Positions 1-44,945 of a DNA stretch of 44,945 nt are shown here, piece after piece (positions within the stretch are counted from its first letter, which is position 1; each line of letters starts with the position of its first letter). The DNA lies in assembly GCA_945482615.1 (NCBI GenBank), contig CALYRG010000007.1, positions 1 to 44,945 of the forward strand. Reading direction: 5' to 3'. The notes beneath the pieces were generated by a model. That model was given only the letters and a program-made list of their open reading frames with translations, was not told the DNA's origin and ran no database searches. Origin of the DNA: an uncultured Clostridia bacterium. GTDB taxonomy: Bacteria; Bacillota; Clostridia; Oscillospirales; Oscillospiraceae. A program made the translations under genes and the position numbers.

Positions 1-200
1 ATCGCCCGCCCCCTCGTAGGGGCGATTATCAATCGCCCGCCCCCTCGTAGGGGCGATTATCAATCGCCCGCCCCCTCGTAGGGGCGGTTATTAACCGCCC
101 GCCCCCGGTGGGGGCGATGATCAATCGCCCGCCCCCTCCGGTAGGGGCGATTATCAATCGCCCGCCCCCCGTAGGGACGATTATCAATCGCCCGCAACGT
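1..200. repeat. Tandem array of about 31-bp palindromic units (family A)
   Basis: Units start near 16, 47, 78, 108, 141 and 171, with a partial unit at the window edge, so the period is 30-33 bp. Each carries GTAGGGGCG followed by a hairpin such as GGGCGATTATCAATCGCCC (8-bp arms, 3-nt loop). The unit at 78 has GGTT/AACC where the others have GATT/AATC, so both arms changed together. There is no gene from 1 to 352; short frames here translate only the repeat. The array could belong to a larger cluster cut by the window edge. Confidence 0.9.
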
Positions 201-224
201 AGATTCCCATTTTGCGGGGTGTTT

Positions 225-275
225 CGGGCGGTTGATAACCGCCCCTACCTTCGGGCGGTTGATAACCGCCCCTAC
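225..275. repeat. Two family A palindromes in opposite orientation, 27-bp period
   Basis: Two copies of CGGGCGGTTGATAACCGCCC, each followed by CTAC, start at 225 and 252. They face the opposite way to the array at 1-200. The block ends about 80 bp beyond the stop codon of the minus-strand kinase gene and is followed by GGGTGCG, a heptamer that recurs at other repeat block ends here. Confidence 0.88.
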
Positions 276-352
276 GGGTGCGGGGGTGATTTCGGGTGGT
301 TGCCGCTGTCACCGGGCCTGGGCGAATACGCAGCCGCAGGGATGGGGGACAA

Positions 353-2200
353 TCAGTTCCACCGCTGGTTGTACTGCGCGCGGATTCGCTGATCGTTGCA
401 TTTGAAATCGTTCAGCTTGGTGCAGCCGGAGAATATCCAACTCATGTTTATAACGCTGGCGGTATCAAAGCCGGAGACATCCAGTTCTGTCAGGCTTTCG
501 CATTTGTTGAACATCGCATACATATTAGTGACCTTGGAAGTATCAAAGCCGGAGACATCCAGTGCAGTCAGGCTTTTGCAGCTGTTGAACATCCCACGCA
601 TGTCGGTAACCTTCGCGGTATCAAAGCCGGAGACATCCAGCTCTGTCAGGCTTTTGCAATTGTTGAACATATAGCCCATGTCGGTAACCTTGGAAGTATC
701 AAATCCGGAGACATCCAGTTCTGTCAGGCTTTCGCAGCCGGAGAACATCCAGCCCATGTTTGTCACGCTGGAGGTATCCAAGCAGTTGCCAAAGTCAATA
801 GCCGTAGTGTTTACAAAACCGGAAAACAGGAAGGAGGCGTTGGGGTTGGGAGCGATGATGCCATCTGCCGCCACGGTCAGATTTCCATCCTCCATCCAGG
901 CGAGGATGCTCCTGTCCCCGGCCTCCGACACATCCCAGGCAGTCCGGGGCACATCCGAGAGGCTGTCCCGGAAGGTCACGGTTTTCACGTCAGAGCGCTT
1001 GTACGCAACCTGTCCCCAGAAGGTAAGGTCTGATCTTTCATCGATAGCCACATCCTTCTGATTCTCCGCTGCCGCCATGACGTTGACCTTGATGGGCGGC
1101 TGGGTGGGCATTGCAGGATTTTCCGGTTGGTTCTTTCCTCTCACGCCAAAGCCAAGGGCAAAACCCAGGAGCACCGCCACCACGGCAACGGCGGCGATAA
1201 CGATGTAGGGCGTTTTCTTCTTGTGATTATGAGGCGTTCCGGCGGTTTGCAGCTGGCTGAGAAACGCCCCCATGGACTGAGTACGGCTCTTGGCGGAGAC
1301 GGTCATGGCCTTTTGCAGGGCGGAGATAACATTTGCCGGGACGTTTCGACTTGTCAGCAGCTTCCAGTCCAGGGAGTCCTCCTCCACCCGGTCATTGGCG
1401 TTGGGGGGCAGCACCCCGGTGAGGGTGTAGTAAATGGTTGCCGCCATGGCGTACACGTCCGACCAGGGGCCGGAGCCGCCCCGCTGGGTGTACTGCTCAA
1501 AGGGGCTAAAGCCGCTTTTGGCCACCTGGGCGGAGGATGCGCCATTGCCCACAGAGAGGTCTTTGGCTGCGCCCAGGTCGAGAATCCGCACACCCTTGCC
1601 GGTCAGCATCAGATTGTCCGGGCTTAAATCCCGGTGGACAAGCCCTGCCTGGTGCACCTTTTCCATGGCGGAAATGGCGGGGAGAAAGATATCCTTGGCT
1701 TTCTCCCAGGGCATGGGGCCTTTCTCTTTCAGAACGGACAGGAGGGTCTTGCCCTCGATGTAGTCCATGATGATGTAGGCAGTATCGTTCTCCAGGAAGC
1801 TCTCCCGGACGCCCACAACCTCCGGGATGTCCTCCACCTTGGCCATCTTCCGGGCCTCCCGGAGGAAAGAGTCCATACCGGTGGTGCGAACATCCTGAGA
1901 AGCGGAATCACTGGCCCATTGCAGGGAGCAGCTCATGGTGGTAAACCGGCTGGCAAGGCCCCTGGGGTAGAACTCCTTGATGGCAACCTTCCGCTGCAGG
2001 CTCAGATCGTAGCCAATATAGGTAATGCCGAAGCCGCCCTGGCCCAGCACCCTGCCCACCACATAGTGGCCGTTCAGCACCGTTCCCCGGGGAAGCACGA
2101 AATTGTCTTGCTGCCCCCTGGGATCAAAGCCGCAGTGGGGACAGGGGTAGCCCTGAATTTCCTCCATACAGCCAAAGCAACGGTTAAACTGCATACACAT
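353..2200 (-). CDS. Membrane Ser/Thr protein kinase with zinc ribbon and BspA-type LRR tail
   Basis: Predicted receptor-like kinase of 615 residues. An N-terminal zinc ribbon (CxxC at residues 8-11, CPHC at 20-23) precedes a kinase domain at about 45-315 with glycine loop GQGGFGITY (53-61), Lys75 in VAIKEF, HRD at 189-191, and DLG in place of DFG at 208-210. All catalytic residues are present, so activity is likely. One membrane helix spans about 331-353. Beyond it, outside the cell by inference, lie about five 26-residue repeats of the DUF285/BspA leucine-rich type (LDVSGFDTSKVTDM). It has no PASTA domains, unlike PrkC. It has its own promoter-like sequence and is separated from the next gene of the island by 475 bp of repeats. 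The ligand and the substrate are unknown. Confidence 0.88.
   Translation of the reverse strand: MCMQFNRCFGCMEEIQGYPCPHCGFDPRGQQDNFVLPRGTVLNGHYVVGRVLGQGGFGITYIGYDLSLQRKVAIKEFYPRGLASRFTTMSCSLQWASDSASQDVRTTGMDSFLREARKMAKVEDIPEVVGVRESFLENDTAYIIMDYIEGKTLLSVLKEKGPMPWEKAKDIFLPAISAMEKVHQAGLVHRDLSPDNLMLTGKGVRILDLGAAKDLSVGNGASSAQVAKSGFSPFEQYTQRGGSGPWSDVYAMAATIYYTLTGVLPPNANDRVEEDSLDWKLLTSRNVPANVISALQKAMTVSAKSRTQSMGAFLSQLQTAGTPHNHKKKTPYIVIAAVAVVAVLLGFALGFGVRGKNQPENPAMPTQPPIKVNVMAAAENQKDVAIDERSDLTFWGQVAYKRSDVKTVTFRDSLSDVPRTAWDVSEAGDRSILAWMEDGNLTVAADGIIAPNPNASFLFSGFVNTTAIDFGNCLDTSSVTNMGWMFSGCESLTELDVSGFDTSKVTDMGYMFNNCKSLTELDVSGFDTAKVTDMRGMFNSCKSLTALDVSGFDTSKVTNMYAMFNKCESLTELDVSGFDTASVINMSWIFSGCTKLNDFKCNDQRIRAQYNQRWN
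462..773 (-). repeat. 78-bp tandem repeats encoding the LRR tail
   Basis: The core GTATCAAAGCCGGAGACATC recurs at 462, 540, 618 and (with one change) 696, exactly 78 bp apart, with a decayed copy at 774. Each unit encodes 26 residues. The near identity at the DNA level suggests recent duplication, or unit number change by slippage. Confidence 0.9.
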
Positions 2201-2225
2201 TTCCCCTTTTCGCCTTGTTTTCTAC

Positions 2226-2254
2226 ATCATACCACAGAAAAACCCAATCCGCAA
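2226..2254 (-). promoter_or_regulatory. Promoter of the LRR kinase gene
   Basis: Read on the minus strand: TTGCGG (2249-2254), a 17-bp spacer, then TATGAT (2226-2231). It lies about 25 bp upstream of the start codon. The -10 matches the sigma-A consensus in five of six positions; the -35 is weaker. Confidence 0.55.
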
Positions 2255-2287
2255 TGAGAATGTGTTGAACGATGGAGAAAAGAGGCG

Positions 2288-2312
2288 TAGGGGCGATTAT
2301 CAATCGCCCGCC
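2288..2312 (+). repeat. Single family A palindrome
   Basis: GTAGGGGCG plus the hairpin GGGCGATTATCAATCGCCC, matching units of the array at 1-200. It is the first element of the 475-bp gene-free stretch 2201-2675, which otherwise holds a promoter and the repeat blocks listed separately. Confidence 0.88.
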
Positions 2313-2321
2313 GTCTGCCCT

Positions 2322-2431
2322 GCCCTCCCCTATGGGGAGGGTGCCCCCATAGGGGGCGGGAGAGGTTGTCCGTCATCGCACCGCCTCTTCCGTCACGGCA
2401 TAAGCCGTGCCACCTTCCCCATAGGGGAAGG
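2322..2431. repeat. Four-hairpin element (family C)
   Basis: Four perfect short hairpins stand in a row: CCCTCCCC-TAT-GGGGAGGG (2323-2341), GCCCCC-ATA-GGGGGC (2343-2357), CACGGC-ATAA-GCCGTG (2394-2409) and CCTTCCCC-ATA-GGGGAAGG (2413-2431). The third and fourth resemble the pair at 25143-25195 in the ethanolamine operon. No reading frame is supported. It is probably a non-autonomous mobile palindrome. Confidence 0.7.
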
Positions 2432-2438
2432 CAGTCCC

Positions 2439-2463
2439 GTAGGGGCGATTATCAATCGCCCGC
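2439..2463 (+). repeat. Single family A palindrome
   Basis: Identical in core to the copy at 2288-2312. The two copies flank the four-hairpin element, so elements 2288-2463 may have moved or duplicated as a block. Confidence 0.85.
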
Positions 2464-2485
2464 AACGCAGACGCTATAGCAGGGC

Positions 2486-2580
2486 AGGGGCGTGGTGCAT
2501 CGCACAGAGAATCGAAATCACCATGATTGCCGGTGGCAATCATGGTGATCTTGATTCGCTGCGGATCGCACTACGCCCCT
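2486..2580. repeat. Long palindromic element (family B), fullest copy
   Basis: A 95-bp near-perfect inverted repeat. The arms start AGGGGCGTGGTGCATCGCA and end TGCGGATCGCACTACGCCCC, and they meet at ATGATTGCCGGTGGCAATCA. Shorter relatives lie at 9894-9974, 13823-13908 and 16049-16110. It has the shape of a miniature inverted-repeat element and encodes nothing. Confidence 0.85.
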
Positions 2581-2585
2581 ACCTT

Positions 2586-2659
2586 CGGGCGGTTGATAAC
2601 CGCCCCTACCTTCGGGCGGTTGATAACCGCCCCTACCTTCGGGCGGTAACCGCCCCTAC
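2586..2659. repeat. Three family A palindromes, 27-bp period
   Basis: Copies start at 2586, 2613 and 2640. The third lacks the loop-side bases and reads CGGGCGGTAACCGCCC, a deletion at the centre of the hairpin. The block ends 16 bp from the stop codon of the minus-strand vWA-FHA gene and is followed by GGGTGCG. Confidence 0.88.
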
Positions 2660-2675
2660 GGGTGCGAAGATCCCC

Positions 2676-4232
2676 TTACGCCTGGAAGCTGACCCGGTAT
2701 TCCCGGGCGCCCAGCTTGATGGTGGCGCCGTTTTCCAGCTGCTGCAGGGAACCGGGAACCACCCGGGCGCCGTTGACGAAGGTGCCGTTGGTGGAGTTGT
2801 TATCCGCTACGAAGAGCTTTCCATTGCTCCACTGGAGGGTGCAGTGCCGTCCGGACATCTTGGGATCGCCCTGACCGTTGATCTTCAGGGCAATATCCGC
2901 CCGGTCGTCCCGGCCCAGCACCGCAGGCTGATCCATCCCCAGGTCAAAGGAGAAGGACTGATCCTTGTGGCCGATGACGGTGAGCAGCACATGCATGGAG
3001 GGGCCGGCGGGGGTCATAGGCTCGGTGACAAAGCCGGTGCCGCCCAGATCGAAGGGGCCGGTGGGGGTGATCCCATCCAGAGGCTTGGTGGTAAAATCCG
3101 ACTCGCCCACAGGGCCGGTGGCGCCGATATCCTGGGCCATACCGCTGTAGGGAGTTTCCTTGGGCTTTTTATTCTTCACCACCACAATAATCACCGTGAC
3201 GATGACCGCCAGGGCCGCCACCACGCCCAGAATCACTGCCACCCAGGGGAACTCCTTCTCCTGAGCCACAGGGCCGGGAATGGCGGGGGTGTTTGCCGTC
3301 TTGACCCCGGAGGACCTGGGTGCGGGCAGACCCTCGGTGGGAATGACCACGGAGTCCTCAAAGACATCCTTGCCGTCCTTGCAGTACAGGGTCAGGGTAA
3401 TGGTCTCCTCCCGGCTGGTCAGCTCGCTGCCGTGAACCAGCACAACGCTGGCGGCCTGCATGGTGTCATAGATGCCCTGGGCGATGCCCGCGGGCTTGTT
3501 GCCCTTGGCAGAGGTCTCGTAGAAGCCGCCGCCAACGGTGACCAGCATCATGTTTTTCAGGCCTTCCGCAACCTCGCGGGAGTAGTCGCCGGGGTCGTCC
3601 GGAAGACACCCCACGCCGAACACGGGGATGGTGCTCTGGGCGATGAGCTCCAGAATGCTCTTTTCCGTGATGTTGTCCTTGCCGCTGTCCTTGCCGTCAG
3701 ACAGGACGATCATACATTTGTTGAAATTGTATTCCGGGTTTCCCATCAGGCTGTCCAGGCCCTTGCTGATGGCCTTGTACAGATCGATGCTGGGAACGGT
3801 GTATTTCAGGGATTCAATGGCAGCCTTCCGGTCCTTGGAGTTGGTCAGGGGGCCGATCTCCTGCATACCTTCCCCCACGGCCAGAATGACCATGCTGTCC
3901 TTCTCCCCCATGAGGGCGCTCAGCTCCGTCAGAACCCCCAGCTGGCGTTCCTTGGACTGCTCGGACATATAGGAGGACAGGCCAACCACGCAGTAGAAGG
4001 TGGTGCCTGCTTCCATGTCCTTCATGGTGGTGACGGTTGCCTCCACAGCTTCGCCGTCGATGGCGACGCCCAGCTCCGCCTTGGCAGGCAGCGGTGCGCC
4101 GGGCACCATCAGGTACTCATCGTCGCAGATGTAGTAGGCATGGAGCAGCAGGCTGTTTTCCAGGGCGCCGGCGCTGAGGCTCAGGGAAAAGAGCATCAGC
4201 ACTGCCAGCAGAATGGCGATCAGTTTCTTCAT
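2676..4232 (-). CDS. Secreted-side vWA domain, membrane helix, cytosolic FHA domain protein
   Basis: 518 residues. A signal sequence covers about 1-23, then a von Willebrand A-like domain at about 78-245 (strand with MIVLSDGKD at 174-182), one membrane helix at about 328-353, and a canonical FHA domain at about 430-518 with LGRD, SGRHC and NSTNGTF. The FHA should bind phosphothreonine inside the cell while the vWA domain faces outward. The metal-site motif DxSxS is not intact: the matching stretch reads VVGLSSYM (82-89), with Gly for the Asp, so metal-dependent adhesion is doubtful. The ribosome site GAGGTG precedes the start. It lies 2 bp from the phosphatase gene, so it is translated in the same operon. 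Confidence 0.88.
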   Translation of the reverse strand: MKKLIAILLAVLMLFSLSLSAGALENSLLLHAYYICDDEYLMVPGAPLPAKAELGVAIDGEAVEATVTTMKDMEAGTTFYCVVGLSSYMSEQSKERQLGVLTELSALMGEKDSMVILAVGEGMQEIGPLTNSKDRKAAIESLKYTVPSIDLYKAISKGLDSLMGNPEYNFNKCMIVLSDGKDSGKDNITEKSILELIAQSTIPVFGVGCLPDDPGDYSREVAEGLKNMMLVTVGGGFYETSAKGNKPAGIAQGIYDTMQAASVVLVHGSELTSREETITLTLYCKDGKDVFEDSVVIPTEGLPAPRSSGVKTANTPAIPGPVAQEKEFPWVAVILGVVAALAVIVTVIIVVVKNKKPKETPYSGMAQDIGATGPVGESDFTTKPLDGITPTGPFDLGGTGFVTEPMTPAGPSMHVLLTVIGHKDQSFSFDLGMDQPAVLGRDDRADIALKINGQGDPKMSGRHCTLQWSNGKLFVADNNSTNGTFVNGARVVPGSLQQLENGATIKLGAREYRVSFQA

Positions 4233-4234
4233 AG

Positions 4235-4957
4235 TTACACCTCAATTATTACCGCAACGGCTGTATTGTTGTCCACATCGTCGTACTTTCTCAGGTTTGC
4301 CCGGGTTCGCAGGGAGCTGAGCCATTGGGCGGCAGAGTCAGCCCAGTGAAGATCCATCATGATCTCCTCCTCGCACAGCCGCTCCCACAGGCCGTCGGTG
4401 CACAGTAAGAATGCGTGTCGTCCCCGCTGGAGCTTCACCGGCTCGTGAATTTTGGGCTTGATGTTCTCCTCCCCCAGGACATAGAGCACCTTGCTCCGGT
4501 CGGGATGCATGGGGATCTGCTGCCGGGTGATCTCCCCCTGGAGCACATGGAGCTGACACACGGACTGATCCAGGGTCAGGTCCGCCACCTCCCCATTGTA
4601 GAAGTGGTAGAGCCGGGAATCGCCGGTGTGGGCCCAGATGGCCTTGTTCCCGTCAAAGTACAGGGCCACCGCCGTGGTCTTCATGTGCCAGGGGCCGTCC
4701 CGCTTGCACAGAATCTCGCTGTTGGCGTCCTCCATCCAGGCCATGATCTGCTCCTGGGTGGGGAGCTTGTCCTCGATGCGGAAGCGGCTGAGGGCCTCCA
4801 CCGCGATTTTGGAGGCATCCGCTCCGCCGCCGTGGCTGCCCAGTCCATCGGCCACCACCGCAAAGCCACGGCTGTCCGTCAGCTTGCAGCCGCTCAGGGA
4901 GTCCTCGTTCTCCCGCCGGGTGCCGATATCGGTATATTTGCATAAATCAATTTTCAT
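4235..4957 (-). CDS. PP2C-family Ser/Thr protein phosphatase, soluble
   Basis: 240 residues with no membrane segment, so it is predicted cytosolic. It removes phosphate from Ser/Thr, using two metal ions held by Asp residues. Visible PP2C motifs in order are RRENEDS near the N terminus, VADGLGSHGGG, KTTAVAL, GDSRLY, DGLW and DNNTAV at the C terminus. The size matches the minimal PrpC-type catalytic domain. The gene is wedged between the vWA-FHA gene (2 bp) and the kinase-FHA gene (4 bp), which points to co-translation and to a job reversing the action of the kinases in this operon. Confidence 0.93.
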   Translation of the reverse strand: MKIDLCKYTDIGTRRENEDSLSGCKLTDSRGFAVVADGLGSHGGGADASKIAVEALSRFRIEDKLPTQEQIMAWMEDANSEILCKRDGPWHMKTTAVALYFDGNKAIWAHTGDSRLYHFYNGEVADLTLDQSVCQLHVLQGEITRQQIPMHPDRSKVLYVLGEENIKPKIHEPVKLQRGRHAFLLCTDGLWERLCEEEIMMDLHWADSAAQWLSSLRTRANLRKYDDVDNNTAVAVIIEV

Positions 4958-4961
4958 AGTG

Positions 4962-6254
4962 TTATCCTATCCTGTACTGCTCCTGTCCTCCGAAGGCCAG
5001 AAGACAGCCGGTTACATCATACCATTTTCCATGCTGGAGCTGACTTTTCCCATTGGGGGAAACACAGATGGTGCCGTAGGTGGAGCACTCGTCGCAGGCC
5101 AGCACCCTGCCGTCCTTCTTGGCATAGAGCCGAAGCTGCACCCGGCTGACCCCCTTGGTTGTTGGGGGATACGCCACATGGCACTCCGGATTCCTGCCCA
5201 GAGTGAAATACTGCTCCAGGGGCAGATTCCAGGCCCTGCCCGCGAACTGGCCGCTCTGGCAGCGAAGCACTCTGCCGGAGGCCGGGCCCTGGGGCTTGGC
5301 ACCGCCGCCAATGGAGACACCGCCGCCCTGCTGGACATAGCTTGCCGTGTTCGGCTTGCCTCCTCCGGGCATGACCTCTCCGAAGAGCGCATAGTAGAGC
5401 TGATCCATCTTCTGGGTACGGTTTGCAGCCTTCACCGCCATGCCGTGATCCAGCGCCTTGTACACCTGCTCCGGAAGTCCCGGGCGGAGCTTCCGAAGGG
5501 GGATCAGGGAGTCCGTGGTGTAGCGCTCCGTGGCCTTGGGGGGGAGCTTGCCGCTGAGGCTGTAGTAGATGGTCACGCACAGGGAGTACACATCGGTATA
5601 GGGCCCCTGCTGGATCACGCTGGAAAACTGCTCCCAGGGGGCAAAGTTGCCCTTGACGTAGGCGGTCATGGCCCCATCCTGGCTGTAGGAGCGGACGTTG
5701 CCGAAGTCGATGAGCTTTCTCTGGCCGTTTTTCAGCAGAAAGATATTGTCGGGGCTCACGTCCCGGTGGATCACACCGGCGGCATGGAGCCTGCCCAGGG
5801 TGACCATGATGGGCTTGACGATTCCGGAAAGCTCCTGCCAGCCCATGGGGCCGTCCTTCTGGAGCTTCTTGCCCAGGGTAGTGCCGTCCAGATACTCCAT
5901 CACATAGTAGCTGGTGCCGTTTTCCAGGAAGGCGTGGTACAGCCGCACCACATCCCGGACGTCCTGAAGCTGAACCAGCATCATGGTCTCCTTGGAAAAG
6001 CTGGCCTTGATTTTTTCAAAGCTCTGCTTGCTCTCCTGGCTGGTGGGAAGCACCGTCACCTTGTCCGGCCCCCGCTGAACCTGGGAGGTGGGGAACAGCT
6101 CCTTCACCGCCACCATGCGGTTGGAGGATACGTCCCTGGCCATGTAGGTGATGCCAAAGCCGCCCTGCCCGAGAACATCCCCGATCTGGTACTGCCCATG
6201 GAGGGTATAGCCGTAGGGCAGTGCCTGGGGGCTTCTGGACTTGTTTCCGGTCAT
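4962..6254 (-). CDS. Soluble Ser/Thr protein kinase with C-terminal FHA domain
   Basis: 430 residues with no membrane helix. The kinase domain (about 20-285) has GQGGFGITY (29-37), Lys51 in VAVKE, HRD at 163-165 and DFG at 183-185, all intact. A glycine-rich linker leads to an FHA-like domain at about 350-430. There the usual motifs are altered: GRNPECH is kept, but SRxH reads SRVQ and SxNGT reads STYGT, so phosphothreonine binding may be weak or changed. Start ATG with GGAGGG 8 bp upstream. In tight operon with phosphatase genes on both sides. FHA-linked kinases commonly recognise their own autophosphorylation sites; that is family knowledge and was not seen directly. Confidence 0.93.
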   Translation of the reverse strand: MTGNKSRSPQALPYGYTLHGQYQIGDVLGQGGFGITYMARDVSSNRMVAVKELFPTSQVQRGPDKVTVLPTSQESKQSFEKIKASFSKETMMLVQLQDVRDVVRLYHAFLENGTSYYVMEYLDGTTLGKKLQKDGPMGWQELSGIVKPIMVTLGRLHAAGVIHRDVSPDNIFLLKNGQRKLIDFGNVRSYSQDGAMTAYVKGNFAPWEQFSSVIQQGPYTDVYSLCVTIYYSLSGKLPPKATERYTTDSLIPLRKLRPGLPEQVYKALDHGMAVKAANRTQKMDQLYYALFGEVMPGGGKPNTASYVQQGGGVSIGGGAKPQGPASGRVLRCQSGQFAGRAWNLPLEQYFTLGRNPECHVAYPPTTKGVSRVQLRLYAKKDGRVLACDECSTYGTICVSPNGKSQLQHGKWYDVTGCLLAFGGQEQYRIG

Positions 6255-6268
6255 ACGCCGGCCCTCCG

Positions 6269-7213
6269 TCAGAAGCCCAGAATGACAGCGGTGAAGTTAT
6301 CCTGTCCCCGGGCCTGTGCCGCCAGCACCTGATTTTCCATCAGGGAGGCCGCCTGGGTCACGTCCGGGCATTTGGTGAGGATCTCCGCCATCTGCTGATC
6401 CGAAAGGGTTCCGAAGACACCATCGCTCATCAGCAGAATCCGGTCTCCGGGGGCAATGGCGATGGAGGAACGGCTGGCGCTGAGGTAGCGCAGCTTGCCC
6501 ATACCGATGAAGCTGGTGAGCTTTTTGCCGTCGGGGTTATTCATGGCATCCTGGATGCTCATGCGCCCCGCCTGAACCTCCGGCATCCACTCGGTGGTGA
6601 GCTGGTTGTGCTCCGGGTTGACCTGGTTCATCACGCCGCCCCGGAACAGATAGATCCGGCTGTCGCCTACCGAGGCCCAGGAGAACTTCTTGCCGTCGGA
6701 GAGCACCGCAAGCAGCGTAGAGCCGCTTTTGTAGATTCCCTCCGGGCCCAGCATCTTGTTGATGTCGGCGCAGATGCTCTCCACCATCTGGGGCAGGATG
6801 GTATCCATGGTGTTCGGGCGGAACTGGGGGGCTGCTGCGTGGACATCCTGGACGATCCGGCCGCTGACCTTTTCGCCGCCGGACAGGCCGCCCATGCCGT
6901 CGGCCACCACGGCCAGAACACCGGCGCCGCCAAACACGGACTCCACACACTTGTTATCCTGCTGGGAGGGCCGTGCGCCCTGGTTGTGCACGATGCCCAC
7001 GGAGCAGACCTGGCCCTTTCTCCTGCCGGTCAATGCCGCTGCCTCCTCTGTGTTGGAAATGGGGTCCATCCGGGCTGATCTGCGGCCCAGGGCGCGGTTT
7101 TCCTGGGCCACCCGGGCTGCCAGCTTGTCCGCCCGGACGGTGAGCAGAATCACCGCGATGAGATCCAGTCCCAGCAGAGCCAGCAGGGAGAAGAACATAA
7201 TTTTCATCATCAT
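6269..7213 (-). CDS. Membrane-anchored PP2C-family phosphatase
   Basis: 314 residues. An N-terminal membrane helix at about 4-26 is followed by a charged linker and a PP2C domain at about 75-314. Motifs are VVADGMGGLSGGE, GSTLLAV, SVGDSRIY, LMSDGVFG and QDNFTAVIL; the first metal motif reads RPSQQDN rather than RxxNED, which is common in the family. It is the second phosphatase of the island and differs from the soluble one by being held at the membrane. Three ATG codons in a row (7213, 7210, 7207) make the exact start uncertain; the first is best spaced from AGGA. Confidence 0.9.
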   Translation of the reverse strand: MMMKIMFFSLLALLGLDLIAVILLTVRADKLAARVAQENRALGRRSARMDPISNTEEAAALTGRRKGQVCSVGIVHNQGARPSQQDNKCVESVFGGAGVLAVVADGMGGLSGGEKVSGRIVQDVHAAAPQFRPNTMDTILPQMVESICADINKMLGPEGIYKSGSTLLAVLSDGKKFSWASVGDSRIYLFRGGVMNQVNPEHNQLTTEWMPEVQAGRMSIQDAMNNPDGKKLTSFIGMGKLRYLSASRSSIAIAPGDRILLMSDGVFGTLSDQQMAEILTKCPDVTQAASLMENQVLAAQARGQDNFTAVILGF

Positions 7214-7230
7214 ATCATTTCCTCATTGAT

Positions 7231-7797
7231 TCATTGGTCTGCGGAAGGATCGTCCACCACGGAAGGGGGATTCACCTCGGGAATATTGCTGTCCGCGGGA
7301 GGATTATTTTCCGCGGGAGGATTGTTTTCCGCGGGAGGATTGTTTTCCACGGGGGGATTGTTTTCCGCGGGGGGATTGTTTTCCGCGGGAGGATCGTCGG
7401 ACACCGGAGGATCGCTCACCTGCGGGATTTGCTGGTCCCCCGGAGGCGTGGTCTGCGGCGGAGTGGTGGCCTCGCTATTTTCGGGTGGTGCCCCGTTTGC
7501 GGGAGGCGGGTTGTTATTGTCTTCGGATTTGGGGCTGCCGGAGCCTGTTCTGTCGGTGTCCAGTGTCTCGCCGTTTGTGGGCTCCGTGGTGGCTTCCGTA
7601 GCCGCCTCCGTTGTGGCCAGGAAGTTTTCGGGGATCCGGGGGCCGGTAGAGCCGGTGGGGTCGGTCTCCTCGGGGGCCTGCGCCGGACGGAAGGCCATAA
7701 AGCCCGTCACCACCACGGCAGCCGCCAGGAGCAGGGCCAGAACCGCCAGGACATTGCGCCAGGCCTTCGCCCGTTTCCATTTTTTCTCAGCGGTCAT
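7231..7797 (-). CDS. Membrane protein with proline/asparagine hexapeptide repeats
   Basis: About 188 residues from the ATG at 7797; an upstream TTG at 7806 is poorly placed for the GAGAGG site. A short basic N terminus is followed by one membrane helix, then a low-complexity acidic tail rich in Pro, Glu, Asn and Thr. The tail includes about six copies of PPAENN. The positive-inside rule puts the tail outside, so it may act as a wall-spanning stalk or as a threonine-rich target. No enzyme motif is seen. It overlaps the next upstream gene by 11 bp, so it is part of the operon. The function is unknown. Confidence 0.75.
   Translation of the reverse strand: MTAEKKWKRAKAWRNVLAVLALLLAAAVVVTGFMAFRPAQAPEETDPTGSTGPRIPENFLATTEAATEATTEPTNGETLDTDRTGSGSPKSEDNNNPPPANGAPPENSEATTPPQTTPPGDQQIPQVSDPPVSDDPPAENNPPAENNPPVENNPPAENNPPAENNPPADSNIPEVNPPSVVDDPSADQ
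7290..7395 (-). repeat. 18-bp repeats encoding PPAENN
   Basis: About six near-identical copies of GGAGGATTGTTTTCCGCG (plus strand) stand head to tail inside the proline-rich gene, each encoding one hexapeptide. Silent changes between copies are few, so the array is young or kept uniform by slippage. Confidence 0.9.
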
Positions 7798-8488
7798 CCC
7801 AATCAAACCTCTCTCCGCACAGGGGGATAAAGACCAGCTTGGTCTGCCCCAGGGTGATGATGTCGTAGGCCTTCAGCTCGCTCTGGCCCAGGCACATTTT
7901 GCCGTTGAGCCGGACGGCGTTGTGGCCCATGCCGGGGCCGAAGTAGAACAGCCGCTCCATAGAGTCGTAGGCCACGATGGCGGCGTTTTCATTGCTGATG
8001 TGGCTGTCGCCGGGGATGCAGATGTCCATGCTCTGGGCCCGGCCGATGTAGTTGTAGCCGTTGTGGATGCGGTAGTCGCTGCCCTTGTTATTGCCCTCCA
8101 CGCACACCAGCCAGCCAACCACAGGCTGAATGCCGGAGAATGCAGCGCCGGTGACGGTGCTGTCGCCGTAGCCCACAGGGGTGGTGGGGGTGTAGTCCTG
8201 AACCATGCTGGCCCCGCCGCCCACCATGTCGGGGGGGGCGTCAATGGGGGTGGTCTTGGCGTAGTCCTGGACAGGGGGATCGTTGGGCAGGGTGGGCTGG
8301 GTGTCCATAACACCGGCAAAGCCGCCGCCGTTGCCGGCAACCACAGGCTCCGTCTGGAAGTTAAAATCCACAGGCACGGTGGTCATGCCGCTGCCGCCGC
8401 CCATGCTGCTGTTCTGGGCGCACTTGGGGCAGCTGGATGTCTGGCTGGGATCGTAGAAATGACCATTGGGGCAACGAAGAATTTCCAT
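7787..8488 (-). CDS. Zinc-ribbon protein with divergent FHA domain
   Basis: 233 residues from the ATG at 8488, chosen because GGAGG lies 8 bp upstream; an in-frame upstream start (8509) has none. The N terminus reads CPNGHFYD then CPKC, a zinc ribbon common at the front of Firmicute FHA proteins. The middle is Thr/Pro/Gly-rich with several TTP motifs that could be phosphorylated. The C-terminal FHA fold keeps IGRAQ, but SRxH is SNEN and the NGT motif is absent (GHNAVRLNG), so binding of phosphothreonine is doubtful. There is no membrane helix. It may be a cytosolic adaptor that is itself a kinase target. In operon with the proline-rich gene. Confidence 0.82.
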   Translation of the reverse strand: MEILRCPNGHFYDPSQTSSCPKCAQNSSMGGGSGMTTVPVDFNFQTEPVVAGNGGGFAGVMDTQPTLPNDPPVQDYAKTTPIDAPPDMVGGGASMVQDYTPTTPVGYGDSTVTGAAFSGIQPVVGWLVCVEGNNKGSDYRIHNGYNYIGRAQSMDICIPGDSHISNENAAIVAYDSMERLFYFGPGMGHNAVRLNGKMCLGQSELKAYDIITLGQTKLVFIPLCGERFDWDDR

Positions 8489-8558
8489 AGCTTTTTCCTC
8501 CAAAATCAATATGAATATTCGGATAGTCGGTTTGTATATCAGGCCAGAGGCACACTCT

Positions 8559-8625
8559 GTAGGGAACGGATTTATCCGTTCCGCGGATCCGGGTGCGAAA
8601 GGGAATGCATAAATGCATTCCCTAC
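8559..8625. repeat. 67-bp element with two palindromes (family D)
   Basis: It begins GTAGGGAACGG and ends CATTCCCTAC. Inside are GGAACGGATTTATCCGTTCC and GGAATGCATAAATGCATTCC. A second copy lies at 38438-38503, about 30 kb away. The right end is 10 bp from the stop codon of the protease-FHA gene. Confidence 0.9.
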
Positions 8626-8635
8626 GAGGGTTTGG

Positions 8636-9850
8636 TCAGCAGATGGTAAAGCGGTTGGTGGAGGCAGAGCCCAGGGTGAACTCCGTGCCCTTGCCGATCT
8701 GCACAGGCACATTTACGGCAATCCGGTTGCCCCCCACGAAGGTGCCGCCGCTGGAGCCCACATCCGTCAGAGTGATGACGCCCTTGCGAAGCTCCACTTT
8801 GCAGTGGTGCCGGCTGACGCCCTTGGTGTCCGGGGGCATACAGATCTGGCAGTCCGCCAGCCGTCCGATGAGCATGGGGCCCTCCGCCAGAGGAACCATG
8901 CTGCCGTCGGGGCAGCGCAGCCAGGCGGACAGGGAGGGCTTCTTCTTTCCCTTGACCAGCACCAGAACGATGACCACGGCGCAGATCAGAATCACAAGAC
9001 CCAGGCCGCCGTACAGGAGCCAATCACTGCTGCCGGAGCCGGACTTGGTGGAGTAGGCAACGCCCAGAAGGCTCAGCCGCTCCATGATGTAGCCGGTGCT
9101 GATGGCGATGCAGTAGGCGTTGTTTTCCGCGGAACTGTAGGTGTTGATGCCCACAACCCGGCCCTTGGCGTCCACAAGGGGGCCGCCGGAGTTGCCGCTG
9201 GCGATCTGGGCATCATGCACCAGAACGCTGATGGTCTGGGACACGCCCATGTCCATGTTCATGTGCTGGGAGACAACGCCGGAGGTGATGGTGATATCGT
9301 CGATGCCGGAGCCGACGGAGCTGTTCAGATCACCGATGAGGCCAGGGTAGCCCAGGGCATAGACCGGGGTTCCGGAGGCCACATCGTCGGAGTGGCGCAG
9401 GGGCAGGGCCTTGAAGCCGGTGACGGTACTGGTGGCGCGGATGATGGCGTAGTCGGGAACGCCGCCGTTATCGGCAGAGGAATACAGCACCTCGCACTCC
9501 ACGGCGTTCTGAGGCACCAGGTTCTGATCCAGATACCAGTCGTCCAGCAGCAGGTACACCCGCACCATGGACGGGTCATAGCCGCCGCAGGTGGTGACGT
9601 GCCAGTTGGTGACGAAGACATTGGTGTCCTGCCCTGCCTTGCCCACGGCAAAGCCGGTGCCGGTGCAGGCATCGATGGGGATGCCGCTGGTTTTGTCGCC
9701 CTTGTAGACGATGGCCAGCAGCTGGACAACACCCTTCTTGACCTCGGCGAGCATCTTGCTGTCGTCCGCAGCGGAGGCGGGCAGCATCAGCATACTCATG
9801 CACAGCAGCAGCGCTGTCAGAAGGCTTAGAAACCGCTTGACGTTTTTCAT
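8636..9850 (-). CDS. Extracellular trypsin-like serine protease, membrane helix, cytosolic FHA domain
   Basis: 404 residues from the ATG at 9850, preceded by AGAGGA at proper spacing; a longer upstream reading is only repeat sequence. Order: signal sequence 1-28; HtrA/trypsin-like protease domain about 35-265 with His84 in TNWHV, Asp133 in PDYAII and Ser221 in GNSGGPL; membrane helix about 277-300; basic stop-transfer GKKKP; FHA domain about 325-404. The protease therefore acts outside the membrane and the FHA reads phosphothreonine inside. There is no PDZ domain. The FHA has IGRLADC and SRHHC, but SSGGT replaces SxNGT. It could cut envelope proteins in response to kinase signalling, or report outside damage inward. 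Confidence 0.9.
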   Translation of the reverse strand: MKNVKRFLSLLTALLLCMSMLMLPASAADDSKMLAEVKKGVVQLLAIVYKGDKTSGIPIDACTGTGFAVGKAGQDTNVFVTNWHVTTCGGYDPSMVRVYLLLDDWYLDQNLVPQNAVECEVLYSSADNGGVPDYAIIRATSTVTGFKALPLRHSDDVASGTPVYALGYPGLIGDLNSSVGSGIDDITITSGVVSQHMNMDMGVSQTISVLVHDAQIASGNSGGPLVDAKGRVVGINTYSSAENNAYCIAISTGYIMERLSLLGVAYSTKSGSGSSDWLLYGGLGLVILICAVVIVLVLVKGKKKPSLSAWLRCPDGSMVPLAEGPMLIGRLADCQICMPPDTKGVSRHHCKVELRKGVITLTDVGSSGGTFVGGNRIAVNVPVQIGKGTEFTLGSASTNRFTIC

Positions 9851-9893
9851 TCTCATTCCTCTTTTCTGCATCTTTATGGTTATTCGGGATTCG

Positions 9894-9974
9894 GCGGGCG
9901 ATTGATAGGAAATTATGGTATGATTGCCACCGGCAATCATGGAGATTTTGATTCGCTGCGCGTAGCACCACGCC
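9894..9974 (-). repeat. Family B palindromic element
   Basis: It starts GCGGGCGATTGATAGGAAAT, has the central palindrome GATTGCCACCGGCAATC, then GATTCGCTGCGCG, and ends in CACCACGCCC. It matches the element at 13823-13908 in reverse orientation over almost its full length, including the GATAGGAAATTATGG segment that is absent from the copy at 2486-2580. It lies in the 226-bp gap between two genes of the signalling operon. Confidence 0.85.
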
Positions 9975-9979
9975 CATGC

Positions 9980-10057
9980 GGGTGCGGTGGAAGGCGGGCG
10001 ATTAATAATCGCCCCTACGGGTGCGGTGGAAGGCGGGCGATTAATAATCGCCCCTAC
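9980..10057. repeat. Two identical 39-bp direct repeats each holding a family A palindrome
   Basis: Units at 9980 and 10019 each run from GGGTGCGGTGGAAGGC through the hairpin GGGCGATTAATAATCGCCC to CTAC. The right edge is about 20 bp beyond the stop codon of the DUF5684-FHA gene. Confidence 0.9.
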
Positions 10058-10076
10058 GGGTGCGGGGGATGATGGG

Positions 10077-10988
10077 TTAAACCAGCGTAAATACGTTGTC
10101 CAGGCCGAGGGTGATGGTGTCTCCCTCCCGCAGCTCCACGGGGACATTGGCAGGAATCTTTCCGAAGCCCTCCACCGCCGTGCCGTTGGTGGAGCCCAGA
10201 TCCATGACAAAGAGCTTATCCTCCCGCCAGAAGAAGCGGCAGTGATTGCCGGAGACCCTGGGGTCGCTGATCAGAATGTCACAGCCGGGGGCTCTGCCTG
10301 CGGTGACGGAGCCGCGGATGAGGAAGCTGCTGCCGGCGCACACGCCCTTCTGGCAGCGCAGGAAATGCTGCATCTGCTCCGGGGGGAGGGCTGCGGTGGA
10401 AGCCGGCGGGGATACGTCAGGGGAGGCAACGCTGACCGTCCGGGAAAAATCCTGGGAAGGAAAGGCCGTTGGCCCTCCGGAGTCCGGAACCGGATCCAGC
10501 CGGGGCTGGGGGGCGGGCTGGGGCCGGGACTGGGGTTTCCGGGTGCCGGAAGCGCCCCGGAACACGGCATCGCCGGAGAAGGCCAGAATGCCCCGGAACA
10601 CAATGCCCAGCAGGATCAGACCCCAGCCAAAGCCGGCGCTCTTTCCGAAGCTCCGGGCCAGGGCCTTCTGCATCCGGATCATGCAGCGCAGGCCGTAGAT
10701 GGAAAGACCCAGGGACAGGATTGACAGCACAATCACCAGGATGGCCAGGTCGTCTTGCGGCCCGATCAGCGCATTGGAGATACCCGACAGGAAGCCCCCG
10801 CCGTAGACCCCCAGAATCTGCTTCCAGAACAGATCTCCCGCGCCGCTGGCGGCGTAAATACAGTACTCGCCGTAGATGGGAATGAGGCACTTCCAGCCCG
10901 GCTGCCCCTGCTTCTGAAGGATTCTCCAGGCCTCCACGAGCATGAGAACCGGGATCGCCAGGGACAGCAGCCCTACAATCAATTCCAT
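10077..10988 (-). CDS. Four-helix DUF5684 membrane domain fused to cytosolic FHA domain
   Basis: 303 residues. The N-terminal 145 or so residues form about four membrane helices, with a GQPGWKCLIPIYGEYC motif (16 residues) typical of DUF5684, a domain of unknown function often found in Firmicute envelope proteins. A Pro/Arg-rich linker follows. The FHA domain at about 225-303 has GRAPGCD, SGNHC and GSTNGT, all canonical, so phosphothreonine binding is likely. The start ATG at 10988 has GGGAGG upstream. The gene sits between the protease-FHA and small FHA genes. It may be a docking point that brings phosphorylated partners to the membrane; this is inference. Confidence 0.87.
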   Translation of the reverse strand: MELIVGLLSLAIPVLMLVEAWRILQKQGQPGWKCLIPIYGEYCIYAASGAGDLFWKQILGVYGGGFLSGISNALIGPQDDLAILVIVLSILSLGLSIYGLRCMIRMQKALARSFGKSAGFGWGLILLGIVFRGILAFSGDAVFRGASGTRKPQSRPQPAPQPRLDPVPDSGGPTAFPSQDFSRTVSVASPDVSPPASTAALPPEQMQHFLRCQKGVCAGSSFLIRGSVTAGRAPGCDILISDPRVSGNHCRFFWREDKLFVMDLGSTNGTAVEGFGKIPANVPVELREGDTITLGLDNVFTLV

Positions 10989-11003
10989 AGCTGTTTTCCT
11001 CCC

Positions 11004-11558
11004 TTATTTCATCTTCACCCGGAAGGCGCAGCGCTCCTCCCCGATCCAGAAGACGCTGTCCGGGTACAGCCGAACCGGCATTCTGGCAGGGATGGTTCCG
11101 GTGCCCGCAACCACGGTGCCGTTGGTGGAGCCAAGGTCCGTCAGATACAATGCGCCATTTTCCCAGGTGACCTGGCAGTGGGTGCCGGAGACCTTGGGCT
11201 CATTCACATGGATGTCCGCAGAGGAGCTGCGGCCGATCACTGCTTTGGTGACGATGCCGTAGTGCTTGCCCCCCAGGAAAGCCCCCTGGGCCTCCAGCGT
11301 GGCGTGGTGCTTGTCCTTGGGCTTGCCGATCATAATGGGCTGGTCGGACTGGGAAGCGCCGCCCTTTTTCATCAGCAGCACCACCAGCACCGCGATAAGG
11401 GCCAGGACTGCTGCCGCGATCAGAACGATCATCCAGCCGCTGCCGGAGCTGACCGTCTCCGAGGAGCCAACCCGGCTGGCAGACGCCGGAAGGGCCAGGG
11501 CCGCGATGGTGGGAAGGCTGAGCATTCCCACGGTGGCTGTGCGAAATACGTTTTTCAT
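11004..11558 (-). CDS. Small membrane protein with cytosolic FHA domain
   Basis: 184 residues from the ATG at 11558 with GGAGAG upstream; a longer reading overlaps the pseudokinase gene and lacks a better site. A signal-like hydrophobic N terminus (1-28) and a short Ser/Gly-rich outside loop precede one membrane helix (about 41-64), a KKGG stop, then a canonical FHA domain (GRSSSAD, SGTHC, GSTNGT). The layout is like the vWA-FHA and protease-FHA proteins but with almost no outside domain. It is the second gene of the island after the pseudokinase, 13 bp away, under the same promoter. Confidence 0.87.
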   Translation of the reverse strand: MKNVFRTATVGMLSLPTIAALALPASASRVGSSETVSSGSGWMIVLIAAAVLALIAVLVVLLMKKGGASQSDQPIMIGKPKDKHHATLEAQGAFLGGKHYGIVTKAVIGRSSSADIHVNEPKVSGTHCQVTWENGALYLTDLGSTNGTVVAGTGTIPARMPVRLYPDSVFWIGEERCAFRVKMK

Positions 11559-11571
11559 GCTGCTCTCTCCT

Positions 11572-13677
11572 TTATTCCGTTCGCTCGTAAGCGTACTGCA
11601 CATTGGTGCCGTCGGTGGAGGCAAAGCCGATCTTCAGCTGATTGCCCACCATATTGACGGAAACATAGCCCCGGACGCCCTCCACGTCCTTCATGCTCAG
11701 CTGGTAGAGGGTCACCGTCTGCCGGAAGAACAGGGTCTCCCGGTCGGCGGTGGACAGATTGGCACAGCTGTACCAGTCCAGATTTCCCTGCGCCGTGATG
11801 GTATCGTCGTCATTTAAGATGTAGTGGAGGGTCAGGGTCAGACTATGGCTCTCGTCCACATCGTAGGAGTAGATCCAGCCATTCTTTGTCAGGGTGGATT
11901 TGCCGGTGGCCAGCTTCCAATTCCCCTCCAGATTCAGGAGCTTTTTGTGCTTTTCAAGCTTTTCCAGCCGGGCGTCCCGGTCAATGTCCTGATAGACCGC
12001 GCCTTCGGAGGCCTGGAGGAACTGTTCCTGGGCAAGACCCAGGAAGCCCTGATCGTACAGGCTCTCGGCTTCGCACAGGATGGCGCCGTCCACCAGCACC
12101 TGGGCTCTGTCAGACGCCAGCTTTTTCTGCTGGCAGAAGGAGACGTAGCTCTCCGCCGCCGTCCGGGCCTCCTCAAACTGCTCCTGGCCCAGAAGCTGGG
12201 TCACCAGGCCCTCATTGGCCTCAAACAGGGACTGCTCGTCCTCTGCGGCGGCAAAGCCCTCTGTGAGCTTCTGCACCGCGTCCCGGTAGTCTTTGTGGGT
12301 CAGGCTCTGCATACCGTCGGCGTAGGTGCTGTAAACCTCAGCCTCCGCCGTACCCAGGTCTGCTGCCCTGGCGAAGCTGTCCCGGGCCAGATCATAGGTT
12401 TTGTCTTCCAGCTGCTCCCTGCCAAGGGCCATGTAGCTCTCGCCCAGAAGAGATCTTGCGTCCTGGGAGTCCCCGGCATCCCGAAGAAACGCGACGGCAT
12501 CGGCGAAGCGCCCTTCGTCAAAGGCCTTTTGGCCCGCCTCCAGGTGCTTCTGCTCGGAGGCGAAAACCGCCTGTTCTTCTGCATCCCGGTAGCCACCCAG
12601 GGCCTCGAACCGCTCCTGAGCATCGCCGTAGGCCCCGGCGGCCAGGGCATCCGCTGCCTGATTGTAGCGCGTATTCTGCACCAGGAAGAAACCGCCCACA
12701 CCCAGAACCACGGCTGCCGCAGCAGCGGCAAGGCCGATCCACACAGGCTTTCGGGAGGGGGCCGCCTTGGCAGTGGATGCAAGCTGCTGGCTGAACGCCT
12801 CCATGGAGGCGGTTCGCTTCTTTTGGTCGGGCTCCATGGCTGCCTGGAGAACAGCCGCTGCCTGCTGATTCACCGGGAGCTTCTGCCCCTGGATGGGGGG
12901 CTGCCCGGTAAGGGCGTAGACCAGAGAGGCCGCCAGCATGTAAACATCGCTGGCTTCCGTCAGGGAGCCGGCCTGGTCAAAGGCCTCCGGGGGGCTGTAG
13001 CCCTTCCGGCGGACGCTGGCGCACACCGTGCAGGTGCTTCCTGCGGTGATGATGTACTCCATGTCCGGACGGAGAATCAGTCCGGTATCGGTGAGGATCA
13101 GACTCCCGGGGTGGATATTGCCGTGGAGGACTCTTGCCTTATGCAGCCGCTGGAGCGCCCTGGCAGCCCCGGCAAACAGAGGCGCCGCGGTCTGCCACTT
13201 CATGGGCTTGCCGGAGGAAATCTGCTCTTTCAGGGGTTTGCCCGGCACCGCGTCCAGCACGCAGCAGCAGGTGCCGTTCTCCAGGAACAGATCCCGGACG
13301 TGGACGATCCCGGCCACGTCCGTCAGGGAGGAATACCGGTGGGCATTGGTGCGGAAGCTCTGGACACCGGCCTGGAAATCCCCGGGGATGCTGCCGTCGC
13401 TGCGCACCTGAACCGTGCCGTTTTCCCGGCCTGTGACCCAGTCAGCGGGCAGATATTCCACCACCTGAACGGTTCGTTCCAGGCTCAGGTCGAAGGCTGC
13501 GTAGCGCATGGTGAAGGGCTTTGCCTCTGCCGCGCCCAGAAGATACCGGGCGTTCACAATGGAGCCCAGGGGCAGGGCATTGGCCGGGGGCGTGTAGGCC
13601 GCCGGGTCAAAGCCGCAGTGGGGACATTTGTCCGTGGTGATGTCCGCCATGCAGCGCATACATTTGTTGATCCTCAC
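11572..13677 (-). CDS. Membrane pseudokinase with zinc ribbon and TPR-like outside tail
   Basis: 701 residues, GTG start at 13677 with GAGAGG 7 bp upstream. The N-terminal zinc ribbon (CMRC, CPHCGFDP) and kinase fold match the LRR kinase at 353-2200, but the catalytic residues are gone: the glycine loop reads LGAAEAKPFTMRY (47-59), the VAIK lysine is Val73, HRD is HGN (185-187), and DFG/DLG is replaced by RPD (203-205). ATP use is therefore very unlikely. One membrane helix (about 312-333) leads to a helical tail with TPR-like repeats (AYGDAQERFEALGGYRDAEE) and a C-terminal beta-rich domain. As the first gene after the island's strongest promoter, it may scaffold or regulate the two active kinases. 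Confidence 0.87.
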   Translation of the reverse strand: MRINKCMRCMADITTDKCPHCGFDPAAYTPPANALPLGSIVNARYLLGAAEAKPFTMRYAAFDLSLERTVQVVEYLPADWVTGRENGTVQVRSDGSIPGDFQAGVQSFRTNAHRYSSLTDVAGIVHVRDLFLENGTCCCVLDAVPGKPLKEQISSGKPMKWQTAAPLFAGAARALQRLHKARVLHGNIHPGSLILTDTGLILRPDMEYIITAGSTCTVCASVRRKGYSPPEAFDQAGSLTEASDVYMLAASLVYALTGQPPIQGQKLPVNQQAAAVLQAAMEPDQKKRTASMEAFSQQLASTAKAAPSRKPVWIGLAAAAAAVVLGVGGFFLVQNTRYNQAADALAAGAYGDAQERFEALGGYRDAEEQAVFASEQKHLEAGQKAFDEGRFADAVAFLRDAGDSQDARSLLGESYMALGREQLEDKTYDLARDSFARAADLGTAEAEVYSTYADGMQSLTHKDYRDAVQKLTEGFAAAEDEQSLFEANEGLVTQLLGQEQFEEARTAAESYVSFCQQKKLASDRAQVLVDGAILCEAESLYDQGFLGLAQEQFLQASEGAVYQDIDRDARLEKLEKHKKLLNLEGNWKLATGKSTLTKNGWIYSYDVDESHSLTLTLHYILNDDDTITAQGNLDWYSCANLSTADRETLFFRQTVTLYQLSMKDVEGVRGYVSVNMVGNQLKIGFASTDGTNVQYAYERTE

Positions 13678-13758
13678 GTGTTATCCTCTCCTTATTTGTC
13701 TCGGAAAGACACAGAACTGGTAAAAATGCCTAAAAATACACAGTCTATATATTTATTG

Positions 13759-13788
13759 ATTATATTGTCTATATACATAATTTGTCAA
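13759..13788 (-). promoter_or_regulatory. Sigma-A promoter of the signalling operon
   Basis: On the minus strand: TTGACA (13783-13788), an 18-bp spacer, then TATAAT (13759-13764), both hexamers perfect. It lies about 80 bp upstream of the pseudokinase GTG start. The AT-rich patch stands out in a GC-rich window. Confidence 0.85.
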
Positions 13789-13822
13789 TAGTAATTTTCC
13801 CGGCGGGGACATTTGTGTGCCT

Positions 13823-13908
13823 GTAGGGGCGTGGTGCTGCGCGCAGCGAATCAAAATTACCATGATTGCCGGTGGCAATCATACCATAATTTCCTATCAA
13901 TCGCCCGC
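13823..13908 (+). repeat. Family B palindromic element
   Basis: It begins GTAGGGGCGTGGTGCTGCGC and holds GATTGCCGGTGGCAATC at its centre. It is the reverse of the copy at 9894-9974, including TATCAATCGCCCGC at its right end. It lies directly upstream of the operon promoter, in the 414-bp gene-free stretch 13678-14091. That stretch also holds the promoter, three family A palindromes and a terminator. Confidence 0.85.
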
Positions 13909-13926
13909 AAAGGTTCTCTCCCGCCG

Positions 13927-14037
13927 GTAGGGGCGATTATCAATCGCCCGCAAAGGGTTCCGTCCCGCCGGTAGGGGCGATGATCAATCGCCCGCCTGCC
14001 CGTCCACCCCCAACGGGCGGTTAATAACCGCCCCTAC
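13927..14037. repeat. Three scattered family A palindromes
   Basis: Copies lie at 13927-13951 and 13971-13995 (same direction, GATTATCAATC and GATGATCAATC cores) and at 14014-14037 (reverse direction, GGTTAATAACC core). The first two share about 20 bp of CAAAGG...CCGCCG flank, which suggests duplication with flanking DNA. Confidence 0.87.
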
Positions 14038-14042
14038 GGCGT

Positions 14043-14074
14043 AAAAGGGCGGCCCGGATTGCTCCGGGCCGCGC
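14043..14074 (-). terminator. Intrinsic terminator of the 5'-nucleotidase gene
   Basis: A perfect 10-bp stem GCGGCCCGGA / TCCGGGCCGC (14049-14058 with 14063-14072) and a 4-nt loop, followed on the minus strand by CCTTTTA. It begins about 20 bp after the stop codon. Confidence 0.85.
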
Positions 14075-14091
14075 TTTGCAATTGGGTTGGA

Positions 14092-15765
14092 TCAGGGCGC
14101 TGTCTCCACGGCCACGATTCTGCCCTGGCCGTAGGGATCTGCGTACTCCTGGCCGATGACGCCTTCCAGCGTACCGGAGATGTAGTTGATGAGCACCTGG
14201 TTATCCAGCATGGACTCATCCACCAGCAGCTTGCAGTCCATAAACATGTTGAAGCCGTCGCCGCCGTTTTTCAGCATGTAGTTATGGGAAGCCAGGGTGT
14301 AGACCTTGTCCAGCTCCAGGGGCTTGCCGTCCACCATGACGTTTTTCACCCGGTATTCGCCGGTGACGCCGGTGAACATGCCGTTGGAATCGGTGGTGGC
14401 GGTGGACTCGATGTAGGTGTGGATCTCATAGGTCAGGCCGGACACCTGCAGGAAGCCGCCGTTCTCTCCGGGTACATTCCGTGCGCCGAACTCCAGGGCG
14501 TCCAGAATCTGCTGGCCTGTGGCCTCCACCACGCACATGGCGTTGCCGAAGGGATGCACCTTCAGGATGTCGCCCAGGGTGATGTCCCCGGCCTTCAGGC
14601 TGGTACGCACGCCGCCGCCGTTGACGAAGGCGATATCCGCCCCGGACTGGTCGCGGTAGGCATCGGCGCACAGGTCGCCCAGGTTGGTCTCGGCATTGCG
14701 GACGATGCGGATGGGCTTGCCGCTCTGATCCACGGCCTCGGGATCATAGATGGTCAGATCCACGGCGGACTTGGCCACCTTCTGGCCCAGCTTCTGATTC
14801 AGTGCGGTGGTGGCGGCCTTCACAGCCTGGGAGGCGTTGTTCTGGATGCCCAGCAGCTCCGGCGCGGAAACCGCATTGTCCCAGGTGTACAGGCCGGTGG
14901 TGAGCTTGCCGGTGGCGGCCTCGATCTTCAGCCAGCCCACGCCGCCCAGCTTGGTGCCGCAGGCGGAACGCAAAACGTCCACGCCGTCCTTGTTCTTCAT
15001 GGTCACCTGGTCGGTGTCGTGGCTGTGGCCGTCCAGGAAGGCATCGATGCCGGTGGTGTTGGCAATGATGTCGGCGTAGGTCCAGGGAGCACAGGTTTCC
15101 TCGTTGCCCACATGGCCCAGGGCCACCACGTACCGGGCGCCGTTTTCCCGGGCAGCGTCAACGGCGGTCTGCACGGCGTTGTAGACGCCCTCGCCGGTGT
15201 CGTCCTGCATGAAGCCGTAGATGTAGTTGCCGGCATCGTCCTGGAAGTACTTGGGGGTGGAGGAGGTGATGGTCTTGGGGGTGGTGACGCCCACGAAGGC
15301 CACCTTCACGCCGTCAAATTCCTTGATGACGTAGGGCTCGAACACAAGCTCCCCTTCCTTATTGAAGTTGCAGCTGATGTAGGGGAAGCGGGCCTTCTTC
15401 GCCAGCTCCAGGAACCGGTCCATGCCGTAGTCGAACTCGTGGTTGCCGGGGATGGCAATGTCATAGCCTACGCTGTTCATCAGGGTGATGATGGCGTCGC
15501 CGGTGGTCATGGTGCCCACAGGCTCGCCCTGGATGGCGTCGCCGTTGTCCACCAGCAGAACGTGGTTGGTCTTCTTCAGGTTGTCGCGGATGGCCACCAG
15601 GCCGGCATAGCCGAAGCCCTGATCGATGCCGCAGTGGACATCGCTGGTGAACAGAACCACCAGGTCCTTCTTCATCTGGGGGGCGTCGTCATCGGCCCAG
15701 GCGGTGAGGCCCAGGGTGCCGGCCAGCATCAGCACGGCCAGCACAAGTGCGGTTATTCGTTTCAT
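14092..15765 (-). CDS. Secreted 5'-nucleotidase / 2',3'-cyclic phosphodiesterase family protein
   Basis: 557 residues of the UshA type, which hydrolyse extracellular nucleotides to nucleosides and phosphate using two metal ions. A signal sequence covers 1-25. The N-terminal metallophosphatase domain has TSDVHCG, DNGDAI, GNHEFDYG, GHVGNEE and GHSHDTD in the expected order. The C-terminal substrate domain has VNGGGVRTSL and HPFGN. There is no sortase motif or membrane anchor at the C terminus, so it is either released or held non-covalently. Monocistronic, with its own promoter and terminator. It would feed nucleoside or phosphate salvage. The exact substrate (nucleotides, UDP-sugars, cyclic nucleotides) cannot be read from sequence. 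Confidence 0.93.
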   Translation of the reverse strand: MKRITALVLAVLMLAGTLGLTAWADDDAPQMKKDLVVLFTSDVHCGIDQGFGYAGLVAIRDNLKKTNHVLLVDNGDAIQGEPVGTMTTGDAIITLMNSVGYDIAIPGNHEFDYGMDRFLELAKKARFPYISCNFNKEGELVFEPYVIKEFDGVKVAFVGVTTPKTITSSTPKYFQDDAGNYIYGFMQDDTGEGVYNAVQTAVDAARENGARYVVALGHVGNEETCAPWTYADIIANTTGIDAFLDGHSHDTDQVTMKNKDGVDVLRSACGTKLGGVGWLKIEAATGKLTTGLYTWDNAVSAPELLGIQNNASQAVKAATTALNQKLGQKVAKSAVDLTIYDPEAVDQSGKPIRIVRNAETNLGDLCADAYRDQSGADIAFVNGGGVRTSLKAGDITLGDILKVHPFGNAMCVVEATGQQILDALEFGARNVPGENGGFLQVSGLTYEIHTYIESTATTDSNGMFTGVTGEYRVKNVMVDGKPLELDKVYTLASHNYMLKNGGDGFNMFMDCKLLVDESMLDNQVLINYISGTLEGVIGQEYADPYGQGRIVAVETAP

Positions 15766-15813
15766 TTGCGGATTCTCCTTTCAGCTTGTGTGCGGTTGGG
15801 TTACTCCAGGAAA

Positions 15814-15842
15814 AGTATACCACTGTTTTCTGCCATTTTCAA
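15814..15842 (-). promoter_or_regulatory. Promoter of the 5'-nucleotidase gene
   Basis: On the minus strand: TTGAAA (15837-15842), a 17-bp spacer, then TATACT (15814-15819), about 50 bp upstream of the start. GGAG lies before the start codon. Confidence 0.75.
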
Positions 15843-15885
15843 GGGGAGAATGTAGGCAGACTACCGGATTTTGGGGCGATACCTT

Positions 15886-16132
15886 AACGCCCACCGCCTC
15901 TCGTAGGGGCGGTTATTAACCGCCCGCTTGGGTCGTTGTGGGGCGGGCGATTGATAATCGCCCCTACGCACAGCATTCCTCTCACCGGGGCCTCGTCATA
16001 ACCGGAACACCCACCGCCTCCCGTAGGGGCGGTTATTAACCGCCCGCTGTATGATTGCCACCGGCAATCATGGGGATTTTGATTCGCTGCGCGATGCACC
16101 ACGCCCCTACGCACGGCATTCCTCTCACCGGA
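15886..16132. repeat. Local duplication with different palindromes inserted
   Basis: Two copies, 15886-15990 and 16006-16132, share the left flank AAC(G/A)CCCACCGCCTC, a family A palindrome (15903-15927, 16023-16047), and the right flank CTACGCAC(A/G)GCATTCC followed by CTCACCGG. Between these the left copy has another family A palindrome (15943-15967) and the right copy has a family B element. This accounts for most of the 607-bp gene-free stretch 15766-16372; the rest is the nucleotidase promoter and the eut leader. Confidence 0.83.
16049..16110 (-). repeat. Family B palindromic element
   Basis: It has the central GATTGCCACCGGCAATC, then GATTTTGATTCGCTGCGCG, and ends CACCACGCCCCTAC. It is the fourth copy of the family in this window and sits within the local duplication. 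Confidence 0.85.
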
Positions 16133-16238
16133 GCATTGACCGTTCATCGGCGAAAGCGCCATTCCTACAACTACCAGCGGCGTCAGCATCGGCTAAACTG
16201 CCTTGCGCCGATGGATTACCGCAGCTTGCCGGAAACTG

Positions 16239-16326
16239 CCTGAAAGGACAGGACCCCATCTCTGGGCTGCAGCCGTTTTGCAGCGCAATAAAGATTTTTT
16301 TGCAGCCGGTTTCGGCTGCATTTTTT
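16239..16326 (+). promoter_or_regulatory. Candidate attenuation leader of the ethanolamine operon
   Basis: A small hairpin CCTG-AAAGGA-CAGG (16239-16252) has a six-base loop with A first and G fourth, the pattern reported for RNAs bound by ANTAR antiterminators such as EutV. A second hairpin GCTGCA/TGCAGC (16266-16271 with 16279-16284) follows, then a terminator. GGCTGC (16265-16270) could pair instead with the terminator's 5' arm GCAGCC (16302-16307). The second hairpin loop does not fit the hexaloop rule, so the EutV assignment is weak. No eutV/eutW gene lies in the window. Confidence 0.4.
16302..16326 (+). terminator. Terminator-like hairpin upstream of the eut operon
   Basis: A perfect 7-bp stem GCAGCCG-GTTT-CGGCTGC (16302-16319) followed by ATTTTTTA. 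It lies on the coding strand about 50 bp before the first eut gene, with no gene upstream on that strand, so it must act on the leader transcript. Confidence 0.78.
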
Positions 16327-16372
16327 ATGCACTTCCGGGAATCCTAGGGAACGAAAAGGCGGTGGTTGACAG

Positions 16373-17458
16373 ATGTTGGAGGAATACTCCTGTAAGACAA
16401 AGCTTGTTTGCGGCAGCGGGGCCATTGGAGCCCTGGGGAGCCTGGGGGCCAGCCGGGTGCTGGTGGTGACGGACCCCTTCTTTATGAAAAACGGCACGGC
16501 GAAAAAGGTGGCGGATGCCGCCAAATGTGTGGAGGCGGACTTCTTTGACCGGGTGGAGCCGGACCCATCGGTGGAGCTGGCGGCGGAGGGGACGGCGAAG
16601 GTCCGCGCCTTTCGCCCGGATCTCATCGTCGCGCTGGGGGGCGGCAGTGCCATGGACTGCGCCAAGGCCATGGCGTATTTTGCCAAGGGGAATTACCAGG
16701 TGGCGGCCATTCCCACCACTTCCGGCTCCGGGTCGGAGGTGACGGACTTTGCCATATTGACCCATGACAAGGTCAAGCACCCTTTGGTGGACGAAAAGCT
16801 CCGCCCGGATGTGGCGATTTTGGACAGCGATTTGCTCCAGACCCTGCCCAAGAGCCTGATTGCGGACACCGGCTTTGACGTGCTGACCCATGCGCTGGAA
16901 AGCTACGTGTCCAAGGGAGCTGGGAGCATCACGGACTTGCTGGCCCGGGAGGCCTTTTCCGGAGCCATGGCGGCCCTCCCGGCCTCCTTTGCCGGGAACA
17001 CCTCGGTACGGCTCAAGGTGCATTTGGCCGCGACGCTGGCGGGGATGTCCTTCACCCAGGCGGGGCTGGGCCTGTGCCACGCCATGGCCCACGCCCTGGG
17101 CGGGCTGTACCATGTGCCCCACGGGCGGCTCAATGCCATACTGCTCCCTTCCGTGGTCAGCTGCAACGCCCATGTGGCGGGGAAGAAATACGCGGAAATC
17201 GCCCGGGCCGCCGGAATCAGCGGCAGCGCCGAGAGCATTGCGGTGCGGAACCTGAAAAACAGTCTGGTGCGGCTGCGCCGGGAGCTGGGTCTGCCCCAGA
17301 CCCTTTCCCAGGCGGGGGTGGACCCCCGCTCCGTGTGGCGGAATGTCCCCCGGATTGTGGAGGCCACCCTGGCCGATCCCTGCTGTGAAAGCAACCCCAT
17401 GAAGGTGGAGGACTTTCTCATCCGGCGGATTTTGGAGGAGGTGACGGGCCGTGTCTGA
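16373..17458 (+). CDS. eutG: Iron-containing alcohol dehydrogenase of the ethanolamine operon
   Basis: 361 residues of the group III iron alcohol dehydrogenase family. It would reduce acetaldehyde to ethanol, regenerating NAD+ for EutE inside the microcompartment. The NAD-binding motif GGGSAMDCAK is near residue 87. Metal ligands fit in DTGFDVLTHALE and HAMAHALGGLYHVPHG. Slightly shorter than Salmonella EutG, with no obvious N-terminal encapsulation helix. First gene of the operon, downstream of a terminator-like leader. The ATG has no strong ribosome site. The substrate is inferred from context; relatives act on other aldehydes. Confidence 0.87.
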   Translation: MLEEYSCKTKLVCGSGAIGALGSLGASRVLVVTDPFFMKNGTAKKVADAAKCVEADFFDRVEPDPSVELAAEGTAKVRAFRPDLIVALGGGSAMDCAKAMAYFAKGNYQVAAIPTTSGSGSEVTDFAILTHDKVKHPLVDEKLRPDVAILDSDLLQTLPKSLIADTGFDVLTHALESYVSKGAGSITDLLAREAFSGAMAALPASFAGNTSVRLKVHLAATLAGMSFTQAGLGLCHAMAHALGGLYHVPHGRLNAILLPSVVSCNAHVAGKKYAEIARAAGISGSAESIAVRNLKNSLVRLRRELGLPQTLSQAGVDPRSVWRNVPRIVEATLADPCCESNPMKVEDFLIRRILEEVTGRV

Positions 17459-18752
17459 AAGTCTGCTCAGCGTGGGCATTGACGTGGGCACCACCTCCAC
17501 CCAGCTGGTATTTTCCCGATTGCAGCTGCAAAACCGCGCCAGCGCCTTTGCCGTGCCGGAGCTGGTGATCGGGGAGCGGGAGGTTCTGTACAAAAGCCCG
17601 GTGCACTTTACCCCCCTGGTGGGGTCGTCCCTGGTGGATGGGCAGAAGCTCCGTCGGCTGGTGGAACAGGAGTACGCCAATGCGGGCATCCGCCGGGAAG
17701 AGGTGGACACCGGCGCGGTGATCGTCACAGGAGAGACCAGCCGCCGGGAGAATGCCGCGGAGGTGTCGCAGGCGCTTTCCGGCTTTGCCGGGGATTTTGT
17801 GGTGGCCACCGCCGGGCCGGACCTGGAAAGCGTTCTGGCTGCCAGAGGGGCCGGAGCGGTGGAGTTCTCCCGGCAGACCGGGAAAACGGTGCTGCATGTG
17901 GATATCGGCGGCGGAACCAGCAACCTGTGTCTTATCCGGGAGGGCCGGGTGGAGAAGACCGGCTGCCTGAATGTGGGCGGGCGGCTGGTAAAGCGGGACG
18001 AAGCCAAACACATCACCTACGTCTCCCCGGTGCTGGGGGGTCTGTGGGAGCCATCCCAGGGCATCGGGACTCTGGTAAAGCTTCTGACCCGGGCACTGGA
18101 AATGGCGGCGGGCCTGCGCCCTGCGGAGACAATACTGGAAAAGCTTACCACAAAGGAGGCAGAACACTTCTTCCGCCTGGAGGAGGCGGCGGTGCTGTCC
18201 TTCTCCGGAGGCGTGGCGGAGTGCATCGCCCGGGACTACCCTGACAATGCCTTCGGGGACATCGGCCCTGCCCTTGGCCGGGCCATCCGGGAGAGCGCCC
18301 TGTGCCGGGGGGAATACAGGCTGAGTCAGGACAGCATCCGGGCCACGGTCATCGGGGCCGGGTGCTACGCCACCCAGCTTTCCGGCAGCACGGTGTACGC
18401 CCAGAATGTGCGCTTTCCCCTGAAGAACCTGGCAGTGGTGGAGCCGGGGCGGGAAACCTTTGCCGAGGGAGAGACCATCCTTGCCATGCCGGGGTTGCCC
18501 TCCCCCAGCTATGAGCAGGTAGCGGCACTGGCTTCCCGGCTGGCGGAGCGGCCCGGCCCCCTGCGTATCTGCCTGGAATCGGATATGGCCAAGGCCCTGG
18601 GTCAGGCCCTGGCCTCCCGGCTCCCCGGCGATGCGGAAATACTGTGCCTGGATCGGGTGAAGGCTGCCCCCGGAAGCTACATGGACGTGGGCGCTCCGGT
18701 GGGAGCGGCCTTTCCGGTGGTGGTGAAGACCCTGGTTCTGGGCAGCCAATAG
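17451..18752 (+). CDS. eutA: Ethanolamine ammonia-lyase reactivating factor EutA
   Basis: 433 residues. EutA is an actin-fold ATPase that pulls damaged cobalamin from ethanolamine ammonia-lyase so that the enzyme can be reloaded. The N terminus has the phosphate-binding GIDVGTTSTQL, and a second motif HVDIGGGTSNL lies near residue 148, both typical of the family. The GTG start at 17451 overlaps the end of the dehydrogenase gene by 8 bp, with GGAGG upstream. The length is close to the usual 460 or so residues. Its presence shows that the B12-dependent lyase pathway is meant, rather than a glycyl-radical one. Confidence 0.95.
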   Translation: MSESLLSVGIDVGTTSTQLVFSRLQLQNRASAFAVPELVIGEREVLYKSPVHFTPLVGSSLVDGQKLRRLVEQEYANAGIRREEVDTGAVIVTGETSRRENAAEVSQALSGFAGDFVVATAGPDLESVLAARGAGAVEFSRQTGKTVLHVDIGGGTSNLCLIREGRVEKTGCLNVGGRLVKRDEAKHITYVSPVLGGLWEPSQGIGTLVKLLTRALEMAAGLRPAETILEKLTTKEAEHFFRLEEAAVLSFSGGVAECIARDYPDNAFGDIGPALGRAIRESALCRGEYRLSQDSIRATVIGAGCYATQLSGSTVYAQNVRFPLKNLAVVEPGRETFAEGETILAMPGLPSPSYEQVAALASRLAERPGPLRICLESDMAKALGQALASRLPGDAEILCLDRVKAAPGSYMDVGAPVGAAFPVVVKTLVLGSQ

Positions 18753-18767
18753 AAGTGGAGGATTACC

Positions 18768-19676
18768 ATGAACAAACAGGAACTGGCCGCAATGGTTGCG
18801 GATATTCTCCGGGAGGAGGGGATGGCGCCGCCGGTGAAGGGCGGGGAGTACCATCCCCAGGCCCCCCAGCCCCAGAAGAAGGACGAGGGCTACCGGGAAG
18901 GCGATTTCGTTCCCGATGTCACCGATCTGAATCTGCGCAAGCTGTACCTTACGGAGCATCCGGCACAGAAGGAGCGCTTTGCCGCCATGAAGCTGCGCAC
19001 CCCTGCCCGGCTGGGCTCCGGCAGGGCAGGCCCCCGGTACAAGACCCTGACCATGCTCCGTTTTCGGGCAGATCATGCTGCCGCCCAGGACGCGGTGTTC
19101 AGTCAGGTGCCGGAGGACTTTGGGGAGAAAAACGGTATGCAGGAGGTCAAAACCAGGTGCCGCAGCAAGGACGAATATCTGACACGCCCCGACCTGGGCC
19201 GCAGCTTTGACACGGAAACCCAGGAAAGGCTCCGCACCCTTCTGCCCCAGGGCAGCCGGGTGCAGCTGGTCATCGGTGACGGACTCAGCTCCGCCGCCAT
19301 TGTTGCCAACGCCATGGACTGCCTCCAGACCATCCGGGAGGGGTTAAAGCTCAAGGGCATCGACCCCGGGACGCCCATCTTCGTGCGCTACTGCCGGGTG
19401 GGTGCGGGGGATGCCATCGGAGATGTCACCGGCTGCGAGCTGGTGTGTATGCTGGTGGGAGAGCGGCCGGGACTGGTGACGGACAAGAGCATGTCCGCCT
19501 ATATCACCTACCGCCCCCGCACCGGGGTGTCGGAATCCAGCCGCACGGTGGTGTCCAACATCCACGCCCAGGGCACCCCGGCGGTGGAGGCCGGAGCCCA
19601 CATCGCGGGGCTGATTGCCACCATTCTGGAGAAAAAGGTCTCCGGGGTGGGGCTGCATCTGGAGGCGGGGGCATGA
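18768..19676 (+). CDS. eutC: Ethanolamine ammonia-lyase small subunit EutC
   Basis: 302 residues. EutC pairs with EutB to form the adenosylcobalamin enzyme that splits ethanolamine into acetaldehyde and ammonia. The core includes DYLTRPDLGRSF-like YLTRPDLGRSF, VQLVIGDGLSSAAI and RYCRVGAGDAIGD, as expected. Residues 1-19 (MNKQELAAMVADILREEGM) form an amphipathic helix followed by a Pro-rich linker, the usual form of a peptide that targets cargo to a bacterial microcompartment. GGAGG lies 6 bp before the ATG. It is separated from eutB by eutL, eutM and eutT, which is unusual. Its stop overlaps the start of eutL. Confidence 0.95.
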   Translation: MNKQELAAMVADILREEGMAPPVKGGEYHPQAPQPQKKDEGYREGDFVPDVTDLNLRKLYLTEHPAQKERFAAMKLRTPARLGSGRAGPRYKTLTMLRFRADHAAAQDAVFSQVPEDFGEKNGMQEVKTRCRSKDEYLTRPDLGRSFDTETQERLRTLLPQGSRVQLVIGDGLSSAAIVANAMDCLQTIREGLKLKGIDPGTPIFVRYCRVGAGDAIGDVTGCELVCMLVGERPGLVTDKSMSAYITYRPRTGVSESSRTVVSNIHAQGTPAVEAGAHIAGLIATILEKKVSGVGLHLEAGA

Positions 19677-20305
19677 TCCCGGTGAAGGTGCTGGCGGTGC
19701 GGTATCTGCCGGGAGCCTCCCCGGAGCTGTGCCGCCGGCTGGGAGCACCGTCAGGCTATCAGAGCCTTGCCATGCTCACCACCGACTGTGACGATGCCAC
19801 CTATATCGCCCTGGACGAGGCCACCAAGGCGGCAGATGTGGAGGTTGTCTATGGCCGCAGCTTCTACGCCGGAGCCGCCAATGCCTCCACCCCCAACGCC
19901 GGGGAGGTCATCGGCATTCTGGCGGCCCGAACCCCGGGGGATGCCCGCAGCGGTATGGAGGCGGCCCTCCGGGCACTGGAGCGCCTGGGCTTCCGGGAGG
20001 CGAATAATGTGCCGTATCTTGCGCATACTGTCTCCAGCGCAGGCTCCTTCCTGGCAGGCGAAGCGGGGGTGAAGCCGGGCACGGCTCTGGCTTACCTGAT
20101 TGCACCGCCCCTGGAAGGAATGTATGCCATGGACTTTGCGCTGAAAGCGGCGGATGTTACGCTTCAAAAGCTCTACGCGCCACCCAGCGAAACCAACTTC
20201 GGCGGCGGACTGCTCAGCGGCACCCAAAGCGCCTGCGAGGCGGCATGTTCGGCATTTGCCTCGGCGGTGGAGGAGGTAGCCCGGTGCCCCGGAAAACTGC
20301 AATAG
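19673..20305 (+). CDS. eutL: Microcompartment shell protein EutL
   Basis: 210 residues from the ATG at 19673, which overlaps the eutC stop codon (ATGA). EutL has two fused BMC domains and forms trimeric shell tiles with a gated pore. Visible family signatures are TYIALDEATKAADVEVVYGR, AGAANASTPNAGEV, APPLEGMYAMDFALKAADV and PPSETNFGG. The length matches the usual 217 or so. It is one of three shell genes here (L, M, N); eutS and eutK are not in the window. Confidence 0.95.
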   Translation: MIPVKVLAVRYLPGASPELCRRLGAPSGYQSLAMLTTDCDDATYIALDEATKAADVEVVYGRSFYAGAANASTPNAGEVIGILAARTPGDARSGMEAALRALERLGFREANNVPYLAHTVSSAGSFLAGEAGVKPGTALAYLIAPPLEGMYAMDFALKAADVTLQKLYAPPSETNFGGGLLSGTQSACEAACSAFASAVEEVARCPGKLQ

Positions 20306-20326
20306 GAAAGGAAACGAATATCGAAT

Positions 20327-20620
20327 ATGGATACAAACGCATTGGGAATGATCGAGACCAAGGGCCTGGTCGGGGCCATTGAAGCGGCGGATGCCATGGT
20401 CAAGTCCGCCAACGTCCAGCTCATCGGCAAGGAGCAGGTGGGCGGCGGCCTGGTGACGGTAATGGTGCGGGGGGACGTGGGCGCCGTGAAGGCGGCCACC
20501 GATGCCGGTGCCGCCGCTGCAGAGAAGGTGGGCGAGCTGATCTCCGTCCATGTCATCGCCCGGCCCCATGTGGAGGTAGACGCCATTCTGCCCAAGGGCC
20601 GCCCCAGCATCACCGAGTAA
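20327..20620 (+). CDS. eutM: Microcompartment hexameric shell protein EutM
   Basis: 97 residues, a single BMC domain forming the hexagonal facets of the shell. [20 protein letters not shown] at the start and [14 protein letters not shown] at the end are typical of EutM/PduA. The preceding site AGGAAAGG is adequate. Its stop codon TAA is followed at once by the ATG of the next gene. Confidence 0.96.
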
Positions 20621-21307
20621 ATGCTCTATGACGAGGAGGCCGTCCGGGCCAACATCCGCAACCGGGACGGAAAGCGTGTGTACTATCTGGGAAAGGGCGA
20701 CCAGCTGACAAGCGCAGCCCGGGACTATCTCGCCCGGGAGCGAATTGAAATTCTCCCCGCCTCCCAGGCAAGGCCCCAGCGCTACCGTCTGGAGGGGGGT
20801 GGCTTCCTGGAGGAAAAGCCGGAGCACATGACCCACCTCCACTCTGACCTGCTGGTTCGTAAGGATCACCCCCGGATTGTCTTCCGGGGCAAGCTGGACA
20901 CCCTGGAAGCGGAGCTGATCCTGGCCCAGCTGGATGCGCCCCAGGTGCAGGAGCAGCTGGAGGAGGTTTTGACCCTGACCCGGAAGATCGTGGCCTGTGA
21001 GGTGCTGGGGGAGCCGGTGCAGCTGGAAACCCTGTGCGGCATGACCGAGGCAGAAGTGCGAAAGCGCAGCCACTTCCCGGCGGACTACTATGGACAGCCC
21101 CACTTTATGCCCTCTTACCGGGACGGCCGGGCCATCGCCCGGCTCAACCGGGCCAGAACTGCCGCCCGGGAGGCGGAGCTGGCGGCCTGCGCCGCCTTCC
21201 GGGACCGGGAGGCGGGGTGCAGCCGCCGGGATATTTTGCAGGCCCTGAACCGGATCAGCAGTGTGCTGTATCTGATGATGATTCAGGAGAAGGGAAGAAA
21301 CCAATGA
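20621..21307 (+). CDS. eutT: EutT-type cobalamin adenosyltransferase
   Basis: 228 residues. EutT transfers adenosine from ATP to cob(I)alamin to make the lyase cofactor. Family features are LTSAARDYL near the N terminus, THLHSDLLVRKDHPRIVFRG, EVLGEPVQLETLCGMTE and an Arg-rich C-terminal helix (AIARLNRARTAAREAE). The Cys-rich metal motif of the Salmonella enzyme (HxxxCCxxC) is absent, as in some Firmicute EutT proteins. The ATG directly follows the eutM stop with no spacing and no clear ribosome site, so it probably depends on translation of eutM. The end overlaps eutB. Confidence 0.87.
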   Translation: MLYDEEAVRANIRNRDGKRVYYLGKGDQLTSAARDYLARERIEILPASQARPQRYRLEGGGFLEEKPEHMTHLHSDLLVRKDHPRIVFRGKLDTLEAELILAQLDAPQVQEQLEEVLTLTRKIVACEVLGEPVQLETLCGMTEAEVRKRSHFPADYYGQPHFMPSYRDGRAIARLNRARTAAREAELAACAAFRDREAGCSRRDILQALNRISSVLYLMMIQEKGRNQ

Positions 21308-22668
21308 TCCTAAAAACCACATTGCTGGGAAAAACCTACGAATTTTCCGGCGTCAAGCAGGTGCTTGCCAAGGCCAACGAGGAAAAGACCGGAGACAAGC
21401 TGGCAGGCCTGGCGGCGCAAAGCGCCCAGGAGCGGGTGGCGGCCAAGGTGGTGCTGTCCGCCCTGACCCTTCACGATCTGCGGGAGAGTCCGGCAGTTCC
21501 CTATGAGCAGGACGAGGTCACCCGAATCATCCAGGACGATGTAAACGAATCGGCCTACCGAAGAATTCAGAACTGGACGGTCTCGGAACTTCGGGAGTGG
21601 ATTCTCTCAGAGACCACCACCGCTCAGGACATCCGCAGGGTCAGCCGGGGGCTGACCTCGGAGATGGTGGCGGCGGTGTGCAAGCTGATGAGCAATCTGG
21701 ATCTCATCTACGCCGCCCACAAAATGCCGGTCACTGCCCACTGCAACACCACCATCGGCCTGCCGGGAACCCTGTCCTGCCGGCTCCAGCCCAACCACAC
21801 CACCGACGATCCCGAGGGCATTACCGCCTCCACCCTGGAGGGACTGAGCTTCGGCGCGGGAGACGCGGTCATCGGCCTGAACCCGGTGACGGACAGCCCG
21901 GAGCAGGTGGGCAAGGTCCTGCGCCGGTTCCAGGAGATCAAGGAGCACTGGCAGATTCCTACCCAGATCTGTGTCCTGGCCCACGTCACCGCCCAGATGA
22001 AGGCGGTTCGTGCCGGCGCTCCCTGCGACCTGATCTTCCAGTCCATCGCCGGAAGCCAGAAGGGCAACGAGGCCTTCGGCTTTTCGGCGGCCACATTGGA
22101 GGAGGCCCGGCAGCTGCTTCTGCGGGACGGCACGGCGGAAGGGCCGAATGTCATGTACTTTGAAACCGGGCAGGGGTCGGAGCTCAGCTCCGATGCCCAC
22201 TTTGACACCGACCAGGTGACCATGGAGGCAAGGTGCTACGGCTTTGCCAAGCGGTTCCAGCCCTTCCTGGTGAACACCGTGGTGGGCTTCATCGGCCCGG
22301 AATACCTGTACGATGCCCGGCAGGTGACGCGGGCGGGGCTGGAGGATCACTTCATGGGCAAGCTCACCGGCATTTCCATGGGCTGTGACTGCTGCTACAC
22401 CAACCACATGAAGGCCGACCAGAACGACATTGAGAATCTGGCGTCCCTTTTGACCCTGGCCGGGTGCAACTACTTTATGGGCATCCCCCATGGGGATGAC
22501 ATCATGCTCAACTACCAGACCACCGGCTTCCGGGAGACTGCGACACTGCGGGAGCTTACCGGAAAGACCGCCATCCCGGAGTTTCAGCGGTGGCTGGAAA
22601 AGATGGGCTTTGTGGAAAACGGGCATCTTACCCCCAAGGCAGGGGACGGCTCCTGCCTGATATTCTGA
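21304..22668 (+). CDS. eutB: Ethanolamine ammonia-lyase large subunit EutB
   Basis: 454 residues from the ATG at 21304, which overlaps the eutT stop. EutB is the TIM-barrel catalytic subunit. Signatures include HCNTTIGLPGTLSCRLQPNH, MYFETGQGSELSS with the catalytic-site Glu, NTVVGFIGPEYLYDARQ and MGCDCCYTNHMKADQND with the site Asp. The length matches the family (about 453). A longer reading from 21034 overlaps eutT in another frame and is rejected. Its place after eutT rather than just before eutC is unusual. Confidence 0.96.
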   Translation: MILKTTLLGKTYEFSGVKQVLAKANEEKTGDKLAGLAAQSAQERVAAKVVLSALTLHDLRESPAVPYEQDEVTRIIQDDVNESAYRRIQNWTVSELREWILSETTTAQDIRRVSRGLTSEMVAAVCKLMSNLDLIYAAHKMPVTAHCNTTIGLPGTLSCRLQPNHTTDDPEGITASTLEGLSFGAGDAVIGLNPVTDSPEQVGKVLRRFQEIKEHWQIPTQICVLAHVTAQMKAVRAGAPCDLIFQSIAGSQKGNEAFGFSAATLEEARQLLLRDGTAEGPNVMYFETGQGSELSSDAHFDTDQVTMEARCYGFAKRFQPFLVNTVVGFIGPEYLYDARQVTRAGLEDHFMGKLTGISMGCDCCYTNHMKADQNDIENLASLLTLAGCNYFMGIPHGDDIMLNYQTTGFRETATLRELTGKTAIPEFQRWLEKMGFVENGHLTPKAGDGSCLIF

Positions 22669-22685
22669 AAGAGAGGAGGGTTCCT

Positions 22686-24101
22686 GTGGAGTTTGACAAG
22701 GATCTGATGGCCCGGCAGGAGGCCCGGGCCTTTGCCCGCAAGGCAAAGCAGGCGCAGGAACAGCTTGCAAAGCTGCCCCAGCAGAAGCTGGATGATATTG
22801 TGGAGGAAATCGCCCGGCGCTTCCGGCAGGATGCTTCCAGGCTCGCCGCCATGGCGGTGGAGGAGACCGGCTTCGGCAATACAAAGGATAAGACGGAAAA
22901 GAACCTCTTTGCTTCGGAAAGGGTTGCCGAAGCGGTGCGGGGAATGAAGGCCGTGGGAATCCTGGATGAAAAGCCGGGGCTGTGGGAAATCGGCATTCCG
23001 GTGGGCGTCATTGCCGCCATCGTGCCCAGCACCAACCCCACCTCCACCGTGTGCTACAAGGCCATCATCGCCCTGAAAGCGGGCAACGCCATTGTCTTTT
23101 CGCCCCATCCCAAGGCGGCCAAATGCACCCTGGAGGCGGCAAGGATCGTTGCGGAGGCGGCAAGCGCCGCAGGAGCACCGGAGGGGTCTGTCCAGTGCCT
23201 GACCATTCCCTCCCTGGCCGGATGTCAGGAGCTGATGGGATCACCGGAAATTAACCTGATTCTCGCCACCGGCGGCCCCGGCATGGTCAAGGCGGCCTAT
23301 TCCTCGGGCAAGCCCGCCATCGGCGTGGGTGCGGGCAACGGCCCTGCCTACATCCACCACAGCGCGGATGTGAAAAAGGCCATGGCCTGTATTCTCCGCT
23401 CCAAGACCTTTGACAACGGCACGGTGTGCGCCTCGGAGCAGTCCATCGTCATCGAGAAGGGGCAGGAGGCGGCGGTGAAGGAAGCGGGGAAAGCGCTTGG
23501 CTTCTACTTCATGGATGAGCAGGAGGCCGGACGGCTGGGAAAGCTTCTGTTCCGGCCCAATGGCACCCTGAATCCGGAGATTGTGGGAAAGAGCGCCCTG
23601 CATCTTGCGGAGCTTGCGGGCTTCCCGGTGCCCCCGCAGACCAAAATTCTGGTGGCCCGGGAGCAGGAGGCAGGCCCCACCCGGCCCTACTCCATGGAGA
23701 AGCTGTGCCCGGTGCTGGCCCTGTTCGTCATGGAGAGCGAACAGGCAGTGCTGCGCAAAAGCGTGGAGGTGCTGACCCACGAGGGAAGCGGCCATACCTA
23801 CGCCATGCACGCGGAGGACGAAGGCGTTATTCGCCGGTTCTCCCAGGCGATTCCGGTGTCCCGGTTCCTGGTGAACACCCCGGCGGCCCTGGGAGGCATC
23901 GGCCTGACCACGCCCCTGTTTCCGGCGCTGACCCTTGGGTGCGGGGCGGTGGGAGGAAGCTCCTCCTCCAACAACATCTCTCCCATGGACTTAATCAACA
24001 TCCGCCGGGTGGCCTGGGGAGAGCAGAAGGACGTGCAGGCGGAGCTTGACCCGGCGCTTGTGGAGCTTCTGACCCGGAAGATTATGGAGAGGCTCAAATA
24101 A
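22686..24101 (+). CDS. eutE: CoA-acylating aldehyde dehydrogenase EutE
   Basis: 471 residues from a GTG at 22686, with GGAGG 6 bp upstream. It oxidises acetaldehyde to acetyl-CoA with NAD+ inside the microcompartment. The catalytic Cys lies in DNGTVCASEQS; cofactor-site motifs are PSTNPTSTVCYKAI and VGAGNGPAYIH. The protein begins at the core helix (EFDKDLMARQEARAFARKAK) and lacks the separate N-terminal targeting helix and linker seen in Salmonella EutE. An in-frame extension to 22590 overlaps eutB and does not look like such a helix. The product feeds PduL next door and the alcohol dehydrogenase balances NADH. Confidence 0.94.
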   Translation: MEFDKDLMARQEARAFARKAKQAQEQLAKLPQQKLDDIVEEIARRFRQDASRLAAMAVEETGFGNTKDKTEKNLFASERVAEAVRGMKAVGILDEKPGLWEIGIPVGVIAAIVPSTNPTSTVCYKAIIALKAGNAIVFSPHPKAAKCTLEAARIVAEAASAAGAPEGSVQCLTIPSLAGCQELMGSPEINLILATGGPGMVKAAYSSGKPAIGVGAGNGPAYIHHSADVKKAMACILRSKTFDNGTVCASEQSIVIEKGQEAAVKEAGKALGFYFMDEQEAGRLGKLLFRPNGTLNPEIVGKSALHLAELAGFPVPPQTKILVAREQEAGPTRPYSMEKLCPVLALFVMESEQAVLRKSVEVLTHEGSGHTYAMHAEDEGVIRRFSQAIPVSRFLVNTPAALGGIGLTTPLFPALTLGCGAVGGSSSSNNISPMDLINIRRVAWGEQKDVQAELDPALVELLTRKIMERLK

Positions 24102-24116
24102 CAGGGGGGAAGACCT

Positions 24117-24719
24117 ATGGATATTCAGGCGCTTACGGATGCGGTTGTGCGCCGGTGCTTTGTGGAGCTGGAAGCCTCCGGGCGGCATGTGCATGTGACG
24201 AAGGAACAGGCGCTGACGCTGTTTAGCCATCCCCTGACCCCACAGCGGCCCCTGTCTCAGCCGGGACAGTACCTGGCAAAGGAGCGGGTCACGGTGAAAG
24301 GCCCCGGGGGGGAATTCCGGGAGGTGGCGGTGCTGGGCCCGGAGCGGAAGGAAGGACAGGTGGAGCTGTCCGCCACGGATGCCCGGAGCCTGGGCATCCC
24401 CGCCCCGGTGCGGCTGTCCGGCGACATCCAGGGCACCCCCGGCGCGGTGCTGGAAGGGCCGGAAGGTCGGGTGGAGCTGGGGCAGGGTGTCATCATCGCC
24501 CGGCGGCATGTCCACCTGACACCGGAGGATGCCATGCGCTTTGGCGTGGCGCATGGGCAGACGGTTGCCGTGCGGGCCCTGACTGCCCGGCCTCTGGTCT
24601 TCGGAGACGTGGCAGTGCGGGTCAGTCCGGATTTTGCAAGCTACGTGCACTTAGACTATGACGAGGCCAATGCCTGCGGCTTTTCCAAGGGAGACCTGGG
24701 GAGGCTGGAGCCATGGTAA
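24117..24719 (+). CDS. pduL: PduL-type phosphotransacylase
   Basis: 200 residues. It converts acetyl-CoA to acetyl phosphate, recycling CoA within the microcompartment. Two domains each carry a zinc-binding motif: ASGRHVHVT (near residue 20) and IIARRHVHLTPEDA (near residue 125). LDYDEANACGF near the end is also typical. The N-terminal 15 or so residues are amphipathic and may direct the protein into the shell. It takes the place of the unrelated EutD of enteric bacteria. It overlaps the next gene by 7 bp. Confidence 0.93.
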   Translation: MDIQALTDAVVRRCFVELEASGRHVHVTKEQALTLFSHPLTPQRPLSQPGQYLAKERVTVKGPGGEFREVAVLGPERKEGQVELSATDARSLGIPAPVRLSGDIQGTPGAVLEGPEGRVELGQGVIIARRHVHLTPEDAMRFGVAHGQTVAVRALTARPLVFGDVAVRVSPDFASYVHLDYDEANACGFSKGDLGRLEPW

Positions 24720-25108
24720 GGGCGCTGCTCATTGGCAAGCCCCCCGGGGCGGAGCTGGGCTACGAGTATGTGTCGGAGGAACCATATGACGCGGTGGTGG
24801 TGGGCTCGCTGACCCTGGGGCAGCTTCTGCGGTTCCGGGAGGAGCGGGTGCTGACGGCTCTGGCGGAGGGGAAGACGGTGCTTCTGTATACCCCGGGGCT
24901 TCCCGAGGCGGAAAAGAACCGGCCCCTTGCCACTCAGCTGGCCGCCGCCCGGCGGGAGCTGAAAAACTGGGGGGTTCTCTTTACCGACGGCGGCAGGAAG
25001 CATCTGGTGACGGCGGAGGAAGCCCGGCTCCTGCGGGACACGGGGAAGTGCCCCGGCCCCGGGGCGGTGCTGACGCCCCTGGCAAGGGAAATTCTGGACG
25101 GACAGTAG
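24713..25108 (+). CDS. Unnamed small protein of Firmicute ethanolamine operons
   Basis: 131 residues, soluble, no signal. A central hydrophobic strand (YDAVVVGSLTLGQLLRF) and a second strand (KTVLLYTPGLPE) suggest a Rossmann- or flavoprotein-like alpha/beta fold, but no nucleotide motif is complete. The ATG overlaps the pduL coding end by 7 bp, so the two are translationally coupled. From memory, a family of similar size and position occurs beside pduL in Firmicute eut operons and is absent from enteric ones; this was not checked. A 165-bp gap with a palindromic element follows. Confidence 0.78.
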   Translation: MVRALLIGKPPGAELGYEYVSEEPYDAVVVGSLTLGQLLRFREERVLTALAEGKTVLLYTPGLPEAEKNRPLATQLAAARRELKNWGVLFTDGGRKHLVTAEEARLLRDTGKCPGPGAVLTPLAREILDGQ

Positions 25109-25142
25109 ACTGTTCTGTGGAAACGGAAGGCTTCAGAGGAAA

Positions 25143-25195
25143 GGCTCCCTTGTGCAAAGGGAGCTGTCACGGCAAGCCGTGACTGAGGGATTGTG
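25143..25195 (+). repeat. Two-hairpin palindromic element (family C type) inside the eut operon
   Basis: GCTCCCTT-GTGCA-AAGGGAGC (25144-25164) is followed by the perfect hairpin GTCACGGC-AA-GCCGTGAC (25166-25183) and TGAGGGATTGT. It is related to the hairpins at 2394-2431. Sequences like this are common between genes in Clostridia; that is recollection. It sits between the unnamed gene and eutN without breaking either. Confidence 0.8.
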
Positions 25196-25273
25196 CGGTA
25201 AGGCACTGCGAATGGATAAGAGCCGCGGCGAATACGCTGCAGGCTGTGAAGCAGTTTCAGGGAGGAACGATGG

Positions 25274-25504
25274 ATGAAGGTCGGTAAAGTGGTGGGAGCG
25301 GTCTGGGCCACCCGAAAGGCGGCGTGTTTGCAGGGGCAGACCTTTCTGGTGGTGGAAAGCGGCGGCGAGCGGATCGTGGCGGCGGATCAGGTGGGGGCGG
25401 GCACCGGGGACAAGGTGCTGCTGGCCACCGGAACGGTGGCATCCCGGTACTGCATGGATGCTCCGGTGGATGCGGCGGTGGTTGCCATCGTGGATGAAAA
25501 GTAG
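25274..25504 (+). CDS. eutN: Microcompartment vertex protein EutN
   Basis: 76 residues of the EutN/CcmL family, pentamers that close the corners of the shell. It starts MKVGKVVGAVWATRKA and has ADQVGAGTGDKVLLATG, both typical. It is at the short end for the family (85-100), missing part of a loop. GGAGG lies 8 bp before the ATG at 25274; an out-of-frame ATG 4 bp earlier is ignored. Confidence 0.93.
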   Translation: MKVGKVVGAVWATRKAACLQGQTFLVVESGGERIVAADQVGAGTGDKVLLATGTVASRYCMDAPVDAAVVAIVDEK

Positions 25505-25524
25505 AAAGCAGAGGAGGAGCAGCT

Positions 25525-26595
25525 GTGTTCCATGAAGTGCTCATAGCCGTTATGGCCGGGTTTGCGGTGCTGGGCGGGCTGGACCGGATCTTCGGCAGCC
25601 GTCTGGGGCTGGGCCAGGAGTTCGAAAACGGAATCCTCGCCATGGGCTCCCTGGCCCTTGCCATGGTGGGAATCGTGTCCCTGGCCCCGGTGCTGGCCTC
25701 GGTGCTGATGCCTGTGGTGTCTCCAATCTATGCCCTGCTGGGGGCAGACCCTGCCATGTTTGCCGGTTCCATTCTGGCCTGTGACATGGGCGGCGGCGCC
25801 CTGGCTCAGGCCCTGACCACCGATCCCCGGGCGGCTCTGCTGGGGGGCGTCCTCACCGGCTCCATGCTGGGGGCCACCATCGTCTTTACCATCCCGGTTG
25901 CCATGGGCATTTTGCAGGAGGACGACCGGGCCGTGATGGCAAAGGGAATGCTCTGCGGCATTGTGACCATTCCCCTGGGGGTACTGGCGGGGGGCATTGC
26001 GGCGGGGTTTCCGGTGGGGATGGTTCTTCGCAACCTGGTCCCCATTATTCTGCTTGCCGCGCTCATTGCCCTGGGGCTGTGGCGGGCGGAGCAGGCCATG
26101 ATCCGGGGCTTTGAAGTCTTCGGGAAGGTGGTGGTGGCGGTGGTGACGGTGGGCCTTGCCGCCGCCATTGTGGAGGCTCTGACGGGCTTTGCGATGATCC
26201 CCGGGATGGCCCCCATTTCCGACGGATTTGAGACCGTGGGAGCCATCGCCATTGTGCTGGCAGGGGCCTTCCCCCTGGTCAATGTGCTGACCCGGGTTCT
26301 CCAGAAGCCCCTTGCCGGGCTGGGAAAGCGGCTGGGGGTCAATGACGTGGCTGCCGCGGGGCTGATCGCCACGCTGGCAAACTCCATTGCCACCTTCGGC
26401 ATGGTGAAGGATATGAACCCCCGGGGGAAGGTGGTGAACATCGCCTTTGCGGTGTCGGCGGCCTTTGTCTTCGGAGACCATCTGGGCTTTACGGCGGGGT
26501 TTGCCCCCTCCTTTATCGGCCCTATGATCCTGGGAAAGCTGGTGGGGGGCGTGTCTGCCGTGGCAGCTGCAATGCTTGTCACCGGCCGGGAATAG
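25525..26595 (+). CDS. eutH: Ethanolamine permease EutH
   Basis: 356 residues, about ten membrane helices, GTG start at 25525 with GGAGGAG upstream. EutH carries ethanolamine across the membrane, needed mainly at low pH or low supply. Family features include GGLDRIFG, SILACDMGGGALAQAL and GLIATLANSIATFGM. Last gene of the operon. After it comes an imperfect stem (GTTTC...GAAAC) with no U-tract, so no clear terminator is seen before the purine promoter. Confidence 0.94.
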   Translation: MFHEVLIAVMAGFAVLGGLDRIFGSRLGLGQEFENGILAMGSLALAMVGIVSLAPVLASVLMPVVSPIYALLGADPAMFAGSILACDMGGGALAQALTTDPRAALLGGVLTGSMLGATIVFTIPVAMGILQEDDRAVMAKGMLCGIVTIPLGVLAGGIAAGFPVGMVLRNLVPIILLAALIALGLWRAEQAMIRGFEVFGKVVVAVVTVGLAAAIVEALTGFAMIPGMAPISDGFETVGAIAIVLAGAFPLVNVLTRVLQKPLAGLGKRLGVNDVAAAGLIATLANSIATFGMVKDMNPRGKVVNIAFAVSAAFVFGDHLGFTAGFAPSFIGPMILGKLVGGVSAVAAAMLVTGRE

Positions 26596-26669
26596 AAGAT
26601 TGTTTCGCCTCTATCCATATTACACATGAAACCGAGGGGAAACAGGAAAGAAATTGTCTCCGGCGCGAA

Positions 26670-26698
26670 TTGACGAAACCCGGGAAAAATGCTATAAT
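26670..26698 (+). promoter_or_regulatory. Sigma-A promoter of the purine operon
   Basis: TTGACG (26670-26675), a 17-bp spacer, then TATAAT (26693-26698). It lies about 30 bp upstream of the riboswitch, so transcription would begin just before the aptamer. Confidence 0.9.
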
Positions 26699-26729
26699 GT
26701 TGGCAAATCGGCACGAAACCGGTTTTGAA

Positions 26730-26833
26730 CCCTTATGACTGACGGATCAGTGGAGCACCACACGGAGTAAGGGCGATAGATAGCCGACCGTCTGGGCGCA
26801 CCGATCCTGATGCAGGATTCGTGCGCCCTTTTT
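26730..26833 (+). ncRNA. ZTP (pfl) riboswitch with expression-platform terminator
   Basis: The aptamer has outer stem CCCTTA/TAAGGG (26730-26735, 26768-26773), the conserved ATGACTGACGG, a hairpin GTGG-AGCA-CCAC (26750-26761), CGGAGTA, and then GCCGACCGTCTGGGC (26783-26797), the family's 3' signature. The pseudoknot pairs GACGG (26741-26745) with CCGTC (26788-26792); the usual form is GGCGG with CCGCC, so both sides changed together. ZTP/ZMP signals 10-formyl-THF shortage. The signature GGGC is shared with the terminator stem, so ligand binding should block termination and switch on the purine genes. Confidence 0.9.
26794..26833 (+). terminator. Riboswitch-controlled intrinsic terminator
   Basis: Stem GGGCGCAC (26794-26801) with GTGCGCCC (26821-26828), a structured loop (ATCCTGATGCAGGAT), then TTTTT (26829-26833). 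Its 5' arm begins inside the conserved aptamer sequence, so the two structures exclude each other. Confidence 0.92.
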
Positions 26834-26854
26834 ACTGCTTTCAGGAGGAATGTC

Positions 26855-27358
26855 ATGAAAAAAGTCGGAATCGTCATGGGCAGCGACAGCGACCTGCCGA
26901 TCCTTCGCAAGACAATGGATACTCTTTCCGCACTGAAGATCCCCTACGAGTGTCACATCTACTCCGCCCACCGCACCCCCCAGGAGGCCCGGGATTTTTC
27001 CGTGAACGCCCGGGAAAAGGGCTTCGGCGTCATCATCGCCGCTGCCGGTATGGCAGCCCATCTCGCCGGTGCCATCGCGGCAAACACCACCCTGCCGGTG
27101 ATCGGCATCCCCTGCAAGGGCCCCTGCTTTGACGGTATGGATGCATTGCTCTCCACCGTGATGATGCCCTCCGGTATCCCTGTGGCAACGGTGGCTGTCA
27201 ACGCCGGGGTCAATGCGGCGCTGCTGGCGGCCCAGATCCTGGCTGTGGAGGACAAAACCCTCGCTGAAAGGCTGGATGCAAAGCGGGCAGCCGACGCCGA
27301 AAAGGTCCTTCAGAAGGACGCCGCTCTCCAGGAAGAGCTGGATGCGGTTCATTCCTGA
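26855..27358 (+). CDS. purE: N5-carboxyaminoimidazole ribonucleotide mutase / AIR carboxylase PurE
   Basis: 167 residues from the ATG at 26855, with AGGAGG 6 bp upstream; a longer frame runs into the terminator. It makes CAIR in purine synthesis. GSDSDLPI, YSAHRTPQEA, AAAGMAAHLAGA and a C-terminal NAALLAAQIL identify it. SAHRTP points to class I, which normally needs PurK, but no purK lies in this operon. First gene after the ZTP riboswitch, a common setting for purE. Confidence 0.95.
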   Translation: MKKVGIVMGSDSDLPILRKTMDTLSALKIPYECHIYSAHRTPQEARDFSVNAREKGFGVIIAAAGMAAHLAGAIAANTTLPVIGIPCKGPCFDGMDALLSTVMMPSGIPVATVAVNAGVNAALLAAQILAVEDKTLAERLDAKRAADAEKVLQKDAALQEELDAVHS

Positions 27359-27404
27359 GTGATTCCGATCAATTCATATATTTAACAGAAAGAGGTCAAT
27401 TCAA

Positions 27405-28094
27405 ATGGAGAATCTGAAGCTGCTGTACACCGGAAAGACCAAGAACGTCTACGCTCTGCCCAACGGCAACTGCCTGCTCAAGTTCAAGGACGACTGCACC
27501 GGCAAGGACGGTGTGTTCGATCCCGGTGAGAACAGCGTGGGCCTGACCATTGAGGGCGTGGGCGATGTGAATCTGCGCATGTCCATCTACTTCTTCGAGA
27601 AAATCAATGCCGCCGGCATCCGCACCCACTATGTGTCCGCCAACCTGGACGACACCACCATGGAAGTGCTCCCCGCCAAGGTCTTCGGCAAGGGCCTGGA
27701 GGTCATCTGCCGCTACCGGGCCGTTGGCTCCTTCTACCGCCGCTACTGCCAGTACTGCACCGAGGGCCAGGAGCTGCCCGCCTACGTGGAGACCACCTTC
27801 AAGAACGACGCCCTGGGCGATCCCCTGGTCACCAAGGACGGCCTGGTCACCCTGGGTGTCATGACGGATGAGCAGTATGACTCCCTGAAGGCCCAGACCC
27901 AGGCCATTACCAGGATCGTTGCTGATGACCTGAAGGCAAAGGGTCTTGACCTGTACGACATCAAGTTCGAGTTCGGCTACGATGCCGACGGCAAGGTGAT
28001 GCTCATTGACGAGATTGCCTCCGGCAACATGCGGGTGTACAAGGACGGCAAGTACATTGACCCCATGACCCTGAACAAGCTGTTCTTTGCATAA
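27405..28094 (+). CDS. purC: SAICAR synthetase PurC
   Basis: 229 residues. It joins aspartate to CAIR with [16 protein letters not shown] at the start, [14 protein letters not shown] in the middle and [12 protein letters not shown] near the end are characteristic. The length is typical (235-240). Preceded by GAGGT. It follows purE by 46 bp, in pathway order. Confidence 0.94.
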
Positions 28095-28108
28095 GATAGA
28101 ATTGCGCA

Positions 28109-28137
28109 CCTTCCTCCCCCCACAGCGGGGAGGAAGG
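28109..28137 (+). other. Strong hairpin between purC and purF
   Basis: An 11-bp stem CTTCCTCCCC/GGGGAGGAAG plus a closing pair (28109-28119 with 28127-28137) and a 7-nt loop. A T-run (GTTTTT) lies about 8 nt further on, so full termination is unlikely. It may weaken read-through or set a processing site between purC and purF. Confidence 0.5.
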
Positions 28138-28203
28138 CGTTCGTGTTTTTCCGCGCACGATGACCAGTGTGCGCAGATTGCACCATAGAGGAGGTAAATG
28201 AAA

Positions 28204-29619
28204 ATGGGCGGTTTCTTTGGGGCTATTTCCCGGGAAAATTGCAAGCATGACGTATTCTTCGGCACAGACTACCACTCCCATCTGGGCACCCGCCGGGGCG
28301 GCCTTGCCTTCTACGATGAGGAGCATGGCTTTCAGCGCCAGATTCACAATATTGAGAACACCCCCTTCCGCACCAAGTTTGAGCGGGATCTTTTGGACAT
28401 GGGCGGAACGGTGGGTATCGGCTGCATCTCCGATACCGATCCCCAGCCGCTGCTGGTGCGCAGCAGCTTAGGCTTGTTCGCCATCTGCACCGTGGGCATC
28501 ATCAACAACGCCGAGGAGATTGTGGAAAAGCTGTTCCCCGGCCATCAGTTTATGGCCATGTCCTCCGGCAAGGTCAATTCCACAGAGCTGGTGGCGGCGC
28601 TCATCAACCGCTGCACCAACCTGGTGGACGGCATCCGCTACGCCCAGTCCGTGATTGACGGCTCCTGCACCATACTGCTTTTGCAGAAGGACTGCATTGT
28701 TGCCGCCCGGGACCGGATGGGAAGACTTCCGGTGCTGGTGGGCAGCAAGGAAACAGGCTACTGCGTCAGCTTTGAGTCCTTCGCCTGTCAGAAGCTGGGC
28801 TACCGGGTGGAGCGGAATCTGGGCCCCGGGGAGATCGTGAAGGTCACCCCCGACGGTGTGGAGCAGCTGGGCGCTCCCGGGGAAAAGATGAAGATCTGCG
28901 CCTTCCTGTGGACCTACTACGGCTACCCCAACTCCAACTACGAGGGCGAGAATGTGGAGCTGGTGCGCTACCGCAACGGCGAGATCATGGCCCGGCAGGA
29001 AGCCGCCAACGGCACCATGCCGGATGTGGACTATGTGGCGGGCGTGCCGGACTCTGGCCTGCCCCACGCCATCGGCTACGCCAACCAGTCCCACCGGGCC
29101 TTTGCACGGCCCTTTGTCAAGTACACCCCCACCTGGGCCCGCTCCTTCATGCCCTCCAATCAGGAGATGCGCAATCTGGTGGCGGAAATGAAGCAGATTC
29201 CCGTGCCGGAGCTGATCGAGGGCAAGAAGCTGCTGCTGGTGGACGACTCCATCGTCCGGGGCACCCAGCTGCGGGAGACCGTGGAATTTCTGTATAAGAG
29301 CGGGGCAAAGGAAGTGCACATGCGCTCTGCCTGCCCGCCCATCATGTACGGCTGCAAGTATCTGAACTTCTCCCGCAGCAACAGCGTCATGGAGCTGCTG
29401 GCCCGCCGGGTCATCCAGGAGCTGGAGGGAGACGAGGGACAAAAGCACACAGTCGACTACGCCGACGGCACAACGGAGCGGGGCAAGGCCATGCGCCAGG
29501 CCATCTGCCGGGAGATGGGCTTTGACTCCCTGGAGTACCAGTCCCTGGATGGGCTCCTGGAGGCCATCGGCCTGGATCGGGACAAGGTCTGCACCTACTG
29601 CTGGACCGGCGAAGAATAA
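28204..29619 (+). CDS. purF: PurF-like amidophosphoribosyltransferase lacking the glutaminase nucleophile
   Basis: 471 residues from the second ATG (28204), 9 nt from GGAGG; the ATG at 28198 is too close and would add only Met-Lys. The codon before it is TAA, so no further extension exists. PurF makes phosphoribosylamine from PRPP. The phosphoribosyl domain is intact (LLLVDDSIVRGTQ, 343-355), and so are four likely Fe-S ligands (Cys232, 384, 463, 466). But the N terminus is MGGFFG, where family members start with Cys-Gly; the usual Arg motif (YSTTG) reads CISDTD, and NG of the oxyanion site reads GI (TVGIINNA). Glutamine hydrolysis is therefore not expected; free ammonia or a partner protein would have to supply nitrogen. 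Confidence 0.88.
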   Translation: MGGFFGAISRENCKHDVFFGTDYHSHLGTRRGGLAFYDEEHGFQRQIHNIENTPFRTKFERDLLDMGGTVGIGCISDTDPQPLLVRSSLGLFAICTVGIINNAEEIVEKLFPGHQFMAMSSGKVNSTELVAALINRCTNLVDGIRYAQSVIDGSCTILLLQKDCIVAARDRMGRLPVLVGSKETGYCVSFESFACQKLGYRVERNLGPGEIVKVTPDGVEQLGAPGEKMKICAFLWTYYGYPNSNYEGENVELVRYRNGEIMARQEAANGTMPDVDYVAGVPDSGLPHAIGYANQSHRAFARPFVKYTPTWARSFMPSNQEMRNLVAEMKQIPVPELIEGKKLLLVDDSIVRGTQLRETVEFLYKSGAKEVHMRSACPPIMYGCKYLNFSRSNSVMELLARRVIQELEGDEGQKHTVDYADGTTERGKAMRQAICREMGFDSLEYQSLDGLLEAIGLDRDKVCTYCWTGEE

Positions 29620-29626
29620 TTTTTTC

Positions 29627-29788
29627 CGGAAACTCCGGGCAAATCGCCTGCGGCTGGCAGCGAATCTTTTGCTCCAGTCGTGCAGCATGAAAAACAGGAA
29701 ATACACAAAGTATTCCTCTGTTTTCCATGCTTTCGCCTGAACCAAAATCTTCTGCTGCCAGCTCTTGTCTCTTTGCCCGGAGCTTCCG
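29627..29788. repeat. 162-bp imperfect palindrome between purF and purM
   Basis: The left arm begins CGGAAACTCCGGGCAAA and continues CTGGCAGC, GCATGAAAAACAG, AATAC; the right arm is its complement with scattered changes (GTATTCC, CTGTTTTCCATGC, GCTGCCAG, TTTGCCCGGAGCTTCCG). The loop is ACAAA (29705-29709). The arms are about 80 bp, and most positions match outside one 10-bp mismatched block. It fills nearly all of the 210-bp gap. No clear target duplication is seen. It is either a miniature element or a structured operon RNA. Confidence 0.85.
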
Positions 29789-29829
29789 CAGGGGATCGAT
29801 TATAAAATTACGCTACAAAGGAGCACATC

Positions 29830-30885
29830 ATGGATCACAAAAATTCTTACTCCGCCAGCTATGCGGCGGCCGGTGTGGACATTACCGCCGGGTACAAGGC
29901 CGTGGAGCTGATGAAGAAGCATGTCGCCCGCACCCGCAATCAGGGCAGCCTGGACGATGTGGGCGGCTTCGGCGGCTGCTTCGGCCTGAATGTGGCCGGA
30001 ATGGAGGAGCCGGTGCTGGTTTCCGGTACCGACGGCGTGGGCACCAAGCTGAAGCTGGCCATCCTTATGGACAAGCACGACACCATTGGCATCGACTGTG
30101 TGGCCATGTGTGTCAATGATATCATCTGCGTAGGCGCAAAGCCTCTGTTCTTCCTGGACTACATTGCCTGCGGCAAGAACTTCCCGGAGAAGATCGCCTC
30201 CATTGTTGCCGGCGTGGCCGAGGGCTGTGTCCAGTCGGGCGCAGCGCTGATCGGCGGCGAGACTGCCGAGCATCCGGGCCTCATGCCTGTGGACGACTAC
30301 GATCTGGCGGGCTTCAGCGTGGGCATCGTGGACAAGAAAAAGATGATCGACAACAGCAAAATGGCGGAAGGGGACGTGGTCATTGCCCTGCCCTCCACCG
30401 GCATCCACAGCAACGGCTTCTCCCTGTGCCGCCGGGTGTTTGACATCGACAGGGGCAACCCCGATATCTTCATGCCCTGCGACGAGCTGGGCGGCCAGAG
30501 CGTTGCCGAGGCGCTGCTGACCCCCACCAAAATCTACGTCAAGCCCATCCTGGCGCTGCTGGAGCAGGTGCAGGTGAAGGGTATCAGCCACATCACCGGC
30601 GGCGGCTTCTATGAGAATATTCCCCGCTCCATCCCCGATGGCCTGTGCGCCAGAATCAACAAGTCCGCCGTGCGGATTCTGCCTATTTTCCATGTCATCG
30701 CCAAGCGGGGCCGCATCCCCGAGCGGGACATGTTCAACACCTTCAACATGGGCGTGGGCATGAGCGTGGTTGTCTCCGCTCAGGAGGCGGACAAGGCCCT
30801 GGCCGTCCTGCAGGAAAACGGCATCGACGCCTACGTCATTGGCTCCATCGTAAGAAGTGCCGAAGAAAAGGTGATTCTGGAGTGA
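29830..30885 (+). CDS. purM: AIR synthetase PurM
   Basis: 351 residues. It closes the imidazole ring of FGAM to AIR with [22 protein letters not shown] at the start, [24 protein letters not shown] and [13 protein letters not shown] are all family signatures. AAGGAG lies before the ATG, just beyond the long palindrome. Its stop overlaps the purN start (GTGA), so the two are coupled. Confidence 0.96.
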
Positions 30886-31487
30886 AGACGAAGATTGCTG
30901 TGCTGGTGTCCGGCGGCGGAACCAACCTACAGGCCCTCATCGATGCCCAGGGCAAGACGCTGGTATCCGGCGAAATCGCCCTGGTGGTGTCGAACTCCGC
31001 CGGGGCCTATGCCCTGGAGCGGGCGAAGAAGGCTGGGATTCCCACCGTCACATTGCTTAAAAAGGAGCTGGGCGGTCAGGAGGGCTTTGAGGCGGCACTG
31101 GTACAGACCCTGGAGGACAACGGCATTCAGGTGATCATTCTGGCAGGCTTTATGACCATCCTGTCAGAGCACTTTACCTCCCGCTATCCCAGACGCATTA
31201 TCAACATCCATCCGTCCCTGATCCCCTCCTTCTGCGGGGAAGGGTATTACGGCCTTCGGGTACACCAGGCAGCCCTGGCACGAGGGGTCAAGCTCACCGG
31301 AGCTACGGTGCATTTCGTCAATGAGATCCCCGACGGCGGGGAGATCATCGCCCAGAAGGCGGTGGCGATTCAGCCGGGAGACACCCCGGAAATTCTGCAG
31401 CGCCGGGTCATGGAGCAGGCGGAGTGGATTCTCCTGCCCCAGGCGGCGGAGGAAGTATCGAAGCTGTACATGGAAGAATCGAGGTAA
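30882..31487 (+). CDS. purN: Phosphoribosylglycinamide formyltransferase PurN
   Basis: 201 residues from a GTG at 30882 that overlaps the purM stop. It transfers formyl from 10-formyl-THF to GAR, a step tied to the ZTP signal that controls the operon. [25 protein letters not shown], the DGG of EIPDGGEII and the catalytic His in the first of these are visible. A longer frame from 30645 is out of phase with purM and is rejected. Confidence 0.95.
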
Positions 31488-31491
31488 GAAT

Positions 31492-32205
31492 ATGAACGTT
31501 TACGAAGTCAATTCTATGAAGACGCTCCTGGAGTCCAACACCTATCCCGGCCGGGGCATCGTCCTGGGCCTGACCCCTGACGGCAGGAAGTCCGCCGCCG
31601 CCTACTTCATCATGGGCCGCAGCGTCAACAGCCGCAACCGCATCTTTGTCCAGGAGCCCGACGGCATCCGCACGGAGGCCTTCGACCCCAGCAAGATGGT
31701 GGACCCCAGCCTGATTATCTATCATCCCGTGCGCCAGCTGGGCCGGGCCCTGATCGTCACCAACGGCGACCAGACCGACACCATCCGGGAGTACCTGGAA
31801 AAGGGCCGCACCATGGAGGAGGGCCTGCGCACCCGGCGCTTCGAGCACGACGGCCCCAACTGGACGCCCCGGATTTCCGGCCTGCTGAGTCCCGACGGCA
31901 GCTACAAGATGTCCATCCTGAAGGCCGCCGACCCCGAGGGCGCCGGCTGCGCCCGCTATACCTATGAGTACCCCGGCAAGGCGGGCCTGGGCCATTTCCT
32001 CCACACCTACGTGTGCGACGGCAGCCCTGTGATCCCCACCTTCCAGGGAGAGCCGGAGCGGGTGGAGATCCCCCAGGACATGGATGCCTTCGCAGACCTT
32101 CTGTGGAACAGCCTCAACGAGGACAACAAGATTTCCCTCTTTGTCCGGTACACCGACCTGGAAACCGGGGAATACACCCAGAAAATTCTGAACAAGCACT
32201 GCTGA
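31492..32205 (+). CDS. purO: PurO-type IMP cyclohydrolase
   Basis: 237 residues of the archaeal-type IMP cyclohydrolase family (PF07826), which closes FAICAR to IMP. Signatures are YPGRGIVLGLTPDG, AYFIMGRSVNSRNR, YHPVRQLG and GDQTDTI. Preceded by GAGGTAAG overlapping the purN stop. In most bacteria this step belongs to the N-terminal domain of PurH; here it is a separate, unrelated protein next to a formyltransferase-only PurH. Confidence 0.9.
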   Translation: MNVYEVNSMKTLLESNTYPGRGIVLGLTPDGRKSAAAYFIMGRSVNSRNRIFVQEPDGIRTEAFDPSKMVDPSLIIYHPVRQLGRALIVTNGDQTDTIREYLEKGRTMEEGLRTRRFEHDGPNWTPRISGLLSPDGSYKMSILKAADPEGAGCARYTYEYPGKAGLGHFLHTYVCDGSPVIPTFQGEPERVEIPQDMDAFADLLWNSLNEDNKISLFVRYTDLETGEYTQKILNKHC

Positions 32206-32218
32206 AAAAGGAGATACC

Positions 32219-33403
32219 ATGAACGAATTTGCTCTGAAATACGGCTGCAACCCCAACCAGAAGCCCGCCCGCATCTACATGGCGGACGGCTCTGACCTGC
32301 CCCTGACCATTCTCAACGGCCGTCCCGGCTACATCAACTTCCTGGATGCCCTGAACTCCTGGCAGCTTGTCAAGGAATTGAAGGAAGCCACCGGCATGGT
32401 GGCCGCTACCTCCTTTAAGCATGTGTCTCCCACCTCCGCCGCCGTGGGCAAGGTGCTGCCCGAGAGCCTGAAGAAGGCCTGCTTTGTGGAGGATGTGGAG
32501 GGGCTGGACGACAGTCCCCTTGCCTGCGCCTTCGCCCGGGCCCGGGGAACTGACCGGATGTGCTCCTTCGGCGACTGGATCGCCCTGAGCGATGTGTGCG
32601 ATGTGACCACCGCAAAGCTCATTGCCCGGGAGGTCTCCGACGGCATCATTGCCCCCGGCTACACCGACGAGGCGCTGGAAATCCTCAAGGGCAAGCGCAA
32701 GGGAAGCTACAACATTGTGCAAATCGATCCCGACTATGTCCCCGCCGAGCAGGAGACCAAGCAGGTCTTCGGCGTCACCTTCCAGCAGGGCCGCAACAAC
32801 TTCAAAATCGGCCCCGAGCTGCTGGAGAACATCGTCACTCAGAACAAGGAGCTGCCCGAGAGCGCCAAAATCGATCTGATCGTGGCCCTCATCACCCTGA
32901 AATACACCCAGTCCAACTCCGTCTGCTTTGCCTATGACGGCCAGGCGGTAGGCGTAGGCGCGGGTCAGCAGTCCCGGATTCACTGCACCCGGCTGGCAGG
33001 CTCCAAGGCCGACACCTTCTTCCTGCGCCAGCACCCCAAGGTTCTGGAGCTGCCCTTCCGGGCTGATCTGGGCCGTCCCAACCGGGATAACGTCATCGAC
33101 GGCTACATCAACGGCAACGAGGAGGACGTGTGTGCCGAGGGCATCTGGCAGAACTACTTCACCACCCGGCCCGAGCCTCTCACCAGCGAGGAAAAGCGGG
33201 AGTTCCTTGCAAGCTTCCAGGGCGTGGCTCTGGGCTCCGATGCGTTCTTCCCCTTCTCCGACAACATCAAGCGGGCCAGAGCCTCCGGCGTTCAGTACGT
33301 GGCCCAGCCCGGCGGCTCCATCCGGGATGACCTGGTCATTGCCGAGTGCGACAAGAACAATATGGTCATGGCTTTTACCGGTATGCGGCTGTTCCACCAC
33401 TAA
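32219..33403 (+). CDS. purH: AICAR formyltransferase, stand-alone PurH domain
   Basis: 394 residues, matching only the C-terminal formyltransferase part of PurH (usual bifunctional length about 510-530). SFKHVSPTSAAVG holds the active-site Lys-His pair; SNSVCFAYDGQAVGVGAGQQ and AFFPFSDNIKRA are also typical. The N-terminal IMP cyclohydrolase (MGS-like) domain is absent, and the PurO-type gene upstream by 13 bp fills that role. It uses 10-formyl-THF; its substrate AICAR is the monophosphate relative of the riboswitch ligand. Confidence 0.93.
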   Translation: MNEFALKYGCNPNQKPARIYMADGSDLPLTILNGRPGYINFLDALNSWQLVKELKEATGMVAATSFKHVSPTSAAVGKVLPESLKKACFVEDVEGLDDSPLACAFARARGTDRMCSFGDWIALSDVCDVTTAKLIAREVSDGIIAPGYTDEALEILKGKRKGSYNIVQIDPDYVPAEQETKQVFGVTFQQGRNNFKIGPELLENIVTQNKELPESAKIDLIVALITLKYTQSNSVCFAYDGQAVGVGAGQQSRIHCTRLAGSKADTFFLRQHPKVLELPFRADLGRPNRDNVIDGYINGNEEDVCAEGIWQNYFTTRPEPLTSEEKREFLASFQGVALGSDAFFPFSDNIKRARASGVQYVAQPGGSIRDDLVIAECDKNNMVMAFTGMRLFHH

Positions 33404-33416
33404 GGAGTATCAGACT

Positions 33417-34682
33417 ATGAAACTAATGGTTGTTGGCGGCGGCGGGCGGGAACACGCCATTATCCGCAGCCTGAAAAAGAATCCCCAGGTTACCGAAATT
33501 TTTGCCCTGCCCGGAAACGGCGGCATTGCCGCGGATGCCACCTGCGTGAACATCGGCGCCACGGATATTGAAAAAATCGTGGCCTTTGCCGCGGAGAATG
33601 CCGTTGACTATGCCGTGGTAGCCCCGGACGATCCGCTGGTTCTGGGCTGCGTGGATGCCCTGGAGGAAAAGGGCATCCCCTGCTTCGGCCCCCGGGCGAA
33701 TGCCGCCATCATCGAGGGCAGCAAGGTGTTTGCCAAGAACCTGATGAAAAAATACGGCATTCCCACCGCCGCCTACGAGGTCTTTGACGATCTGGACGCG
33801 GCCCTTTCCTATCTGGAGACGGCCCCGGTGCCCACGGTGGTCAAGGCCGACGGCCTGGCGCTGGGCAAGGGCGTCATCATCGCCGCTACCCGGGAGGAGG
33901 CAAAGCAGGCCGTCCGGGATATGATGCAGGGCCATGTCTTCGGCGCTTCCGGGGATCATGTGGTCATCGAGGAGTTTCTCACTGGCCCGGAGGTCTCGGT
34001 GCTGGCCTTTACCGACGGCAAGTGCGTCAAGCCCATGGTGTCCTCCATGGATCACAAGCGCATTGGAGACAATGATACCGGCCTGAACACCGGCGGCATG
34101 GGCACCGTTGCCCCCAATCCCTACTACACCCCGGCGGTTGCCCGGCGGTGTATGGAGGAGATTTTCCTGCCCACCATGGACGCCATGAACGCCGAGGGCC
34201 GCACCTTCAAGGGCTGCCTGTACTTCGGCCTGATGATTACCCCCGACGGCCCCAAGGTCATCGAGTACAACTGCCGCTTCGGCGACCCGGAGACCCAGGT
34301 GGTGCTGCCCCTGATGGAAAGCGACCTGCTCACCGTGATGCAGGCGGTCACCAATGGAACCCTTTCCGAGACGGAAGTGAAGTTTGCGGACAAACATGCC
34401 TGCTGCGTCATCACCGCCTCCCAGGGCTATCCTGTCAAGTACCGCAAGGGCCTGCCCATGACCATGACCGAGGAAGCTGCGGAGCATACCTATGTGGCCG
34501 GAGCCAGGCTCCAGGACGGCGTGCTGCTGACCGCCGGCGGCCGGGTCACCGGCACAACCGCCGTGGCCGATACCCTGGCCGAGGCAGTGGAGGAGGCCTA
34601 CCGTCTGGCCCGGGGCGTGGAATTCGAAGGGGCCTACCGCAGAAGCGACATCGGACGCAGAGCCCTGGCGGCAAACCTGTAG
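33417..34682 (+). CDS. purD: Phosphoribosylamine-glycine ligase PurD
   Basis: 421 residues from the ATG at 33417, with AAGGAG upstream; a longer frame from 33132 overlaps purH and is rejected. It is an ATP-grasp enzyme that makes GAR from phosphoribosylamine, glycine and ATP. MVVGGGGREHAI opens the protein; VVKADGLALGKGV, NTGGMGTVAPNPYY and EYNCRFGDPE are family motifs. It consumes the unstable product of PurF. The stop codon lies inside the ribosome site of purL. Confidence 0.96.
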   Translation: MKLMVVGGGGREHAIIRSLKKNPQVTEIFALPGNGGIAADATCVNIGATDIEKIVAFAAENAVDYAVVAPDDPLVLGCVDALEEKGIPCFGPRANAAIIEGSKVFAKNLMKKYGIPTAAYEVFDDLDAALSYLETAPVPTVVKADGLALGKGVIIAATREEAKQAVRDMMQGHVFGASGDHVVIEEFLTGPEVSVLAFTDGKCVKPMVSSMDHKRIGDNDTGLNTGGMGTVAPNPYYTPAVARRCMEEIFLPTMDAMNAEGRTFKGCLYFGLMITPDGPKVIEYNCRFGDPETQVVLPLMESDLLTVMQAVTNGTLSETEVKFADKHACCVITASQGYPVKYRKGLPMTMTEEAAEHTYVAGARLQDGVLLTAGGRVTGTTAVADTLAEAVEEAYRLARGVEFEGAYRRSDIGRRALAANL

Positions 34683-34690
34683 GAGGTACT

Positions 34691-37600
34691 ATGGTATACA
34701 GAGTATTTGTAGAAAAGAAGACCGGCCTGGATCACGAGGCCCAGACCCTTTTGAAGGAGGCCCGGGAGCTGCTGGGCATTGAGGGTCTGGAAAACATCCG
34801 GCTGTTTAACCGGTATGACGCCGAGGGCCTGAGCGGGGAGCTGTTCGACTACGCGGTGAAGACCGTGTTCTCCGAGCCCCAGCTGGACAACACATCCGAT
34901 CACGTGGAACTGCCGGATGCCTATGTGTTTGCTGTGGAGGCCCTGCCCGGTCAGTTTGACCAGCGGGCAGACTCTGCCGCCCAGTGCATCCAGATTATCT
35001 CCCAGGGGGAGCGGCCTACGGTCCGCACCGCCAGGGTCTACGCCCTCTACGGCAAGATCACCTACGCCCAGGCGGAGGAATTCAAGAAGTATGTCATCAA
35101 CCCTGTGGAGTGCCGGGAGGCTGCTCTGGAGCTGCCCCAGACACTGGCGATTCCCTATGAAATTCCCTCGGAGGTTGCCACCGTGGAGGGCTTCACCGCC
35201 ATGTCCCGGGAGGAGCTGGGCTCTATGATCGACCGGATGGGCCTTGCCATGGACCTGGACGATCTGCAGTTCCTGCAGAATTACTTCGCAGGAGAGGAGC
35301 ACCGGGATCCTACCGTCACCGAGATTCGGGTGGTGGACACCTACTGGTCGGATCACTGCCGGCACACCACCTTCTCCACCCATCTGGATAACATTGCTAT
35401 TGAAGATCCCGCCGTGCAGGAAGCCTACCGGCAGTACCTGGATGCCCGGGTGGAGGTCTATGGCGAGGAGAAAGCGGCCAAGCGTCCCCAGACCCTGATG
35501 GACATTGCCACCATCGGCACCAAGACCCTGAAAAAGCGGGGGATGCTCCCCGAGCTGGACGAGAGCGAGGAGATCAACGCCTGCTCCATCCATGTGGACG
35601 CCACGGTAAGCGGCGAGAAGCAGGACTGGCTGCTGATGTTCAAAAACGAGACCCACAACCACCCCACCGAGATCGAACCCTTCGGCGGTGCCGCCACCTG
35701 CATCGGCGGCTGCATCCGTGACCCTCTGTCCGGCCGTGCCTATGTCCATCAGGCCATGCGCGTCACCGGCGCAGCCGATCCCCGGAAGTCTCTGAAGGAG
35801 ACCCTTCCCGGCAAGCTGCCCCAGAGAAAGCTCTGCCAGACAGCCGCCGCCGGCTACTCCTCCTACGGCAACCAGATCGGCCTGGCCACCGGCCATGTGG
35901 CGGAGCTGTACCACGAAGGCTATGTCGCCAAGCGTCTGGAGTGCGGTGCCGTGGTAGCTGCCGCTCCCGCCTGCAACGTTCGCAGAGAGCGCCCCGTCCC
36001 CGGGGATGTGATCGTGCTGCTGGGCGGCCGTACCGGCCGTGACGGTATCGGCGGCGCAACCGGCTCCTCCAAGAGCCACAACATGAAATCCCTGACCACC
36101 ATGGCGTCCGAAGTCCAGAAGGGCAACGCCCCCGAGGAGCGGAAAATCCAGAGACTGTTCCGGGATCCCAAGGTGACCCGCCTCATCAAGCGGTGCAACG
36201 ACTTCGGGGCCGGCGGTGTCTGCGTTGCCATCGGTGAGCTGGCCGATGGCCTGCAGATCGACCTGGATGCCGCGCGCAAGAAGTACGATGGGCTGGACGG
36301 CACCGAGATTGCCATTTCCGAGTCCCAGGAGCGTATGGCGGTGGTTGTCGCTCCCGAGGATGCCGATGCGTTCATCGCCGCAGCCGGGAAGGAGAATCTG
36401 GAAGCCTATCGGGTCGCCGTGGTCACCCGGGAGCCCCGGATGGTCATGCGCTGGAAGGGGAAGGAAATTGCCAACCTGTCCCGGGACTTCCTGAACACCA
36501 ACGGCGCGGTGAAGCACGCGGATGTGCGGGTAAATGCCGTTGACCGCGCAGGTGTCCCGGAGGAGAAGCCCAATCTGCGCGCCATTGCCTCCGCTCTGAA
36601 ATTCGCCTCCCAGAGGGGCCTGGTGGAGCGGTTCGACGCCACCATCGGCGCCGGCTCCGTGCTGATGCCCTTCGGCGGCAAGAACCAGGCTACCCCCGAG
36701 CAGGCCATGGCAGCCAAGCTGCCTGTGCTGCCCGGTGAGCACACCGACGACGCCAGCGTCATGGCCTGGGGCTGTGACCCGGAGCTGCTGAGCGCCGATC
36801 CCTTCACGGGAGCGAAAATGAGCGTGATTTCCTCCGTGGCGAAAATCGTGGCCGCCGGTGCCGACTACACGAAGGCGTATCTTACCTTGCAGGAATTTTT
36901 TGAAAAGCTGGGCGATGAGCCTTCCCGCTGGGGCAAGCCCTTCCAGGCCCTGCTGGGTGCGCTGGATGCCCAGCTGGGTCTGAACGCCGCTGCCATCGGC
37001 GGTAAGGACTCCATGTCCGGTACCTTCCTGGATAAGGACGTGCCGCCCACCTTGATTTCCTTCGCCATTGCCCCGCTGAAGGCCGGTGACGTGATCTCCA
37101 ATGAGTTCAAGGAAGCGGGTCACCCGGTCTATCGCTTCGGCCCCTCCGGCGGCAGCTACAAGCAGCTGAAGGAGTGCTGGGAGAAGTTCCACGCCCTGTG
37201 CCAGGCGGGGAAGGTCAAGGCTGCCTGGGCCATGGATGCAGGCGGCGAGGGCGAGGCCGTGATGAAGATGGCCTTCGGCAACGGCATCGGCTTTGTTTCC
37301 GACCCGGACGCGGTTCACCAGTTTGGCCCTGCCTACGGCGATATCGTGGCGGAGCTGACGGAGGATGTGGACTTTGGCTGCCGCATCGGACATACCACCC
37401 GGGAGCCGGTCATCACCATCCGTGACGAATCCGTTTCCATTGCGGAGCTTTACGCCATGAACACGGCCACCCTGGAGGATGTGTACCCCACCAAGGCAAA
37501 GCAGTCCCAGGAGCAGATTCCGGTCTTCTCCTTCGATGGCAGAAGCAACCTGGCTCCCGCTGTGAAGGTGGCAAAGCCCAGGGTGCTGATCCCCGTGTTC

Positions 37601-38371
37601 CCCGGCACCAACTGTGAGTATGACTCTGCCCGGGCTGTTCTGGAGGCCGGCGCCGAGGCGGACATTGTGGTTATCCGCAACCTGACCGCCGACGATGTAG
37701 CCCGCAGTGTGCAGACCGTGGCAGAGAAGATTGCCCAAAGCCAGATGATCTTCATCCCCGGCGGCTTCTCCGGCGGAGACGAGCCGGATGGTTCCGCCAA
37801 ATTCATTACGGCCCTGTTCCGCAACCCTGCAATCAAGGAGCAGGTCACCCGGCTTCTGGATGACCGGGACGGCCTGATGTGCGGCATCTGCAACGGCTTC
37901 CAGGCCCTCATCAAGCTGGGCCTCGTCCCCTACGGCAAGATCATCGACACCGATGAGCGCTGCCCCACGCTGACCTTCAACAACATCGGCCGGCACCAGA
38001 GCCGGATTGTCCGCACCCGGATCGCCTCCAACAAGTCCCCCTGGCTGGCGCTTACCAATGTGGGCGAGGTGTACAATGTGCCCATCTCCCACGGCGAGGG
38101 CAAGTTCCTGGCAGGCGGGGAGCTGATTGAGAAGCTGGCGGCAAACGGCCAGATCGCCACCCAGTACGTGGATCTGAAGGGTGCGGCCACTGCCGATGTG
38201 GACTTTAACCCCAACGGCAGCCTCTGCGCCATCGAGGGCATCACCTCTCCCGACGGCCGGGTCTTCGGCAAGATGGGCCACAGCGAGCGCATCGGCGCGG
38301 GCCTGTACCGCAATGTCCCCGGCAACTACGACATCCGTATGTTCCAGGCCGCCGTGCAGTATTTTAAGTAA
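34691..38371 (+). CDS. purL: Single-chain FGAM synthase PurL
   Basis: 1226 residues from the ATG at 34691 with AGGAGG 4 bp upstream. It converts FGAR to FGAM with ATP and glutamine. The large one-chain form carries synthase halves (TYWSDHCRHTTF, NETHNHPTEIEPFGGAATC) and a C-terminal class I glutaminase with nucleophile Cys in MCGICNGFQ, after PVFPGTNCEYD and FIPGGFSGGDE. So, unlike PurF here, this enzyme can use glutamine. It replaces the PurL/PurQ/PurS set of Bacillus. A reading that fuses it to purD in another frame (from 34148) is rejected. Last gene of the operon; purB and purA are elsewhere. Confidence 0.96.
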   Translation: MVYRVFVEKKTGLDHEAQTLLKEARELLGIEGLENIRLFNRYDAEGLSGELFDYAVKTVFSEPQLDNTSDHVELPDAYVFAVEALPGQFDQRADSAAQCIQIISQGERPTVRTARVYALYGKITYAQAEEFKKYVINPVECREAALELPQTLAIPYEIPSEVATVEGFTAMSREELGSMIDRMGLAMDLDDLQFLQNYFAGEEHRDPTVTEIRVVDTYWSDHCRHTTFSTHLDNIAIEDPAVQEAYRQYLDARVEVYGEEKAAKRPQTLMDIATIGTKTLKKRGMLPELDESEEINACSIHVDATVSGEKQDWLLMFKNETHNHPTEIEPFGGAATCIGGCIRDPLSGRAYVHQAMRVTGAADPRKSLKETLPGKLPQRKLCQTAAAGYSSYGNQIGLATGHVAELYHEGYVAKRLECGAVVAAAPACNVRRERPVPGDVIVLLGGRTGRDGIGGATGSSKSHNMKSLTTMASEVQKGNAPEERKIQRLFRDPKVTRLIKRCNDFGAGGVCVAIGELADGLQIDLDAARKKYDGLDGTEIAISESQERMAVVVAPEDADAFIAAAGKENLEAYRVAVVTREPRMVMRWKGKEIANLSRDFLNTNGAVKHADVRVNAVDRAGVPEEKPNLRAIASALKFASQRGLVERFDATIGAGSVLMPFGGKNQATPEQAMAAKLPVLPGEHTDDASVMAWGCDPELLSADPFTGAKMSVISSVAKIVAAGADYTKAYLTLQEFFEKLGDEPSRWGKPFQALLGALDAQLGLNAAAIGGKDSMSGTFLDKDVPPTLISFAIAPLKAGDVISNEFKEAGHPVYRFGPSGGSYKQLKECWEKFHALCQAGKVKAAWAMDAGGEGEAVMKMAFGNGIGFVSDPDAVHQFGPAYGDIVAELTEDVDFGCRIGHTTREPVITIRDESVSIAELYAMNTATLEDVYPTKAKQSQEQIPVFSFDGRSNLAPAVKVAKPRVLIPVFPGTNCEYDSARAVLEAGAEADIVVIRNLTADDVARSVQTVAEKIAQSQMIFIPGGFSGGDEPDGSAKFITALFRNPAIKEQVTRLLDDRDGLMCGICNGFQALIKLGLVPYGKIIDTDERCPTLTFNNIGRHQSRIVRTRIASNKSPWLALTNVGEVYNVPISHGEGKFLAGGELIEKLAANGQIATQYVDLKGAATADVDFNPNGSLCAIEGITSPDGRVFGKMGHSERIGAGLYRNVPGNYDIRMFQAAVQYFK

Positions 38372-38437
38372 TGTGTATATCGGCTTTCGTCAATGAACTG
38401 ACGAGGCCCGGTTAGAAGAATGCGGTGCGTAAGGGCC

Positions 38438-38503
38438 GTAGGGAACGGATTTATCCGTTCCGCGTCAGGGTGCGGAAACGGAATGCATGAATGCATTCCC
38501 TAC
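38438..38503. repeat. Second copy of the family D element
   Basis: It starts GTAGGGAACGGATTTATCCG and ends GCATTCCCTAC, and differs from the copy at 8559-8625 mainly in the joining segment. It lies between the convergent purL and khpB genes in a 272-bp gap with a small hairpin (38387-38404) and the terminator below. Confidence 0.9.
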
Positions 38504-38584
38504 GAGACCGCCCGGGGGCAAACGCCATACATCCTACCAATGCCCGGGCGAATACGTCACTCGATACCCTTCAGTAAATGCAAT

Positions 38585-38630
38585 ATAAAAATCCCCTGAT
38601 TTCCGGAAGACCCGGAAATCAGGGGATTTG
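38585..38630 (-). terminator. Strong terminator of the khpB operon, possibly bidirectional
   Basis: A perfect 16-bp stem starting ATCCCCTGATTTCCGG (38591-38606 with 38612-38627... closing at 38629) and a 5-nt loop. On the minus strand it is followed by TTTTTATA. On the plus strand it has only TTT, so termination of purL transcripts is less sure. Confidence 0.88.
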
Positions 38631-38643
38631 CTATGCAGCGGGA

Positions 38644-39564
38644 TTACCGAACGTACTCAATGACAACCCGGCGGTTGGGCTCCGTGCCGGTGGAGTGGGT
38701 GGTGATGTTCTCCATGTCCTGCAGGGCCGCGTGGATGACGTGGCGCTCGTAGGCGTTCATGGGCTCCAGCGTGGTGCGGCGGCGGGCCTTGAGAACCTGC
38801 TGGGCCTTCTTCCGGGCGTAGCGGCGGAGGCTGTCCTCCCGCTTTTCCCGGTAGCACTCTGCATCCACGTTCACACGGATGTGGCCTTCCACCTGCTGGT
38901 TGATGGTGTAGTTGCACAGATGCTGGATGGCATCCAGGGTATCGCCCCGGCGGCCGATCAGATAGCCCAGGTCATCGCCCACCAGATCCACCCGGTAGGC
39001 ATTCTCACCCTCCTCCTTCCAGCAGTGGGGGACGGCAGTGGAGTTCATGTGCTCCAGCAGCCCCTTGAGGAAGACCTCAATCTTCTCCTCCACGGAGCCG
39101 GGGGCAGCGGGAGCGTACTCCTTGGGCGGCTCCTTGACCTTGGGCTCCTTAGGCTCTCTGCGTTCCTTGGGAGCCTTGGCGGGCTCGGCCTTGCGCTCGG
39201 GGCGGGCAGTGCGCTCCTGCTTTGCAGGCGCTGCCTTGGGAGCGGGGGCCTGGGGCTGGGGCTCGGGCTTAACCTCCGGCTTGGGAGTCTCCGGAGTCTT
39301 GACAGGGGCAGCGGGCTTCCTGGGCTTGGAGCGGGAGGCGGAGCCAAGAGCGGACTTGGGAGCCTCGGGCTTGGCAGGGGCCAGATCCGGTGCCTCGTAG
39401 GTTACCTGCACCTTGGCGGGCTGGGCACCAAAGCCCAGAAAGCCGGACTTGGCCTGGCTCAGCACAGTGACGGAGACGCTGTCCCGATCCAGACCCAGCT
39501 GGGCAAGGGCAGCCTCCACAGCAAGATCAATGGTCTTGCCGCTGGTAATAATGCTTTTCTCCAT
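38644..39564 (-). CDS. khpB: RNA-binding protein KhpB (Jag)
   Basis: 306 residues. KhpB binds RNA with KhpA and affects cell shape and division in Firmicutes. An N-terminal Jag domain (1-58, with KSGFLGFG) is followed by a long Pro/Ala/Lys/Glu linker (about 60-160), a KH domain with IGRRGDTLDAIQHL, and an R3H domain with RVNVDAECYREKRED to the end. Preceded by GGAGG and 2 bp from yidC, its usual neighbour. The linker is longer than in Bacillus. Last gene before a strong terminator. Confidence 0.94.
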   Translation of the reverse strand: MEKSIITSGKTIDLAVEAALAQLGLDRDSVSVTVLSQAKSGFLGFGAQPAKVQVTYEAPDLAPAKPEAPKSALGSASRSKPRKPAAPVKTPETPKPEVKPEPQPQAPAPKAAPAKQERTARPERKAEPAKAPKERREPKEPKVKEPPKEYAPAAPGSVEEKIEVFLKGLLEHMNSTAVPHCWKEEGENAYRVDLVGDDLGYLIGRRGDTLDAIQHLCNYTINQQVEGHIRVNVDAECYREKREDSLRRYARKKAQQVLKARRRTTLEPMNAYERHVIHAALQDMENITTHSTGTEPNRRVVIEYVR

Positions 39565-39566
39565 GG

Positions 39567-40808
39567 TTATTCCTCCGTAGGATTGGAACGGTAGCGGTTG
39601 GGATCGTAGCTGCGGCCCTTGCAGTAGGGGCGGTCGGCAATGCCGGACATGCAGTCGGGCTCGTCGCCCTCCTGGCAGATGCCCTTCCGGGCAGCGTAAT
39701 CCCTGGCTGCGGCAGCCTTCTGAGAGGCTTCCAGCTCCCGCTGCTGCTTCTGCAGCTTCTTCTTGCTGGTGTTCTCGGTGATGCCGTCGGGGTTGGCAGC
39801 CCGGCGCTCAGCCCGGACGCGCTCCTTCTCGGCTTCGATCCGGTCCTGCTCCATGGCCCGCTTCAGACGCTCGGCGTCCTCGGCATCGTAGATGGTGCGG
39901 TATTTCTTGGTCATAATGGCATCGGTGATGGTGCCGAACACACCGCCGATCAGCCAGTAGAGGGACAGGCCGGCAGACACGGTAAAGCCGATCCACAGGC
40001 TCATCAGAGGCATCATAAACAGCATGGTCTGCATGCTCTGATTCTGCTGGGAATTCTTGGCAGCCTCCTTGTCCTGAATGCCGTTCTTGTCGGTGACCAC
40101 GGAGTCGTTGGTCTTCTGGGACACCAGCATGGCCAGAACCTGGCTGCCGGCGGAGAGCAGAGGCAGCAGGAATGCGCCGATATGGGCCCAGTCATAGACC
40201 TCCCAGGCCCAGAACTTCCAGCTGGGAATCAGGCCCAGATTGACACCCACAAAATCGAAATTGATACCTTCCAGGGTGGCCTGGGAGATGCCGGGGATGA
40301 CAGCGCTGAGCTCCTGGGCGAACTGAGGGATGGCCTGGGCCGCAATAACCTGATCGTAAATGCTGTTGCCGGTGAAAATCTCAGGAGCGGCAGCCTTGAT
40401 GGTGGCGATGATCTGCTGGGTGACCTCGGCGGACTCCATGAGGATGTAGGTGATGGGCTCCCGGATCACGGTAAACAGGGGGAAGAGGATCAGCAGGGGG
40501 ATAAAGCTCCACAAGCAGCCGCCGCCCATGGAGACGCCCTCTTCCTTGTATAGCTGCTGGATCATCTCGTTCTGCTTCTGGGGGTCGCTTGCATAGCGCT
40601 TCTGGATGTCCTGCATCCGGGGGGTCAGCCGGGACATCTTCATCATGCTCTTTTTGGACTTGGCCTTGATGGGCAGTAGAACCAGCTGCACCACAAGTGC
40701 GAAGAGGATCATGGCCACGCCGTAGTTTTTGGTGGAGTGGTACAGAATGCTCAGCAGATAGCCAAAGGGGACAGTAATAATGTCGGAAAGCTTGAACGCA
40801 AGGAACAT
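39567..40808 (-). CDS. yidC: Membrane protein insertase YidC (OxaA/SpoIIIJ)
   Basis: 413 residues from the ATG at 40808 with GGAG 8 bp upstream; an in-frame extension to 40883 is rejected. It inserts membrane proteins, with or without Sec. The core has five or so helices, with MILFALVVQLVLLPIKAKSK and a cytosolic helical hairpin rich in charge (TPRMQDIQKRYASDPQKQNE). Unlike SpoIIIJ of Bacillus, there is no lipoprotein Cys near the start; there is a long insert after the second helix, and a charged C-terminal tail ends in a stretch with three Cys (GICQEGDEPDC, YCKG). Confidence 0.93.
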   Translation of the reverse strand: MFLAFKLSDIITVPFGYLLSILYHSTKNYGVAMILFALVVQLVLLPIKAKSKKSMMKMSRLTPRMQDIQKRYASDPQKQNEMIQQLYKEEGVSMGGGCLWSFIPLLILFPLFTVIREPITYILMESAEVTQQIIATIKAAAPEIFTGNSIYDQVIAAQAIPQFAQELSAVIPGISQATLEGINFDFVGVNLGLIPSWKFWAWEVYDWAHIGAFLLPLLSAGSQVLAMLVSQKTNDSVVTDKNGIQDKEAAKNSQQNQSMQTMLFMMPLMSLWIGFTVSAGLSLYWLIGGVFGTITDAIMTKKYRTIYDAEDAERLKRAMEQDRIEAEKERVRAERRAANPDGITENTSKKKLQKQQRELEASQKAAAARDYAARKGICQEGDEPDCMSGIADRPYCKGRSYDPNRYRSNPTEE

Positions 40809-40830
40809 GACATATTCTCCTTCACTCAAT

Positions 40831-41046
40831 TCAGGGAATGGGGTCGTAAATGTCGCCCTTGTAGAAGGGGTGACAGCGGGCAATGCGGCGCAGAGCCAGA
40901 TAGCCGCCCTTCAGGGCCCCATATTTTTCGATGGCTTCCAGCGCATAAGCGCTGCAGGTGGGCCGGAACCGGCACCGGGGCGGAAACGCGGGGGAGATAT
41001 GGCGCTGATAGATTCGGATCAGCTTCAGAAGCAGTATCTTCAACAT
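40831..41046 (-). CDS. yidD: Membrane protein insertion efficiency factor YidD
   Basis: 71 residues. YidD is a small membrane-associated protein thought to help Yid[34 protein letters not shown] and the ending [15 protein letters not shown] are classic. The start overlaps the rnpA end by 7 bp, and yidC follows after 22 bp. Confidence 0.95.
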
Positions 41047-41393
41047 TCGTTTGCCTCCTGGGGGGTCAGCAGCCTGGCCCGATGGGCAAGCTGGAGAAAG
41101 CTCGCCGTCAGCTCCTGAAAGGAAGCTTCCACCGCCCGGGTCCGGGCCACCACCACGATGTCGTAGCCGGGAAGAAAGCGCGCCTCATTCAGCCGGTATA
41201 TCTCCCGCAGACGGCGGCGCACCAGGTTGCGGACATGGGCTTTTCCAAGCTTTTTGCCCACGGTGTAGCCGATGCGGTTGCCGGGGGTATGGTTGCGTCG
41301 TACGTAGAGTACCATGTTGGCATCCGCAAAGCCCTTGGTGTGGTACAGGCGGCGAAAAATGTGATTCAGCTTCAAACTGGCAGAAAACTTCAT
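41040..41393 (-). CDS. rnpA: Ribonuclease P protein component RnpA
   Basis: 117 residues from the ATG at 41393 with GAGG upstream; an in-frame extension to 41468 is not supported. It binds RNase P RNA for tRNA 5' processing. The conserved RNR-like motif is [18 protein letters not shown], and the N-terminal FRRLYHTKG matches the family. It sits in the standard order rpmH-rnpA-yidD-yidC. Confidence 0.95.
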
Positions 41394-41526
41394 AAACGCC
41401 TCATTTCGTCTCCATGCGCAGCAGCTTCCGGCTATGCCGATAAAAAGGGAGCGGGGCGAATGCTCCATTCACCCCGCTGTAGCTCCCGTTTCGCTCCGCG
41501 CGTTTGTCCGGTACTATGGAAGCACA

Positions 41527-41661
41527 TCAGGCGGACAGAACCTTGCGGCCCTTGGCACGACGGCGGGCCAGAACCTTGCGGCCGTTGGAAGTAGCCATTC
41601 TCTGACGGAATCCGTGAACCTTGGAACGATGACGACGGCTGGGCTGGTAGGTACGCTTCAT
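41527..41661 (-). CDS. rpmH: Ribosomal protein L34
   Basis: 44 residues, starting [18 protein letters not shown] and ending [11 protein letters not shown], the full family pattern. AGGAGGT lies 9 bp before the ATG. First gene under the promoter at 41759-41787. No dnaA gene is found beside it, which is where rpmH usually lies in Firmicutes. Confidence 0.97.
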
Positions 41662-41758
41662 TTGCATTACACCTCCTGTTTTCGTAGATATCTATGCTCG
41701 ACAGCCCATTTGGGCCGCAGCAAAACAACGTAAATGACTATAACAGTCATACTCGCTT

Positions 41759-41787
41759 ATTATAACTGAAAAAGCGAAATTGGTCAA
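41759..41787 (-). promoter_or_regulatory. Promoter of the rpmH operon
   Basis: On the minus strand: TTGACC (41782-41787), a 17-bp spacer, then TATAAT (41759-41764), about 100 bp upstream of rpmH. The leader between has a short CCCATTTGGG palindrome but no evident riboswitch. Confidence 0.88.
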
Positions 41788-41818
41788 GAAATTTCTGCTC
41801 AAAATCCTGACAATTCCC

Positions 41819-42793
41819 TTATTCCAATGGGAGCTTCAGCTTCTTCATGACCCGGGCATAGGCATCACTGCCCATTTCATAGGGCGTGGGCTGGAAATTG
41901 TTGACCCATTTGGCAGAACTGACACTGGCGGGAACGGCTGTGGTCTGCCCCAAAGTGACGGTGCCGTCCGGTTCCACCACCAGCTGCTGCTGAATCAGAG
42001 CGGTGTCAAAGTCGGAGGGCTTCGCGTTGCCGCCGAAGCTGAAATTCCCAAGGGAGTAGAAGATGATCCCATCTGCATATCGCTCAACCTCCTGCAAAAC
42101 ATGGGGGTGAGAACCGCAGACAATGGTCGCGCCTGCGTCAATGGCATCGTGGGCAGTTTGAATCTGGGCGGGGGAGATCATATAGCTTTCCTCCACACCC
42201 CAGTGGGGCAGAAAGACAATCACGTCAGCACCGTCCTGGCGCAGCTGCTCAAAAGCCTCCTGCAGCTCCCCGGCGTCCGGGTAGTGGGCATAGGTCATGC
42301 CGTACAGGCCCACGGTCAGGCCGCCTTCCAGCCGAATCAGGGTACCTTTGGCTTCTTCCACATAGGGAACACCGGCATCTTCCAGGGCCTGCCGGGTGTC
42401 GTCATATCCCTCCTGATTATAGTCGCGGGTGTGGTTATTGGCGATGGTCACGGCTTCCACGCTGTTCTGGGTGAGGATGTTCGTGAACCGCTGAGGGCCC
42501 CGGAAAATAAAGCGCTTGCTGACGTAGCCGGTATGCTCTGTCAGAGGCCCTTCCAGATTGACGATGGTCAGATCATCCGATTCAAAATAGGACAGCACAT
42601 TCCGGAAGGGATAGCCGTAGTCCTCCCCAACTGTCTGCACAAAGCCAGAGGGAGCATTGTAGGAGCTGGGGGGACTGCCAAAGGTGCAGTCCCCGGCAAA
42701 CGTAAAGGTGTAGGTGCCGGGCTGCTCAGGGGCAGGCTGATTCATAGCCGCAGCGCTGATGAGCGCCATAATCAGTGTCAGAATCCGGTTCAT
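41819..42793 (-). CDS. CapA-family metallophosphatase-like envelope protein
   Basis: 324 residues, with a short hydrophobic N terminus that may be a signal sequence. The CapA/PgsA domain shows FAGDCTFG, VNLEGPLTEH, IANNHTRDY, LPHWGVE, GSHPHVLQ and YSLGNFSFGG in order. CapA proteins are linked to poly-gamma-glutamate capsule assembly in Bacillus, but stand-alone copies like this are widespread in Clostridia and their role is not settled. No capB/capC lies here. It follows typA by 28 bp and may be co-transcribed. Confidence 0.9.
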   Translation of the reverse strand: MNRILTLIMALISAAAMNQPAPEQPGTYTFTFAGDCTFGSPPSSYNAPSGFVQTVGEDYGYPFRNVLSYFESDDLTIVNLEGPLTEHTGYVSKRFIFRGPQRFTNILTQNSVEAVTIANNHTRDYNQEGYDDTRQALEDAGVPYVEEAKGTLIRLEGGLTVGLYGMTYAHYPDAGELQEAFEQLRQDGADVIVFLPHWGVEESYMISPAQIQTAHDAIDAGATIVCGSHPHVLQEVERYADGIIFYSLGNFSFGGNAKPSDFDTALIQQQLVVEPDGTVTLGQTTAVPASVSSAKWVNNFQPTPYEMGSDAYARVMKKLKLPLE

Positions 42794-42821
42794 AAAGGCA
42801 GCTTCCTGATACGAAGGAGCA

Positions 42822-44654
42822 TCAGCCGTTTTCGGCGCGCTTTTTCATCAGCGTCCGCATTCTGGCGGCGTGATCCAGCTCCCGCTTGCGGATGCGCAGA
42901 CTCTTGGGGGTGCATTCCAGCAGCTCGTCGTCGGACAAAAATTCCAGACACTGCTCCAGGGAGAACACTCTGGGGGGCGTCAGACGAAGGGCCTCGTCAG
43001 AGCCGGCGGCCCGCATGTTGGTCAGCTGCTTGCGCTTGCAGACGTTCACGGTCATGTCCTCGTTCCGGCTGCAGATGCCTACCACCATTCCGGCGTAGAC
43101 AGGCACGCCCGGGCCGATGAACAGGGCGCCCCGCTCCTGGGCGGCAGCCAGACCGTAAGCCACGGACTCGCCGGTTTCGAAGGAAACGAGAGAGCCGGTG
43201 AGGCGGCGCTCGATCTCGCCCTTCATGGGGGCGTAGGAGTCCAGCACCGAGGACATGATGCCCTCGCCCCGGGTGTCGGTGAGGAACTCGTTGCGGTAGC
43301 CGAACAGGCCCCGGGAGGGAACCAGGAACTCCAGACGATACCGGCTGCCCATGGGGGTCATGCCCAAAAGGTCACCCTTGCGGCGGCCCATCTTCTCAAT
43401 GACGGAGCCCATGCACTCCTCCGGCACGTCGGCGATCATCCGCTCGATGGGCTCGCAGAGCTTGCCGTCGATGACCTTGGTCAGCACCCGGGGGGTGGAT
43501 ACGGAGAACTCGTAGCCCTCCCGGCGCATGGTCTCCATCAGGATGGACAGGTGCATCTCGCCCCGGCCTGCCACATTGAAGGCATCGGTGCCCTGCTCGG
43601 TGACATGCAGGGACACGTCCTTGAGCAGTTCCCGCTCCAGGCGGTCCCGGAGGTTCCGGGAGGTGACGTACTTGCCCTCCTTGCCGGCAAAGGGGGAGTC
43701 GTTGACGGCAAAGGTCATTTCAATGGTGGGGTCGCTGATCTTCACAAAGGGCAGGGGCTCCACGCAGTCGGGCGCGCACAGGGTGCGGCCGATGGTGATG
43801 TCCGCCATACCGGACAGGGCCACAATCTCGCCGGCGGAGGCCTCCTGGATGGGGACTTTTGCCAGACCGTCAAAGGCGTACAGGGCAACCACCTTGCCCT
43901 TCTGGCGGATGTCAGGATTGTGGAAGTCGCAGATGGTGACCTCCTGGTTGACCTTGATGGTGCCCCGCTCCACACGGCCCACGGCGATACGGCCCACGTA
44001 GTCGTTGTAGTCGATGGAGGACACCAGCAGCTGCAGCGGTGCAGCGGCGTCCCCCTGGGGGGCGTCGATATAGTTGATGATGGTCTCAAACAGAGGCTTC
44101 AGATCGGTGCCGGCCTCGTCGGGGGAGTAGGAGGCGGTGCCCTGACGGCCGGAGCAGAACACGGTGGGGGAGTTGAACTGCTCGTCGGTGGCGTCCAGAT
44201 CCAGCAGCAGCTCCAGAACCTCGTCCATGACCTCGTGAACCCGGGCATCGGGCTTGTCCACCTTGTTTACCGCCACGATGACCTTGTGGCCCAGCTCCAG
44301 GGCCTTCTGCAGCACGAACCGGGTCTGGGGCATGGGGCCCTCGGCGGCGTCCACCAGCAGAATAACGCCGTTGACCATTTTGAGAATCCGCTCCACTTCG
44401 CCGCCGAAGTCGGCGTGGCCCGGGGTGTCTACGATATTGATCTTAAAGTCTTTGTAGTGCACAGAGGTGTTCTTGGCCAGGATGGTGATGCCTCTCTCCC
44501 GCTCCAGATCACCGGAGTCCATGACACGCTCCACGGTGGCCTGGTTTTCCCGATAGATGCCGCCTTGCTTGAGCATCTCGTCCACCAGGGTGGTTTTGCC
44601 GTGGTCGACGTGGGCGATGATGGCGATATTGCGGATTTTATCCTGAGATACCAT
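42822..44654 (-). CDS. typA: Ribosome-associated GTPase TypA/BipA
   Basis: 610 residues from the ATG at 44654 (GGAG upstream); an ATG six codons earlier has no site. It is an EF-G-like GTPase involved in ribosome assembly and stress adaptation. G motifs are AHVDHGKTT, DTPGHADFGGEV and NKVDKPDA. The C-terminal domain has LVPSRGLFGYRNEFLTDTRG and the NMRAAGSDEALRL motif of the ribosome-binding tail. The length is typical. Own promoter. Confidence 0.96.
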   Translation of the reverse strand: MVSQDKIRNIAIIAHVDHGKTTLVDEMLKQGGIYRENQATVERVMDSGDLERERGITILAKNTSVHYKDFKINIVDTPGHADFGGEVERILKMVNGVILLVDAAEGPMPQTRFVLQKALELGHKVIVAVNKVDKPDARVHEVMDEVLELLLDLDATDEQFNSPTVFCSGRQGTASYSPDEAGTDLKPLFETIINYIDAPQGDAAAPLQLLVSSIDYNDYVGRIAVGRVERGTIKVNQEVTICDFHNPDIRQKGKVVALYAFDGLAKVPIQEASAGEIVALSGMADITIGRTLCAPDCVEPLPFVKISDPTIEMTFAVNDSPFAGKEGKYVTSRNLRDRLERELLKDVSLHVTEQGTDAFNVAGRGEMHLSILMETMRREGYEFSVSTPRVLTKVIDGKLCEPIERMIADVPEECMGSVIEKMGRRKGDLLGMTPMGSRYRLEFLVPSRGLFGYRNEFLTDTRGEGIMSSVLDSYAPMKGEIERRLTGSLVSFETGESVAYGLAAAQERGALFIGPGVPVYAGMVVGICSRNEDMTVNVCKRKQLTNMRAAGSDEALRLTPPRVFSLEQCLEFLSDDELLECTPKSLRIRKRELDHAARMRTLMKKRAENG

Positions 44655-44705
44655 ATATTGTTTCTCCTTCAAAAGTTGGTTTAAGCCCTAAAATCACAAT
44701 TTTAG

Positions 44706-44734
44706 ATTATACCACCTGCCCAAAAAGATTGCAA
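44706..44734 (-). promoter_or_regulatory. Promoter of typA
   Basis: On the minus strand: TTGCAA (44729-44734), a 17-bp spacer, then TATAAT (44706-44711). The hairpin CTAAAAT-TGTG-ATTTTAG (44688-44705) begins right after the -10, so it covers the start point and may be an operator or a 5' RNA hairpin. Confidence 0.82.
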
Positions 44735-44754
44735 TATATTTGTAGAAAACAACT

Positions 44755-44788
44755 GAAAAAATATGGGACGGTTTTGTACCGTCCCATA
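44755..44788 (-). terminator. Terminator of the gene at the window end
   Basis: An 11-bp perfect stem TATGGGACGGT/ACCGTCCCATA (44762-44772 with 44778-44788) followed on the minus strand by TTTTTTCAG. It starts about 20 bp after the stop codon of the partial gene. Confidence 0.9.
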
Positions 44789-44806
44789 GGCAATTTGACA
44801 GGAGAA

Positions 44807-44945
44807 TCATTCGTACCGTCCGCCCCGGTGGCTGGAGATCCGGAAAATCAGCACCCCCAGGATGAGGAGGGTCAGCACCCCTATGATAATGAGAAGGCCA
44901 ATCCAGCCGTCGCCGCCGGCGTTCCGCTCCCGGAGGGGCGGCTCG
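44807..44945 (-). CDS. C-terminal end of a single-pass membrane protein (partial)
   Basis: 45 residues are visible before the window edge; the frame is open to the edge and stops at 44807. It has an Arg/Pro/Gly-rich stretch, then one membrane helix (GWIGLLIIIGVLTLLILGVL), then a short basic tail ending RGGRYE. The terminator directly downstream supports it as a real gene end. The rest is outside the window and the function cannot be told. Confidence 0.72.
   Translation of the reverse strand, partial: EPPLRERNAGGDGWIGLLIIIGVLTLLILGVLIFRISSHRGGRYE

Follow-up and report, generated by a model that had tools for sequence, protein, structure and literature searches.

A conserved FHA, PP2C and kinase gene island of gut Clostridia that may act as a shared hub for receptor-like kinases

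Introduction

Do eleven adjoining genes for kinases, phosphatases and FHA domains form a single signalling unit and, if so, which kinases does that unit serve? The question is raised by a stretch of 44,945 nucleotides, referred to here as the window, from an uncultured Clostridia bacterium (contig CALYRG010000007.1 of assembly GCA_945482615.1, which is 71% complete). An earlier note had described part of it as a complete phosphothreonine signalling island. We have analysed the make-up of this island, its conservation, and its relationship to the other kinases of the genome.

Results

The island (353-13677) consists of eleven genes, g1 to g11, all on the minus strand, encoding two intact kinases, one pseudokinase, two PP2C phosphatases and six FHA domains; this inventory, first given in the earlier note, was confirmed by Pfam, by kinase motifs and by a structural model of g7. 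Pkinase scored above the Pfam cut-off in g1 (353-2200), g4 (4962-6254) and g11 (11572-13677), PP2C_2 matched g3 (4235-4957) and g5 (6269-7213), and FHA scored above cut-off in g2, g4, g8, g9 and g10. Transmembrane (TM) segments were called by hydropathy. The product of g1 is a receptor-like kinase, in which a zinc ribbon and a Ser/Thr kinase domain with intact motifs are followed by a TM segment and an ectodomain of PARCEL/DUF285 repeats. The other intact kinase, g4, is soluble and has a C-terminal FHA domain. One PP2C (g3) is soluble, and the other (g5) has an N-terminal TM segment.

At least four of the FHA proteins join an outside or membrane module to the FHA domain, as had been proposed. 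In g2 (2676-4232) a signal peptide, a vWA-like domain, a TM segment and a linker precede it; the vWA match is below the Pfam cut-off (20.9 vs 23.8 bits), and those of g2 relatives in loci L117 and L119 are above it. The g8 product (8636-9850) has a signal peptide, a trypsin-like protease domain in which H, D and S are present, a TM segment and an FHA domain, while g9 (10077-10988) combines a DUF5684 membrane domain with FHA. In g10 (11004-11558) a signal-peptide-like start (start and signal peptide being read off the translation) leads via a short outside stretch and a TM segment to the FHA domain. Translation of g7, g8 and g10 probably begins inside the listed open reading frames, near 8488, 9850-9856 and 11558, respectively. 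The remaining membrane protein, g6 (7231-7806), is domain-free, with a TM segment and a Pro-rich tail; it had no Pfam family above cut-off, and no BLAST relative among the island loci compared. REP-like palindromes form a cluster past the 3' end of g1 (1-271), and also lie within the 475 bases that separate g2 from g1 (2291-2632).

The sixth FHA domain is that of g7 (7787-8488), a proposed scaffold with a zinc-ribbon-like N-terminus and a disordered Thr/Pro linker containing candidate phospho-acceptor motifs. By Pfam this FHA domain is under the cut-off (16.6 vs 20.7 bits). Its assignment was confirmed by an AlphaFold2 model, with a mean pLDDT of 60.8 over the whole protein and 64-90 in blocks over the FHA domain. 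The model matches solved FHA domains, GarA and OdhI included (best Foldseek E 5e-6; among the 50 matches listed, target TM reaches 0.86). The phosphothreonine-binding Arg and Ser are retained in all six FHA domains of the window. Across all FHA domains aligned, Arg was found in 217/234 and Ser in 231/234, and in those of g7 type (n = 75, window included) in 75 and 72, respectively.

As the earlier note had it, this is not the usual PrkC/PrpC pair: by Pfam, none of the kinases g1, g4 and g11 carries PASTA repeats, and the PASTA kinase of this genome lies separately, on contig C5, with a PP2C adjoining.

Are these genes neighbours in other genomes? We compared the best 80 of 429 loci, chosen by g7 and mostly from related gut MAGs. 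Within this set, PP2C was present in 76 loci (68 having two PP2C genes), a kinase in 70 (kinase-FHA not counted) and the secreted trypsin-TM-FHA protein in 68; PP2C, trypsin-FHA and kinase occurred together in 66, and in 79 of the 80 the signalling ORFs were all on one strand. The window has a second layout, marked by vWA-FHA and kinase-FHA, both of which occur in 8 of these 80 loci; three second-layout loci (L105, L122 and L128) had no detected trypsin-FHA in the stretch examined. Other gut Clostridia have similar operons, and a single plasmid case comes from a distant phylum: in Azospirillum lipoferum 4B, vWA-TM-FHA, a g7-like FHA protein, two PP2C-TM, trypsin-TM-FHA, FHA-kinase-DUF805 and kinase-TM stand in a row. 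The core of the unit is the zinc ribbon-FHA (ZnR-FHA) protein, usually two PP2Cs, the protease-FHA protein and a receptor kinase. These results favour co-inheritance, and support the view that the genes form one membrane-spanning phosphothreonine unit.

The genes might instead be loosely assembled and have no function in common: single loci do vary in make-up, and 14 of the same 80 (best 80 of 429) were short of PP2C, trypsin-FHA or kinase in the examined stretch. This idea is contradicted by the two phyla sharing the parts, the strand and a good deal of the gene order, and we find it scarcely credible. Because all five PF00498 matches of the assembly lie here and the arrangement recurs elsewhere, the island is not a chance cluster.

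The earlier note had singled out three genes for a search for conserved co-occurrence, i.e., the pseudokinase, protease-FHA and DUF5684-FHA. The second belongs to the core, but the other two lie outside it. In g11 a zinc ribbon, the pseudokinase, a TM segment and an ectodomain with a weak TPR match follow one another; its G-loop is broken, V replaces the catalytic K, HGN replaces HRD and DME replaces DFG. It was the sole pseudokinase among 139 aligned kinase domains (at least 200 residues; 80 loci plus window). A search with the protein gave at least 22 matches in all, including at least four relatives with 42% identity or more (one 99%). On both counts, we rejected the pseudokinase as the heart of the system. 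DUF5684-FHA was likewise rejected as a conserved part: across the island loci compared, the DUF5684 portion of g9 had a single full relative (L120, 31%) and a further short match.

The pseudokinase does bear on a possible role in cell-wall growth. In mycobacteria, according to the passages available of PMC11898655, kinase, FHA protein and pseudokinase partner act in one pathway (PknB, FhaA and MviN), and FhaA binds the phosphorylated pseudokinase part of MviN; g11 might be a docking partner of this kind. Unlike that pathway, the island has neither PASTA repeats nor a flippase, and its pseudokinase is not conserved: one relative (P0004, 42-43% identical) lacks most of the kinase part and retains the TM segment and ectodomain. 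Since the genome also has its separate PASTA kinase with adjoining phosphatase, we regard a wall regulator as hardly probable.

Within the genus the island is patchy (9/37 members). Such a distribution, together with swapped, repeat-rich ectodomains and a general similarity of the kinases to PADLOC kinase models, would suit a system for phage defence or some other conflict whose receptor set has diversified. The PADLOC matches are generic, i.e., to kinase, PP2C and protease models, and there is no known killing domain among the eleven genes by Pfam. In addition, tblastn with one g7 relative gave no match in 50,697 phage records. A conflict system is thus distinctly improbable. The same query found 19 plasmid records, all alphaproteobacterial, and carriage of the island by phages or plasmids was rejected.

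We then turn to the kinases outside the island. The genome has 15 kinase matches: one PASTA kinase, three in the island and 11 on other contigs. The last are zinc ribbon-kinase-TM paralogues of g1; in all 11, as in g1, the zinc ribbon is present, and their G-loop, VAIK, HRD and D[LF]G motifs are intact. Over g1 and these 11 the kinase part is 57-88% alike and the ectodomains are swapped: for pairs with different classes of ectodomain, identity is 57-82% over the kinase part and 16-33% over the ectodomain. The ectodomains are PARCEL repeats and RCC1 propellers in the source genome, and BspA LRR, FMN-binding and lectin-like domains in relatives. In [Clostridium] asparagiforme, seven tandem kinases of this layout, with differing ectodomains, adjoin the island; the kinase parts of six are 70-79% alike, vs 52-55% with the seventh.

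By contrast with the scattered kinases, the FHA domains found, and both PP2Cs besides the PrpC-like one next to the PASTA kinase, are all in the island, as judged by a genome-wide search with PF00498 and PF13672 only, the former of which misses g7 itself. The island therefore holds nearly all the parts detected in the genome for reading or erasing threonine phosphate, and a dozen look-alike sensor kinases probably share them. An FHA protein of ~570-600 residues, present in most genus members, was not found in the source assembly and may merely be missing from it. The description of the island as complete was not borne out: since most kinases of the same type lie elsewhere, it resembles a hub more than an entire circuit.

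Across the genus, outside-island kinases were modestly more numerous in genomes with the island (9 vs 28 genomes, p 0.016; p 0.041 without the source genome), with in-island kinase numbers set by hand for this test. Of the eight further members with the island, seven have 2-5 kinases outside it (counting the PASTA kinase), and the large fleet is thus a feature of the source lineage and one other.

What might the FHA domains read? The linkers of ZnR-FHA proteins contain repeated F-x-P/K-T-E-P motifs, which are candidate phosphothreonine docking sites. The strict pattern F..TE had 96 copies in 51 of the 75 g7-type proteins (mean of 300 shuffles 1.3, largest 5), and the broader [FYM]..T[EDQTM] had 172 copies in 71 of them (shuffle mean 10.0, largest 20). 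The window's own g7 is weaker, with two broad matches and zero strict ones. Elsewhere the motif was not above shuffles in kinase, kinase-FHA or vWA-FHA linkers (one vWA-FHA linker has two copies of one pattern, and shuffles reach 2 too), and its copies in t-FHA linkers were no higher than in shuffles. Trypsin-FHA linkers (n = 69) had three strict copies vs at most one in shuffles, and PP2C linkers (n = 73) five broad copies vs at most three.

Discussion

Our main reading, which we put at about an even chance, is that a family of receptor-like kinases shares the island as its hub for readout and reset. Zinc ribbon-kinase-TM-ectodomain proteins would sense different outside cues via their swapped ectodomains and phosphorylate threonines, most likely in the repeated F-x-P/K-T-E-P-type sites of the g7 linker. 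The FHA domains of g8, g2, g9 and g10, and kinase g4, would dock onto these sites, such that phosphorylation inside gathers a membrane-spanning assembly in which protease and vWA domain are brought together outside; the soluble and membrane-bound PP2Cs would erase the marks. From sequence, we infer that g7 is a substrate and that the island FHA domains read it. A connection of the scattered kinases to the hub is suggested by their paralogy with g1 and by the absence of other FHA domains in the 71%-complete assembly. The output may be regulated cutting or adhesion at the surface, in keeping with the earlier idea that the island could link wall or surface sensing to proteolysis, with which the conserved protease triad and the PrsW-FHA fusions of relatives (both below) are consistent. 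More tentatively, in some gut Clostridia around a dozen closely related intracellular kinase cores with swapped repeat ectodomains could all converge on a single phosphothreonine scaffold, which would be multivalent and would gather a protease assembly across the membrane.

The protease could instead serve gene control, with a secreted, site-1-like trypsin tethered or gated by FHA, and a PrsW-FHA membrane step and a protein that we call A5 leading to transcription. The catalytic triad is indeed retained in all ten aligned protease-FHA proteins (window included), and g8 resembles HtrA/DegS in its trypsin-like domain with that triad, with an FHA domain and, by Pfam, no PDZ domain. PrsW is fused to FHA in two of six TM-FHA proteins scanned in relatives (L117 and L122). 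A5, an all-helical protein of ~370 residues, is encoded near the island in 22 of 80 loci (best 80 of 429) and was found in 4/60 genomes, all island-bearing (4/9 vs 0/51, Fisher p 2.6e-4). However, the window has no PrsW-FHA, and A5 was not seen in five of the nine island-bearing genomes, nor matched in the source genome (71% complete). DNA binding by A5 is a guess from its sequence: two members scanned had no Pfam family above cut-off, and with no PDB fold or sequence match it was rejected as a known regulator. We consider regulated proteolysis of this kind unlikely.

GarA and OdhI have one or two N-terminal Thr sites, and g7 resembles them in combining an FHA domain with an N-terminal tail that has candidate Thr sites; unlike them, it has several sites, a zinc-ribbon start and no sign of a metabolic role. 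The TerY-P type triad comprises the vWA protein TerY, a PP2C and a kinase. Its vWA is cytoplasmic and stand-alone, whereas in g2, by Pfam and hydropathy, the vWA-like domain lies between a signal peptide and a TM segment and is fused to FHA. Many plant LRR receptor kinases, with variable ectodomains, have a common FHA/PP2C partner, KAPP. The likeness to the present system is in the many receptor kinases, variable ectodomains and common partner; here the system is bacterial, FHA and PP2C are on different proteins, and we assume a separate origin. Actinobacterial GAP1-N2 GTPase systems with a zinc-ribbon kinase also have kinase, PP2C and vWA as neighbours. In the passages available of PMC7159879 their vWA is a stand-alone protein and the system centres on a GTPase, whereas the vWA of the island is predicted to be outside and is FHA-fused, and no GTPase is present.

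A similar logic is seen in type VI secretion, whose threonine phosphorylation pathway comprises PpkA, PppA and Fha, and in which, in the portions of PMC3953482 available, kinase, phosphatase and FHA reader are encoded together and a phosphorylated partner recruits the FHA protein. The island likewise has kinase, PP2C and FHA proteins together, and could control a secretion machine of that type, or a type VII system encoded elsewhere. One relative (G029) has type VII genes on one contig with more distant kinases, PP2C and trypsin-FHA, and two island-bearing genomes have, respectively, a full-length EssC-like ATPase with FHA (G032) and a WXG100 match below cut-off (G005). Against this, Pfam found no secretion component among the eleven genes, and the type VI FHA model TIGR03354 gave 33.9-37.2 bits vs a cut-off of 120.25 for g2, g8, g9 and g10, with none listed for g4 and g7. 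The island differs further in its six FHA proteins, protease- and vWA-FHA fusions, Thr-repeat linker and many receptor kinases. Full-length EssC-like proteins occurred in 1/9 island-bearing vs 2/51 other genomes, and WXG100 above cut-off in 0/9 vs 2/51; the remaining EssC matches among those listed, using a profile built from two of the three full-length proteins, were below 100 bits, like ordinary FtsK. In the source assembly (71% complete) there was no WXG100 match, and the profile found only an FtsK-like protein at 82 bits. A type VII link is accordingly disfavoured, and control of secretion is improbable. WXG100 alone can mislead, as G032 has no WXG100 match and yet has the EssC-like ATPase.

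In a literature search of titles, abstract starts and passages, covering few subscription papers, we did not find the island system described. If the wider convergence on one scaffold is correct, bacteria would have a parallel to the plant receptor kinases and their common FHA/PP2C partner, and several FHA proteins from a single operon would read a scaffold with Thr repeats. In the conserved operon, present in uncultured gut Clostridia and in an Azospirillum, FHA domains are joined to a repeat-bearing scaffold, a kinase, a vWA domain and a secreted protease. It offers a system in which to study how phosphorylation inside the cell could organise enzymes outside, and a route to the cues that gut Clostridia perceive with their many receptor-like kinases.

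The Island and Its Six FHA Domains

The window begins at the first base of contig C7 in an assembly of 1.82 Mb that is 71% complete, and between positions 353 and 13677 it carries 11 minus-strand genes (g1 to g11), which were assigned by Pfam, hydropathy and motif checks. In order, they encode a zinc ribbon-kinase-TM-DUF285/PARCEL protein (g1), a signal peptide-vWA-like-TM-FHA protein (g2), a PP2C (g3), a kinase-FHA protein (g4), a TM-PP2C (g5), a TM-Pro-rich protein (g6), a protein with a zinc-ribbon-like start and an FHA domain (g7; 7787-8488), a signal peptide-trypsin-TM-FHA protein (g8), a DUF5684-FHA protein (g9), a TM-FHA protein (g10) and a zinc ribbon-pseudokinase-TM-ectodomain protein (g11). 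The earlier note had claimed eleven minus-strand genes with six FHA domains, and this was borne out; the sixth domain, in g7, scores under the Pfam cut-off, and was confirmed by a match of its structure model to solved FHA folds (E 5e-6). FHA domains bind phosphothreonine through an Arg and a Ser, both of which are kept in all six island domains. This role of the two residues is also noted in the available text of PMC1262709.

Seven of the ten intergenic gaps are of 17 bases or fewer (one being an overlap), and the remaining three are of 147, 226 and 475 bases, the latter two containing REP-like palindromes. This palindrome (GGGCGGTT..AACCGCCC) occurs at 20 sites within positions 1-16100 of the window, and at none beyond. 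At 16373-25000 there are plus-strand genes whose translations resemble alcohol dehydrogenase and an ethanolamine-type utilisation system with shell proteins. The genus is probably Candidatus Faecousia, because g7 of a genome of the same genus is 99% and 95% identical to the g7 proteins of two Candidatus Faecousia MAGs.

Conservation of the Unit

A g7 alignment was used to search 84,980 species (one genome each), yielding 429 relatives, and the loci of the best 80 of these were compared, with parts assigned by home-built profiles. A PP2C was present in 76 of the 80 loci (a single gene in 8 loci and a pair in 68), a kinase in 70 and a trypsin-FHA protein in 68; all three occurred together in 66, and these counts are lower bounds because short contigs account for several of the 14 loci without the full set. 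In three loci (L105, L122 and L128), trypsin-FHA was seemingly absent within the 17-21 kb examined. The signalling ORFs were all on one strand in 79 of 80 loci. The usual order was TM-FHA, ZnR-FHA, TM-PP2C, PP2C, trypsin-TM-FHA, followed by one or two kinases. The window is a member of a second layout, with an additional kinase-FHA protein and a vWA-TM-FHA protein, both of which were found in eight loci; two second-layout loci also have a PrsW-protease-FHA fusion. One MAG (G005) has the island on two contigs (C71 and C72; L035 and L036), in opposite orientations and with 100% identity along 9,872 bases, and this twin is probably an assembly duplicate.

The earlier note had named, as a check, a search for conserved co-occurrence of the pseudokinase, protease-FHA and DUF5684-FHA genes. 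Conservation was seen for the protease-FHA gene, but not for the other two: among 139 kinase domains of at least 200 residues (80 loci plus the window), the catalytic Lys or Asp was missing only in g11, and the membrane part of g9 had one full relative in the compared loci, in which g6 had none. A search with the g11 protein gave at least 22 matches; among those listed, four reach 42% identity and one of these 99%. One relative, P0004, lacks most of the kinase part and retains the TM helix and ectodomain, so the ectodomain seems to be the part that is kept.

Nine of 37 genomes of the same genus had a g7 match. Other carriers of the island include [Clostridium] asparagiforme DSM 15981 and Flavonifractor sp. 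An82. Beyond Bacillota, a tblastn search of plasmids with one g7 relative matched 19 records, all alphaproteobacterial. On a plasmid of Azospirillum lipoferum 4B the neighbours are vWA-TM-FHA, g7-like FHA, PP2C-TM, PP2C-TM, trypsin-TM-FHA, FHA-kinase-DUF805 and kinase-TM, while the three Leisingera/Ruegeria plasmid regions inspected (L153-L155) have a smaller kinase-FHA-PP2C set, with dynamin-family genes close to each triplet. The same kind of search matched none of 50,697 phage records.

A family of proteins of about 370 residues, termed A5 (e.g., L057:10940-12049), was present in 22 of the 80 loci, lying downstream in 16 of these, mostly convergent with the final kinase gene. It occurred in 4 of 60 genomes, all island-bearing (p = 2.6e-4 over the 60; p = 0.0019 within the genus), and had no match in the window's 71%-complete genome. 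The model is all-helical (pLDDT 81), with no PDB match and, in the two members scanned, no Pfam family over cut-off; stretches resembling helix-turn-helix were noted by eye alone, with no support from any tool. An island-adjacent kinase in another locus (L119:250-3393) has weak AAA/NACHT-like matches, under Pfam cut-offs, after its kinase domain.

A Repeated Threonine Motif in the g7 Linker

In g7 proteins, a low-complexity stretch separates the zinc ribbon from the FHA domain; in the window's g7, residues 38-119 of this linker are modeled with pLDDT below 50. Around linker threonines, Phe was enriched at -3 (174/574, versus 26 expected), Glu at +1 (168/577, versus 30) and Pro at +2 (177/577, versus 68). 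The strict motif F..TE occurred in 96 copies in 51 of 75 proteins (mean of 300 shuffles 1.3, maximum 5), and the broader form [FYM]..T[EDQTM] in 172 copies in 71 of 75 (shuffle mean 10.0, largest 20), although these copies are not independent, because the g7 proteins are related. Repetition inside single proteins is plain. By the same comparison there was no enrichment in kinase and kinase-FHA linkers, while trypsin-FHA and PP2C linkers had a few copies in excess of the shuffles. The window's own linker is weaker, with two broad matches and one near match (FQTEPV). FHA domains select the residue at +3. We infer that the linker motifs are candidate phospho-acceptor and FHA docking sites.

Receptor-like Kinases Outside the Island

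The assembly contained 15 kinase matches, i.e., one PASTA kinase, which adjoins a PP2C on contig C5, three in the island, and 11 on other contigs. Each of the 11 has the layout zinc ribbon-kinase-TM and keeps its G-loop, VAIK, HRD and D[LF]G motifs intact. Together with g1, they fall into four ectodomain classes: PARCEL/DUF285 (five: g1, assigned by Pfam, and four placed by their similarity to g1), RCC1 propellers (five, all scanned), YD- or MORN-like repeats (one, named by eye) and extra TM helices (one). In pairs of different class the kinase parts were 57-82% identical and the ectodomains 16-33%, compared with 59-88% and 36-73% in pairs of the same class. No FHA domain was found within 4-6.5 kb around these kinases, and a PF00498 search of the 71%-complete assembly found none outside the island.

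A tandem row of seven such kinases adjoins the island in [Clostridium] asparagiforme; six of the kinase parts are 70-79% alike and resemble the seventh at 52-55%, and the four ectodomains scanned were BspA LRR (two), FMN-binding and DUF5050. Within the genus, the median number of kinases outside the island was three in the nine island-bearing genomes versus two in the 28 others (p = 0.016; p = 0.041 without the window's genome), with in-island numbers set by hand, and these counts point weakly toward an island-linked excess. REP-like palindromes occurred at 0.29 per kb in the loci of the 11 kinases, versus 0.012 per kb across same-genome control stretches totalling 165 kb, lying within 800 bp of four kinases and of none of the other seven; they may bear on the spread of the kinase genes.

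Known Systems and Proposed Mechanism

A literature search, with most subscription journals outside its coverage, found no description of such a system, and PADLOC matches of the island were generic. The available text of PMC1262709 records fusions of FHA domains to kinases, a kinase bearing leucine-rich repeats and, in M. tuberculosis, FHA genes that cluster with those for kinases and phosphatases, while that of PMC7159879 describes actinobacterial neighbourhoods of a kinase (often with a zinc ribbon), a PP2C and a vWA protein, parts that the island likewise has. The type VI threonine phosphorylation pathway, as far as the text of PMC3953482 available to us describes it, works in a similar way, but type VI parts are absent from the island, whose FHA proteins score far under the cut-off of the type VI FHA family.

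A link to type VII secretion might be suggested by one genome (G029), in which a related set of kinase, PP2C and trypsin-FHA genes lies on the same contig as type VII genes, but it is disfavoured by the distribution of those genes: full-length EssC-like matches were found in one of nine island-bearing genomes (G032) versus two of 51 others, and WXG100 proteins over cut-off in none of nine versus two of 51. The type VII-like G029 contig (C47; L031 and L032) carries a WXG100 protein and an FtsK/SpoIIIE protein with an FHA domain, and the signalling genes on it encode kinases, a PP2C, an FHA protein and a trypsin-FHA protein. The EssC-like ATPase of G032 (L039, on C143) also has an FHA domain, and that genome has no WXG100 match.

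The best-supported scheme is that kinases mark a scaffold, FHA proteins gather on it and PP2Cs reset it; its parts and layout are observed, and we infer the substrate, docking, cue and output. Several kinds of receptor-like kinase would phosphorylate one common scaffold, FHA-tethered membrane proteins would then assemble on the marked scaffold, and the PP2Cs would erase the marks. The extracellular protease and the vWA domain are the likely business end.
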